This document shows, piece after piece, positions 1 through 64,000 of a DNA stretch of 64,000 nt; positions within the stretch are counted from its first letter, which is position 1; each line of letters begins with the position of its first letter. The notes beneath the pieces were generated by a model. It did no database searches, was not told the origin of the DNA, and saw nothing but the letters and a program-made list of their open reading frames with translations. This DNA comes from Symbiodinium sp. CCMP2592 (Eukaryota; Sar; Dinophyceae; Suessiales; Symbiodiniaceae), in contig CAJNDT010001291.1 of assembly GCA_905221615.1 (NCBI GenBank), positions 186,001-250,000 on the forward strand, in the 5' to 3' direction. Both the position numbers and the translations under genes were made by a program.

Positions 1-1554
1 CGTACATAGTGATGTGACAATGCGACGAGCACATAAAGACAAAGACAAACGCATAAATATGTACATCACTGTATACCGACACGACTGAACATCTGTATAC
101 ATAGGCAGATGATAGTTAAATAAGATAAACTATAGCCTCCTTAGGAATTAGTTTCTTATTTTTGTTCATATAAAACCCAACAGGTTGTATTAAAGATACT
201 ATTTCTATTATGGTTCTAAGGAGGGTATACTAAACTTAAATTGCAAGATAAACCCATAATCCTAAAACCTTATCCGCTAAACCCTAAACCCCTGAACCTC
301 CCTTTAAGGAACCCTAAAGCCCTATATCCTCCTGGACCCCTTTAAGGAACCCTAGAGCCCTTTCCCCTTATTTCTAAATTAAGGGGTATTGGGGGTTCTG
401 GGTACTCAAAGCATGGGGACGCCTACCCTATAATGGGCTATATAATGGGTATATAGTAGCTATATTAAGGGTATATGCCTAGGGGTCCTTATTAAGGGTC
501 CCTCCTTTTCCCCTTTGATATAACATGAAAAGGAAGCACAAAGACCTTGACCCCATAAGCCCTACAGCACTCGCCTTAATTCAAGCTAAGACTCCACAGC
601 CCTATGGGTCCCTCCCTTTACCCTTGGACTAAAGCAGAAAGGGACTCGGGGTTGCTCCCCGGCCATGGCCGAAGCCCAGAGCCTTCAGCGCCCTCTTCAT
701 CTGAACACGTGGGGCTCTAGGGGTTCAGAAGAAAAGGGTTTAGGGGTGTTAGGGTTTAGGGGTTTGGGGTTTGGGGTTCAGGGTGTAGGGTTCAGGGTGT
801 AGGGGTGGGGTTTAGGGTTAAGTTCAGGGGTTAAGGGGTTCAGAAGAAAAAGGTTTAGGGTTTAGGGGTTTGGGGGCTCAGAAGAAAAGGGTTTAGGATG
901 GTTTAAGGGGTCAGGGATGAGGGCCTAGGGTGTGCTTTCCGGGGTTGTGTATCAAGGGTTGATATGGTTTAGGGGTATGGGAGACACGAGACACAAGACT
1001 TACTCGCGAAGCCTAAGGAATAGTGTTCTTGCGATAAAGGGTTCAGGGTTTCGGGTCGTTTACACTTTTCTAAACGGTTTAGGAGGTTTAGGTGTTGTTT
1101 AGGGGGTTTAGGGGTTTAGGGCTTAGGGGCTTCGGGTTTAGGGGCTTAGGATTTAGGGTACACGGGCTTATACTGAGGTGCCGGGGGCTCCGGTCTCTCC
1201 AAGCTGGAGAACTTCGGCCCGTAAAGAATGTCTGCAGCGCCGTTACGTCTGCGAGCCTTTAAGGTTTAGGTTTTAGGGTTTAGGGTTTAGATGTCAGGGT
1301 TTAGGTCTCAGGGTTCAGGGTTTACGTAGGGTTTGAGCCCTAAAACCTGTACTTAACCAGTAACAGCCCGTCAACCTCAGCCCTGAGCCCCTAAAGCTTT
1401 AAACACCTTAAAAGCCCTGAACATCCCTGTGCCTTTAAAGTGCCAAAACCGTTACATCCATGCTTCAGTTCCGAACGAAGCTGTCTTCATGTTTGTTACA
1501 GTTCGAAACCCAACGGGCTAATTATTCAACACAATATGTGTATATGTGTATATT

Positions 1555-1586
1555 TGTATATATATATATATATATATATATATACG

Positions 1587-1622
<36 letters not shown>

Positions 1623-1645
1623 TGGGTATATATACATATATACAG
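1555..1645. repeat. (AT)n microsatellite
   Basis: Nearly pure TA dinucleotides, interrupted by a few G and C bases. Similar TA and TATG tracts are at 7365-7402, 7675-7830 and 41010-41110. Confidence 0.9.
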
Positions 1646-2378
1646 GTTATAGGTCCCAGTTCTGGGTCTTAATTTTCAGGTTTCAAGACTGGACATGAGA
1701 ACTTGACAAATAAGTCCGGAGTTATAAGGCCGTACAGGCGACAAGAAAGTATGTCCTAATTCCTTCCACAGCTTCCAAGTTTCGGGGGGCGCTTTGCAGA
1801 GTCGTCGAAGGATCTCATGTCTGCAGCGCGAGGAGAGAGACAAAAGTGGCATCTGACTTATGTTAATTTTAATGGTTGAGGGTTTAGGGTTCAGGAATGG
1901 CGGCGAAATCTCCTTGTATTATTGTCCAATATGGCTGACACTTCTCTACACCACACACAGCTCCGGGGTATGTTTATCCAGTTTCTTGTGGGTTTGGATT
2001 GGCTTCTTTGATAGGGGCCTGTTCCTCCGCATGAAGTGGACGCCTGACAGTCGGAGCATCAGCATCCTCCTACCCTGAAGGTAGACTAGAGGGGATCCCA
2101 GCACTAAGCCCAAAACCCTAAACTCCAAGAAGGGTGTGATTGGAAGATCTGGGTAAAACCCTAAAAGCCCCTGAACCCGAAACCCTAAAACCTTAAAAAC
2201 CCAAAACATCCCAAAGCTCTAATGTAGGGTTCCCTAAACCCTAAACCTAAACCCTAAAAACCCCTAAACCACATAAACCCTAAACCCAAAACCCTAAACC
2301 CATAGGGTTCGCTGCCAGCCCCAAACCCCTCATTGACCTCACGGCTCCCCAAAGGGAGAAGTAGACAGGTTATATCAT

Positions 2379-2481
2379 ACTGTTGATGGACAAAATCCTG
2401 CATGACCTTAAGGACCCTAAACCATGGGAACTATGGTATATTCCTAATAACGGGTAATGCAGGATTTTGTCCATCAGCAGT
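2379..2481. mobile_element. TIR element, family C (copy 1)
   Basis: An inverted repeat of about 100 bp. It begins actgttgatgga, has aatcctgca inside the left arm, and ends with the reverse complement (tgcaggatt, then tccatcagcagt). No coding sequence. Other copies are at 39361-39467, 44731-44835 and 56210-56306; each shares the terminal gatgat..tcctgcat arm. Non-autonomous MITE-like DNA transposon inferred. Confidence 0.75.
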
Positions 2482-2484
2482 AGG

Positions 2485-2630
2485 GACCCTTAGGGGGTGG
2501 GTGGGGGAGGGTTTAGGGTTGAGGGTTTAGGGTTGGGGGACCCTAAACCCTAAACCCTTTAATAAGGCTGGTTTAAGGAAGTATGGTCCCCTAGCCTCCT
2601 CCCCCTTAGCCGTCTAAGGGTCCCTATGAT
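2485..2630. mobile_element. TIR element, family Q (copy 1)
   Basis: Palindrome with arms tagggacccttagggggt and the matching reverse complement near 2607-2626. A telomere-like tract lies in the middle. It resembles 3962-4105 in arm sequence and internal order. Confidence 0.6.
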
Positions 2631-3001
2631 TATACATTCTAACCCCTGGACCCTAAAGCGTGGATATGGTTGTGCATTTCTATTTATAGCTGCCTTAGGG
2701 CTTTCAGCATCAAGACCTAAGCCCAAGAAGATACCTAAACCATACGTTTTTAAACCGTACACCCCAACATCCCTAGCTGGCAGGATGTGTGTTGTTCTTG
2801 GCTCCGTCCCGGACCCTGTAATGGTGGGGGTCTTAAAGATCTCAGCGGATTCTTATAGGGTCTTGTAAGGCTGCATGGCGTTGCAGGACCTAGGCCGCTG
2901 AGTGATAGACCGCCTCCATCAACAAGGGATCTGGGGAGTATTGCCCCAACTAAACTCTGATGAAGCCCCCGGTCTGCAACTCTGTTAAGACTTTCAAAAA
3001 C

Positions 3002-3109
3002 CCAAAGGCTCCATGTACCCATATAGTAGGTACTTAGGCCTTAAGGGGGTCCCTGTATAGGTACTTTAAGGCCTAAGTACCTACTATATGGGTACGTGGA
3101 GCCTTTGGG
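3002..3109. mobile_element. TIR element, family D (copy 1)
   Basis: Long inverted repeat with arms around ccatatagtaggtactta. The two arms are nearly perfect complements, so a single strand could fold into one long hairpin. Related copies are at 10197-10299 and 57076-57178, with a half copy near 40370-40400. Confidence 0.75.
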
Positions 3110-3961
3110 AGACCCTCCAGAAGCTGCAAAAGATCGTTTTGACTCAGATAGACCTCAGCGCAAGGCTTCACCCCTCAACAGAAGAGGCTGAGTCCGGCCA
3201 GGTTCCTGCTCCAGCTGGAACATGTGTCCGTTTAGGGTTTAGGGCTCAGGGTTTAGGGCTTAAGGTTTAGGGCTTGGGTTCGAAGTACTGTAACTTGGAG
3301 GTATTATCACCTTAAACCAAACCAAACGTCTCTGAAACTCTTCAGATTTGTTTACCGCACGTTTCCAAACTGTGCTCCTGAACCTTGAAACCTAACCCAG
3401 GACACTGTTGTAGCCCTACTCATGTCTACCCATTGGCTAGTAAAGAGTCAAGATGCTGACCTACGAAAGCAGTTGGCATGGCCCAGGCGCGTCGGCTGTG
3501 AGGTTGGTTTAGGGCAGTTCAGGGTTTCAATACCTTGCCGCATGGTTTACATGCATGTTACAAAGTTGTTTGAGCATCCAATATGGGTTCACAGGCGTCC
3601 TTATTGGGGTTGTAGTCGTTTTTGTGTCATGCTCGGGTGCATTGCTCTAGAATGTTAAGAACATTCTGCGTCTTCAGGGTCGAATTAATGTAGTCACCTG
3701 ATTAGCGAACACGCCCAAACTAAAAGGGAATACAGCCAGCATCCTAAAGCTGAGGTCCGTAAACCCTAAACCCTAAAAACCAGGGGTCTGCATTAACATA
3801 GTGGCCTTAAGAATGTCCTACACATACTATTTTGCCGGTTTCCTTATAGTATATACCCCAAAACCCTAGTCTAATTATTCAAGCTCTGTACCGTTGTAAC
3901 CATAGTAACCCTCACAACATCCCGCACAGGCCCCCCCTTACAGGGAACCCTTCTTCCTTGA

Positions 3962-4105
3962 TACCATCATAGGGATCCTTAGGGGTGTAGGGGGAGGGGG
4001 GGGGGTAGGGGGCCTTAAGGCCCATAATAAGGACTAATAAGGCCTATTTAAGGAAATATAGTCCCCTACACCCCTCCCCCCTACACCCCTAAGGATCCCT
4101 ATGAT
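3962..4105. mobile_element. TIR element, family Q (copy 2)
   Basis: The left arm reads tcatagggatccttagggg and the right arm is its reverse complement at the far end. The core is G-rich then C-rich, with a run of consecutive G residues. Same family as 2485-2630. Confidence 0.7.
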
Positions 4106-4299
4106 ACCAGGGCTCAGGCTTGAGAGCTTCTGGAAATCACCGCAGTCCCAAGGCTCTGGGCCCTAAAACCCTAGTGGCCTTCATGGGAGTTGCCGAAAAT
4201 TAGGGGTACCTTTCGGTTCCTTTAAAGGGATCCTTTGAGGGTTCCTATAAGGGATCTGTAGGGTTTAGGGTTTCAGGGAGTTTCCGAAAATCTGTTTGG

Positions 4300-4392
4300 T
4301 GCTCAGTAGGGAATGGGGGAATGGATACCCATAGTAGCCCCTGTATAATCACCAATAGTAGTCTCCATAGTCCATTCCCCCACTCCCTGCTA
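4300..4392. mobile_element. Palindromic TIR element (family R)
   Basis: Arms are gcagggagtgggggaat-like and its complement, around a 50-bp AT-richer centre. Only this copy was noticed in the window. Confidence 0.5.
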
Positions 4393-5126
4393 AGAAGCAG
4401 ACAGTCACGCCCAAGCCTAACCCTAAACCCTAAACCCTAAACCCTAAACCCTAAACCCTAAGGACGTGGAAAGCTTAAGCCTGAAGATTTCGAATCCGAA
4501 ACCCCTCAGTCCCTAACCCTAAACGCCTAAACCCTAAACCCTTGAACCCTACATACTTCAAGCCCTAGCCTCTAAAGCCTAAACCACCGAATACCATTGA
4601 TTGTAGCTCCCAATTACCTCTGCGTGAAGAATGTGACGCCACTTCAAGGGATACTTGGGGGGGGGGGGGGTCCTGGGTGGGGTTTAGGATCAGGGTCGAG
4701 GATGTCGATTGCAGAGTTCAGGGCTCTTGATTTGGCAGTTCTTGTGGTGGCTGTCTTCCCTACAAATAGAGTTGTTTTTGGGTTTCGTTTTCCGTGCTTC
4801 AGTCCGTGCTGAGTCGGGCGGTGATCTCTCTGTGTGTCATTTGGGTGTTCTAAAGCTCTTAAGGGCTGAAAGGACCTGTTATGACGGGACCTATAATCGG
4901 TACTCGGGTTTAATGGTTTAGGGTTGAGGGGTTATGGGTTTAAGTTGATTGAAACATCATCTTACTAGTATTGGGAGCTGGCCCTAAACCCCAAACCCTT
5001 TTGGTATCCCAGGTTTCTGTGGATTTGCGTTCGATGACAGCACGTATCTCCAGCCGAACCTTTGCAGTCTCTTGAGCAATTCAAAGTTTGTCAAATTCTG
5101 GTCCGTGTGAAAACCCGAGCGGCTTC

Positions 5127-6632
5127 ATGTCGATCTCGGTCGAGGTGCACCTGCTAAGTGGGAAGGCGGTATCCTTGGAAGCAGAAGCAAATGAGACTGT
5201 GCAGGAAGTGAGCCAACGTGCCCAAGACGCCTTGGGAGTTGGCAAAGGCAGGCTTCTGACTTCCTCCGGGGAGGCATTGGATGGCGCTGCAACCGTGGAA
5301 AGGGCCAGTCTGAAAGACCGTGATGTGCTGACCCTGCAAGTAGGGCAGACCGAAGTTGCAGTTTCCAGGAAGCGTAATGTAACTAGTATACTTAGTGAAG
5401 ATGAGGCTGCTTGTGCTGTAGTCCTGGGAGATGGTTGTGTGGCGACCTGGGGCATCGCTCATGTTGGTGGTGACAGCCATGTGGTGCAGGATCTGTTGCA
5501 GAATGTTCTGCACATCCAGGCTTCTCGTGTAGCCTTCGCCGCCATCCGGGCTGACGGATCGGTGGTGGCCTGGGGCAGTCCTGAGCATGGCGGTGACAGC
5601 AGTGCAGTACATGAACAGCTGCAACACGTGAAGCACATCCAAGCTTCTGATGGAGCCTTTGCTGCGATCCGGGATGATGCATCGGTGGTGACCTGGGGCG
5701 ATGCCATTTTCGGTGGCGACAGCTTCGACGTACAGGACCAGCTGCATAATGTGCAGTGCATCCAAGCTTCGTCTGCAGCCTTTGCTGCCATCCGGGGTGA
5801 TGGGTCAGTGGTGACGTGGGGTCATTCTCTTCTCGGTGGTGACAGCAGTGCCGTGCGGAATCGGTTGCAGAACGTTCGTCACATCCAAGCTTCTGCTGCA
5901 GCTTTTGCTGGGATCCGTGCTGATGGATCGGTGGTGACATGGGGCAGTGCGGATTCTGGTGGTGACAGCAGTGCCGTGCACGAACAGCTGGAAAATGTCA
6001 AACACATCCAAGCTTCTGATGAAGCCTTTGCTGCGGTCACGACTGATGGATCGGTGGTGACCTGGGGAGATGTTGATTTTGGTGGCGACAGCAGTGCCGT
6101 GCACGACCAGCTACACAACGTGCAGTGCATCCAAGCTACGGCTGGAGCCTTTGCTGCGATCCGAGATGATGGATCTGTGGTGACGTGGGGAGATCCTGCT
6201 TTTGGTGGCGACTGCAGTGCGGCGCAGGATCGTCTACAACACGTGCAGCGTATCCAAGCTTCTTCTGCAGCTTTTGCTGCGATCCTGGCTGATGGATCGG
6301 TGGTGACCTGGGGCAACGCTGGGTCTGGTGGCGAGACTTGTGCCATGCGGGATAAGCTGCAAAATGTTCTGCACATCCAAGCTTCGTTTGAAACCTTTGC
6401 TGCCATACTGACTGATGGATCGGTGGTAACTTGGGGCAATACTACGAAAGGCGGCAACAGTTCGGCAGCGCAGTCTCAGCTGCAACATGTGCAGCACATC
6501 CAAGCTTCCGCCGGAGCCTTTGCTGCCATCCTGGCTGATGGATCGGTGGCGACTTGGGGCAGTGTCTATTTTGGGGGTGACAGCAGCACAGCACAACACC
6601 TGCTGAATAACTGCAAGGCATGCCACGCGTAG
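5127..6632 (+). CDS. Ubiquitin-like domain plus RCC1-like repeat protein
   Basis: A 501-residue intronless frame. ATG 5127 is the first true ATG; the frame opens just after an in-frame TGA at 5073. Residues about 1-75 look like a ubiquitin-like beta-grasp domain (start MSISVEVHLLSGK, end DVLTLQVG). The rest is ten tandem repeats of 41 residues (123 bp), each with the core DGSVVTWG, a GGDSS-like turn and HIQAS. This resembles an RCC1/HERC-type beta-propeller, but with shorter blades than the ~50-60 residues usual for RCC1. Known family role: protein interaction or guanine-exchange scaffold; a specific function cannot be assigned. No signal peptide or membrane segment. AG at 5066-5067 could be a spliced-leader acceptor. 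A TIR element begins 19 bp after the stop. Its lack of introns contrasts with the neighbouring reductase gene, which fits a retrocopy or a recently expanded family. Confidence 0.85.
   Translation: MSISVEVHLLSGKAVSLEAEANETVQEVSQRAQDALGVGKGRLLTSSGEALDGAATVERASLKDRDVLTLQVGQTEVAVSRKRNVTSILSEDEAACAVVLGDGCVATWGIAHVGGDSHVVQDLLQNVLHIQASRVAFAAIRADGSVVAWGSPEHGGDSSAVHEQLQHVKHIQASDGAFAAIRDDASVVTWGDAIFGGDSFDVQDQLHNVQCIQASSAAFAAIRGDGSVVTWGHSLLGGDSSAVRNRLQNVRHIQASAAAFAGIRADGSVVTWGSADSGGDSSAVHEQLENVKHIQASDEAFAAVTTDGSVVTWGDVDFGGDSSAVHDQLHNVQCIQATAGAFAAIRDDGSVVTWGDPAFGGDCSAAQDRLQHVQRIQASSAAFAAILADGSVVTWGNAGSGGETCAMRDKLQNVLHIQASFETFAAILTDGSVVTWGNTTKGGNSSAAQSQLQHVQHIQASAGAFAAILADGSVATWGSVYFGGDSSTAQHLLNNCKACHA
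5440..6600 (+). repeat. Ten 123-bp coding repeats
   Basis: In-frame tandem repeats inside the RCC1-like gene. The steps catccaagcttc and gatggatcggtggtgac recur every 123 bp. Copies are similar at DNA level, including a shared AAGCTT, which suggests recent duplication or gene conversion. Confidence 0.85.
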
Positions 6633-6651
6633 TAGAAATCTCAACGAGGTA

Positions 6652-6809
6652 CCCAGAGAGCCCAATACCCCTTAATTAAGGAATACAGCTTAAATCATAA
6701 CATGAAGCCTGAAATTATTTAGGCCATATTCCCTAATTAATTATTATAGTAGGATCCCTTATATGATTTAAGGAATATTCCTTAATTAAGGGATACTGGA
6801 GTCTCTGGG
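6652..6809. mobile_element. TIR element, family A (copy 1)
   Basis: Termini are CCCAGAGAG and its complement CTCTGGG. The inner arms contain CCCTTAATTAAGGAATA in both orientations. Flanking bases are ggTA and TAcc, which fits a 2-bp TA duplication. It lies just downstream of the RCC1-like stop codon. Best represented family here: ten copies or partial copies. Confidence 0.85.
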
Positions 6810-7219
6810 TACCGGCCGGCTCCGCTCTGGAGTAGCTTGTACATCGTATCCCTGAGGGTCTGTGATAGCCATCTTGTGATCATTGGGGCAAAAACATATT
6901 CGGAGTTTAGAGTGCTAGGATATTGCGTAGTAGAGCTAGAGAGGGCCTTGAGGAATATGGTCTAGTGTAAGATCTATAATATTCCTCGGTTCAAGATTCA
7001 TCGATACTTTTGGGGGTCAAATTTTGGGGGACTCTAAATACCTTGGGGCTCAATATTTCCGGGCTTAGGTGCTTGAGGCCGTGGCTTTCGTTTGAGGCTT
7101 AGCTTTGGACATTCATCTTTTGGACAAAGGTTTCTTTGCTGGTTCTAGAGCCCTGGAGTGTTCTCTATAAAAGTGTTTGAGGGGGCCCTCTTGGGGTTCT
7201 GGGGCTGGGGATTTAAGGT

Positions 7220-7330
7220 ATGGCTTTCTCGAAGTCCATGGTACTGAATGCTTCAGTCACGCCGCAACAAGTGCTGGACATGCTCGGGTTGTTTGCACTT
7301 TCTGGATTTGTCTGTCCGTGTGCGAAATAA
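7220..7330 (+). CDS. Possible 36-residue small ORF or terminal exon
   Basis: An ATG three bases after an AG|G acceptor-like site opens a 36-codon frame ending in TAA. Its composition is protein-like (it includes VTPQQVLDMLGLFALSG) and unlike the neighbouring simple repeats. No family is recognised. It may be the last exon of an unidentified gene or a chance frame. Confidence 0.25.
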   Translation: MAFSKSMVLNASVTPQQVLDMLGLFALSGFVCPCAK

Positions 7331-7364
7331 AGCAGTTGAAGCGTCTATACAACTACGAGTAAAA

Positions 7365-7665
7365 GTGCGTATGTATGTATGTATGTATGTATGTATGTAT
7401 GTAGTACGTATGTCTGTGTGTGCGTGTATGTATGTAGTTGTAGATATGTAAATGTGCAGGTGTGTGGATTTGTGCATGTGTGCATGTGTACATGTGTGCC
7501 TGTGTGCGTATGTGTAAGTGCATGCGTACATGTATGTGCATGGGCATGTGCATGTGAATGTTTCTTTGTTTTCATGAATGTATGCCTGCATGTCTCCATT
7601 TATGAACGTGTATGTGTGTATGCATCCATTCATCTATGTGTGTGTATATGCATGTTCAGGTGTGT

Positions 7666-7698
<33 letters not shown>

Positions 7699-7767
7699 GT
7701 ATGTAATATATATATATATATATGTATATATGTGTGTGTGTATGTAAATAGATGCACATATGCTCAT

Positions 7768-7799
<32 letters not shown>

Positions 7800-7830
7800 A
7801 TGTATATGTATATATAAGAACAGAGTTTGG
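7365..7830. repeat. TATG/TG/TA microsatellite block
   Basis: Consecutive (TATG)n, mixed TG-rich and (AT)n tracts. All frames across it encode Tyr/Ile/Val/Cys or His/Thr simple repeats and are not genes. Confidence 0.9.
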
Positions 7831-7964
7831 GGTTCCTAGGTAGGATTTAGGTTCTTTTGCGAGGTTTGCTTCCTGGGGGTCTACGTTATCGTACAACTTT
7901 GGGACGGGCTCCAGGCCTTTGGACTTGTTGGGAAGATCGTACTTTGCTCGGCTGGTGTTGCAGT

Positions 7965-8074
7965 ACCCAAAGGGTCCATAGTACCTTTATGGTAGAATGT
8001 AGGGTTCCTGTATTAGGAATTACTATGCAGATTTGGGGAAGTATCCCCCATAACAGTACTTTGGACCTTTTGGT
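7965..8074. mobile_element. TIR element, family E (copy 1)
   Basis: Arms are acccaaagggtccatagta and its complement near 8055-8074. A diverged copy at 57541-57633 shares the internal gattggggaagtat-type core. Confidence 0.65.
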
Positions 8075-8100
8075 GTAGCCATCTGGCTTCCCTAGTCCAG

Positions 8101-8242
8101 GCTTAGTACTCGCGGACACGAGCTGCAACGCATCCGACAGAGCGGGCCCTAGGTGGTAGGGTACGAGCTAAAAGAAGCGATCCGAAGAGATTACCCTATG
8201 GTCCTGCAGCCCATATCAAAAAGCCGCACGTTGCCGTCCTGA
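8101..8242 (+). pseudogene. Exon-like coding segment, unidentified
   Basis: It follows an AG|G acceptor (AG at 8099-8100). The frame reads STRGHELQRIRQSGP, then TAG at 8150-8152, then VVGYELKEAIRRDYPM in the same frame. Both halves look like real protein, so this may be one exon broken by a stop, or two pieces. A GC donor candidate at 8223 would join it in phase to 8376. Family not recognised. Confidence 0.3.
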
Positions 8243-8375
8243 TTTTGAACCTCTCTTGCACACACATCGTCGTAACATAGTTCCATAGTCGTGCTGGTTA
8301 TGTATATATGGATGGACGTATGCTGTATACATGTATGCATGCAAGACACATGACACATGCAGCCACTAAGGTCAG

Positions 8376-8506
8376 GCACGGCTGATTGCCAAAAACATCC
8401 AGTAGGAACTCATCGGAGACTTTCAGACGCCATGTCCGGCATTCTGCATGGCACGAACATGCCGAAGCGCGTGGACACACGGCCGCACATCGGACTACCC
8501 AAGTAG
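8376..8506 (+). CDS. Possible terminal exon of an unidentified + strand gene
   Basis: It starts after gtcAG|G and stays open for 42 codons to TAG 8504 (it includes SDAMSGILHGTNMPK). It is in phase with a GC donor at 8223. No homologue recognised; the reverse strand also has an open frame, so the call is tentative. Confidence 0.3.
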
Positions 8507-8607
8507 CAGATAATGACTTGGAAGAAATCGGCGACGTAGAAATGAACGTAACGCTAATCCCAATCCTCTCAGTCCTAAGCCCAAAGCCCCGGCCCACCCC
8601 CACACTA

Positions 8608-8720
8608 CTTAAAGGATCATGGGACTTAGTAACTGGGGTTATAAGCAAGGTCACTGTATTTATAAACCCCAATTAGGGTACTTATAACCTTAAATACGAA
8701 GTCTTATGATCCTCCAAGTA
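8608..8720. mobile_element. TIR element, family F (copy 1)
   Basis: Arms are ggatcatgggacttagtaa and tatgatcctccaagta-like complement, with ggttataagcaag in the left arm. Copies are at 10468-10572, 13425-13544, 34494-34578 and 63474-63576. Lone right arms are near 31485-31510 and 33735-33779. Confidence 0.75.
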
Positions 8721-8989
8721 CGACGCATGTCTCCGAACCCCACCCCCGAGACCCAAAGCTAAGGCCAAAGACCCGAACACCCTGAATTCTATTACTCCTA
8801 TATAACTCTGGCACCCTACACCGGAAACACTGAACTTAAACCCTAAACCCTAAAGCCTGGACATACTCGGCACATCTCGGCACATCCTGGGCATCCTGCC
8901 AAAGGTCTAGGGCCTAGGGCTTCTCGTTCCGGAACCCTGGCTTTGCCCTCCTGGGTTCGTGACTCCGATCTGCAGACGCGGACCATCCT

Positions 8990-9096
8990 CAGAGACTCCA
9001 ATATCCCTTAATTAAGGAATAGTCCTTAAATCACACAAGGGAGCCTACTATAATTTAAGGTGTATTCCTTAATTAAGGGATATTGGAGTCTCTGGG
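8990..9096. mobile_element. TIR element, family A (copy 2)
   Basis: AGAGACTCCAATATCCCTTA arm and its reverse complement ending CTCTGGG. Same family as 6652-6809. Confidence 0.85.
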
Positions 9097-9569
9097 TCGT
9101 CACGAAGCAACAACACTGCTTCTTGCCGCCGGCCGTGCCATGCAAGAACCCATTTAATGTGGGCGAACTTGCACGTTGAGGAGACCCCGTACGCCTCATA
9201 TGCCGCATCTCTTGGATTGCTGGAGCCACTCAGCACAAGCATTGGTGGAGAGCCTGTGCCTTAGCGCAATACACAAAAGCGTTAACTCAGGTTGAGGATT
9301 TATCAGGCCATGTTTGAAGTTGCAATCGCTAAAGGCTAAAGTATAGCCTAGAGCATGAACGCAACCCCTAATTGTTAAAACGTAGCAGGAACAGCCCGGA
9401 GCTTAGGACAAGCTCTTTTTTAGGTTTGAGCCATTGAGAATGGTCTTCAATTCGTTGCTGCAGTATCCAAACGAAGCTTCGTGGTGTACAGCCTCGGTGG
9501 TGGCATACTAGCACACACAACCATGACAGTGACGGCCACAATCGTCTGAATGAATCTGTTGTTCTTAAG

Positions 9570-9660
9570 CCCTAAACCCTAAACCCTAAACCCCTAAACC
9601 CTTAACCCTAAACCCTAAACCCCTAAACCCTAAACCCTAAACCCTAAACTAAGCCCTAAA
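9570..9660. repeat. Interstitial CCCTAAA tract
   Basis: About ten near-perfect 7-8-bp units, with the opposite orientation (TTTAGGG) at 9720-9757. Head-to-head telomere-type repeats lie about 60 bp apart, just upstream of the reductase gene start. Confidence 0.85.
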
Positions 9661-9780
9661 GCCTGAACCCCGGACCCAGAACTCGAATGCCTTGGTTGGA
9701 AGCCTCAAGCCTCCTCCAGCGGTTTAGGGTTTAGGGTTTGGGGTTTAGGGTTTAGGGTAGTCGACAGGCAACACCGCACA

Positions 9781-9835
9781 TCCTGCATTCCTACCTCTTC
9801 TCTGAACCCGATAAACCCTAAATTGCGAACCGCAG
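9781..9835 (+). promoter_or_regulatory. Candidate spliced-leader acceptor of the reductase gene
   Basis: A pyrimidine-rich run at about 9781-9803 is followed by AG at 9834-9835, ten bases before the candidate ATG 9844. An in-frame TAG at 9841 closes the frame upstream. In dinoflagellates mature mRNAs receive a trans-spliced 22-nt leader at such sites; use here is inferred. Confidence 0.4.
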
Positions 9836-9843
9836 GGCTATAG

Positions 9844-9928
9844 ATGTGTGCAAGGGAAGGGAAGACAACAACGCCAAAGGTGATCGTTGGCCATGGGCCC
9901 GTGGGTCACATTCTGCTTGAGATCTTTG
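9844..9928 (+). CDS. nirB-like: Reductase module 1, exon 1 (FAD-binding motif)
   Basis: The ATG opens MCAREGKTTTPK, then VIVGHGPVGHILLE, the N-terminal GxGxxG dinucleotide-binding loop of NirB. It ends phase 1 at a GC donor (9929). An AG|G at 9853-9855 leaves open that this is an internal exon. Confidence 0.85.
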
Positions 9929-12900
9929 GCTGCAATTGAACCCTTAGGGCCCATCAACTGATACAGTAGATAATGGCGGTGTCCTGAGTATAAATCAACC
10001 CATTTGAGACCTATGTATATACTTCGTAGGTACATGGACCCTCGGCAGACGCGAAAACTTGAAGCAGTAAGACTTGTCTTCAGATTACATTGGGCGTCGT
10101 CGCATACTTCAACGGCGTGCGTGCGAGCTTCTGAAGTTTAAGCTTGCTGGGTAGCTTAAACTTTAAACCCCCGTCCAAGCTGCACGTTTACATTGTCTAA
10201 GGGTCTATGTACCCAATCAGGATATACTTTTGCCTTCAAGTAGTCCCCATATAGGTACTTTGAAGCCAAAGTATCTACTATTCGGATACATGGACCCATA
10301 GGGTTTATGTACCATGTACCGTACCGTGAATGCTTGGGCCTGGGCACATGGAGCCTCAGGGTTCGCTGGCCCATGAAATCGGCAACCCAGCCATGTAGTT
10401 AGTGGATTAGGGTTTAGGGCTTAGGGTTTTAGGGTTCAAGGTTCAGGGTTCAGGGTCACGGGCTGAGTAGGTAAGTCATAAGTAAGATAAGCTGCAGCTG
10501 CAACTACTTATAGCCCAAATTGATAAAAGGTGCTTATAGCTGTACTTGCCAAGTCTCATGATCCACGCAAGGGCTTATCAACGGTATCTGCAGCCCCAAG
10601 CCCCACTAGAATGGTAGGTCATGACCCGAGACTTCTTTGTTTATAACCTTGAAACAGTAGGTTGTTGTACTTATAAATATGGTGTCCACTATTGTCTCAA
10701 ATCTTACGCCAAAGCCACAACCCTAAACCCCTAAACCCTAAGCCCCTAAACCCTGAACCCCTACTGTAAACCCGAAACCCTAAACCCCCGAACTCCTAAA
10801 CCCCGGTAAGCCCTAAACCCTAAGCCACTGAACCCCTAAACCTCTAAACCCTAAACCCCTGAACGCGAAACCCCAGGTACCTCACGGAAGGAACGGAATT
10901 CCCTCTGGAGCTCACGGTCCTCTGCTCGGGCCTCAACCGATGCAGATTCGTTCGGTTTAGGGTTTAGGGGTTTAATTAGGGTTAAGGGGGTTAGGGCCAA
11001 GGGTTAATTACTAGTGTCTTTATGGATTACTATCTTTGTAGGGTTTTAGTATAGGGCTGCATGTGGTACTTCGAGTAGGTTATAACCTGGGTCAGTAGGT
11101 CATAGTAAGACTATGACTTTCCCATGGGAGCCCTCTCGAGATGCTGGATGCTGGGTTACAGTGCTAGGACCCAGAGTAGGCCCTTATTCCCTTTTTTAGG
11201 GTTCAGGTTCCCTCATAAGCCCCTTTAAACCAAAAAGTGCACCCTTTTTATTCCTAGGCTACTCTTGGGTCTAGGTGTGTAATCTTCCTAAACCCTAAAC
11301 CCCAAGGGAGGGTGCTTGGAAGGCTACCCCTAAGGTTTTCTGAGCTAGGGTGCAGCAAAATCGTCGAGGACATGTGAGGCTAGACTTAGTTTCTCGAAGT
11401 TCATACAGGGGCCTTGGCAATTGCAGTTGAGCTGTGCAGTAAAGTGAGATTGAGACTTTGTCGGTTGGAAGAGCATTCCGTTCAGCCTGTTCAGTGCGAC
11501 TTGGGGTTTCCGTCGTGGGATGAGGGGGAAGGTGCCAACACTGACGACGATGCTTACTGCTGATGATGGTTTGATTGCCGTCGTCATCGGCAACAGGAGC
11601 TGATTATTATCATTGGTCACGGGTGTTGTTATGATACTGATAATTGTGCGATGCTGGCCGTGTAGCTAAGCTAGAGTCGGTATTGTCGGTGATTATTTCG
11701 AGAAGGCCATGTTTGCTGGCATAGCGGCTGGGACCATGATTATTGTTTAGCGACACTGCCCAGTATGTGTTTTGTTCGCTCATGTCAGTCCACGAGCGAA
11801 TCAGAAGAGAAGCCTGGATCCGGAGTGAAGAGAGCATAGCTGGTGGTCAAATGCGACCAGAGCTTGACATCTCTTCTGCTGTCAACCCAGCTTCTCTCTT
11901 CGCAACCACCAGCATTGCAAAGCACACTCAATACCTCTCGAAAATTCATGGAGCAAAAGTGGACCCTGAAGCTGGACACTCGCGAGGCCTCGTCATCGCT
12001 CTGGCAGACATCCTTTTCCAATTTCCCTTTGAGTCAATCTCCTTTGCTCTGAGCGAAGGAAGGACCAACGAGCTGAGCTTGAAGTCTGCAACAACATTCG
12101 AACAACAGGTCTCCTGGTGAACCACGATCAATTGGTAAAGTTCCTGACGACACAGCGCTCCTTCCCATAGGGATCACACTCCAAGGTCAAGCTATCAGAG
12201 ATCACAGGTGACCTCCTGACTGAGGTGGTTAGCATCCTGACGTCGTGTGGTCTGAATACTAAGTCCCCTGATGCTTTAAGTAGGCCTGTGTAGGCAGCTG
12301 ATTAAGAAACCATGCCTTGCACCTCTATGCAGCGAATGCGCACAGAGCAACTAACTCAGCGCGATCAGGGGATGGATCAGCTTCCTACATTAGTTCAGAC
12401 TCCACCGTTTCTATCGTGCCAGAGCCCTGCCCCTAAACCCTAAATCCTGAACCCTAAACTCTAAACCCAAACCCTAAGCCCAAGCCCTAATCCCGAAACC
12501 CAAACCGAAACCCCAAAGCCACCAGAACATGGGAGCCTTGACCCGCCATTGCCTAGGACCCAGAGTAGGCCCTTATTCCTTTTTTTGAGACTTCAGGTTC
12601 CCTTATAAGCCCCTTTAAACCAAAAAGGGCACCCTTTTTGTTCCTAGGCTACTCTTGGGTCTAGTTGCTGTAAACCGGAAATCGTAGACCATGCGACCCA
12701 GCAAAGCCTAAGCCCGGAACCTTGGACTTCACGGGATTTAGGGTCTTGAGCCCGGTTCAGGGTTTAGGGGTTTAGGGTTTAGGGTCTAGGGGTTTTAGGG
12801 TTGAGAGTTTAGGGGTTTAAGGTTTTGAGGGTTAAGCAGCAAACCTGAGAAGCCCTAAACTAAAAAAAACTGTATTACCCCAAAGGAGAAAGCTCGAGAC

Positions 12901-15900
12901 TCACTGCATCACCTCAAAAAGGTGAGGAGCCGCGATTGGCTTACAACCGCGTAGCCATGACGTGCCTGGCTTGCAACTATGAGAGTACTGCACTGGGTTG
13001 ATTGGGTCAGAGCTTGTTAGCAAGTAGGTTGCACGTAGGGTTTGACTGTCGTATAGTCACAAGGCAACTGAGATGAATTGGGTTGGCTGCTGGGTGCTTA
13101 GCGTTATGGTGATGGCGTCGATGATGATAACCTTGATTGCGCCGCGGCCGTGAAATACCTTGTGGACTCTGTGCACGTCCTGTGTGTTGTATGCCACTTG
13201 GCCCAACATATACAATCTTGACTCCTGGCACACAGCTCGGTACCACAATCTCCATCAGTAATGTCAATCACTAAGCAGATGACCAAAGAGAATGAGGATC
13301 AAAACCCTCCTCTGCAAAACAACAAATCCACAAAGTAACTGACACTACTGAACAATTTAAGAATTGCGAGCGAGATGGTTCCTGCTGTCACAGTTGAAGC
13401 ATTAAACTTCGTCGCGTGTCATGCTTGGAGGATGAGGGGACTTAGTAAGTAGGGTTATAAGCAAGATAACTATCGTTATAGCTACTTACTACCTGAATTG
13501 AAGTACTTATAACCCTACTTACTAAGTCCCGTGATCCTCTAAGTGAGGAGCTACTTCCAGCATCGTTCCGCAGACGAGCTGTCGATGTGCAGCCCGGAGT
13601 GGCTGCGGGAGAAGAGCCTCACAGAATGACTTAGCCTTTAGGGGTTAAGGGTCTAGGGTTTCTAGTCTACGAAAAGGGCCAAAATTACCAATACTACTTG
13701 AGGGCTCGAGAATACTCCGAAGGTGGAGATAGCCGACGCCCCAGTGCAGGCGAAGCCCGCACGTGTGATCAAAGCTGGCCCTCTCGCGCCATAGTCCGCC
13801 TTGGCACAGGGCCCTGCGCCTACAGCGAGCAAGAGCTCGCATCCGGGTACGCCGCGCTCAGGCGGCCTTGGTCCAGCCACCACGGCGCGACTTGTTGCGC
13901 CTCGAGTCGCACCACAGCAGACCTCGTTACAGGTCGAGTCGGTTGCCGGTCATGGGAAAAGGCTGGGATCAGAACAAGCCAAAGGGCAACGGCAAGCCCT
14001 CTGGCGGCTCGCGATGGGGATACTGGCGTGGCTCTTGGGGGAGCCCCTCTTACAAGGAGCAGGATTATGGCGCTTGGGAGAATGCGGAGCCGTCTTCAGC
14101 GTTCCCTGCCTACGATGCCAAGGACCGTGCCTCGGCGGTCAAGCGAGCCGAGAAGGAAGTACCCAAGGCTGCTGGCAAAGCGGCAGGCCGTGGGAAAGAT
14201 GCTCCAGATCCCGAAGGTTACCTCACGGCTGGTCTTCAGGATTATATCAACAGTACACGCAAGGCAGAGCAACGAGTGAGAAACCTCACCGCGACGCGAG
14301 CTCAGAAGGTGAAGTTGTGGGAGAAGTGGCAGGAGGACATGAAAGTGTCGTACCTGCGCGAGCTCACCCGTTTCGAGAAAGCGATGCGTACTTTGGATGC
14401 AGACCTGGAGGCAGCTGTTGGAGCTCGGGACGAGGCAAGACAAGCGATTCGCCAGCACATCCAGAACGAGGGCCACGTGGCCGTCGACGCAGGCGAGGAG
14501 GAAGAGATCAATTGGGAGGATATGACGCGACAGTGGAGGCAAGAACAACAGGAACAAAAGGACCAGGATGCTCCTCGGGAAGTTTTGCGAAGGGCTATGA
14601 AGCTGCAGGAGGCGCCTTCTGTGGCTCCGCCCGCGGTGGCCCCGAGTCTTGGAGGCCTCATGACTCCCGAGGCAGCAGCAAAGCTTTTCATGGCGACAAT
14701 GACGGGACAGATGATGAGTGCCTTTCAGCAGGAGCCAAGGGCGGCCGATGTGAGCATGGCCGGTGCGCCCTCCGCTATGGCCCCCCTGCCATCACAGGCT
14801 GCTGGTGCCGTGGATCCGAGCCTTGCTGCCCCATATGTCGCATCGCCTTCTACACGGCATACGGAACACCCTACCAGTCCCAACTTGCCGCCCAAGGGTA
14901 CTACGGCTCCTCGTCCTCGGCCCAGTCCCCGTCAACCATTGAAAGGTGCACCTCTGCAACCGGTGCATACACAGACGCCAGCCAAACTGGAGTCCAAGTT
15001 GGAAGCAAAGCGGGCAGCTCTCCAGTCGGAGATGGAGGCTGCTGCAACAGATGCGGCCCGGGAGTCAGCGGCGCAGGCCACACGGAGTGCCGAAGCCCCG
15101 CAGCGAGTGCAGCTCAACGACGACGACAGTTCCGATGTGGAGCCTATGGATCGCGGTCCACCAGGGCTTGCTGGCATGGAATGATGAGTGCGGTCGGGGC
15201 TCAGACCGGTGTGGGTGATAGTGACCCTGATGTTCGGCTGGGGGGCGCGGAGACCCTCGGTCAAGAACGCTCGTGTCACTTAAGCCTCACTGATGTCTGT
15301 GGCCCCTGGCCCTTCCCTGAGGAAGCGGTAGGATGTACATTAATAGGCCGTCGGTCCATTGATGTACAGCGTTCCATTGTCTGCAGGGGCACCTTTCTTT
15401 CGCTGCGGGACCTAATTAGCGACATGCGCTGGGTTTGCGCTTGTTCGTGTGTTAGGTTTCTGCCTGTCTCCTCGCAGGAGCTGTCGGCTCACTGGGTTCG
15501 TGAACTCGGCGGTTCCTCCCCGCTTTTACTGCACCCAGGTGCCCGTTGCATCTCTACCTCTCAGGAGCCTGTTGCTTGGGTGATGCTTCTAGCTTGGGTG
15601 TTGGAAGGTTGGCGACAGGCCTTGTGTCCTTTTGGACGCTCACTGCTCGCAACTGTAGGGTTTGCTTTGCTGGGGATGCTTGCCGAGGCAATTTTCCCAG
15701 GGCATCGGCGGCCCTTCATGAGGTACCCTCCTTTTCGCACACTTTTGCTCCCAGTTGGCTGTGTATTGGCCAAAGTAGGACAGACGTCAGAGCCTGTGCT
15801 CTGCTGGCGTATGAGTGACAAGCATGCCCGTGGATGTGTTACGCGAGTCAACAAACGATACGCTGCGCCGAAGCTTACACATTGGGGTTTTTGTAGGCTT

Positions 15901-18900
15901 TGGCTGTGGTTGTTGCTTTGGTTTCGCATTCCGTACCAAGTGTGGGCTGCCCCTGAAGGTTTTGTGCCAGCACTTCAGGCGGTTGAGCAATTTCAGGCTG
16001 CACTCCCAGATGTGTTGATGCAGGACGGGCCTCTAGCTTCGACAGATGATGAGACCCGGACCCTTCTTCCTTTGCCTCAACAGCGGAGTATTCTAGCCTC
16101 CTTGGAGCCGGAGTCGTGGCTGGGGGTTACTGTCTTTGCGGCCTGTTATGCCCCTAGGTGGTATGCAGTACGATTTGAGCCAAGCCAGGGGTTAGCTAGC
16201 CTTTGCAGTAGGATTGGACGACTCGAGCGCGGCTCCAGGCCGCATCTGCAGCGTGTTGTGCCGGTTGTTCCTCAGCCAAATCGTGGCGCCGCCGCATTCC
16301 TGGCGTTTCCTGCCTGCTTGGACGACTTCGAGCGAGTCGCTGTTGTTCTGGACCTCTCGCATGTGGGAGGAGGTGTGTTTGCGGTGCATCTTGCATCAGG
16401 TTGCACTGCTGAGGCTTTGCTTCACCTTGTACGAGCAGAGGTCAATTGTGAGCTTGAGGACGTTGCCATACATGTCAATGCAGCCACCGAGCCCACAGAT
16501 CGCAACGAGGCCCTTGGTGTAGCTCATGGTAGCCTTGTTGTGTTGCTACGGAGGGAGTCTCCTGTGCCTGCACATCAGGATATTGTCTCTCTTCTGCAGA
16601 GCACGGACACTTGGGAGCCTGTTGTTGAGCTGAGGGTTTCGAGCGGTGGCCATGCTGTTGCAGTCTGGTTTCGTGATGAATTCCATGTGCTGCAGCCCGA
16701 GCGCTTCCCAGGTCAAGATGTCCTCAGTGTAATTGCAGATCGCTTTCGGGTGCCTGCTTGCACTCTGCACATTGCCAGTACGCAAAGCCTCGATGCATTT
16801 GCGATCAACGGTGAGGCATGCTGCACCCTTTCAGTCGTTTCCGAATATTCTGGTCCGGCTGATGACGATTTTGGGCAGTACACTGCAAGAGATGTGCTTA
16901 GCATTGTCTGTGATCTCCGTCCTGCCGGATTCGTGCCCCTCGTTGTCCGAATGGAAGAAGACTTATGGGATGTTTCTGCCCTTCAACGACGTCTTGCAGT
17001 GCCTAGCACTGAATCTTGGCTTTTTGGCTTTGAGGAGGTTCTCAAGAGTGGAAGCTGGCAGGATCCCTGCCTTGCCGTGATCCGCGCTGTGCAACTCTCG
17101 GCAAGCAGGCTTGCAGAATCTGCTCTCAGGGCGCAGGACCCCTTTGGTTTGATTGCAGCTGTCGTCCAGGGGTCGCACCTTCTTTCTTCTGGTGAACCTA
17201 CGCGTGTCGGGGCTCTTTCGACTCCACGGCAGGGTCAGCTCCGCCCCGCCATCGCTTCGGATTCTGAAACAAGCGCAACTGGGTCACGTGGCCCGCCCGT
17301 TGAGGGACAGGTTCTTGTCTTGACGGTTGATAGGGCTAGCACGGTTTTTGAGTTCGAGCTAGCAGTCCCGGCGACTATAGCTGAATTGATCGCTGTTGTC
17401 GATGAGGAGCGGGCGCCTGCCTTTTACCTCCAATACCCCAACCTCGTTGAGGTTCTGCCACAGCCATCCTCTCGATGGGCGACCCTTTTAGCTCTCCCTG
17501 GGTGGACCGCTGCAGCGGATGTTGTCGTCTTGGATACCACGGGTATCGACGGGCGCATCTTTCCGGTTTGCTTTCCACATCTTGCGAGCTTTGCGCGCAT
17601 TTGCGAACTTGCCGGTCTTTCTCCTGATGGCAATTTTGCTATCTTTCCGTTTGGCGCGCAGGTGCCCCTTGCACAGGATGACGCTGTGCGCATTGTGCAG
17701 CACGGCTGTGTTTTCATCAGGCAGCAGGGCGCTCCGCCCCCTGTTACAGGCTCGTTACTTGACATGTTGTCTTCTGCAGCAGGCTGGGATGTGGAGGTCG
17801 AAGTGCCGCGCGGACCCGGGGGTCTTCGTAGCAATTTTGCTTGCATTGTTCTTGAGGAAGGAGCGCGTCTGCTTACTCTCAGGCCCTTGCACGGCAGGCA
17901 TCATCTTGAAGCCCTCGCTGAAGAGTACGGCTTGCCGTTGCATTGGACAACTGCTCAGGCCACCAGGCCCTTGGTGCAGAACGCCTGCCATCAAGGCTAC
18001 AGGTGCAAAGGTGTTGCGCTTGTTTCCAGCGCTTTTCCCAATGTCCCAGTCCCCCCTGCGCGACACAGGCCGGGGGATTTTGTGATTGCTCTGGACTGCC
18101 GTTCACTCTTTCAAGGGTGGCACCAATATGTTGTACGAGACTTTCGCTGTTCTCACTCGGAAATCGCCATGCATTTTGACACTTTTGCACCAGACGGTTT
18201 CCTTGTCCAGATTGATGGAGCTAGCTTGGAAGATGACAATTTGATTGTCAGCAAAGGCATGGTCCTTACTCTCACTTGGACTCCGGTTACCCCTGCATCG
18301 CAGATTCAAGAGGATCCTTCCGGGCCGCCCTCTGCTGCGTACGCTGCTTCCGTCGACATGCTTGCAGGCGATCGTGATTCGGATCCTGTTAGCGCTGATT
18401 ATGCAGGTGATCATGTGCTCCCCACCGATGTCCGGGGAGATGAGCGGCGTAGCCGCAGCCGGTCTCCTCTCGGACATGCAGCGGCGCATCTGCTTTTTGC
18501 GTCAGTGCTGGCTGCCCAAGGGTCAAGTGCCGAATCTGCACGAGTTGCAAGGGTCCCCGATTTTGATTTTGGTCCGTTCGGCTGGGGCCCTCCCCCAGGA
18601 TCAGATAGAGGCACAGGTCACAATTGCCCGACTGTTTGGGGAACGAGGTCCATTGCAGCGTCCTGTTCCCGCGGCCTTGCTGCCGGTGCCGGCCCCCATT
18701 GCCGGAGGTTGTTCGCCAGCCTGTTGATATCCCTTTCCTGGTCTTTGCTTGCGAGTACTGGCCTGAAACCCTTTCTGTTGTGTTGGCGCCGCCGGTCTCC
18801 GTGTTGCAAGCCTTGGCATCCGTCAATGAAGCCCGCGACGGCTTCTATCGAGACTTATTTCCAGTGCTGCTCCCAGTCAATCCGCAACCACTGTCGGGAG

Positions 18901-21900
18901 AGGGCATCGTTCTTGCAATCCCCAGTTGGAGCTTTGATTTTGTTCCTGTCCTCGTTGACCGTATACACTTGGATGGCCGTATGCACTGTGCCATGATGTC
19001 ACCTGTCATGGACCGGCTGTCTATTTTGCGAGCCATCGGGCAGGAGCCTAGGGACGATGTAGTGGTTTATGTCCGTGATCACCCTTGGGTCTTGGGCAAT
19101 GGGCAAACTTGCCCACTCCAGCCGGGAGATCTCATTTGTGTCGCGAGGGTTGACCACGGTGCCATTATCACAATGAGCTTGGAGGATGCTCTCCTCTCGA
19201 CCGAAGGATGGCTCCCGGAGGCCCCTCTCCCAGGTTCATACGATGCCGCATACCGAATCGTTACTATCACCGAGGAGTTTACGTGGCACCTTGATGGTAG
19301 TATAGTCGGTGTCTGTTGCATCAAGTAGCGGAAGCCCTTGGGGTTGCGCATAGAGAAGTTGGGTTAGTTGCCGCTTTGCCACAGATCTGGGATCACTGCG
19401 CTGATGGTGTATATTCCCGGACGGTGCTTGCCGCGGTACCCGTTACTGTGCTCGCAGCTGCCGGGGACCCAGGCATAGTCATTGTCGACATGCGACCCAT
19501 CCTGCAGGGTCTACAGTGGCAAGTTTTGGGTTCTCAAGGTTTCGACCTGGAAGCTTTCGTCCAACGTATGCGACCGCACTGTCCATCCGACTGTTTTGTG
19601 CAAGTCCGTGGAGGTACCGTGCGACACACGGCATGGAGTACATTCCTGACCGTTCCATCTGGTGGCGTTCTGACTGTGCACTTTGTTTTGGCAGACTTTG
19701 AGAGTAGTGCTACTGATGAGGACGGCCGGTCGGAACCAGGTGATGATGAGGAGCCCGGCGGCGATGAGGATTCCGATGGAAGAGATGCTGGCAACTTTTA
19801 CAGAGGACAGAGCAGTTCAGGCGGTGCCTCCTCTGGGCCTGCGGCGTCTTCCTCCGAGTACGTTGGCTCAGCTTCACCCTGCGGCGATGGTAGTTGCCTA
19901 CGCCTCCCCTTTCTTGGAGTTGGTTTGCTGTGCTTTTGTGCGGCGTATGCTGTTCTTGTTGTCGGTCGAGTAGCCATGTGGAGCGCTGAGGAGCACCAAC
20001 CTGCCCATTCTGCTGGGCATCAACGCCTCACCCCTGTCCTCCCGACAAAAGCAGATGAGCCGCCTGCTCGCAACGACTCCTATGATTTCGCCTTTCCTGC
20101 TTACAATTGGTGGTCGGCTTGGTGTGGGTCAGGTGTTGCATGGTTCTTCCCTGGTGTCGGTTTTCGGCCGAGGGCTGGGAGGCGTGCAAGCGTACCTTGG
20201 CCAGCGGGACCCGGCAGCAGTTCAGGCGTCCCCTTTCGAGCCCCTTGGCTTTTGTTGTACGCGGCTGGTGGTCTCCTTTTGTTGGCGCGCCCAGTGCAAG
20301 GGGTGCAGTTCGTGCCTCCGGTCATCGAAGGAGTTGACAGCTGTAGTGCTGACTGTGAAGTTCGTGACATTGCAGAGCGAGGTTTTGTTGCCATGGTGGC
20401 CGTGCTGTCTTACAGCGTGTCCCTACTCCGTGCCGTAGGCGAGTGCCCCTTGTTGAGCGTGTGCTTGGCATTGAAGGTGGCCGCGGTCAGGTGTGCGAAG
20501 GGGGCGAGACTTGGCAGGACGCCATTTGCGGCTGGTTTGCTCCAGATGCAGTTGGTCCTACCCTTCTCGAGGTCTGTGTCATGGAGGACGCTGCTCCCTT
20601 CTTCATGGCCCGCACTCTCATTGAAGCTGTGTGGGAATTTCTGCATGAAAACAACGCTTGCGTCTTACCCCTTCTGCCAGCGCTTGATGATGGTGCTGAC
20701 AACGGTGGCAAGATTGAGGAGGCAAAGCCCGCTAGAATTCTTGTCTTGGAGGACCTGGTGCCTGATGCATCGGCCGTGTCAGCAGCAGACGTCGAGATTT
20801 TTGATTTGACAGAGGGCCAGTGCGCGTTGCCGTGCTCTGTCGGTCAGGCGCAGACCCTCTTTCAGAAGATTGACTTGCGGCGTGTAAATGCTGTGCCTTG
20901 CAATGTTCCGAAGCCGGAGCGTTTTCATGCTTGGGTCGCCGACGGGGCCGTGGGGAGGACACCAGGACCTCATGAGACGCTCGTCCTTACAGCAGACGGC
21001 TCCTATAACCCGGACACAGGGGCCGCAGGATGGGCCGTAGTGCTCAGTGCTTCCAGTGATGCGGCTCTGGATGTGGGGCAGTTCATTGGGTGTCTTTTTG
21101 GGTCGGTCGTCCCCGCTGTTGCTCCGGAAGGCAATTCTGCATACATTGCTGAAGTGGTTGGGCTTTGGTGGGCGGCCGTGGTTGCTTTTCAGGTCCCGAC
21201 ACCGGTTGCAGTGCTGTTCCGTGCGGATAATCAGGCAGCCTTGGATGGTGTGAGCGGATCTGTGCAAACGCCTGATACTGCTCTGTGCACTGCAGCGAGA
21301 AGTTTCCACATGGCTCTGGACATCCTTAGCAATCAGGAGGCCGCCTATCGGCATGTCCGTGGGCATTGTGGCGACGTGGCCAATGAGCTGGCTGACGGAC
21401 TCGCTAATCTGGGCGCAGTTGGCCACGACCGTGTTGGGCCATTCATGATGTCGCCGGAGGAATGGCTGTCACATGGGGCTGCCGCGGCCAAGTGGCTTCC
21501 GCATGTTTGTTTGAGTACTGCACGGCCGAGGTCTTTGCCACAACATCGAGATAACTTATTTGCGTGGAGTGCCCGACAAGCCCCGCCTGTGCTTACTCCT
21601 TCGCAACTTCTCCATCCCTTTACTCGGGCCCTGGGGGCCCATGCAGGCACCCCCTCATGCAAGAGTCACGAGTTTATGTGCCGTTGCGTGTCCTTCAATG
21701 CCCTGTCCCTGCTGCAGCCAGACGCCCCGGATAAGGGAAAGAGTGACGGCTTGTACGGGGCCGTTGGTCGTGTTGGACTCCTTGCAGACTCGCTGAAAAG
21801 TGCTGGCGTTTTTCTGGCCGGTGTCCAGGAAGCCCGCACTCCCGAGGGTTGCAGCCGGCATGAGGCCTACACTCGGTATTGCAGTGGTGCTACAGAGCGC

Positions 21901-24900
21901 AACTGCTACGGCGTGGAGCTGTGGATTGCGCGGGGCCCTGATTGGCCCATGCACTCGTTCTCCGTCGGGCATGCCGATCCCTGTAGGCTGATTGGTTCTT
22001 TGGAGTTCTCGGGGATGGTGCTGAGTGTTTTTGTTGGCCATGGGCCACATCGAGCACACCCGTCGCAGACCAAGCAAGCTTGGTGGGCCGAGTCTTTGAG
22101 ACTTTGCAGAAACTTCACAGGGCCACCCGACTGGATTGTTCTCGTGGACGGCAATTGCCGGGTTGGCTCCGAAGTCTCGTCTTTCGTTGGCGGACACCAA
22201 CCTGATCTTGAGGATGAGTCAGGTGCTGCATTCCATGAACTGCTGCAACAGTTGAAAGTTTGGCTGCCTAGCACATTTGCTTTTAGCATGCAAGGTGGAG
22301 GAGGCACTTAGTTGCAGCCCATGACTAAGTGTCTCCAGCGATGTGATTTTGTCGGCCTACCGTGCAGCTGGACTGCTTGGGGAGTGCAAGCCTACGTTGA
22401 CCCGGGCATCTCCTCGGGGCATCGTACTCCCGATCATTTTGCAGCTGTCGTTGAGTGTCACATAGTCTTGCAGCGTCCAAGTGGAGATAAGAAGGTTAGG
22501 CGCATTGACCCGGCGGCTGTTCGCGACCCCCAGAACCACCAGAAAATTTCCGGCATTTTGCGAGCTGCGCCTCAGGTACCCTGGGAGGCCAATGTGAACG
22601 ATCATGCTGCAGTGCTCGTGGAGTATTTGTATGATTCTTTAGCCAGTGCCTTCCCTTTGAGTGCCCGTAGAATGCGCCGATCCTTTTTCTCTGAGGAGGT
22701 TGCCGAGTTGCATGCGCTAGTAGCCAGACTGCGCCGTGCCGTGCGCGGTCGCGCAACCGCACTTCGTTTGGCGCGGCTGCGATGCGCTTTCCTCTCGTGG
22801 TGTCGAGGCGGTACCTTTGCCGATCTCTTCTTCACAGGCTGGACCTTGCGTTTGCAGGCGGCTCTTGATGTTTTGACGGAACGCTTGTCAGCTGCGGGTA
22901 AGCTCTTGAAGAGGTTGTGCCGCCGCGACAAGCGCGAACACGTCGACACACTTGCAGATGATGTTGCCAAAGCGCCAGCAGGCGAGGTGCATGTTGCTTT
23001 GAAGCGGTTGCTGCGCCCGCGGAAGTTCCGCCGGCAAGGGCATCAGCCCTTGCCAAAACTCAAAAAGAAGTCCGGCGGGATTTGCTCTTCTCAGGCCGAG
23101 ATCAACTCGGAGTGGCGACGGCACTTTGCTGAGTTGGAAGGCGGGGTCGTTGTCTCGCCCGAGGACTTGGTTGCCTATGGCCTGCAGCAACAATCCGTGG
23201 CTGAGCCGATTGAGGCCTTGAAACATGATGAAGTCCCCGATCTGGTTACCCTTTCGTGCCACTTTCGCAGCGTGTCGCCCAACAAGGCATGCGGACCTGA
23301 TTGGATGCCTCCAGCCATTTGTCGGGCCTTCGCGTGCCAGATGTCGGTCTTGTTCTATCCCGTGCTGTTGAAAACCTTGGTGTATGCAGCAGAGCCAGTA
23401 GGCATGAAAGGCGGCACTTTGTGCAGAATACCGAAGCCAGGAGCTCCTGACCCTGCCGCCGTCACGGCGCAACGCGCCATCCTCGTTCAATCCGTGCTTG
23501 AGCGTGTGCTGCACAAAGCGGTCCGAGGGTTGGTAGTTTCGGAGTGGGACCGCCGCGCCTCTGACCTCACCATTGGAGGACGTAAGGGCCGCAGTTATGT
23601 CTTGGGGTTTTTCTGTACACGAGCCTTCCTTGAATACACGCGACGGAAATCAATTCCGGCGGCGATCCTGTTCATGGACATCAGTTCGGCGTACTATTCT
23701 GTCATTCGGGAGCTAATAACCGGCGGACAACTCGACAACGCCACTGTCGTGGAAATTGCTGCGTCGCTTTCGCTGGCCCCTGAGGATCTTCAGGTTCTGC
23801 AAGCGCATGTTGCAGAAGAGCCTTTGCTATGCGGTGCTGAAGCCGGGCCCCTCTTGGCGGCGCTGGCTCATGAACTTCACAGCGGCACCTGGTTTCTTAT
23901 GAACCAGGATAACGCCTCGGTGCACACGCGTCGGGGTACCAGGCCCGGCAGTATAGTCTCGCAGATGCCCTTTACGGGCTCCTCTTTGCCAAAGTTTTGG
24001 AGCGACGAGGGGATTTTGCTGAGGCTGGTTGGAAGCCACAGATCCCGTGGAATGGGAAAAGAGACTTGCGGCCGTATGACGGTCGCGCCGCGCCACAGAA
24101 GGCTGTCACGGTCCAAGATCTCATTTATGCTGACGATTTGGCCACGTGTATCGTGGCGTCCAAGGCTGCTTGTCTCCCGGTTGCAGTCCGCAGCGTTGCT
24201 AGTGAGTCGATCGATGTATTGGCTGGCCATGGCCTGCGGGCCAATGTTGGACCTAAGAAGACAGCTGCCCTGCTCTCCCCAGTCGGAGAGGGATCCAAAG
24301 AGGTCAGGAGGCAGGTTTTTTCCAGGGATGGTGGCCGTCTTGCCGTCTTGCGTGAACAAGGTCCCGGAGTGTGGTTGCAGGCTGTGTCTCATTACAGGCA
24401 TCTAGGATCATGCATTTCCTTTGACGGCAGTATGGCGGCGGAGATCAGGGCTCGGCTGCAGTCGGCAAGGGGGAACTTCCTTGAGGGGAAGCGCGATGTG
24501 TTCTGCAGCCCGCGCATCCATTTGCAGCGGCGCGTGGGGCTGTTTCGGACTCACGTCCTTTCTTCCTTGTTTGCGGGTAGTGGCGGATGGCCGCTCTTGT
24601 GTAAGAAAGGATGGAGCTTACTCGAAACGGGCTACTACCGAATGCTGAGGCAGATGCTCCGCATTCCGCGGGAGCATGATCAGAACTGGACCTACGAGCA
24701 GATTGCCTCGGCCGCCGGGCTTCCGGGTCTGGAAGGGCTCCTTGCCCTGGAGCGGCTGCGATTCCTTGCCCAGTTGGTCCGGAGCGGTCCGGACGCGGCT
24801 TTTGCGCTTTTGCAGCAGGCCCCAGGGTCACTGCGAGCCCTGAGCACTGCTGAGGCTTGGCTGCTGGCTGCCGTTGGCACCGTTGGTAGTCCAGGCAGCT

Positions 24901-27900
24901 TTGACACACATTGGCAAGAGTGGTGTGCCATCATGAGCCAGACCGGAAGATGGAAGGGTTTGCTTCGTCGGGCAGAACAGTGGCATGTTCGCCGCATTAG
25001 TGCTCTGGCAAGTTATCAGACTTTTGTTCGGGCCCACTGGGACCATGCTCCAAGGGAGACAGTTGCGGTTGACCGTGTCCAACATGCGTGCCTGTTGTGC
25101 AAGGTGGCCTTCAACGACTGTCATGCGTGGGCCGCTCATGCTGCCAAAGTCCATAAGTTTCGATCTCGAGCCAGACGGTTTGCGCTCGGAGGCCGTTGCC
25201 AGGCCTGCGCAATGACATTCTCCAACAACTTGCAGTACAGGAGGCATTTACAGGTTTCTTTGATATGTTGTCAGGCCATCGAGTGCGGGTTTTCGGGGTT
25301 GTTTGATGTTGTTGCGCTTCAGCGGGAGCATTTGCAAGGGCCTGCCACGGCCGGCGTTGGCCCTGGACATCTCCCGCCTGTGGAACCGGCGGTGTGCACG
25401 CAGACTCCAGGAGCGGCAGTGGGACTCGACTGAGCAGGCTTTCGATGAGGTAGTCTCTGTTATTGAGCCCCTGCCGGTTTTGCGCAACACAGTGACCAAA
25501 TGGATCCAGGGCATTCCCGTTGGTTGCGAGAAGACGCTGGCAGAGGACGTGTTGCTTGGTCTGCAGGCCGATCTTTGGTGCACAGCTGCCTCCAATGCGC
25601 CGAGAGATAAGCACGACCAAGCTTTCAGTTTTCGCCCCCAGCATGTCCCGTTCCCTTGTGCCTGTCACTCTGCAGAGGGATTACACCTCGTGATTGGCCA
25701 TGTCACGCTGCCAGCAGATACGGCGAATGGATGCATTGTGCGAGCTGATTTTCATGCGGCCCCGCCTGAGAGTAGAGGGTTTGTAAGGGTTTCCCTAAGA
25801 ATTCCCTCCCCTCCTCTCCCGTGCAGGACCTTGTGGGAGCCTTGCTCTTGCACCCTGAGAGCATTCGGTGCTTATCGGCAGTGGCTGGACTGCACCTTAG
25901 CCTGGATTTCGTTCTCGATTCGCCTCTGCAGGCTTGGCTTGCCTTGCCACGTCGACTGTGATTTTCCCAGGAGTTTAGGTGACGAGTTCGCCAGTTGGCT
26001 GGAAGAGTCTGCCCGACTGACGCCTGAACCGTCACCGCTGTGTCTCTGTTTCACTTGAATTTGTCTTGCAAGAGGTACGCTCTCGGAGAGCTTTGCACCT
26101 TCCGAAATAAAAATAAAATACTACTTGGGGGGGAGTTGCTTACTTTTAGAAGTACAGTATAATATGCCCCAAACCCTAGTCTAATTATAAAGGCCCCTAC
26201 ATTAGAGGCTTCGTGTTTTGGTGTTCGGGGCTTAGCTACTGAGACGAAATTCCTGGGGTGTTGCGCTTATGGAGTACATCGCACCATCCCGAACCTGACA
26301 TCCCGTTCAGCACGGTGTGGGTTTAGTACAGCGCATTTGCCCCGCAATCCACATGCCAAGCCTGCAACCTGAAACCTTGACCAGAGCTCCCCACTACCCT
26401 CTATCCGGCTTTCAAATCTACTGAAGACTATGATCTTCCTACGGTACCTTTCCCCACTACAACGGGCTACAATTCATGCAAGATTCCTTTACCCATCATG
26501 GAGTGCTAGGCTAGAACACATGAACATGTGTTAGACGTACCTCGCACGGGGTCTTGTGGCACTCTGGATTTATTCCCCCCCCCCGACAGCTCCGTACTTT
26601 GGGACACCAAGTCTTGATGGCTGGTTCAACAGCCCTTGGATGTTAAGCACCCGAAGGTGTAGAGTCTTCTCATAAACTCTTGACCCTGAATCGTACCCCC
26701 TGAACATTCTTCTTCACTTTTTGAGAATTGCCCGAAAGGTTCCGTACAGGTAGCTTTCTGTGAGGCACTTATGTACCCTCGTACCTTCATCTAGTTAGAG
26801 TTGGCCCGTGGGTTTGAGTTTACTATTCCCTCAGACGCACTCCTCGTACGGTCTCTGGGAAGAATATGTAATCAGGGAGCCCGATGCCCCATAATTTGAT
26901 GGAACTACAGCCCTAAACTCCTAAACCCCTGAACCCCTAAGCCCTAAACCCTAAACCGTGTTTATTCAAACATGGTTTACCGTATCCTGCGCGCCTCCGA
27001 AAGTTCCTCGCAACGTGATGCTGTTCTCATACGGAAGACCTTAAATTAAGGGCTTTAGGCCAGGACGCCCCACAGGCCCTTTCATAGAGCTCTTACGGTC
27101 CTTAATAGTGGGTAATTGGGGTGAATTGGAGGGTAGTTGGGGGTCCAGTGGGCTTCTTAGTGTAACTAATACTTATGCAGAGTCACAGGTATTGTGGACG
27201 TAAAGTTATCGTTAAGTACTTGTAACTAAGCTGATGACCTCCTTGCCAGGCCCCCTAAACCCTATAAACCCTAAACGATCGTTTTAACTGCGCCTGCAGT
27301 AGGGATGGGATGCGTGTTTGACGGCCGAGTTTGAACTCACAGACCCAGACAAAGTCAATCTCAACCGCCCCAGCGTGGTTTTGAGATTTGGGGTTTAGAG
27401 TTCAATATGGGTGTAGGGTTTAGGGTTGTCGGCATAGGGCAGCGCTAGTTAACAGTAGCAAGCCCGGGTGGGCGCTGTCTCAACAGCTTCGATAGTCGAC
27501 ATGGGCGATCGGCTCGGATGCTGATTGCATAGCGGCACCCCGCTATGCCCTAAACCCCTAAACCCTCAACTCTTAAGCCTTACTTAGAGGGATGCCAGCA
27601 ACCCTAAACGCCTTGATTGAAGGAACAAGCCGCAATTCACACGAGGATCTTTGTGATTCGACGATACGAACCTTCGTTCTTCAAACCCTGCAGCACGTAT
27701 GTCCTGAACCCAACCCCTTGACCCTGACGGAAGCCCTGACACCCACAAAACCCTGAATTCCTGATGATAACACCGAAGCCTGAGCTCCGGAGCCGTAACA
27801 TAGGAGCCTAAATAATTACCAATACTATGTCGTTGGTTCCTTATTATAAGTACAGTATATAATGTGCCCCCAAACCCTTTTCTAACTATTGAGGCCCCCA

Positions 27901-30900
27901 TATTAGTCAACTGCTGTGCTTAAGGAACGTATCGGTGATCTTGGCGCGCGCCACGCACATCGACCGTCTTCGGAAGCGTGTCTCCTCTGCCTAGATGCTA
28001 TGTAGCCTAGCTCTAGTACCCCACCCATATATCCTAACTCTTTAGTGTAAGGTCGTAACCAGTCTTGTACTCCTATACCAAGACAAGGCCCCTATACCAA
28101 TGCCTGGTTAACAATCAGGCCTTGTAAATTTTAGATCAAGCCCTTAAACTACACTAAACTGTCAGGCTTTTCAGGACTGTTTTACTCTTCCTTGTTTTGG
28201 CTTATGGTTTCTGTTTGGGGGGATTTCCACACATCTCTTCATTGCTGACCTTCTAACCACAGGGACCATACACACTACCATTACGGAGTTAGATCCCAAA
28301 AGACCATCCTCGTAATGGTTTTGGGGGCGTAAGTCCATAATGGCAGTATATATGGGTGGTTGTCAAAATTGTGGTACCTTTTCGGGTCCCTTATATCGTA
28401 CGGCACCTAATATTTAGGGTACCCCAAATAGGGACCATAATTTTGGCAACCACCCATATGAACCCTCTTGGAGAGCAATGCATCCTCGAAGATGCTGCAA
28501 GGGCTCAAACGCAAAAAGTTCCTGGCCACTGAGCCCCTCAGTCTTGTAGACCTTTTTCGTCGACCTGAACCTCTCCAGGCTGAATGTAGGGTTTAGGATT
28601 TAGGGTTTAGAGTTTAAAAGGTTTAGGATTTAGGGTTTAAAGGGTTTAGGGTTTAAAGGGTTACTGGTTTAGGGTTTAAAGGGTTTAGTGTTTACGGTTT
28701 ATAAGGCCTATGGTGATGTGCATGAGCCTAGAGAGTTGTTGTTTAAGGTTCCCAGATCAGAGGCCAATACCCCTTAATTAAGGAATATAGCTTAAATCTC
28801 AATACGAAGCCCCATATCATTTAAGCCATATTCCTTAATTAAGGGGTGTTGGGCTCTCTGGGTTTGGGGTTGGTGGCGTTTAGGACCCCATGCTGACTCT
28901 ATCGAACCAAGAGTAGGGTGTACCATGTGCCGAAAAGCCCACTGGTAGGTCTGGTACTAGAGCTTGGGGCGTTGTGTTTATTCGGGCTTGTGGTTTTGGC
29001 ATTGACGTGCTGAGGGGTGGCCTATGTGGGTGACTCCGCTTCCGGGGAGCTGGAGTACGATGAGTGCCTTGGTTAGGTTTTAATTGGGGCTCAGAGTTTA
29101 TGGGGTGTACGTGCTTAGGGTTTTCAGGGCTTTAGGACGCTAGGGCCTACCTTAACCCGGAATAACCTACCTTTTTAAGGACTTATATAAGGAAATCATA
29201 ATAAGGAAACCTAAAAAGGTAGGATATTCAGGGTTAAGGTAGGGCTTATAGGGTTTTAGGGTTAACGGCGGTCGGTTTGCTGTTGACTCCGGGTCTTCCG
29301 GAAACTTTACTTTCCAACACCCATTACCCAGTCTCGGTCAACCAAGAATCGCGAAACCTTATCCCTAAACCCCAATTGATCTTCACCTTGACCGCCCAAC
29401 TACCCTTTATTCTCCAAATACCCACTATTAGGGACCATGAGCCTTATGGCTCTATTACAGGGCCCTTGGGGGGGTCCTGGCAAGGTTCGGAACGGTTTGT
29501 GCTTGTGTGTTGGGTTTGAGGCCGGAGGGTGCGCCTTAGGACCCTCCCGGCCCCAAATTTTCAGAAGCTCCCATATGGGTGGTTGTCAAGCTTATGGTCC
29601 CTCAACTATACCCTCTATTATAGTACGGCACCTAATATTTAGGGTACCCAAAAAGGGATCATCATTTTGACAACCACCCATATACATCCCCTCACTTAGT
29701 GGGTTGCTAAAAGGGATCCTCAAGGATTGGCCCGGGCATATGACTCCAAGAGGGTCTCCGAAGCATCGGCGGTCGATGGCCCTCCCAACCCCATGCAGAC
29801 ATAGTATAGGGGCCTTCCTACAATTACCTATACTATTTGGGGTGCTCCTGATTATAAGCATCGTATAATGGGCCCCAATTTGTAAGGCCGCATTAAGGCC
29901 CAAATATATCGAGCCTGTTATCTAGAGAAGTACGCTGAGAAGCTCACCTGAAGTCTTGGGTTTGGAACCTTAAACCCTGCACGACCGAAGCACCTAAATG
30001 TAAGTCCCAACACTTGCCCGTTACACCAGCCCCTCCACAACCCTACACCCTACACCGCAAGCCCTAAACTTTCAGCTCCCTAAACCCTAGTACCCCTAAG
30101 CTCTAAACTCCCGAAACCCTAAACCCTAATTAAGCCCCTAAACCCCTAAACCCGACCCACGTCGAGCCGCTCAGGTTGGTTTTAGCCACAGGGAGCTCCC
30201 CCTTCGTCCCTCCTGTACCTGGCTTGAAGACTTCAACACCGGGCGTCTTCACGTACAGGACTGCCCGCTCTGAAATCTCATCTGACATTGGGGTCAGGGT
30301 TTAGTGATTGGGGTTTATGGTTTCGATATTCCGAGGCTCTTCAGATGTCATTAACTTCTTGTATGATCTACATCTTTCCAGCCGTTCTACAATCGCCAGT
30401 CCCAGATCGTCTCCACTCTACACGGTGATCTTGTACCGTTTGTTCTGAAGCCTGGAACCTCCCTGTCGGCTTTGAGCCTCGGAACGCTAGACCCCGTAAT
30501 CCTTCGGGTCTCAAATGCTGTCGGGAGGCTTGTGTAAAGCCACCAAGACCCAAGACGTATCGGTAGATCCCTGTTGTATATAATGGTGCCTTACTATGTT
30601 GGGTACTTGAATTGGGACCCTAATTTAGAGAACTACCCATATCCTAAGACACCTTGACGACAAGAAACAAACGGTGCTACCGTTTCTTGCGTGAGAAGTC
30701 CTTTCTCCCGTTGTGGGAGTTCAGAAGCTTTCATGACAGTGTAGTCTTAAACCACATAAACCCCAAAAGTCGGACACGGAATATGAAGTCTTTAAGAAGG
30801 TTAGTTTGACCCTGAACCCCAAGGTCTTAATCCCGAACCCTAACTTCCAGTGCTATGAGCCCTCACAAAAAGAAACAAAAGTGTGACACAGGACTATTGA

Positions 30901-33900
30901 GGACATGGATGCAATCATCGCCAGGCAAGTGAGGGTTTTGAGTTCGAGATTGAGTCTGAGGGTGTAGAACTCCGAAACCCTTAAAACCTAAACCCTAAGG
31001 GAACTTTTAAAGGTTCGCTGAAAGGTTCCTTGCAGGCTTCCTTGAAAGTAGCCCATTAAGGGTTGATGGAAGGGTTGATTTGCCGTGTTCCTTTCAAGGA
31101 AGCCTCAGAGGGGTGGGCTACTTCAACTTCCACGGAGCCCATAAGCGTTCCTTCAGGGGTTCCCTTTAAGTGTTCCTGGAACCCTTTAAGGATCCCTTAA
31201 AGGAACCCTTTAGGTGTCGTTTAAATGAACCTTAGGAGCCCTTCATGGGCATCTTCAAAGGCTCCTTTAAAGGAGCCCTGCAAGGAAGCCCTTAGGGTTC
31301 CCTCTAAGGTTCCCTTTAAAGGAACCCTCAAAAAGCAGTAAACCCCAAACCCTAAACCCTAACCCTAAACCCAAAACCCAAGGACATCCTCAAAAAGCGC
31401 CGGTGCCCTTTCCGCCCAGCTCCCAAAACCCTAAACCCTTGTAGTACCCCTATAGATCCCTTCGATGGACCCATAACCCCCTATGGTTACTAAGTCCCAT
31501 GATCCTCTAAGTAGACTCTATACCCTAAACCCTATAGATCCCTTTAAGGAACCCTATAGATCCCTTTAAGGAACCCTATAGCTCCCTTTAAGGAACCCTA
31601 TAGCTCCCTTTAAGGAACCCTATAGATCCCTTTAAGGAACCCTATAGAGATCCCTTTAAGGAACCCTATAGATCCCTTTAAGGAACCCTTTTTGTCCCTT
31701 TGAGGAACCCTATAGATCCCCTTAAGGAGCCATGTTCCTCTAAGTACGGGAGCCCAGGTCCCAAGGCCGGCGCCGCGCCGCCGTCATCGGCGGAGGCCTC
31801 CTGGGCCTCGAGGCCGCCAAGGCGCTCTCGGGATCTCTAGGGATCCTTTAAGGGATCTATAGGGATCCTTTAAGGGATCCTTTAGGGATCTATAGGGATC
31901 CTTTAAGGGATCCTTTGGGGATCTCTAGGGATCCTTTAAGGGATCTCTAGGGATCCTTTAAGGGATCCTTTGGGGATCTCTAGGGATCCTTTAAGGGATC
32001 CTTTGGGGATCTCTAGGGATCCTTTAAGGGATCTCTAGGGATCCTTTAAGGGATCCTTTGGGGATCTCTAGGGATCATTTAAGGGATCCTTTGGGGATCT
32101 CTAGGGATCCTTTAAGGGATCTCTAGGGATCCTTTAAGGGATCCTTTGGGGATCTCTAGGGATCATATAAGGGATCCTTTAGGGATCGATAGGGATCCTT
32201 TAAGGGATCCTTTAGGGATCCCTAGGGATCCTTTAAGGGATCTCTAGGGATCCTTTAAGGGATCCTTTGGGGATCTCTAGGGATCCTTTAAGGGATCCTT
32301 TAGGGATCTCTAGGGATCCTTTAAGGGATCTCTAGGGATCCTTTAAGGGATCCTTTGGGGATCTCTAGGGATCATTTAAGGGATCCTTTAGGGATCGATA
32401 GGGATCCTTTGGGGATCTCTAGGGATCCTTTAAGGGATCCTTTAGGGATCCTTTAAGGGATCCTTTAGGGATCTCTAGGGATCCTTTGAGGGATCCTACA
32501 GGGATACGATAGTATAGGGATCCTTTAAGGGATCCTCTAGGGGATCTGTCGGGATCCTTTAAGGGCTGCTATAAGGGATCTATGGGGTTTGGGGATTTCG
32601 GGAACTCTCATTTGGGTTCGGAGTTGAGGGGTTGGGGTTTAGGGTTTGGGGTTTAGCATATTGCTTTAACTCAAAGGGTTTAAGGTTTAGTCAAAGGGTT
32701 GGGGTTTCTTTGGTAGGACTTGCTAGTATGGTTTGGACAGGGACCCCCCACTTGGACCCTGTGGGTAAGGTATGCTTCTAGGATTCTTTGAGGAATCCTT
32801 CAGGGGATCTCAGGGGATGATTCTAGGGTTCTTTAAGGGGTCCTTTAGGGGATCTCTAGGGATGATTCTAGGGTTCTTTAAGGGGTCCTTTAGGGGATCT
32901 CTAGGATGATTCTAGGGTTCTTTCAGGGTTCTGTAATGAAGGGCCTGTCAAGGATTGAGAGTTTAGGTTACAGTGTTGGGGTTCTACGAAGGGGTTACGG
33001 TGCAGGTCAAGATTCAGAGTGCCAGGTTTAGGGGTTAAGAGTTTGATTTATGGTCTTGGGATGGGTTTGGGTTTTTTGGTAGGGTTTATGGTCTATTGCC
33101 TTTAGGTTGCGGGTTAAGGGGTTACAGTTTCACCGTTATTTGGGGTTTTCTTTAGTGGAGCTAGGGTCCAGGGCTTCCCTGAACCTTGTAAAACCGTTTT
33201 CAAACTCCTTATGTGGATTACGGTTTAACGTGGTGATGACGGTGATGGTGAAACATGTTCGGTCAGATTGGTTATGCAGCGTTCAATGTTGATGTCCAGG
33301 GCAGGCAGCCCAGATACTCTTGAGAACGAGACCGAAGCTCCAACCCCCATATGGGAGCTTCTGAAAACAGGGGACCTGGATATAGTACCCTAAATAGTAG
33401 GATTCTTATTATAAGGACCCTAAAACAAGGTACCCCTAATTATCGGAAACCCATATGTGTTCAGGGCTTAACAGGAATCATTAACAAATGCAGGAAAATC
33501 CAGCCGGGATGCCCTTAAGCCTAGATCCTGAAACCTAAACGTAAACCCATCAATTGGACAAACCATGTAACCCTAAACCCAAGCTCCCTTAAAAAAGCAA
33601 TACTTACTAAGTCCTACGAACCCTAAACCCCAAACCTTCAACCCCAAACCGTACTTTGTTGGTACCTGGAGCCGTAGGGAATGCTGGAGCCGTAAGGAAT
33701 GCAAGTTATATCTACTTATCACGGTACTTTAAATGTGTACTTAGTGTACTTACTAAGTCCTACGATCCTCCTAGTAGGGAATGAAAGATGGAAACCGAGA
33801 GGCGCTCTTGGACCTGAAGATGAAGGTTACTGCAGCTTGGACCCGGCAAGCTCTTCAGCCCGGCCCCCCACCTTAACAAACCAACAAGGTATATACTTAC

Positions 33901-36665
33901 ATATGTGTGTAGTTTCATTTATACTATATGTAGCGACATATTATGTGTATAAGTATGTTTTTTCTATATGATAAGCGCGACGAGAGAGTCTCTAAACATG
34001 CAGGTACATAGGGCTCGTATACAGGAATCGGCTTGGTGCATGCGATTATCTGAACATAATATTCACGGGGGGCTAGGATTTAGGGTGCTGGGTTCGGAAT
34101 GATTGAAAGAGCGCAACTGAAACTATTCAGTCTCCATGCTTCCAGTTGTTGAGGGTCTCAGCATAGCATCCGTCGTGTAACAGCTCAACCCCCAATCTTC
34201 CTAGACCTTGCATTACAGCACCTTGTCTGGAGAGCCCAAGAAACGGTTAGCATCTTATGGTAATGTTGGTTTGGGCACGTGAAGCGTTACTTAATTTCCA
34301 TCCGTCACCTGATACTCCATATGTTTTAGTACTCGAGGTCCTAGAAGCGGCGCCCATCCTCATGTCAGCGCAGCTGGACAAGGTCGCAGGCCAGACCTTT
34401 CATTTGCAACACGTGAGACGGGGTGTTGAGGCAGTAACGGTATGAGGAGTAGGACGAGAGTAGGAGGGCGTCAGCAGCGGTAGTAGCCGTAGCAGTATAA
34501 GTAAGATAACCATAGCTATGTCTACTTATAGGCATAGTTAAGGTACTTACATCCCTACTTACTAGGTCTCATGATCCTCTAGACTCTAGCTAGTTTTACT
34601 GCAATTCCCCCGTAATTCCCACAACCATTGAGGTAAGCCTTGAGCAATCCCCACTACAAAGCCCACAGCTCAAAGCTAGCTGGAATGCTGAGCCCCAACC
34701 TCACTAGGTGCCCCGACCTCCCAACATGCTTGAATGAAGCAGTATGGGAGGCCTTATTTTGGGGTCCTTATAATAAGAATCCTACTTTTTTGGGTACTAT
34801 TTTAGGGACCCCTATTTTAACTGAAACTCCCATATACCTTAAAGCATATGCTATTTAGGGGGCCTACTATAATTTCAGGGATACTCCTTGAGAAAGGGAT
34901 GTTGTGCGTTCAATCATGTTCAAGACCCCACTGCAATTGGTGGGCATTCCTTATCGAAGGAGCCCTGAACGTGAAGCCTGGGACCTATAAACTACCCTTA
35001 GTAGTATAGGGCCCCAAATTAGGGGATCTACTTTCTAGATCCTCCCGGGGGTCTGGGAACTTGAAGCCTTGGACAAAAAAAGCAGAAAAAAGTAGGGGCA
35101 GCAGGCTCTTCGGATACGATACGCTCGAGCACCCTGACCCTCGAAACCGCGGTCGTCTTCTACAGCACCCAAGGCCATCCAAGCCCCCCTTCCATCCCAA
35201 AACGAACATAGAGTAGCCTGAATCCTGAACCGTATAATTTAATGAGCAGAGTCGCTGAATCTGAACCCTAGAAGGGCGGCTGCTTGCAAAGCGGCTGGAG
35301 AAGTTGGGCCTGGAGGTGCCGGACCTGGTTCCAGTGTTTTCTGCAAATCCAAGCCCGGAGAGCCCCATACCCCTTAATTAAGGAATACCTAGGGTTCCTT
35401 AAAGGGATCCTTAGAGGGATCTATCAGGGCTCTATAAGGAACCCAAACCCTTCAGCCAAGGCCATGACGCCACCGAAAAGAACGCCTCTGGCAACTCTAG
35501 AAACGCTTGAAGGAATCCTTCCCAGAGACTCCAATATCCCTTAGTTAAGGAATATTCCTCAAATCATATAAGGGATCCTACTATAGTTTAAGGTATGTTC
35601 CTTAATTAAGGGATATTGGAGTCTCTGGGTTGTAGTGTTGTTGGGGTTGGGTACGGCCTGGCAGGTTGGGGACTGTTAACTAGGTTTGCAGGAAGGGGGG
35701 GGTTTTCTCTGGGTTTTCCAGAGTTTAGGGTCCGGGGTTTTGTGCTCTAGCAGTTGTTGTTTAGTTGTAACTGGCTTGTAGGTAGTTTAGTATTTCATGT
35801 GTTTCTTTTGTTTTTGCTACCGGATGCTAGAAGATTTACTGTTTCGCCCATAGTGGTAGCTGTGTTGTGTTGGTACTGTTTGAGGGCTTATGGGGCTCAC
35901 GTATCAAAGTTGTTATCCTCTCCTTTTGGTGTTATGCCAGCATATGTCTTGAGGTTTATAGGAGTTCATTCCAGTGCTTGAGGGGTGGAGGCAAGCCGCA
36001 AGCCCTGAACTCTAAACCCTAAGCTTTATGCACAAAAATGCCTAAACCTTAAAACCGCCCCTCTTCAACAAACACACAGCCCTCGAAGGTTGGGACCCAG
36101 GATTTGGGGTTGCACAGGCTGCAGTAAAGCTAACTTGCAAGTTCTCCGAATCGTCCTACTAGGCACGACTAACACGACAACTACGACATGCCACGAGTTA
36201 CTACGACTATTACGCCCACCGCTACGACGACAACTACTACTGCTGCTACTACTACTGCTACTACGCCCAAAATGGTCGGTGTGCACTCCTGGGCCCAGCA
36301 CCATCAACCCAAAACGTAGAATCATCATCAACCTCGTCATGCTAAACCCTGAACCCCAAACCCCAAACCAGCATCATCGTCATCATCATCATCCCCTAAA
36401 CCCTAAACCCTGAACCCTAAACAACAAAATCCCCCTGAATACTTAGACTGTCGTCGTCAGCAGCAAAGACCGAGCACAAATGCAAATATCGCGCACGTAG
36501 AATCCTCGAGACTGTCGTCCTTTTAAGACGCGAATTGCTCGTCCGCGTAACTGGGGCAACGATTGCCCTCCTCTGCGCACAGCCGGGTTTGTACGCGCCT
36601 GCCAGCAAAATGTAGCCCTCCCGAAGTCCGCAGACCAAGTGCGCGGGCAAGGAACATTTTGCGCG

Positions 36666-36755
<90 letters not shown>

Positions 36756-36763
36756 GACTACTT

Positions 36764-36844
<81 letters not shown>

Positions 36845-39800
36845 CGAATCCTACTTGTATTCCTACTGCTACTGTTACCGCTTTTGCTATTGCTGCGGCT
36901 CCTGCTCCTATTGCTACCTCCACTGTCACTTCTACCCCTACTCCTGCAGCGACAATAGTAACTGTTGTAGAAGCCATGATGTTGCTACTAGCAAGGATGA
37001 TATTGAAGTATGATGCAGGCTCGTATCTTGGTTGTTGATGCTGGTTATATTAGCAAGTGACGTAGTACCGATGATGCCAACTATCACATTGCAGAGCCCT
37101 GAGGTCAGGACGGGCGTGAAGCTTCAGGAGATCCTGTCCAATGGTGAAGACGGCGTGAGGTACGTGAAGTTCCTGGAGGATGACCAGGCCGGCAAGCCCT
37201 CTTTTCAAGCGTTAAAGGCTACTCCAGAAAGTTGGAATATGGATTAATGGTAGGATCCCCTATAAATTACCTTAAAGGGGTTACGATAATGATATTCCAA
37301 CTTTCTGGCTTCTACTGTAGAGGTTCGAGGTGCGACTTTTTTCTCGAACTATAATTCCGGAACTCAAAACACTTCAGGCTCTATCTTGGATTACTGAGCT
37401 TGTTTCTGAAGTGGCATATGGTTTGAGAAGCCTTGGGCTCCTAGGGTCAAAATATTTTGGCTTTATCTAGTCCTGGTTATCAAAATTATGGTCCCTTTTT
37501 TGGGTACCCTTAATAATAGGTGCCGTAGTATAATAAGGACCCAAAAAGGGACCAGAATATTGACAATCACCCACATACTATTTGGGCACTTGGACCCTTA
37601 CGGGTAGGACATAAGCTTTCATAGCCATAAAACCCTTAAACCCTGGCCTACTTAATCAAGAACGACATGAACAGAAGTGGTGTGTCTTTGCTCACCGGAG
37701 CCCCACAAGCCGTCAATTTCAGCCGCTTCCCAGCCAGCCCAGTCCAACCCCACCGGTCCAGTGAGCTCCAAGCCCAGCCAGCCTATACGAAAAGTCCAGA
37801 CCAGCTCCCCTCTGAGAGCCCAACACCCCGTAATTAAGGAATATAGCTTGAATCATACTATGAAGCCCTATATAATAAAAGCCATATTCCTTGTTTAGGG
37901 GGTATTGGGCTCTCTGGGTCCGGCCCCCGCATCCCCGCACACCCAGCCCAAAAGCACAACCTGGGCTACCCATAGGCCCCATAGTGGTTCCTTTTGGGGC
38001 TCATATGGGGAATTCCGAAAATCAGGGCCTTTCTTATTTTGGTGTCCTTAAAAATCAGGATCCTACTATGTAGGGTACTGTAGGAGGGTCCCCTTGTCGG
38101 AAACTCCCATATGCAGAATGCTATAAGGTAATCCCAAAAAGGAATGACTATAAGGCCTATGGGTAACACTTTCTACAAACCTTAAACTCAAGGCTCGGCC
38201 ACCCACCTGCGTGGGTGGGCGGCACTAATTGCACTGTCGCAGGATATTTTCGCCTATGCGCCGTTCCACGACAAACCCTCAACCCGAAACCTTTACCATG
38301 CACTGGGGCTTCCGAACCTTGAATTGTCAACGCTCAGCCGCTACTCCCACAGCATTGATTACTGAACCCTGAACCCGGAGGTTTTGGTAATCAAAACGAA
38401 CCCAAAGTCAAAGCACTCTCTTTAGGGAGTACTTGGACGCGTTGAGTAAGCCTGCCACAATAAACCCTTACGTGGGTTTTGTTGGGCAGCGTGTAGGGTT
38501 TAGTTCAGGGCTCAGGGATTGGGCTGTATAATATAGCTAAGTCGGAATCTTTCGCAACCAACAAGTGGTGCCTGCACCCTGAGCTACTGATACAGTTTGC
38601 TCGAGCAGTCTTTCCAACCGCGACGAAGTGTAAGAGCCATTCGGGGTGTTGTGGGGATGGGACCACTGAAGCTGTACAAGCCAGACAAGAGGTTCACCAT
38701 GACAGAAGACTCCCGCAAGCCAGTACACACAGATCTCGCAATCCCATTGCGGAGCCCTCAGATGACCACATACAAGAAGTCTCGAATTCACAAGTTGTAA
38801 GATGCCATGGTCTTGCAGGTTTCGGACGGCTGTCGGGGATAACTCGAGGAGGCTTTGGGGAGTTAGGATTGAATACAGCGCACTTTAGAGTTTCAAGAAC
38901 GTTGTGGTGTATATTATGCCGCTAAACCCTAAACCGCAAAACCCTAAATCACCCTGAGTTATACCAGAACTGTATAGATGCCGAACTGCAATCCTGAAAA
39001 GGAAGTTTTCTTGGAAGTCGACGTCCTGGTGGTTTCCTGCGGAATCAGGCCAGCACGAGCGTACCCGCGCATGCTTCAAGCTTTGCATTCAGAGTCACTC
39101 AGAAAGACCAGTACGCCTGAATGATGCAGCCTTATACAAGCTTGGTGCCATACTGAGGACCCTCTTACAGTCTCAGGAATTTCACTCACTCAAAGGTATG
39201 AAGCTCGCTGCCTGATTAAGGCCTGAGGAGTAATTACAGGGCTAGTTTATGGTGTTGGGTTGGGTTTTGGCATAGCCGTTGGGGGTAAATGTGCCCGGAT
39301 GCTATATACTTGTGCCTGCAAGTTTCTAAACAAGGACTACGTTCAAGCCAAAGTATATGGTACGGTTGATGATACAAATCCTGCATTCCATTGAGGACCC
39401 TAAACTGTGGGGAATAATGCTATATCCCTATTCTGGGTAATGCAGGATTTTTATACCACCAACAGTATGGATGCTGGGGGGTAGAGCTTCGGGCTCAATT
39501 CATTGAGAACGTCCCTCGGCGTTAGGCGGGCCTTTGCATGGAGACCCTCCCCAAATTTCAATTAGCGACCTGCACAGGAGACATAGTCCCTAAACCCTAA
39601 ACCCTAAACCCCTAAACCCTAAACCCTAAACCCCTAAACCCTAAACCCCTAAACCCCTAAACCCCTAAACCCTAACCCCCTAAACCCTAAACCCTAATGT
39701 AGGTTTTAGGGCAAGGCTTGGGGCTTGGTTGTTCGGGTTTACGGTTTCGTTTACAGTCGTTTCAAGCTTAGGGTCTAGGGTATGACATGACGAGTTGGGG

Positions 39801-41005
39801 GTCACAAACAACATGACATAATGTTTGAGACCTCCAGCAACTCTTGGCCCTTGTACTATATTCACTACCTACAACCGCAACTCAATGTGTTTCCTATAAG
39901 GGTCATAGACCCTGAGTTGTAGCTGCAGCATCTTTTTACTCATGGAGCGCCCCCACGATTCACAGCCTCGGGACGAAAACCGTCAGTTGGGAGTGTACTA
40001 TAGGGCCCTTAGCAATTAGAATAATAATGTTTGGGCCCCATTAAACTATATACTTAATAATCATAATAAGGAACCCCCAGATAGTATAGGAAAGTCTTAA
40101 GGCCCTTATAGTAGGTTCTTTCGGTTAGGTTTTGGTACTTCGGGCGCTTTAGGACTTCATGACACAGGGTTCAGCAGGGTAGCTCGGGGGGTTGTTAGGT
40201 TTGCTAAGCGACGGAAGCTGCGAATTTAGGATCCTAAGGCTTACGCAGTGCGGCATCCTTCAACTTTGGAGTGTTAAATCCCAGCTGAACACACGAAAGC
40301 GTCCCAACCAAACCACGTAACCCTGGAGCCCCAAACCTTAAGCCATTCAACCCCGAACCCCCCCAAGGCTCCCTATACCTATATAGTGTATAAGCGGGTT
40401 CCAAGCCTGGCAAGGCCAACTGAGAGACGTAGATCCCCCTGAGAGCACCAGACACTAAGAGCAAATTCCTATGCTAAGACCCAGAACCACTACAAAGTCA
40501 AAAGCGATGGGTTTAATGACAAATCCTTGAATCCTACGCCGCAAGCCCAAAGAGCCTCCAAACCCTAAGCTGTAAACCCTAACCTAAGCCCCACAAAAGA
40601 GAGCCCCCAACTGCACAGGCCGCGCGACGAGCTGGCACGCGAGTGTGGTTTGGATCTGGGCACCTCCGTCAGACTTTCAGTTCCCCTGTCAAGGTTCGGT
40701 TTCTTTAGCGCTTGACTTTTTATTCTAAACTTTCATAGCTTAGGTTGCAGAGGTTTAGGAATGGGGGGGCTCGGGGTTCGGGCTTCTAAGTTTGAGGGCT
40801 TGGGGCTTAAAGTGTAGTGGTTTAGGTTTATTGGCTGGCTTGGCTTTCGGGGCATTGGGGTTAAGGCTCGTTGGGGCTCTGTGGAAACGCGGACATACAG
40901 ATGCAGATTGGCGGTCTAGCTATGGGTAAGCCCTCAACCCCTCAGCAGCCTAAACCCGAACACACACACACATATGTATATATACATATAATATAGTATA
41001 TATAC

Positions 41006-41038
<33 letters not shown>

Positions 41039-44000
41039 TGTATGTATGCATGTATGTATGTATGTATGTATGTATGTATGTGTGTACATATATATATATA
41101 TATATATATAGGTTTGTTGCTCCGTGATTCATGCGTTTATAGTTCGCTAGAAGGTCTCAGGTTTCTTACAGGGGCCCTTAGAGCATGTTGGCGCAGTATT
41201 CCCAAAACCCTAAACCTTAGACAATGGGTGGTTGTCAAATTAAGTTCTTTTTTGGGTCCTTATTATAATACGGCACCTAACAATAAGGGTACCCCAAAAG
41301 GGGCCATAATTTTGACAACGACCCAAAGGATCTCAGAGACACTGTCGGGCTAGAGTTCCCCAAGTCGAACGTTTGTACGGAAACCTCAGGGTTTCATTGA
41401 TGGATTCCGGATTAGGGTTTAGGGTTTAAGGGTTTAGGGTTTAAGGGTTTAGGGTTTGAGGGTTTAGGGTTTAGGGTTTAAGGGTTTAGGGTTTAAGGGT
41501 TTAGGGTTTAGGGTTTAAGGGTTTAGGGGTTTAGGGTTTAAGGTTGGGAGCTACAGACCCTGAACCCTCAGAGGGCTCTGCTATCCGGGTTGTTTGAGGC
41601 ATGTGAGTTCTGGGTCGAATCTTCGAAAAAGAACCACGTCGAGTGCTCTCATCAGAGTAATGGAAGAAGATGGCAGGCGTATTGAAAATCATGAACTTAC
41701 CTTCAAACTCTAAGCCCTAACGCCTCAACAGTTTACCTACAAAGATCTACCTTTTTCGTAGGGTCCCTATAGATTCGATATTAGGGTTCCTGATCAGAAC
41801 CTACAAAGGAACAGGATGTGGCAAGCCACGCACTAGCACATAAAGGAACCGTAAAACCCTGAACCAACCTCAGGCGAACGTGGTGGCGTGGCTGTGGACT
41901 GCTACATGAGGTCCTCCAGTGACGCGAGCATCTACGCTGTCGGAGAGGCCATGACGATGCCTTCCTTCACCTACAACACCTCGAAGTCAGGGTTCACGGC
42001 TCAGTATACCTCCAAAATCCATGAACCCTCAGCAATTATTATATGCATGCTCTTATCACAAGCTTGACAGCAGAGAGGCTCGAAGCTTAATTAACGATAG
42101 CCGTGTAATTATTACCCTAAACCCTTTACAGCCTATCAAGCCCCATCTTTTAATTAACCCCAAATAGCCGCCTTAAGTCCTATTCTCCGGAAATGATGAT
42201 AAAGAGCCCCGAAAGATTTGTTACTTGGGTGGGTTAAGTAAACCCTAAACTTCCCCAAAACTCTACAGATCCTGCAGCAACCCGTCGCACCCTCGTCAAA
42301 ATCTTTCAAACCCTCATACATCATACACCCCCTTCAAAACCTACACATCAAACCTGCAAAACCATCCATGACAAGCCCCAGGGCACTTCTAAGCCTCTCC
42401 CCCGCGATTCAGAGGTTTAGGGTTTAGGGTGTTTTCCTAAACCCTAAGCCTCTTTATTCCCCTAAACCCTACACGCCTGGACCTTTGATAGGGTGTACAG
42501 CTATCAGTTTACCCATCGGCTCGATAGTAGTTCCTTTTCGGGGTTCATATGTAGAACCTATGAGGTAATCCCGAAAAGGAACTACTATGGATCCTATGGG
42601 TAGGGCTTGGGTACTGCCCCCACTCAGTAGCAGTGGGATAATACTCATAATGTAGATATCTTAGGACCTTAATGGTAGCCCTATTTTTGACTGGTACCGT
42701 ATGGGGGCAGTACCCAAGGTAGGGGGACCCTAAACCCTAAACCCTTATAGTACCCCTATAGATCCCCGTAAAGAGCCCTTTCGATCCCTTTTTGGAGCCC
42801 TTTCTTGGCGTTCTTCTGGTTGGCTCTTTAGACTTTAACTTTTTGGGTGTCTATATGAACTCAATAAGGAGGTTAAAAGTTTCGGGTTTAGGAGGGGTTC
42901 AGAAGTCAGCCAAGCTTTGTAGGGGGACCCAGAGCTTCGAAAGCCGAAGGTGGCGAGCCACGAGGGAGGCATGGTCTACGGGCTCTGGAAGCCAGGGGCA
43001 GAGCAAGCCGAGGCCCATTTTAGGCTTGAGGGTTTTGAGGGTTTAGGGGATTTAGGGTTTAGAGTTTTGAGGGTTTGGTTGAGGGTTTAGGGTATTTAGG
43101 GTTTTTAGGGTGTGGAGCTGAGCGGTTTTCAGGATTTAGGTTTATAGTGCCACTGCTCCCCGAACCTTCAGCTATTCTCATCAGGGCTTCTTTGAGCTTA
43201 CTTAGTCGGAGAGCAAGTAGCCTTTAACCCTTTACGGGTACTGGAAACCCCTGTATAACCCCACAGGTAGGTTGACCTGTAGTTCGCTTACGATGCTGGA
43301 CAAGTCAAGTTAATTCCCTTAACTTGATCCTTGCCTGAAACAGAAGCTTTTAGGACTCAGGGTATTGCAGCAATTCAACAAAGGCCGTTGTTCCCTGTCA
43401 GGTTTGGGGTGTTGGGATGTTCGGATTCGGCATCTGTTTCCGGGTGTGATGTGCGATAGTTTTTAAAGTTTGGGGTTTCATAAAAAAAACTGACCAGCGA
43501 AACGTGTGCGAGAGTCCATTGCAGATGTAAGCTGCTTGGATTTATGCCTTCGATTGCTTGCCCGAGAGTGGCCAGAATGGTGTGGGCAGAAACCGATTTC
43601 ACTATGTATGCGCAAAGAGTTGAGGGCGGGATGTCGGATTCAGCATTTTCGGATTGTTGGATGTCTGTGTAAGGTTCGTATCCCAGATCGTAGCCAGATG
43701 TTTGTTGCATACCTTCAAGAACATCCCTTTTACTAGCATATGGGTCACTATCTCCTCTCAAGGGATCTTCCTGGAACATTTACCAAGGTATATTGGCAGA
43801 TACAAGCAGTACCTTAAACGTTACCTCCAAACCAAAGGCCCAAGAAACGCAGAGTAGTACTTGTGTTGCTTTGTTGGTAGTGTTTTTTGTCTCACAATCT
43901 CCAACACATGTTTTGCTTGCCCCGTAAGCCTTGAAGCGCTGTAGACACTAACCGAAGGACCCTAAACCCTAAAACCCTAAACCCTAAGCCCTATTACTAC

Positions 44001-47000
44001 CATTCCTCCATAAAGGAGTCAAAGTTCTATGTGCGGTTTCATCGAGGAGTTTGAGAGTTTCTCCTCCTCAAAGCGCTTTGCAGGTGCTGGCCGGCACCCT
44101 TGCCAGCCCCTCCGAAGGCCACGTGTTCCTTGGGGACCTCGAAAAAGCGCTACAAGCCCCAAAAACCCAGGGTTTAGGGGTTAGGGACCCCTGAACCAAG
44201 CTACCACTGCGCACTTTTGAGCTGAACCGTCGGCCGTGGGGTCTGTGCACAGACACCGCAAAATCGTTGAAAGTGTTATTGTCAGTAGTTGCAGCTAGCC
44301 TAGAGATAGTCAGGATACCCCTAAACACTAAACCCAAAACCCTAACAAAGCCCTGAACCCTCAACCCTCAAAACCCTGAACCCTCAAAAACCCTAAACCC
44401 TCAAAAACCCTGAACTTTCAAAACCCTGAACCCTCAAAACCCTAAACCCTCAAAAACCCTGAACCCTCAAAACCCTGAACTTTCAAAACCCTAAACCCTC
44501 AAAAACCCTGAACTTTCAAAACCCTGAACCCTCAAAACCCTAAACCCTCAAAAACCCTAAACCCTCAAAACCCTAAACCCTCAAAAACCCTAAACCCTCA
44601 AAAACCCTAAACCCTCAAAAACCCTAAACCCTCAAAAACCCTAAACCCTTCAGGGTTGTGCCAGCCTCAGCCCTCAATCTGAAGCAGTTGCCGGAGGATG
44701 CTGGAAGTGTGTCTCCAACTCCCATGATACTACGGTGGATGATAAAAAAACCTGCATTACCCATAATAAGGAATACACCATCATTCCCATAGTTTAGGGT
44801 CTTTAAGGTAATGCAGGATTTATATCATCAACCGTATGGACCATGAACCCCATTTCGGGTTTAGGGTTGAGGGGTTAGTGGGTTAGTGCACATATTCTTG
44901 TTTTGTAGGAGGAGAAGTGCTTCAACAACCCTAAAGCTTTTGAGGTTTCCGCTTGCGCGTGCGTCAGCTAAGGGCTCAGAGCATACGAAGAGTTTTCCTT
45001 ACAAGCGGATTAGAACCGCGAGGGAAAACTACTCGGTCGGTAGTTATTCTGAGGACGTGCATCTTCAACAACAGCCACCTCAAACAGCCCCTGTCAGAAC
45101 CCCCCGAAACCCAAAAGCCATGGCCTTGTAGGGGTTCAGGGGGTTCCTCTGGCCTTTGATCAGGGTCATTGAGCTTCCAGGGGAGCAGATCCGCAAGTGC
45201 ACCGTGAACTCCACACACTGACTTAGGGCTTGGGCCCAGAGATTAAGACCGAAACTGCAAACTATACACCCTTAGCCCCTGATTGATTAACCCTAAACCC
45301 TAAACCTTAATCCTAAACCCTAAGCCCGGTAGCCTGCTTCCCTAAACTTTGTCATTGTTGGGTAACATTTTACATTTTTATGGGTACTTAAACCCAATAA
45401 GGAATAAACATGTACATTTTTAATCCTATCTCAACAATGAACTAGTAAACCCCGGAACCTTGATGCCTAAACCCTGAATCCTGAGCCCGAATACTCCCAG
45501 GAGTCTGGGCGTAGGGCGTCAATCAAACTCCTTTGCCGTAGGTCTCAAGTATCACGGCAGCGACCTTTCGACGAAGTTGCGACTCGAGTGGTTTAGAGTC
45601 CTTGAATTTTGGGGAAGGGTTTTCCCAGGAGGGGCTTCATCGAACCTCCATGAAGATGGATAAGTGGACGAGAGGATCCTTGCGAACAGTTATGAGTGTA
45701 ATATGCAAGGAGGTCCGAATAATCAATCCTCGTGCCCCTTGTCGTCCCTGGGTTGCCTTCTTGTGGGGTTATTGTTCGGCAATAGGGACCTCCGCAAACA
45801 TGTTTTATGCGCACCTCCTCGGGGCGAGTTGAGATTGTTACCCCTACATCCATGAAGTGGAACACCCAGGGACGCCTTTGACGCCTGCGCATGTAGCATT
45901 CCGAAGTCCATATGCTCTCATGGAAATCCACAGAGAAACCCAACATCCCAACCCTAAACCCGAAACCCTAGGACTTTCACCGCACTAACTCTCAACCTCA
46001 AATCCGAATCCGGAGCACCAAACCTCTGAGGTCCACGTCCAAGTGCCCAAATAGTGGGGCTTTCGATCACAAAATCCATACTCAGGATGGCTTGGGGGAC
46101 CTAAAACCCTACTATTTGGGCAGACCAAGATCGCTACAACCCACCTCCACCCCACCCCCACCCCCACCCCCACCCCCACCCCCACCCCTACCCCCACCCC
46201 CACCCCCGTGTGCGGCTTAAACCGGGTTTATTTGGAAGCTGGTGCTTGCACTCTAGATAGGGAAACAGTGACCTAAATCCCTTATATATAAACAAGAGCC
46301 AGCTTCCAAATAAACCCGGTTGGGGGTCCCGGGCGGGGACAGGGCCGGGAATTAAATAATTTAAATAATTTAAATCCTGGCCGGGGGGGTTCCCGGGGGC
46401 CCCGGGCCCCAGGATTTAAATAATTTAAATAATTTAAATCCTGGGGAAGGGCTCCGGATTTAAATTATTTAAATTATTTAATTCCCGGGGCCCTGGACCC
46501 CCGGGGACCCCTCCCCTTCAGGATTTAAATTATTTAAATTATTTAAATTATTTAAATTATTTAATTCCCGGCCCCATTTAAATAATTTAAATAATTTAAA
46601 TAATTTAAATAATTTAAATCCTGGCCGGGGGGGTTCCCGGGGGCCCCGGGCCCCAGGATTTAAATAATTTAAATAATTTAAATCCTGGGGAAGGGCTCCG
46701 GATTTAAATTATTTAAATTATTTAATTCCCGGGGCCCTGGACCCCCGGGGACCCCTCCCCTTCAGGATTTAAATTTAAATTATTTAAATTATTTAAATTA
46801 TTTAATTCCCGGCCCCATTTAAATAATTTAAATAATTTAAATAATTTAAATAATTTAAATCCTGGCCGGGGGGGTTCCCGGGGGCCCCGGGCCCCAGGAT
46901 TTAAATAATTTAAATAATTTAAATCCTGGGGAAGGGCTCCGGATTTAAATTATTTAAATTATTTAATTCCCGGGGCCCTGGACCCCCGGGGACCCCTCCC

Positions 47001-50000
47001 CTTCAGGATTTAAATTATTTAAATTATTTAAATTATTTAAATTATTTAATTCCCGGCCCCATTTAAATAATTTAAATAATTTAAATAATTTAAATAATTT
47101 AAATCCTGGCCGGGGGGGTTCCCGGGGGCCCCGGGCCCCAGGATTTAAATAATTTAAATAATTTAAATCCTGGGGAAGGGCTCCGGATTTAAATTATTTA
47201 AATTATTTAATTCCCGGGGCCCTGGACCCCCGGGGACCCCTCCCCTTCAGGATTTAAATTATTTAAATTATTTAAATTATTTAATTCCCGGCCCCATTTA
47301 AATAATTTAAATAATTTAAATAATTTAAATAATTTAAATCCTGGCCGGGGGGGTTCCCGGGGGCCCCGGGCCCCAGGATTTAAATAATTTAAATAATTTA
47401 AATCCTGGGGAAGGGCTCCGGATTTAAATTATTTAAATTATTTAATTCCCGGGGCCCTGGACCCCCGGGGACCCCTCCCCTTCAGGATTTAAATTATTTA
47501 AATTATTTAAATTATTTAAATTATTTAATTCCCGGCCCCATTTAAATAATTTAAATAATTTAAATAATTTAAATAATTTAAATAATTTAAATCCTGGCCG
47601 GGGGGGTTCCCGGGGGCCCCGGGCCCCAGGATTTAAATAATTTAAATAATTTAAATCCTGGCCGGGGCCCTCCCCCAGGATTTCAATTATTTATACTGTT
47701 TAAATGGGGCCGGGAATTAAATACCACCCCACCCCACCTACCCTCCCTCACCCAGCCCTGCCACCCACCGACCCTCAGCGCCCACCCAGCGTCCCAACCC
47801 CCCCCCACCCACCCTTCCTCCCACTTCACACTCCCTCCACCTCCTGCCCACCCTACCTCCCAAACACCCTCCCACCACCCTCTCACCCACCACTTCAAGG
47901 GCTAGGGATCCCACACATCTGCGGGCAAAATCTGGCGGAAGTGATCCGCCACCGAGCAAAAAGCCTGTAAATACCGCATTAAACGAAGGGCCAGGGATTT
48001 CACACATCCGTTGGCAAAATCTGGCGGAAGTGAGCAGTCGGTACCTCCGCCAGATTTTGCCAACAGATGTGCGAAATCCCTGGCCCTTTGTTTAATGCGG
48101 TATTTACAGGCTTTTTGCTCGGTGGCCGGTGGCGGATCACTTCCGCCAGATTTTGCCCGCAGATGTGTGAGATCCCTTGCCGTTGTTTTAACGCGGTATT
48201 TACAGGCTTTCTGCTCGGTCGCGGCTCGCAGGGATCAGGGGGACACCCCTTGCGCCCTGTGGTTTTCTGATCTGAGTTTTCACAAGACCTTAGGGGGACA
48301 CCACTTGCGATCTATGATTTTGGGATCTGAGTTCTTACACAACCTTCCCTCCACCTCCTGCCCACCCTACCTCCCAAACACCCTCCCACCACCCTCTCAC
48401 CCACCACTTCAAGGGCTAGGGATCCCACACATCTGCGGGCAAAATCTGGCGGAAGTGATCCGCCACCGAGCAAAAAGCCTGTAAATACCGCATTAAACGA
48501 AGGGCCAGGGATTTCACACATCCGTTGGCAAAATCTGGCGGAAGTGAGCAGTCGGTACCTCCGCCAGATTTTGCCAACAGATGTGCGAAATCCCTGGCCC
48601 TTTGTTTAATGCGGTATTTACAGGCTTTTTGCTCGGTGGCGGATCACTTCCGCCAGATTTTGCCCGCAGATGTGTGAGATCCCTGGCCGTTGTTTTAACG
48701 CGGTATTTACAGGCTTTCTGCTCGGTCGCGGCTCGCAGGGATTAGGGGGACACCCCTTGCGCTCTGTGGTTTTCTGATCTGAGTTTTCACAAGACCTTAG
48801 GGGGACACCACTTGCGATCTATGATTTTGGGATCTGAGTTCTTACACAACCTTCCCTCCACCTCCTGCCCACCCTACCTCCCAAACACCCTCCCACCACC
48901 CTCTCACCCACCACTTCAAGGGCTAGGGATCCCACACATCTGCGGGCAAAATCTGGCGGAAGTGATCCGCCACCGAGCAAAAAACCCGTAAATACCGCAT
49001 TAAACAAAGGGCCAGGGATTTCGCACATCTGTGTTGGCAAAATCTGGCGGAAGTACCGACTGCTCACTTCCGCCAGATTTTGCCAACAGATGTGTGAAAT
49101 CCCTGGCCCTTTGTTTAATGCGGTATTTACAAGCTTTTTGCTCGGTGGCGGATCACTTCCGCCAGATTTTGCCCGCAGATGTGTGGGGTCCCTGGCCGTT
49201 GTTTTAACGCGGTATTTACAGGCTTTCTGCTCGGTCGCGGCTCGCAGGGATTAGGAGGACACCCCTTGCGATTTGTGATTTTGGAACTTATTTGTTATAA
49301 CAACCTTTAGGGGGACACCACTTGCGATCTGTGGTTTTCGGTTCTGAGTTTTCACAAAACCTTGGGGAGACACCCTTGCGATCTGTGATTTCGGGATCTG
49401 AGTTCTTACAAAACCTTGGGGGGGACACCCCTTGCGATTTGTGGTGTTGGAATTCATTTGTTATAAAAAGCTTTAGGGAGACACCCCTTGCGATTTATTG
49501 TTTTGGAATTTGTTGTTTCAACGAACCCTTAGGGGGACACCCCTTGCGATCTGGGTTTTTGGGATCTGAGTCTGTACAAATCTTGGGGCGACACCCTTGT
49601 GATCTGTGATTTTATCTGTGTTTTTTGCAGAACTTCAAGGAAAAAAATTTCTTGCCGACGCAGGGGTAGATGGAGCTCTCTTGTCTTTCGTGAAGTTGAA
49701 GGGGCCTGTCTGCTGTGCTGAGATGGACCTCTCTCCCGTCTCACTACATGGGAGGAAGCTCTCAATCATTTCTTGTGGAGGATGAAGTAGAAGACTTTTC
49801 TTTTTGGAAGCAAGGGGAGCCCTGGCTTCTCTTGCTAGGAGCGAAGTCTCTTCAATCTTCTTAAGATAAAAGCGACTTACCAAGAGGTAAAGGCTCTCTC
49901 TGCTCAAATAAAGCTCTCGTCGCTTACCAAGAATAACTTGGAGTGAGCTCTCTTCCTGCTTCACAGCAGGGTAAGGTAGAGGGCTTGGGCTTCTCGTCTC

Positions 50001-53000
50001 GTTTTGAAGGCCACGGGGAGGACCGGCCTTTCTCTTGTCAAGGATTGAAATTTGGAAAAGCTCTATCCTTCCTTCCTGATCGTACGCTCCCTTCCAAGTT
50101 TTTTTCTCGAGGAGGAGATGTTCAGGAGCTGTCGCTCCTGACGAACAGAGAAAGAAGTTTTCTTCTTATCGCCAGAGAGGCAGTCGGAGCTCCCTTCTTT
50201 CTCGTGATGCGTTGTTCTTTTGCCACGAACAACCTTTGGGGACTGTTTTCTTGCTTTGGAGCATGAGGTCTTTTCTTTTGAAGGCTGGCGACTGAGGAAG
50301 GTATAAGAAATCTCCTCTAGGGAAATCTGCTCTTGCCAAGAATAACTAGGAATGAGGACGCTCTGTCCTCACCTCTTGAGAGATATTTCTCTTCTATCCC
50401 TTGGAGAGGAAGTGGTGGCAATATGGAGAAGTTAGAAGGGTTTCTTTCTTGATTCAGAGGGTGGGGTAGAGGGCTGCTCATGTCTTATTGAAGGCTGAGG
50501 GGAGGATCGGACTCTTCTTCTGTCGATTGAGAGAGCTCTGTCCTCATTTCTTGAGAGCTATCTCTGTTCTATCCCTTGAGGAGGAAGAGGGGACGACAAG
50601 GAGCTCCTCTCTCTTCTTGTCGACTAAGAGGCAGCCGCAGTTCTTTTTGAAACTGGAGATGCTTTGAGCCCTGTCTTCTTCGACTAGAAGCGAGCTCCCT
50701 TCGATTCTCTTCAGAGGAGATGGAGACCTACCAGAGAGGGAGGAGCTCGCTGCTAGAAATCAGCTGAATGACTTGGAGGGACTCTCTCCGTGTTTTCGTT
50801 GAGGGTTGGGGGAATCCCTACCGTTTCTTCTTGAGCGTCAAGAAAATAACAGGATCTCTTTCCACTGCCAAGAGAGAAAGGAGGTATCTTCTTCTTGTGC
50901 GTATGCTGTTTTCCATCTTTTGAAAAGGTACGGGCAGTAATCAGGATCTCTTTCCACTGCCAAAAGGAGAAAGGAGGTTTCTTCTTCTTGTGCGTATGCT
51001 GTTCTCCATCTTTTGAAAAGGTAAAAGAAATGCTCAAGATCCAACCCCTTATGAAGAGAGAAAGGAGTTATCTTCTTTCCGACCGATGGGTAAACGGAGA
51101 CCTTTGAATTCTCGTGAACTTGGAGGGGCCTGTCTGCTGGGCTGAGATGAAGCTCTCTTGCGTCTCATTACATGGGAGGAAGCTCTCAGTGATTTCTTGG
51201 GGAGGATGAGGTAGAAAATCTTTCTTTTTGGAAGCTAGGGGAGCTCTGTCTTTGTTGCTAGGAGCGAGGTCTCTTCAATCTTCTTAAGACGAAAAGGCGA
51301 CATACCAAGAGGTAAAAAGGCTCTCTGCTAGAAGGATGCTCTCTTCTGTTGCCACGAATATCCTGGAGACTCTCTTCTTGTGTTTTGGAGCATGAGGTCA
51401 TTTCCTTTTGAAGGCTGAGGGACGACCAGATGTCTCTGTTTGAAAATTGGGGGAAGCTCCACCCTTTCTTCTTGAGTTGGGGGGAGCTCCACCCTTTCTT
51501 CTTGAGTGTATGCTCGCTTCCATTTTTAAAACGGCGACGGAAATAATCAGGATCCCCTCCCCATATCAGGAAAGAAAGGAGATCTCTTCTTGCCGAAGGG
51601 TAAACGGTGCCCTCTTCTTTCTCATGAAATTGGAGCGGCCTGTTTGCTTTGTTGAGATGGCGCTTTCTTTTGTCCCATTAGTTTGGAGGAAGCTCTCAGT
51701 CTCTTCTTGTCGAGGATGAGGCAGAGGATTTGTCTTTTTGAAAGCTAATTCAGAGCATGGGGTAGAGGGCTGCTCATGTCTTGTTGAAGGATGAGGGGAG
51801 GATCAGACTCTTCTTCTGAAGATTGAGCGAGCTCTGTCCTCACTTCTTGAAAGCTATCCCTCTTCTATCCCTTGAAGAGGAAGAGGGGACGACAAGGAGC
51901 TCCTCTCTCTTCTTGTCGACTAAGAGGCAGCCGCAGTTCTTTTTGAAACTGGAGATGCGTTGAGCCTTGTCTTCTTCGACTAGAAGCGAGCTCCCTTCAA
52001 TTCTCTTCAGAGGAGATGGAGACCTACCAAGAGAGGGAGGAGCTCGCTGCTCGAAATCAGCTGAATGACTTGGAGGGACTCTCTCCGTGGTTTCGTTGAG
52101 GGGTGGGGGCATCTCCGCCCTTTCTTCTTGAGCGTATGCCCTTTTCCATCTTTTGAAAAGGTAAGGGAAGTAATCAGGATCTCTTTCCACTGCCAAGAGA
52201 GAAAGGAGGTTTCTTCTTCTTGTGCGTATGCTGTTCTCCATCTTTTGAAAAGGTAAAAGAAATGCGCAAGATCCAACCCCTTATGAAGAGAGAAAGGAGC
52301 TATCTTCTTTCCGACCGATGGGTAAACGGAGACCTTTGAATTCTCGTGAACTTGGAGAGGCCTGTCTGCTGGGCTGAGATGAAGCTCTCTTGCGTCTCAT
52401 TACATGGGAGGAAGCTCTCAGTGATTTCTTGTGGAGGATGAGGTAGAAAATCATTCTTTTTGGAAGCTAGGGGAGCTCTGTCCTTTCTTGCTAGGAGCGA
52501 GGTCTCTTCAATCTTCTTAAAACGAAAAGGCGACATACCAAGTGGTAAGAAGGATGCTCTCTTCTGTTGCCACAAATCACCTGGGGACTCCCCTCTTGTT
52601 TTGGAGCATGAGGTCTTTTCATTTTAAATGCTGAGGGATGACCAGATGTCTCTACTTGAAAATTGGGGGAGCTCCACCCTTTCTTCTTGAGCGTCCTCCC
52701 CTTTTCAAGAAAGAAAGGAGGCCTGGGCTGGGTTGCGGCTTGGGCTGGGACTGGGCTGAGCGCGCTGGCTTACTCCAGCTCGCCGGTACCAGTCAGCCTG
52801 CCTTCCTGGGAGAGTCTGTGATTACTCCAGAACCCGAGTGTGCCTGCTTTCCTGGGAGAGTCTATGACTACTCCAAAACCCGAGTGTCAGCTTCCAAATA
52901 AACCCTATTTAAGCCGGCCACCCCCCACCCCCCACCCCACCCCCACCTCTTTACCAAAACAAAGACAAGCCCAACCTGCCGACTCGAGGTTCCTTCTCGA

Positions 53001-56000
53001 CACTGAAATGAATCTCCTGAGGCATACACAATCAAAAGCCGCCCCACATAAAAAAAAAAAAAACATACAAAAACACACACACACACACACAAAAGCACTC
53101 ATTAGGAACACAAGCCATCAAGCCTCCTCCAAACCCTGAGGAAGCTCTGTAGACATGCCCAAAGAAAACCTGCCAAATCTGCCAACCTCCATGCAACCCA
53201 AAGATAGCCAGAGAACCCAGTACCCCTAATTGAGGAACATACCTTAAGTCGTAACATAAGACCCCTATAATTTAAGGTACACCCCTTAATCAAGAGGTAT
53301 TGGAATATCTGGGTAGCCCTGAACAAAAGCCCTAAACTCCTAAACTCCTAAACCCTAAACCCTAAACCCCTAAACACTAGACCCCTAAGCCCTAAACCCC
53401 TAAACCCTGAACCCCTAAACCCCAAAACCCTAGAACCCTGAACAAAAGATGCCATAAACCCTAAATCCCTAAACTAACCCCCCTAAAACCCAAAACCCTA
53501 AAACCCTAAACAAAAGACGCCATAAACCCTAAATCCCTAAACTAACCCCCTTAAACCCATAAACCCTAACCCCCTAAACCCTGAACCCCTAAACCCCAAA
53601 ACCCTAAAACCCTGAACAAAAGACGCCATGAGGAAGCTTTTGGGAGTGGATGTCGCCACCTTCGGAGCGAATGCCGAGCTGCTATGGCTGAAAAAATCAA
53701 GTCGCTGCTGTAGTCCTAATCTAGGGTTTTGGTTTAGGATTTAGGGCTTTTTAGGGTTTTAGGGGTTTAGGCTAGGGGTTTAGGGTTTTAGGGAATCTAT
53801 ACTTAGGGGTACTTAGAAATAATTTTCAATTTTTGGTTATTATAAACCCTAAGAAATGGCTAAAATTTTAATTTCTGCTGGGGTTCTAAGTTCAGTATAG
53901 TATAGGGTGTAGGGTTCTAGGGCTTTAGGGTTTAGGGGTGGGTACCAAGCCGGGTTTTTGGTGAGTTTCTGAGGGTTTTATGGAGTTATTGCAATGGGAT
54001 TTCAGAAGAGCTTCATGGGTTGCTAGAGTTTTAGGAGGGTGTTAGTGTTCGGGAGCGTTGACAAGGGTTCCGAGAAGGTTTGCACGGGGTTTACTATAAA
54101 GGACCTAGATTCCCCAGCCCGCCGAAAACACAAACTCCTGGTTGTAGCCCAACCCACAAACACCGACTACGAACGGAAACATGCAGCCCCTGAAGCCATG
54201 TTTGATCCCTGCAACATTGCGCAAAAAGCCGATGCAGACATATGAAACCATGTGTAGCTAAGAAACCCTAAATTATTAAAGCCCAGGAGTAAGTTTCCGT
54301 ATTGCATCCTCTGCGACAGTAGGACTTTTCTTCCAAACAGCGTAAAACTTGAAAACCCTGCAAAACTCGGCTTGAGAAGCACAATCGCCGCAAACCGGCT
54401 TGTTTGGAAGAGCTCATAAAAGCCACAAGCAGCACTGTCAAAACCATCGAAGCCGGGAAAAAAAGCCTCAACAGCGCCCTAGATTCTAGATAACCTGTAA
54501 CGAAAGTCCCTGGAGCCGTACATAACCACGGAAAAGCTTCTCTTAAGCCCTAAAGATGCTTCATTACATATGAACCCCCACAAGGAGCCACTTTGGGGCC
54601 TATGGGTAGTAGTTTTGAAAAAGCTCCGACGCGCGAGGTTCTGGAAGTCTCGCATGTTCGATCTTGAGGATGGCCAGCAGGGGACCCGTGGCTTCAAGCT
54701 GCTTGCGTACTGTCTGGATTTTGGGGTTCATTGTGTGCGTGTGTCTGTGTGTGCGGTTGTGACAAACAGAGGGATAGAGAGAGACAGAGAGAGAGACAGA
54801 GAGAGAGAGAGGGAGAGGGAGAGGGAGAGAGAGAGAGAGAGAGAGCGCGAGAGACCCTTTGTGAGTGTGTATTTTGTTTGTAATCACCCGTTCGGACCCA
54901 CGGAATGCCGAGGAACATCTGTGTGACCACCGCCCTGGACGCCACCGCCGGCAGCTACAGCCGCTGGGCAGATATTGCGATACGGGAATACACTGGGGGT
55001 ATACTGGGGACTTGTAGCGGTATACTGCCATAAGACAGGTGCCTCGAAAGGACCCCTGATTGAAAACCAGCCGACCCTTGCAAGACTTATTATAATATTG
55101 AAACTGTCGATCCCCTGTCGGAGAGATCCGATTACGTTCAAAGCACTGCCTGGCTTAAAGATACAAGGGACCATGTAGTATGTATGTAGTATGTGCTTTG
55201 ACCCTACTGCACCTTAATAGCAACCTTGAGCCCGATGTATATAAGACATAGGTAGAGGGATCCTACCTACTCAAACAAAAAAATCCTTTGTCCCATACAC
55301 TATAAAAACTCCCGAAGCTATGTAATGTAGAATCCCGTAAAGGCCCGACATGATCCGCCGATCCTGGCCTCTCTAACTTTGCCGACAGACCAAGGAAGCA
55401 ATTGCTCTGGGGTTTAGGGTCGATCTCTCCAAAATCCCTCTTACTGCAGTTGATCCTAAACCCTAAACGAAGAAAAGAAAGTTCTTCATTCAAGAGGAGA
55501 CTTTCCTGGATTACACCCTAAAGCCCGAAGCCCAAAATCCTAAGCTCTAAGCCCTAGACCCTAGACCCTAACCCCCAAACCCTAAGCCGCAAACCTAAGC
55601 CATAAACCCTAAACCTCAAGCTTGTCTCAGAAACCCAGGGAAGCTCATCTTCCGTCGGTGTCCCAGCGGTTGCCGCCGTCTTCTCGGCGGTGTTCTGGTG
55701 AAAAGCGTGGAGGACTTTGGCGCTTCTAGCCTTAGGGTTTAGGGTTAGGTTTTTGGGGTTACGGTTTGAGGGTTTTAGGTTCGTTCCGGCATAGGGATGT
55801 AGTGTTTTAGGTTCGTTCCGGCATAGGGAGGTAGGGTTTTAGGTTCGTTCCGGCATAGGGATGTAGGGTTTTAGGTTAAGGGTTTAGGGTTTAGGGTGTT
55901 GGGTTTAGGGTCTCGCAGATGAGCATGTCAGGCTTAAGGATGTACGGTTTTAGGTCCAGGGCTCCAGGACTTGTGGGTTCAGATTCGGTTTAACTGAGGG

Positions 56001-56693
56001 GTACTTAGAAATTAATCCCTAAGAAACAGCTAAAGTTACAATTGTTGCTGGGGTTCTAAGTTCAGTATGGACCCTAAAGTTAGCCCACCGCCCTAAATAC
56101 CATTGTTTTCGGGAGTGTCAGAGACCCAGACCCTACGGGTTCAAGTAGTCCTTGTTTGTGGTTTTTGGTACCCAAGAAGGCCCTAAAGTCCTATAATAGG
56201 GAGTACTTCTGTTGATGATTTAAATCCTGCATTACCTCAAGGACCCTAAACTGTGGGAATTATGGTACATTCCCGATTATGGGTAATGCAGGATTTATAT
56301 CATCAACTAAACCCTAAACCCTAAACCCTCTCTGCCAAGGCAACCGTTGGACCCTCTGGGAGAAAGCCTGAGCCTCCTATGATTTAACGTGTGTTCCACC
56401 CAGAGAGCCCAATACCCCTTAATTAAGGAATATAGCTGAAGGCCTAGGGTTCCTTGAAGGGTTCCTTCAAGGGATCTAGAAGGGTTCTATAAGGGAATTA
56501 CGGAATATGGCTAAAATCATAATATGAAACCCTATATAGTTTAAGCCTTATTCATTAGTTAAGAGGTATTGGGCTCTCTGGGGTATCGGGGTCCCTCGCT
56601 GGGAAGGACTACCAGTCTCTTTGCGACCTCGCGCGCTGCGGTCGCGAACTTTGGGGCCTTGAGACAGCTGCCTGCCTGATGATAGCATCGGAG
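9844..56693 (+). CDS. nirB-like: NirB/NasB-type FAD-NAD(P)H reductase, module 1 (23 exons)
   Basis: Gene-level entry; exons are listed separately. Joining 23 exons gives one frame with no stop: 402 codons to exon 22, then exon 23. Domain order matches the N-terminal reductase part of nitrite reductase large subunits. First comes an FAD-binding GHGPVGH Rossmann motif, then CEEPRLAYNRV and the SYFQHRSADELS segment. LVLATGSSPFVPPVPG (ATG motif) follows, then TIEDMDAI and the NAD(P)H motif VIGGGLLGLEAA. Next are LEAAPILMSAQLD, VVSCGIRPRDELA and the second FAD motif SIYAVGE. The end is a C-terminal reductase domain (KLLGVDVATFG, YRKLIFRR, LLGGVLV). Expected role: electron transfer from NAD(P)H through FAD. 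No siroheme/4Fe-4S part is seen. The GEC cysteine of E. coli NirB is Val here. Introns make up about 97% of the span; 13 have GC, 5 GT and 4 GA donors, and all acceptors are AG|G. The ATG choice is plausible but unproven. Exon 23 either reads to TAG 56694 or splices on to module 2 at 58613. Confidence 0.9.
10197..10299. mobile_element. TIR element, family D (copy 2), in intron 1
   Basis: Diverged copy of 3002-3109; arms are tctatgtaccca and its complement. Intron 1 (9929-10890) also holds a family F copy at about 10468-10572. Confidence 0.6.
10468..10572. mobile_element. TIR element, family F (copy 2)
   Basis: Shares gtcataagtaagataa in the left arm and tctcatgatcca in the right arm with the other family F copies. 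Confidence 0.6.
10891..10923 (+). CDS. nirB-like: Reductase module 1, exon 2
   Basis: 33 nt after gAAG|G, encoding TEFPLELTVLC. The GC donor at 10924 splits the Cys codon before EEPRLAY. Confidence 0.85.
11165..11274. mobile_element. TIR element, family G (copy 1), in intron 2
   Basis: Arms are acccagagtaggcccttatt and its complement. A close copy is at 12553-12662 in the same intron, and a diverged one at 63659-63770. Confidence 0.75.
11340..12430. other. Non-repetitive stretch of intron 2, unidentified
   Basis: This 1.1 kb has ordinary composition and lacks telomere-like units. It has overlapping open frames on both strands (up to 125 codons, + strand 11743-12120) but none recalls a known family. 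It may be an eroded transposon. Confidence 0.4.
12553..12662. mobile_element. TIR element, family G (copy 2)
   Basis: About 100 bp nearly identical to 11165-11274, including accaaaaaggg in the right half. The two copies bracket the non-repetitive stretch of intron 2. Confidence 0.75.
12922..12961 (+). CDS. nirB-like: Reductase module 1, exon 3
   Basis: Encodes EEPRLAYNRVAMT, the counterpart of CEEPRIAYDRVHL in E. coli NirB. The AG acceptor is at 12920-12921 and the GT donor at 12962. Confidence 0.9.
13425..13544. mobile_element. TIR element, family F (copy 3), abutting an acceptor
   Basis: Arms are ggatgaggggacttagtaag and the complement cttactaagtcccgtgatcc. It ends three bases before the AG of the exon 4 acceptor (13546-13547). 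Confidence 0.8.
13548..13613 (+). CDS. nirB-like: Reductase module 1, exon 4
   Basis: Encodes SYFQHRSADELSMC and SPEWLREK, matching the YFxHxxAEELSL region of NirB. The acceptor touches the end of a family F TIR element. The GA donor at 13614 opens the 14.3-kb LINE-bearing intron. Confidence 0.9.
13690..13700. repeat. Target-site duplication, left (AATACTACTTG)
   Basis: This 11-bp sequence recurs exactly at 26117-26127. It sets the 5' end of the LINE at 13701. The sequence to its left belongs to a family H TIR element. Confidence 0.85.
13952..15184 (+). CDS. LINE ORF1 protein (410 residues)
   Basis: ATG 13952 gives MGKGWDQNKPKGNGK; the frame extends upstream only through non-ATG codons. The N-terminus is rich in Gly/Lys/Trp/Tyr and suits nucleic-acid binding. 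Residues about 85-175 are strongly helical and charged (LWEKWQEDMK, LTRFEKAMRTLDADLEAA), a likely coiled coil for multimerisation. The middle is Ala/Pro-rich, and another helix (KLESKLEAKRAALQSEM) is near the C-terminus. No CCHC knuckle was seen. By analogy with LINE ORF1 proteins it should coat the element RNA. The frame is intact. Its TGA overlaps the ORF2 start as ATGA. Confidence 0.85.
   Translation: MGKGWDQNKPKGNGKPSGGSRWGYWRGSWGSPSYKEQDYGAWENAEPSSAFPAYDAKDRASAVKRAEKEVPKAAGKAAGRGKDAPDPEGYLTAGLQDYINSTRKAEQRVRNLTATRAQKVKLWEKWQEDMKVSYLRELTRFEKAMRTLDADLEAAVGARDEARQAIRQHIQNEGHVAVDAGEEEEINWEDMTRQWRQEQQEQKDQDAPREVLRRAMKLQEAPSVAPPAVAPSLGGLMTPEAAAKLFMATMTGQMMSAFQQEPRAADVSMAGAPSAMAPLPSQAAGAVDPSLAAPYVASPSTRHTEHPTSPNLPPKGTTAPRPRPSPRQPLKGAPLQPVHTQTPAKLESKLEAKRAALQSEMEAAATDAARESAAQATRSAEAPQRVQLNDDDSSDVEPMDRGPPGLAGME
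20980..21425 (+). other. RNase H domain of ORF2
   Basis: The motifs follow the RNase HI order. TADGSYNP carries the catalytic Asp at 20995, SAYIAEVVGLWWA the Glu, and LFRADNQAALD the second Asp. YRHVRGHCGDVANELAD carries His and the last Asp. All four acidic positions are present. It lies before the endonuclease, not after the RT. Confidence 0.85.
21675..22460 (+). other. Endonuclease (EEP/APE-like) domain of ORF2
   Basis: It begins with CVSFNALSL (Asn motif), then VQEAR (Glu), a variable core, VLVDGNCRVG (Asp-x-Asn) and, after TAG 22309, DFVGLPCSW and RTPDHFAA (the final Asp-His pair). This matches LINE apurinic-type endonucleases. The premature TAG sits where related elements usually have a Trp-containing segment. 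Confidence 0.8.
23040..24400 (+). other. Reverse transcriptase domain of ORF2
   Basis: Motifs in order: SPNKACGPDWMPP, IPKPG, ILFMDISSAYYSV with catalytic Asp at 23677, GTRPGSIVS (box B), then YADD at 24126-24137 in another frame. A one-base indel near 23958 separates box B from YADD. The box order is standard for LINE RTs. Confidence 0.9.
25080..25270 (+). other. C-terminal zinc-finger region of ORF2
   Basis: CLLCKVAF..HAWAAHAAKVH and CQACAMTF..YRRHLQ are two CxxC...H-type fingers. Similar fingers end several LINE ORF2 proteins and probably bind nucleic acid. Confidence 0.7.
26117..26127. repeat. Target-site duplication, right (AATACTACTTG)
   Basis: Exact partner of 13690-13700, directly after the A-rich tail of the LINE. 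Confidence 0.85.
26128..26205. mobile_element. Right part of a TIR element (family H) split by the LINE
   Basis: It holds agtacagtataatatgcccc and cctagtctaattat, found also at 3815-3900 and about 27800-27905. The left part lies at 13672-13700. Removing the LINE and one duplication rebuilds one ordinary ~110-bp element. Confidence 0.7.
26206..27800. other. 3' remainder of intron 4
   Basis: No exon is recognised. The stretch mixes unique AT-neutral sequence with CCCTAAA scraps (26910-26960, 27250-27275, 27545-27565). Confidence 0.5.
27806..27905. mobile_element. TIR element, family H (intact copy)
   Basis: It contains aattaccaatactatg on the left and agtacagtatataatgtgcc on the right, like the copy split by the LINE. 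It ends about 20 bp before the exon 5 acceptor (AG at 27923-27924). Further copies are at 29810-29900 and 39995-40107. Confidence 0.7.
27925..27977 (+). CDS. nirB-like: Reductase module 1, exon 5
   Basis: Encodes NVSVILARATHIDRLRK (the conserved ID-R turn of NirB). It joins exon 4 across the LINE in phase. GT donor at 27978. Confidence 0.9.
28350..28460. mobile_element. TIR element, family B (copy 1)
   Basis: Arms are tatgggtggttgtcaaaatt and its complement, with a central gtacggcacctaatattta. Copies are at 29572-29684, 37473-37573, 41224-41326 and 58505-58605. Confidence 0.85.
28751..28862. mobile_element. TIR element, family A (copy 3)
   Basis: AATACCCCTTAATTAAGGAA arm and its complement, ending GGGCTCTCTGGG. 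In intron 5. Confidence 0.85.
29015..29063 (+). CDS. nirB-like: Reductase module 1, exon 6
   Basis: Encodes VAYVGDSASGELEYDE. AG|G acceptor and GT donor. Module 2 has GELDYDE at the same place but with a different intron position. Confidence 0.85.
29137..29250. mobile_element. TIR element, family M (copy 1)
   Basis: Arms are taccttaacccggaataacc-like and the complement ggttaaggtaggg, with an inner inverted pair cctacctttttaagga / aaaaaggtagg. Second copy at 59468-59560. Confidence 0.7.
29572..29684. mobile_element. TIR element, family B (copy 2)
   Basis: Same arms and central gtacggcacctaatattta as 28350-28460. In intron 6. Confidence 0.85.
30175..30258 (+). CDS. nirB-like: Reductase module 1, exon 7 (ATG motif)
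   Basis: Encodes LVLATGSSPFVPPVPG and TSTPGVFTY, a hallmark NirB stretch. The GA donor at 30259 sits in an 8-bp repeat (ACAGGACT) that recurs at the next acceptor. Confidence 0.95.
30892..30924 (+). CDS. nirB-like: Reductase module 1, exon 8
   Basis: Encodes TIEDMDAIIA (cf. RTIEDLNAI in NirB). 33 nt, GC donor at 30925. Confidence 0.9.
31520..31735. repeat. 22-bp tandem array just upstream of exon 9
   Basis: About nine to ten units of tagatccctttaaggaaccc with small variation. It ends about 20 bp before the exon 9 acceptor. Its unit is close to the reverse complement of the array after exon 9. Confidence 0.9.
31758..31821 (+). CDS. nirB-like: Reductase module 1, exon 9 (NAD(P)H motif)
   Basis: Encodes AAVIGGGLLGLEAAK, the second GxGxxG..E Rossmann motif. 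GC-rich island between two tandem arrays. GC donor at 31822. Confidence 0.95.
31826..32575. repeat. GGATCC-rich tandem array directly after exon 9
   Basis: About 750 bp of gggatcctttaagggatc and gggatctctagggatcc modules in higher-order mixtures. It starts within five bases of the exon 9 donor. Confidence 0.9.
32775..32940. repeat. About 49-bp tandem repeat, three copies
   Basis: Units carry gattctagggttctttaagg and tcctttaggggatctctagg. Related in sequence to the neighbouring GGATCC array. Confidence 0.75.
33345..33451. mobile_element. TIR element, family K (copy 1)
   Basis: Arms are catatgggagcttctgaaaa and a tcggaaacccatatg-type complement. Copies are at 34744-34842 and, nested, 38005-38112. 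Confidence 0.7.
33802..33831 (+). CDS. nirB-like: Reductase module 1, exon 10 (30-nt microexon)
   Basis: Ten codons, ALLDLKMKVT, filling the expected gap between LGLEAAK and VLEAAP. AG|G acceptor, GC donor. Confidence 0.8.
34338..34389 (+). CDS. nirB-like: Reductase module 1, exon 11
   Basis: Encodes VLEAAPILMSAQLDKVA, matching HVIEFAPMLMAEQLDQM of NirB. GC donor at 34390. Confidence 0.92.
34494..34578. mobile_element. TIR element, family F (copy 4), in intron 11
   Basis: Shares ataagtaagataacca and tactaggtctcatgatcctc with the other copies. Confidence 0.6.
34744..34842. mobile_element. TIR element, family K (copy 2)
   Basis: Inverted orientation of the family K core: tcctacttttttgggtact, ending actcccatata. 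Confidence 0.6.
35275..35315 (+). CDS. nirB-like: Reductase module 1, exon 12
   Basis: Encodes RLLAKRLEKLGLE (cf. LRRKIESMGV). GT donor at 35316. Confidence 0.9.
35354..35440. mobile_element. Truncated family A element
   Basis: Left arm gagccccataccccttaatt, then a cctagggttccttaaaggg insert like that in 56399-56582 and 61587-61763. The right arm is missing. Confidence 0.6.
35521..35629. mobile_element. TIR element, family A (copy 5)
   Basis: Complete, from CCCAGAGACTCC to its complement GGAGTCTCTGGG. In intron 12. Confidence 0.9.
36666..36843. repeat. (TAC)n microsatellite, about 59 units
   Basis: Nearly pure trinucleotide array with one short break near 36756-36770. It produces long poly-Tyr, poly-Leu and poly-Val frames that are not genes. 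In intron 12. Confidence 0.97.
37104..37208 (+). CDS. nirB-like: Reductase module 1, exon 13
   Basis: The longest exon (105 nt). Encodes VRTGVKLQEILSNGEDGV, RYVKFLEDD and GKPSFQ. GC donor at 37209. Confidence 0.88.
37219..37311. mobile_element. TIR element (family T), 11 bp after the exon 13 donor
   Basis: Perfect arms ccagaaagttggaatat at 37222-37238 and their complement at 37294-37310. Confidence 0.75.
37473..37573. mobile_element. TIR element, family B (copy 3)
   Basis: ggttatcaaaattatggtcc arm and its complement, with the centre inverted relative to other copies (aggtgccgtagta). Confidence 0.8.
37809..37918. mobile_element. TIR element, family A (copy 6)
   Basis: From CTCTGAGAGCCC-like left end to GGGCTCTCTGGG. 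The inner arms are partly decayed. Confidence 0.8.
37966..38166. mobile_element. Nested TIR elements: family L interrupted by family K
   Basis: The outer arms acccataggccccatagtgg and the complement at 38145-38166 match the uninterrupted copy at 42512-42603. A complete family K element (about 38005-38112, ends catatgggg and cccatatg) lies inside. Confidence 0.75.
38597..38800 (+). CDS. Orphan coding-like segment in intron 13
   Basis: An open frame of 67 codons ending in TAA 38798. The best part starts at an internal ATG near 38657 (MGPLKLYKPDKRFTM, later HTDLAIPLRSPQM, basic end KKSRIHKL). Composition is protein-like and free of repeats. It is not part of the reductase frame. Possibly a captured 3' gene fragment; no family recognised. 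Confidence 0.3.
   Translation: MLEQSFQPRRSVRAIRGVVGMGPLKLYKPDKRFTMTEDSRKPVHTDLAIPLRSPQMTTYKKSRIHKL
39002..39048 (+). CDS. nirB-like: Reductase module 1, exon 14
   Basis: Encodes EVFLEVDVLVVSCGI; the Arg of GIRP is completed by the next exon. GC donor at 39049. Confidence 0.9.
39361..39467. mobile_element. TIR element, family C (copy 2)
   Basis: gttgatgatacaaatcctgc arm and its complement tgcaggattt. In intron 14. Confidence 0.75.
39588..39700. repeat. Interstitial CCCTAAA/CCCCTAAA array
   Basis: About 15 tandem 7-8-bp units, among the purest in the window. In intron 14. Confidence 0.95.
39995..40107. mobile_element. TIR element, family H-like
   Basis: Arms are tatagggcccttagcaatta and its complement. 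It overlaps no exon. Confidence 0.55.
40619..40671 (+). CDS. nirB-like: Reductase module 1, exon 15
   Basis: Encodes PRDELARECGLDLGTSV, continuing the GIRPRDELA motif. GA donor at 40672. Confidence 0.93.
41005..41112. repeat. (TATG)n and (TA)n microsatellite
   Basis: About 15 TATG units followed by TA repeats. In intron 15. Confidence 0.95.
41224..41326. mobile_element. TIR element, family B (copy 4)
   Basis: atgggtggttgtcaaatt arm and its complement, with gtacctaa-type centre. In intron 15. Confidence 0.85.
41404..41545. repeat. Interstitial TTTAGGG/TTTAAGGG array
   Basis: About 18 units alternating seven and eight bases. Opposite orientation to the 39.6-kb array. Confidence 0.95.
41874..41947 (+). 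CDS. nirB-like: Reductase module 1, exon 16 (second FAD motif)
   Basis: Encodes ERGGVAVDCYMRSS and DASIYAVGE, matching RGGIVIND..SDPDIYAIGE. GC donor at 41948. Confidence 0.95.
42512..42603. mobile_element. TIR element, family L (uninterrupted copy)
   Basis: acccatcggctcgatagtag arm and its complement at 42585-42603. It serves as the empty form of the nested element at 37966-38166. Confidence 0.7.
42607..42722. mobile_element. TIR element (family S)
   Basis: Perfect outer arms cttgggtactgcccccac-like and gggggcagtacccaag. It directly adjoins the family L copy. In intron 16. Confidence 0.7.
42802..42925 (+). repeat. Dispersed 120-bp repeat before exon 17
   Basis: Nearly the same sequence as 61839-61962 (shared cttctggttggctctttaga and gaggggttcagaag). 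Both copies run up to, or nearly up to, a splice acceptor of the reductase gene. Confidence 0.85.
42950..43012 (+). CDS. nirB-like: Reductase module 1, exon 17
   Basis: Encodes VASHEGGMVYGLWKPGAEQA (cf. CASWNNRVFGLVAPGYKMAQ). The family's GEC cysteine is Val. GC donor at 43013. Confidence 0.93.
44084..44117 (+). CDS. nirB-like: Reductase module 1, exon 18
   Basis: Encodes VLAGTLASPSE. GC donor at 44118, AG|G acceptor. Confidence 0.85.
44340..44655. repeat. 14-15-bp telomere-derived tandem array
   Basis: About 20 units of accctcaaaaaccctaa and variants, telomere-like units alternating with CCCTCAAAA. In intron 18. Confidence 0.93.
44731..44835. mobile_element. TIR element, family C (copy 3)
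   Basis: acggtggatgat arm with cctgcattaccc and the complement ending catcaaccgta. The interior is inverted relative to 39361-39467. Confidence 0.75.
45351..45436. mobile_element. TIR element (family O)
   Basis: tcattgttgggtaacatttt arm and the complement ending tctcaacaatga. Single copy in the window, intron 18. Confidence 0.6.
45542..45575 (+). CDS. nirB-like: Reductase module 1, exon 19
   Basis: Encodes LKYHGSDLST (cf. FEGADLSAKLK). The GT donor at 45576 opens an 8.06-kb intron with the giant TIR element. Confidence 0.9.
46022..46127. mobile_element. TIR element, family J (copy 1)
   Basis: Arms are caagtgcccaaatagtgggg and ccctactatttgggca. Second copy at 62424-62519. Confidence 0.7.
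46140..46206. repeat. (CCCCCA)n tract flanking the giant TIR element (left)
   Basis: About ten CCCCCA units. A shorter CCCCCA-rich tract in the same orientation lies at 52919-52950, just beyond the element's right end. Confidence 0.9.
46330..47700. repeat. Palindromic satellite, six ~235-253-bp units
   Basis: The landmark cctggccgggggggttcccg recurs at 46376, 46620, 46861, 47105, 47340 and 47593. Each unit alternates AATTTAAAT-type AT palindromes with GGGGCCCCGGGCCCC-type GC palindromes, so every block is self-complementary. No coding potential. Confidence 0.97.
47833..49250. repeat. Three ~510-bp tandem units with hairpins
   Basis: Units start ccctccacctcctgcccacc at 47833, 48347 and 48854 (steps 514 and 507 bp). 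Each holds two nested hairpins built from gccagattttgccaacagat and its complement. They give repeated short frames (MCEIPG.. and FARRCVGS..) on both strands that are artefacts of the repeat. Confidence 0.93.
49246..49620. repeat. About 57-bp tandem array
   Basis: About six units with gggacaccccttgcgat and gatctgagttcttacaaa. Related units also end each 510-bp repeat. Confidence 0.85.
49620..52700. repeat. GA/CT-rich complex tandem repeat
   Basis: The segment gtctcttcaatcttcttaa recurs near 49850, 51270 and 52500, so higher-order units are about 1.2-1.4 kb. Smaller internal duplications (ctttccactgccaagagag near 50860, 50955, 52185) are present. Strong purine/pyrimidine bias; no recognisable gene. 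Confidence 0.8.
52796..52886. repeat. Two-copy ~52-bp direct repeat
   Basis: Two units with ttcctgggagagtct and actccagaacccgagtgt, next to the right end of the giant TIR element. Confidence 0.8.
53208..53313. mobile_element. TIR element, family A (copy 7, diverged)
   Basis: CCAGAGAACCCAGTACCCCT arm and its complement ending ATATCTGGG. In intron 19, 320 bp before exon 20. Confidence 0.75.
53330..53620. repeat. CCCTAAA-type tract with a ~80-bp higher-order repeat
   Basis: Telomere-like units with gaacaaaagacgccat recurring three times before exon 20. The third copy runs into the exon 20 acceptor. Confidence 0.8.
53633..53677 (+). CDS. nirB-like: Reductase module 1, exon 20
   Basis: Encodes KLLGVDVATFGANA, as KLLGVDVGGIGDA in NirB. 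The end of the exon and the next acceptor share AATGCCGAG. GC donor at 53678. Confidence 0.93.
53794..53910. mobile_element. TIR element, family N (copy 1), in intron 20
   Basis: acttaggggtacttagaaat arm and the complement ggggttctaagttcagtat. Second copy at 55988-56069; a distant relative is near 125-235. Confidence 0.6.
54768..54850. repeat. (GA)n microsatellite
   Basis: About 40 GA-rich dinucleotides. The Arg/Glu and Ser/Leu frames over it are not genes. In intron 20. Confidence 0.95.
54913..54959 (+). CDS. nirB-like: Reductase module 1, exon 21
   Basis: Encodes NICVTTALDATAGSY. GC donor at 54960. Confidence 0.85.
55639..55712 (+). CDS. nirB-like: Reductase module 1, exon 22
   Basis: Encodes KLIFRRCPSGCRRLLGGVLV and KSVE (cf. 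YKRLIVSEDNKTLLGAVLV). GA donor at 55713. Confidence 0.93.
55776..55875. repeat. Three ~37-bp direct repeats
   Basis: Units of ttttaggttcgttccggcat, separated by telomere-like bases. In intron 22. Confidence 0.85.
55988..56069. mobile_element. TIR element, family N (copy 2)
   Basis: Shorter version of 53794-53910 lacking part of the AT centre. Confidence 0.6.
56210..56306. mobile_element. TIR element, family C (copy 4)
   Basis: Arms gttgatgatttaaatcctgc and complement; well preserved. Confidence 0.8.
56399..56582. mobile_element. Family A element with a ~70-bp internal insert
   Basis: Complete family A arms. After the left arm comes cctagggttccttgaagg and more, ending before a repeated aattacggaatat. 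It ends 24 bp before the exon 23 acceptor. The same composite structure is at 61587-61763. Confidence 0.8.
56607..56693 (+). CDS. nirB-like: Reductase module 1, exon 23 (3' end uncertain)
   Basis: Encodes DYQSLCDLARCGRELWGL and stays open to TAG 56694-56696. Phase-0 GA/GC donor candidates at 56661, 56667, 56670 and 56685 would allow splicing to 58613, which also starts in phase 0. Either a true C-terminus or a linker exon. Confidence 0.8.
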
Positions 56694-57075
56694 TAGACAG
56701 CTCTTAGCGCTGCAGATGTTGAGATGCCGAACACACACACACACACATTGAAAAAACACACATAGAGAAATAAATATATACACATACATTCATGTACACA
56801 TATATTAGTGTATATACACATTTATGTGAGAGAGTAAAGCACATCAACACACGGCCCAGGACTCGTTAAATGCCCCTCCAGTAAGTCTCCAGGTCATAGT
56901 GAACCTCTAAGCCCTAAACCCGGAAAAAGCCCCAACCCCTAACCCTAAACCCTAAACCGTAAACTTCTATACCCTAAAAGCCCAAACCCCATAACCCTAA
57001 ACCTAATTAAACCTGCCTAAACCGTAAACTATAAAACTTAAACATCCCTAAACCCTAAGCCAGCTCCACAACCTT

Positions 57076-57178
57076 AAGGCTCTATGTACCCATATAGTAC
57101 ATACTCAGGCCTTAAAGTACCCATACAGGGGGACCCCGTTTAAAGCTTAAGTACCTACTATAAAGGTACCTGGAGCCT
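57076..57178. mobile_element. TIR element, family D (copy 3)
   Basis: Same gtacccatatagta core and arms as 3002-3109. Confidence 0.7.
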
Positions 57179-57540
57179 CTGGGCAACCCAGGTCATGATG
57201 AAACCCTAAACCCAAACCCCTAAATCCGAACCAATACCCCCTAAAACCTAATCCCTAAACCTTCAACCCTAAACCCTAATCCCTAAAGCTTCAACCCTAA
57301 ACCAGCTCCGCAGCCCAGGTCATCATGACTCACGGACCGAGAGCAAACCCTGGACAAATCGAGGAGCAGGCCGGGGTTTAGGGGCTAGAGCTCTTTGTTG
57401 TAATCTGTTCCTTTAAAGGGGTCTATAAAGGTTACTATAAGGGGTTCCTTTTAAAGGGATCTATAGGGTTTAGGGTTTAAGGAATAGGGTGTAGGGTTGA
57501 GGGTTAGGGTTAAGGGAAAGCCTTATAACCTGCACCCAAG

Positions 57541-57633
57541 CCCAAAGGGTCCTAAGTACCTATATGGTAGAATGTAGGGTTTCTATATTAGGAATTACCA
57601 TTATGATTTGGGGAAGTATCTCCCATAACAGTA
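57541..57633. mobile_element. TIR element, family E (copy 2)
   Basis: Matches 7965-8074, including gaatgtagggttt and gattggggaagtat-like core. Confidence 0.65.
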
Positions 57634-57639
57634 CCTACA

Positions 57640-58500
57640 GTAAACCCCATCAAGTTGGGAACCGGATGAAGGCCAAATAGTGCTGGGATTCCCTATGCAT
57701 CACTTTTAAGGATTGGGGCTATGGGGTTTCCAACTGTTTGGGCTTCTACTGTAGAGCTCTTTGTTGTAATCTGTTCCTGCAAAGGGGTCTAGAAGGGTTA
57801 CTACAAGCGATCTATAGGGGGTTCCTTAAAGGGATCTATAGGGTTTAGGGAATAGGGTTTAGGGTTTGTTGTAGTCTAGGTTCTTCAGTAGTACCCTGTT
57901 GCCCTTTCAATTCCGGGTTTGTATCAAAAGCGAGTCCCAGGAAAAAAGGGTACCTTTATTTACAGGGGACACCGCGGAGCCTAGTAATTACAGTTTATTG
58001 TATCTCGAAACTCGATGGGATTTGTATAGGCTCGAGGCCTCTGTTAGATAGTATTACCCTGAAGCTTCTCTTAAGCTTTGGTGTTTAGGGCTTTAAGGTT
58101 TAGGGTTCAGGGTTTAGGGCTTGTTTTCGCACCAGGCGCATCGGCAGTGGGTTTAGGGATTTACAAAGAGTTCAGGGCGGCATCCCAGTTTAAATACTGG
58201 GGCTGTGTCTCTGAGGGCCGCAACACGGCAATGCCGATGATCCTCCTTGTTGAGGGTCGTGGAATGGATTTACCAGGCGTCTGCAGCAGCTCAAACCACA
58301 CCGGAGGCTCCTGAGGGCTGTAGTCTTAGCAAATGCTATGCTTGCTACCGTGAGGTGTGCTTATTTTGGTTTAAGTAAATTCTTGGCTGAGTCCATGTAG
58401 CATTCCGAAATAGCACCGTGCTGGTGGTAAGTTCACCCCCCCAAAAAAAAAGCAGCTGTGATGACTAAGGCCCCCACAAAGGGGAGCAAACCCGACTTTA
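57640..58500. other. Inter-module stretch, no exon confirmed
   Basis: A ~65-bp element with ctctttgttgtaatctgttc occurs twice (57390, 57760). Open frames near 58080-58314 and 57313-57372 show some protein-like composition, but neither fits the reductase family or its expected phase. Confidence 0.4.
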
Positions 58501-58504
58501 ACCT

Positions 58505-58605
58505 GGGCGGATGTTAATTATGGGCCCTTTTCGGGTCCCTAATATAGTACGGCACCTAATATTTAGGGTGCCCAAAAAGGGACTATACTTTTGACAACTA
58601 CCCAC
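58505..58605. mobile_element. TIR element, family B (copy 5), 7 bp before an acceptor
   Basis: Central gtacggcacctaatattta and family B arms. It ends just before cctgccAG|G, the acceptor of module 2 exon 1. Confidence 0.8.
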
Positions 58606-58612
58606 CTGCCAG

Positions 58613-58698
58613 GTGTATCCTTCTCATCTTCCATTGGACGCCGCGGCCGCAGTGGCTTCGGGTCCACCGCGACGAGTTGTCATCGTCGGCCACGGTCC
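58613..58698 (+). CDS. nirB-like: Reductase module 2, exon 1 (FAD motif)
   Basis: Encodes YPSHLPLDAAAAVASGPPRR followed by VVIVGHGP. There is no ATG between the acceptor and the motif. GC donor at 58699. Confidence 0.82.
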
Positions 58699-61600
58699 GC
58701 GCTTTGGATTTGGACCAGAGGCCTTTGTTCCCAGACCTTCCAATATCCCTTAGCTTAAGAATAGTCCTTGAATCATATTAAGGACCCTAACATAGTTTAA
58801 GATATTTCCTTAATTGTGGAATATTGGAGAGTCCGGGCTTAAAGAGGTGAACCCTAAAAGCTTAAAGCCCTCAAGTTTACTGGACGTTTCTGCGCAGGTA
58901 TGACCTATAAGCTCCAAACCCCCGCTAAACCTTAAAAGCATCGAGAAGACCTTAAACCCTAAAGTAAACACTCCCTAGGCATCAATGCGATGTAGATGCC
59001 ATTTTTTTGATTCGCTACCCATGGTGGCAATCCTACAAAACAACGGAGTCTGAAAAGCAGAACGAGGTACCCTAGAAGCCTCCATACTTGCCTAACCCCA
59101 TGCGTTCAGAGGACCCAATTTTTAGGAACTCTGTTTTATAGGATTGTAGTTATGTAGGTTACGATTTTGGAGAGTATATGATTATGAGGTACTTGGACCC
59201 TTGGGGTAAGTGTTCCTTGGTGGCGTCTGCTATCACGACACGCCAACGACCTGTTTAAAGGATCAAGCTGCCTACTACATTGTAACGTCCAGGTATAATA
59301 TACCCTAGACCCTAACCCTAAACCCTAAACCCTAAACCCTAAACCCTAAACCCTAAACCCTAAACCCCAACCCCTACCAAACCCGAAACCCCAAGCTTGA
59401 AGCCTAAACCCTAAGCCCCCAGGGTTGAACCCGAAACCCCAATCCCTAAACCCCAAGCCCCACCACTCAACCCTACCTTATCCCGCAATATAGCCTACCT
59501 TTTTAAGGACTTATAAGGAACCCTGAAAAGATAGGAGTTTCAGCGTTAAGGTAAGCCCTAAACCCCTGAACCCTACACCCCTAAACCCTAAACCCCAAGC
59601 CCTAAACCCCAAGCCCTAAGCCCTACGCTTAAACCCTAAGCCCTCCAACCCTGAAGAGGATTCCTCGTGCAAGCCCAGGAGCGGTCACGCACTCATCCAA
59701 AACTTGGTGGAGGCTCACGAAGGGGCTTTTTAGGGTGTTTTCGGTGCTTTTTATGGCTTTTAAAGACTTACGGGTTTTAGGGTTTGGGGTGCCGAGCGGG
59801 CTTTTTAGGGCTTATAAAGAATTGCGGGTTTTAGGGTTTGGGGTGCCGAGCGGGCTTTTTAGGGCTTATAAAGAATTGCGGGTTTTAGGGTTTGGGGTGC
59901 CGAACGGGCTTTTTAGGGCTTATAAAGAATTGCGGGTTTTAGGGTTTGGGGTGCCGAGCGGGCTTTTTAGGGCTTATAAAGAATTGCGGGTTTTAGGGTT
60001 TGGGGTGCCGAACGGGCTTTTATAGGGCTTATAAAGAATTGCGGGTTTTAGGGTTTGGGGTGCCGAACGGGCTTTTATAGGGCTTATGAAGAATTACGGG
60101 TTTTAGGGTTTGGGGTGCCGAACGGGCTGTTTAGGGCTTATAAAGAATTACGGGTTTTAGGGTTTGGGGTGCCGAACGGGCTGTTTAGGGCGCATAAAGA
60201 ATTACGTGTGTTAGGTGCCCGTTTAGGGCTTTTATACAACGCAAGAGATTATGTTTGCTAAGTCCTATGGTCGTTTGAGCATCAGAGCTGAATGTGCCTC
60301 TAAAAGAGCCCTCAGATAAAGCCCTTGTGCAACCCCACAGGTGCACGATAGGCCGTTGGCCATCACGGTCCTTTGCGAAGAGCCACGTCTGGCCTACAAC
60401 CGTGTCTCCATGACGCGCCTCGGTGTTTGTTTAATAGAGGGTGTGGATAGTGAGTTTCAATGTCCCTGGTACTATGGTATTCCAACTTTGAAATAACTGT
60501 GGTTGCCCTTTCCCCCACCCCCAAATACCATACGAATTCTGTCGGCTTTCTCTCTAGGTCTTGCCCATTCCTGAGACCATAGAACAGCACAGGAGGCAAG
60601 GATGACTCTCGCACAACTTTCAAACAACCCTGCAACGTCGTGCTACCTCCTTTCCTTCGAATCCTAACCCCGAACCCTAAATCCTCCACCCTAAACCCTA
60701 AACCCTAAACCCTGAACCCCTAAACCCTAAACCCTAAACCCTAAACCCTAAATCCTCCATGTGCAACCCAAACACTGCACCGAACACCATTAAAAAAACA
60801 ACAACAGAGCAAGCCTAAACTTCTAAAACCAAGCCCAATGCCGTAAGCCGGTGTAAGTAGCACTCAACTTCCGAAGGTCCATCAGGTGCATGAGCCTGAT
60901 CTAGGAACCTGATTTAAAAGCCTTGGGCCTTAATTCGCGCTCCTTATAGCAACCCTATTACTTTGGTTTTACAGGCCCATGGTTTCGTAATCAGGGTTCC
61001 TACATTCGCCGTTGAGGCCCATGTCGTATATACATTGGCCTTGGCACCCAATCGGGAACCCCTGTCAGGCACGAGTATGTGCACAATCTAATTGACGGTT
61101 CAGCCAATTCTAATCCTCGTTCAGGAGAATGTGGGAAATTCGAAAGCGTACTTCAGCTCCGATCTATGGCACGATCGTTTTGTTCGCGACATCTGCTGAG
61201 GAGCTACTTCCAGCACCGCTCTGCCGACGAGTTGTCCCTGTGCAACCTGGAATGGCTTGCAGACAAGACCCTCGGTCCTTTTCACAGTTGCCCAAAGAGC
61301 CTAAGGAGCTAAAATATTCGTACTATACGTAAGTTGTGCATCCCCTCTAAACTCTATGATGTAAAAGATACTTGTCCTTGTTTCTAAAGGGCCCTAAACC
61401 CTGAACCCTAAACACTTTCCTCATTGGCGGGCCCGGTTATGGCCATGGGTTGATGAATCTTGCTGCAGCAGATCAACAAGTGGGTGGAAACCCTAAACCC
61501 TAAACCCTAAACCCTAAACCTTCAACTCCAAGCCCGCTTATCGTCCCCTCATCCACGAACACTGAGCTTCAAAGCAGCAAATTGATCCCAGAGACTCCAA

Positions 61601-63196
61601 TACCCCTTAATTAAGGAATACCTAGGGGTTCCTTAAAGGGCTCCTTAAAGGGATCTATAAGGGGTCTATAGGGGAATTAAGGAATATACCTTAAAATTAT
61701 AATAGGATCCCTTATATGAGTTAAGGTATATTCCTTAGTTTAAGGGGTTTTGGACCCTCTGGGATGTCATACTGTAAGTCCTGAGCCTGAAGCCCCATCA
61801 TTTCCGCACACAAAAAAAGATCCTGGAACAGTGACTCCTCCTTGGCGTTCTTCTGGTTGGCTCTTTAGACTTTAACTTTTGGGGTTTCTATATGGACTCA
61901 ATAAGGAGGCTAAATAGTTTAACTTTTAGGAGGGGTTCAGAAGCCAGCCAAGCCTCGATAAGGAATGTCTCTGTCATCTTCGCTCGTGCAACGCACATCG
62001 ACCGCGCCCAGAAGCGTGTCGCATATGCCGGTGCATCTGCTGCAGGTGCCCAAGCGTTGTTTAGGCTTTTGTTTGTGTTAAGGTTTCTGGGATTTGTTGG
62101 TAACTGGTAAAGTGTCGGTTTGCACCGTCATCTGCCAATGCACCTTGGCCACAGGATACCCCTTTAACAAAACCTGACCGGGGTGCTGCCGTTGTTGTAT
62201 ACAGAGAGGCTTGGATGGAGGTATGCCGGGATGTTTGGAAATACCCTCAAACCTAAACCCTAAACCCCTAAACCCCTAAACCCTAAACCCCCAAACCCCT
62301 AAACCCTAAACCCCTAAACCCCTAAACCCCTAAACCCTAAACCATACGGGATGTTTGGAAATGGACCCTGCAGTTGAAATTCGTTCGGCGGACCATTGAG
62401 CGGTTTGACTTGTTCCCTTAAGGGTCCAAGTGCCCAAATAGTAGGGTTTCAAGGTGCCAAAACCATTCAGAGTATGGGTTTTGGGACCTAAAGCCCTACT
62501 ATTTGGGTACTTGGACCCTCTGGGTTCGACATCCAGGATTCAGTTCTTGTCGCAATTAAGTGGCGTGTGCGGGGCAACGTCGTAGGTTTAAGACAAATTC
62601 CGGGCTACCGTTCTATAGATTTGTAGGGTTGTGGTTCGGGATTCAGGGTTTCCTGCGTGCTGGTTGAGGGTTCATGGTCAGCTACCGAGGATACCTACCC
62701 TTTTCCTAGCATAAACTTAAAACTTGCTTATGTTGTCATCTCCAAAGCCTGGAAGATTAAAAGCTTCGAGCTTGATTCAAACCTTGAGTGTGGTTGTTTA
62801 TGTGTACGTTTAGGCAAGAGTGCACGCGTTTTGTTGTTTCTGGCTGTTCGGGTTGAATAAGAGGGTTTGGGTGTCTTAAAACCACAGCGCAATAACCCTG
62901 TTTCCAAGCCTCAACCCTTTGCCCTCCGAACCAGCCTTGTCCTTTTTCATGGTTCCGCCAAAAGAATAAACAGACCGGCTAGTAGACCTTCTTAAATAAT
63001 TCCTGCTAAGGGATATATGTATAGGCCTCTGTCTATTATTTCTAAAAGGACAAGGCTGCTCCGAACCGTAAACCTGAAGAAGCTTCCATGCAGGCGAGCT
63101 CGACTACGACGAGCTCGTGCTGGCCACGGGCAGCTCGCCCTTCGTGCCGCCGGTTCCCGGGCTGGCGACCTCGACTCCGGGCATCTTCCTCTACAG
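58613..63196 (+). CDS. nirB-like: NirB/NasB-type FAD-NAD(P)H reductase, module 2 (partial, 6 exons)
   Basis: Second copy of the reductase module, running off the right edge. Exons at 58613-58698, 59679-59718, 60341-60414, 61201-61266, 61963-62030 and 63094-63196 join in phase. They give VVIVGHGPSGHALIQNLVEA, ITVLCEEPRLAYNRVSMT, SYFQHRSADELSLC, NVSVIFARATHIDRAQKR and GELDYDELVLATGSSPFVPP. Each matches module 1 and NirB. Donors are GC, GA, GC, GA, GT, GC; acceptors are all AG|G. The first exon lacks ATG, has an Ala/Pro-rich lead (LDAAAAVASGPPRR) and opens in phase 0, so it may be spliced to module 1 exon 23 as a second domain. The alternative is a tandem duplicate gene whose first exon was missed. 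Confidence 0.88.
58730..58837. mobile_element. TIR element, family A (copy 9, diverged)
   Basis: CCAATATCCCTTAGCTTAAG-type arm and a decayed complement ending GTCCGGG. Confidence 0.7.
59137..59212. mobile_element. TIR-like element, family I (copy 1)
   Basis: Contains tagttatgtaggttacgat and gagagtatatgattatgagg. Found inverted at 63214-63300. Confidence 0.65.
59310..59375. repeat. Interstitial CCCTAAA array
   Basis: Nine perfect 7-bp units. Confidence 0.95.
59468..59560. mobile_element. TIR element, family M (copy 2)
   Basis: Shares agcctacctttttaaggac and gttaaggtaagcc with 29137-29250. Confidence 0.7.
59679..59718 (+). CDS. nirB-like: Reductase module 2, exon 2
   Basis: Encodes SGHALIQNLVEAH. 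Module 1 has no intron at the junction before it. GA donor at 59719, right at the start of the 54-bp array. Confidence 0.85.
59730..60225. repeat. 54-bp tandem array, about nine units
   Basis: Units carry gcgggttttagggtttgggg and gggctttttagggcttataa. Since 54 is a multiple of three, the + strand keeps an open frame of 18-residue repeats (LGFGVPSGLFRAYKELRV). It lies inside an intron of module 2, so the frame is probably not a protein. Confidence 0.93.
60341..60414 (+). CDS. nirB-like: Reductase module 2, exon 3
   Basis: Encodes VHDRPLAITVLCEEPRLAYN and RVSMT with no intron at LC|EEP, unlike module 1. GC donor at 60415. Confidence 0.92.
60665..60760. repeat. Interstitial CCCTAAA array
   Basis: About ten units with aatcctcca interruptions at both ends. 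Confidence 0.9.
61201..61266 (+). CDS. nirB-like: Reductase module 2, exon 4
   Basis: Encodes SYFQHRSADELSLC and NLEWLADK. Same boundaries and GA donor as module 1 exon 4. Confidence 0.93.
61587..61763. mobile_element. Family A element with internal insert (copy 10)
   Basis: Same composite layout as 56399-56582: left arm, cctaggggttccttaaaggg insert, then gaattaaggaatata and the right arm. Confidence 0.85.
61839..61962 (+). repeat. Dispersed 120-bp repeat ending at an acceptor
   Basis: Near-identical to 42802-42925. Its end supplies the AG acceptor of module 2 exon 5. Confidence 0.85.
61963..62030 (+). CDS. nirB-like: Reductase module 2, exon 5
   Basis: Encodes NVSVIFARATHIDRAQKR and VAYA. 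The GT donor at 62031 is 15 nt further into the frame than in module 1. Confidence 0.93.
62250..62345. repeat. Interstitial CCCTAAA/CCCCTAAA array
   Basis: About 12 units, flanked on both sides by the same ggatgtttggaaat words (62229 and 62348). Confidence 0.93.
62424..62519. mobile_element. TIR element, family J (copy 2)
   Basis: Outer arms agggtccaagtgcccaaata and tatttgggtacttggaccct. Well preserved. Confidence 0.8.
63094..63196 (+). CDS. nirB-like: Reductase module 2, exon 6
   Basis: Encodes GELDYDELVLATGSSPFVPP and VPGLATSTPGIFLY in one exon (two exons in module 1). GC donor at 63197; the next exon should lie beyond the window. Confidence 0.93.
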
Positions 63197-63213
63197 GCCC
63201 TCCCTTCCCCCAA

Positions 63214-63300
63214 GGGTCCAAGTACCTAATAATCATATACTCTCCAAAATCGTAACCTACATAACTGCTATCCTAAAACCGAGTACCTAAGTATTGTTTT
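63214..63300. mobile_element. TIR-like element, family I (copy 2)
   Basis: Reverse-complement version of 59137-59212. It starts 17 bp after the exon 6 donor of module 2. Confidence 0.65.
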
Positions 63301-63473
63301 TTTGGATATTTTGGGTTCCTGGCTCTCTGGACATGTTAACTTCAGCCTCTGCACGCTACTTATTTAGTTGAAAACTGCTAGACCCTTTAGAAAGCCGTAA
63401 TACCTTGAGGGCTTAAAGTCCCTATACGCTAAAGCTGTGAATGCTTATCAAGCTGGAACCCTAAGCCAATAAA

Positions 63474-63576
63474 CACGGGACTTAGTAAGTCAGGTTACAC
63501 CTACCTAGCATACGCAGATAAGACTACAGCTACCTTCATCACAACCCTACTTACCAAGCCCCCTGATCTTTGAAGT
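63474..63576. mobile_element. TIR element, family F (copy 5)
   Basis: gggacttagtaagtcagg arm and cttaccaagccccctgatc arm. Confidence 0.65.
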
Positions 63577-63658
63577 AAGCCCCTAAGCAGTATAAACCCC
63601 TTGAGCCCTGAAGCCACCCACATCGATTGCGCCGGCTGCGAGAAGTTCAAAACACAGC

Positions 63659-63770
63659 CTAGGATGCCCAGTAGTACCCTTATTCCCTTTTTGTAGTCCT
63701 AGGTTCCTTATAAAGTTACCCAATACCAAAAAGAGAGGCCTTTTTATTCTTAGGTTACTGGGTATCCTAG
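63659..63770. mobile_element. TIR element, family G (copy 3)
   Basis: ctaggatgcccagtag arm and its complement, with accaaaaagag in the right half. Confidence 0.7.
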
Positions 63771-64000
63771 AAGCTTGTATCCTCAAGTCCTACGAGCCTA
63801 CCGTGGTACGTTCTGGGCCTCGGGTTCCGGGTTTTCGGATTAGGATTAGGGTTTAGGGTTTAGGGTTTAGGGTAGGGCTCAGGGTTGAGGGATTCTCTGC
63901 TGCATCTGCTGCCTCTTACGATCCCACCTCGAGCCTGCAGCTGACAAGGTTTTGCTGCTTTAAGCAGCGCTCGCAGCCTAAACCCGAACCCTACTACCCT

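Follow-up and report, generated by a model that had tools for sequence, protein, structure and literature searches.

Results

Exon structure of copy A

Two tandem, intron-rich genes encoding the FAD/NAD(P)H reductase half of NirB, copy A (23 exons up to a stop codon) and copy B (at least 20 exons), lie on the forward strand of the window, that is, the whole stretch of 64,000 nucleotides analysed here, copy B running past its end. Copy A spans positions 9844 to 56693, and its 23 exons of 33–87 nt join to a coding length of 1281 nt, equal to 427 open codons, followed by TAG at 56694–56696. The exons make up 2.73% of this span and have a GC content of 61%, compared to 50% in the introns, which measure 503–14311 nt. 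The first-pass annotation had described, over the same 9844–56693, 23 exons of 30–105 nt with at least 402 codons and an exon share below 3%, figures that fit the final model.

Searches by tblastn with NirB of the same genome and of Escherichia coli matched ordered short pieces along the forward strand of the window. A purpose-written spliced aligner, which fits a protein profile to DNA and allows introns of the form GT/GC/GA...AG, gave copy A 283.8 bits with a seven-protein profile, compared to 23.7–34.6 bits across nine controls (the reverse strand, three flanking stretches and five column-shuffled profiles). With a profile built without either copy, and without rewarding the base that follows AG, copy A reached 420.3 bits, compared to 29.9–40.6 bits across eleven controls (the reverse strand, four shuffles of the columns, and three flanking stretches on both strands), which confirms the earlier claim of 23 ordered segments matching the NirB FAD/NAD(P)H domain. 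In this neither-copy run, 16 of 22 exons had exactly the final boundaries and the remaining six agreed at one boundary; some boundaries of copy A were set by hand after comparison with copy B.

Exon 1 (9844–9920), matched by tblastn at 9880–9921, carries the FAD motif GHGPVG and opens with a putative start codon, the ATG at 9844, behind an in-frame TAG. Both tblastn and the spliced fit placed exons 3 (12922–12961; EEPRLAYNRVAM), 4 (13548–13613), 5 (27925–27977), 11 (34338–34389), 15 (40619–40659), 16 (41874–41947) and 17 (42950–43012); tblastn placed exons 7 (30175–30258; ATGSSPFVPPVPG) and 9 (31758–31821), the latter with the NAD(P)H motif GGGLLG; and spliced fits placed exons 2 (10877–10923), 6 (29015–29063), 8 (30892–30924), 10 (33802–33834), 14 (39002–39048) and 21 (54913–54959). 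Exons 2 to 11, 14 to 17 and 21 were exact in the neither-copy run, as was exon 12 (35275–35315). Exon 10, weak at 14 bits, and exon 12, in place of which two spliced fits chose two short exons, at 35.02 and 35.61 kb, that were dropped, are less certain, as are the 3′ ends of exon 13 (37104–37187; spliced fits), put at 37163, 37181 or 37187 depending on the run, and of exon 20 (53633–53686; tblastn and spliced fit), hand-picked among nearby donors. Exons 18 (44084–44117) and 19 (45542–45578) were placed by spliced fits together with the comparison between A and B, the peptide of exon 18 being VLAGTLASPSE in A and VLAGTLASPSA in B, and exon 22 (55639–55712), which encodes part of the C-terminal reductase subdomain, was placed by spliced fits with its 3′ end set via copy B. 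The last exon, 23 (56607–56693), looks weak alone and is backed by copy B: its peptide is DYQSLCDLARCGREL in A and DFPSLCDISRCGKEL in B, and the intron that precedes it has an identical position and phase in the two copies.

Other copy A pieces in the spliced fits were dropped from the model, namely those at 7.9–8.5 kb, those at 33.08, 33.31 and 43.6 kb, three tiny exons at 44.9, 45.2 and 54.1 kb, and all pieces beyond 55.72 kb in two of the fits. One of the latter, at 57711–57786, contains an ICSC motif and reached 40 bits, but with a profile that was thinly filled there.

Copy B and its comparison with copy A

Copy B, which was absent from the first-pass annotation, lies in tandem behind copy A from 58616 to about 83365 in window numbering, with six exons in the window and 14 beyond it. 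The first exon seen (58616–58698, counted from the first fitted codon), exon 2 (59679–59712, ended at 59724 by one run) and exon 4 (61201–61266) were placed by spliced fits, and exons 3 (60341–60414), 5 (61963–62045) and 6 (63094–63196), the last within the window, by tblastn and spliced fits. The first exon seen contains no in-frame ATG, the true 5′ end was not found, and the exon set has a gap between 79.7 and 82.4 kb. The model of copy B leaves out an exon of 3 nt fitted at 60.19 kb, pieces located at 71.79 kb and 71.93 kb, others from 80.1 to 82.03 kb, and those beyond 83.4 kb.

A genome-wide search with the N-terminal half of copy B gave 32 matches (34 of 34 candidates scored), 12 of which are exons of the two copies on the contig: eight of B, which match by construction, and four of A, two of them weak (E 0.009 and 0.48). 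The other matches are open-frame NirB genes and nearby pieces, a third gene with few introns (contig C3290) and weak ones.

The phase fit at 22 junctions, to which the first-pass annotation had pointed, does hold; however, the aligner enforces phase, and the fit alone thus proves nothing. A stronger check is provided by copy B on its own DNA, in which 17 intron positions were resolved using fits with copy A in the profile: 11 of the 22 positions of A are common to both copies by codon and phase, and so is the last intron. Eight positions occur only in A where B is resolved, six occur only in B, and two of A fall outside the resolved parts of B. We infer that introns were gained or lost at different places in A and B after duplication, gain and loss being indistinguishable here.

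The proteins of A and B are identical at 279 of 402 aligned residues, with Ka 0.265 and Ks 1.89. The resulting Ka/Ks of about 0.14, rough because Ks is near saturation and averaged over the history of both lineages, indicates that both copies were under protein-level constraint. Among 90 near-invariant NirB columns, defined on 32 rows (30 bacterial, E. coli and L010, an open-frame NirB of the same genome), A keeps 77 and B keeps 74.

All 41 splice acceptors of the two copies read AG|G, and the 40 donors comprise 27 GC, 7 GA and 6 GT, bearing out the non-standard donors proposed earlier. An AG|G bonus was applied in the earlier spliced fits and none in the neither-copy run, in which 20 of 21 acceptors of copy A still read AG|G. 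Acceptors of this kind are a feature of dinoflagellate nuclear genes, and both copies combine them with donors of the dinoflagellate type (GC/GA/GT).

Domain content of the protein

In the profile searches set beforehand for the joined exons, the copy A protein matched Pyr_redox_2 (PF07992) at residues 13–302 (1.4e-49; 169.5 bits, cut-off 26.1) and the NirB profile TIGR02374 at residues 13–413 (1.4e-104; 351.2 bits), covering positions 2–388 of 794. An earlier model of B matched positions 1–332 of TIGR02374 at 346 bits; the N-terminal FAD/NAD(P)H module of this profile is thus present in A and in the earlier B model, and the whole-protein cut-off of 578.35 bits was reached by neither. A faint match to Rubredoxin_C at residues 337–401 of A fell below the cut-off. 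Since the TIGR02374 match stops at 388 of 794, copy A appears to encode a complete reductase that terminates short of the BFD domain.

Copy A has the same FAD, NAD(P)H and C-terminal reductase subdomains as NirB (TIGR02374; E. coli nirB, L009; own-genome copies L010–L013), and is about 40% identical to E. coli NirB and 49–51% to L010. In contrast, NirB has BFD [2Fe-2S] and siroheme domains, none of which was found in copy A, and L010 is a single open frame of 1078 residues, whereas copy A is cut by 22 introns. Copy A also resembles stand-alone NAD(P)H reductases and oxidases, which have the two-dinucleotide fold without a siroheme part: among solved structures searched by phmmer, the NADH oxidase 6pfz had the best E-value (1.7e-35), and matches were also found to 1xhc (1.1e-26), the rubredoxin reductase 2v3a (2.1e-23) and 3klj, a 'NirB-family (N-terminal domain)' protein (8.7e-17). 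By profile, however, NirB is nearer than these reductases, two NirB models scoring 304 and 276 bits and the next family 105 with an earlier A model. A glutamate after the second Rossmann strand marks a preference for NADH rather than NADPH, and the glutamate of the VLE motif in A suggests such a preference here.

Other NirB genes and ancestry

A profile search of the genome with TIGR02374 gave four matches above the cut-off among ten scored. Elsewhere, contigs C2135, C4894 and C5157 of the genome carry NirB genes with long open frames, in pairs 5–10 kb apart; the frame of L010 continues into a part that was recognised by eye as NirD-like. A third, divergent NirB gene, L120 (G000:C3290:113500-118500), has at least eight exons, and an intron interrupts its BFD-like stretch. 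One intron of L120 shares its codon and phase with one in A and B (GLEAAK|A, phase 0), a single coincidence.

A quick maximum-likelihood tree was built from 88 rows, nine from dinoflagellates and 79 bacterial (78 of the best 80 loci of a scan, plus E. coli), without fungal, oomycete or diatom NirB. The nine dinoflagellate rows formed one side of a branch with an SH-aLRT support of 99, and A and B were paired with a support of 100. The pair stood beside the open-frame group with a weak support of only 80, and two other dinoflagellate rows were long and of unsure placement. As A and B are flanked in the tree by relatives bearing BFD, the simpler reading is that their line lost the C-terminal half. 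At the own-genome loci examined, no relic spliced leader that would point to retroposition of the open-frame NirB copies was found with up to four mismatches.

Search for the missing half of NirB

Fer2_BFD was not found in the joined copy A protein, the stop of which precedes its place. Genome-wide, seven BFD matches (26 of 26 candidates scored) and eight matches to the siroheme domain NIR_SIR (11 of 11 candidates scored) were obtained, none of them on the contig; the BFD search also missed the intron-cut BFD-like stretch of L120. Spliced fits of a C-terminal profile at 53–58.6, 79–100 and 100–140 kb gave 21, 28 and 33 bits from scattered short pieces, which is the control level, and two tblastn matches of the C-terminal half with 25–26 bits, located inside a retroelement, were read as chance. 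An ungapped BFD-like piece behind A (19.9 bits) was equalled by 4 of 86 controls, and one behind B, at 95.5–95.6 kb (24.0 bits), exceeded all 38 controls (best 23.2). Spliced BFD fits behind A and B gave 20 and 35 bits, compared to 27–42 bits in eight control runs and 96 bits for L120 as the positive control. The short BFD-like pieces behind both copies are read as chance, yet they count against the absence of BFD, which is not airtight. For A, the stop codon settles the question of the missing half unless splicing differs; B may run on further. Because BFD and siroheme domains were not found and A stops before them, copy A is not a whole nitrite reductase gene. The earlier designation as a NirB-type reductase gene is thus sustained for the FAD/NAD(P)H module and not for a whole nitrite reductase.

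Genome setting and repeats

The host genome is that of a dinoflagellate: the dinoflagellate spliced leader is present in 429 exact copies, compared to none of the reversed control, and TTTAGGG-type arrays occur. Within the window, no spliced leader was found with up to three mismatches, and Rfam and tRNA scans gave no match.

A dispersed 112-bp element with inverted ends occurs at 11164–11275 and 12553–12664 in the window and at 73260–73371 beyond it. Two of these three copies seem by eye to be flanked by a 4-bp repeat, and the element has at least 40 genome matches among 1393 candidates, the window copy included. It resembles an introner type described for S. microadriaticum (PMC9860276), but here it sits within introns. 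Three further families of about 105–113 bp, with inverted ends by eye, are represented at 28350–28460, 37213–37319 and 42804–42915; members recur in introns of A and B as well as in their flanks, with about 80–92% identity. In a comparison of 39 introns, the common repeats among the first 46 strong pairs listed are confined to the interior of introns, none extending over a whole intron; old introners that have since become unrecognisable may have been the source of the introns.

Intron 4 of A contains, at 13600–25500, a GC-rich stretch in which open frames overlap and which is LINE-like. An RNase H-like match in it (E 3e-4) fell below the Pfam cut-off, and one end weakly resembles a zinc finger (E 0.008). 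The 8-kb intron 19 of A harbours a satellite at 46352–47661 with 244-bp units rich in ATTTAAATA. Upstream of A, at 5076–6632, lies an open frame of 518 aa with RCC1-type repeats in a 123-bp tandem unit.

Discussion

A micro-exon layout such as that of A and B is itself expected in these organisms. Published genome descriptions report for S. microadriaticum 21.8 exons per gene, a mean exon of 109.5 bp, a mean intron of 505 bp and GC/GT/GA donors (PMC5177918), for Symbiodiniaceae 25–74% GC or GA donors (PMC11453091), for Polarella mean introns of 1.3–1.4 kb (PMC7245778), and for another dinoflagellate an intron of 26 kb (PMC11453091). Ordinary intron-rich dinoflagellate genes likewise have about 20 exons, GC/GT/GA donors and tandem duplicates (PMC5177918; PMC8045281; PMC11453091). 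With GC/GA donors and about 20 small exons in each gene already on record for dinoflagellates, the layout is of an ordinary, known kind, with smaller exons (mean 56 nt, compared to 110 in S. microadriaticum) and longer introns (mean 2.1 kb and median 1.1 kb, compared to means of 0.5 kb in S. microadriaticum and 1.3–1.4 kb in Polarella) than the published means. The earlier description of the gene as hidden is thus true for ORF calling but, given a dinoflagellate host for which about 20 exons of about 100 bp with GC/GT/GA donors are published, does not extend to gene-prediction pipelines adapted to dinoflagellates.

With exon order, frame, splice-site type, domain content, the stop of A, the second copy and constraint established computationally, we consider that A and B probably encode a stand-alone NADH-dependent reductase derived from NirB, and not a nitrite reductase, with a probability of roughly 0.78. 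A narrow literature search, covering titles and the beginnings of abstracts, returned no description of a stand-alone NirB reductase in a dinoflagellate.

It is unlikely that A and B are modules of one longer polyprotein or two-domain protein, or that B runs into unrecognised C-terminal domains. Such a gene would agree with the first exon of B seen, which has no start codon and is preceded by a possible AG acceptor, with the lack of a near stop after the last exon of B seen, with the BFD-like piece at 95.5–95.6 kb that exceeded its 38 controls, and with the tandem arrays and polyproteins known in dinoflagellates (PMC11453091); an in-frame TAG, however, lies directly behind the last exon of A, the peptide of which has a counterpart in B, and the C-terminal spliced searches behind both copies stayed at the control level (21–33 bits; 20 and 35 against 27–42 bits, with a positive control of 96).

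Quite improbably, A and B could be decayed remnants, that is, pseudogenes of a full-length NirB left behind once intact copies elsewhere took over. NirB open frames do exist elsewhere in the genome, the first exon of B was seen without an ATG, the exon set of B has a gap, and the long introns carry inserted elements. However, decay is at odds with the 427 open codons of A, the Ka/Ks of about 0.14, the near-invariant columns kept (77 and 74 of 90) and AG|G at every one of 41 acceptors.

Short exons and free donor choice would permit a permissive aligner to string short matches together by chance; such chains reach 24–41 bits in the controls and did add pieces at the ends of some spliced fits. 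As an explanation of the gene, however, chance can hardly be entertained in the face of 284–420 bits, an order, strand and frame consistent across 47 kb even in the neither-copy run, and 11–12 intron positions identical in a second copy, and nor can a contaminant on a contig of 1.04 Mb in a genome with dinoflagellate spliced leaders.

Considering A and B as genes for a stand-alone reductase, we propose the following scenario. Both copies would be working genes, and splicing of their transcripts would use donors of the GC, GA and GT types together with AG|G acceptors. The translated protein would be an NADH-dependent flavoprotein without an evident targeting extension, as far as motifs indicate its location. 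Electrons may pass from NADH to FAD and on to a separate acceptor, the roles of donor and acceptor being read from motifs, by analogy with stand-alone proteins of the NirB N-terminal type or with rubredoxin or ferredoxin reductases. In its history, a full-length dinoflagellate NirB may have lost its C-terminal half and then been duplicated in tandem, with introns subsequently gained or lost at different places. It is possible, though somewhat short of an even chance, that dinoflagellates in this way derived from the NirB reductase half an NADH-dependent reductase family of its own, under constraint and using a new electron acceptor, whose tandem genes undergo continuing intron turnover.

Raw sequence was enough to read a gene whose exons fill less than 3% of 47 kb, and homology alone was enough to confirm it. 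A and B also allow a direct test of what the NirB reductase does without its siroheme half, and another of how introns turn over in adjacent duplicates, here in a lineage noted for gaining introns.
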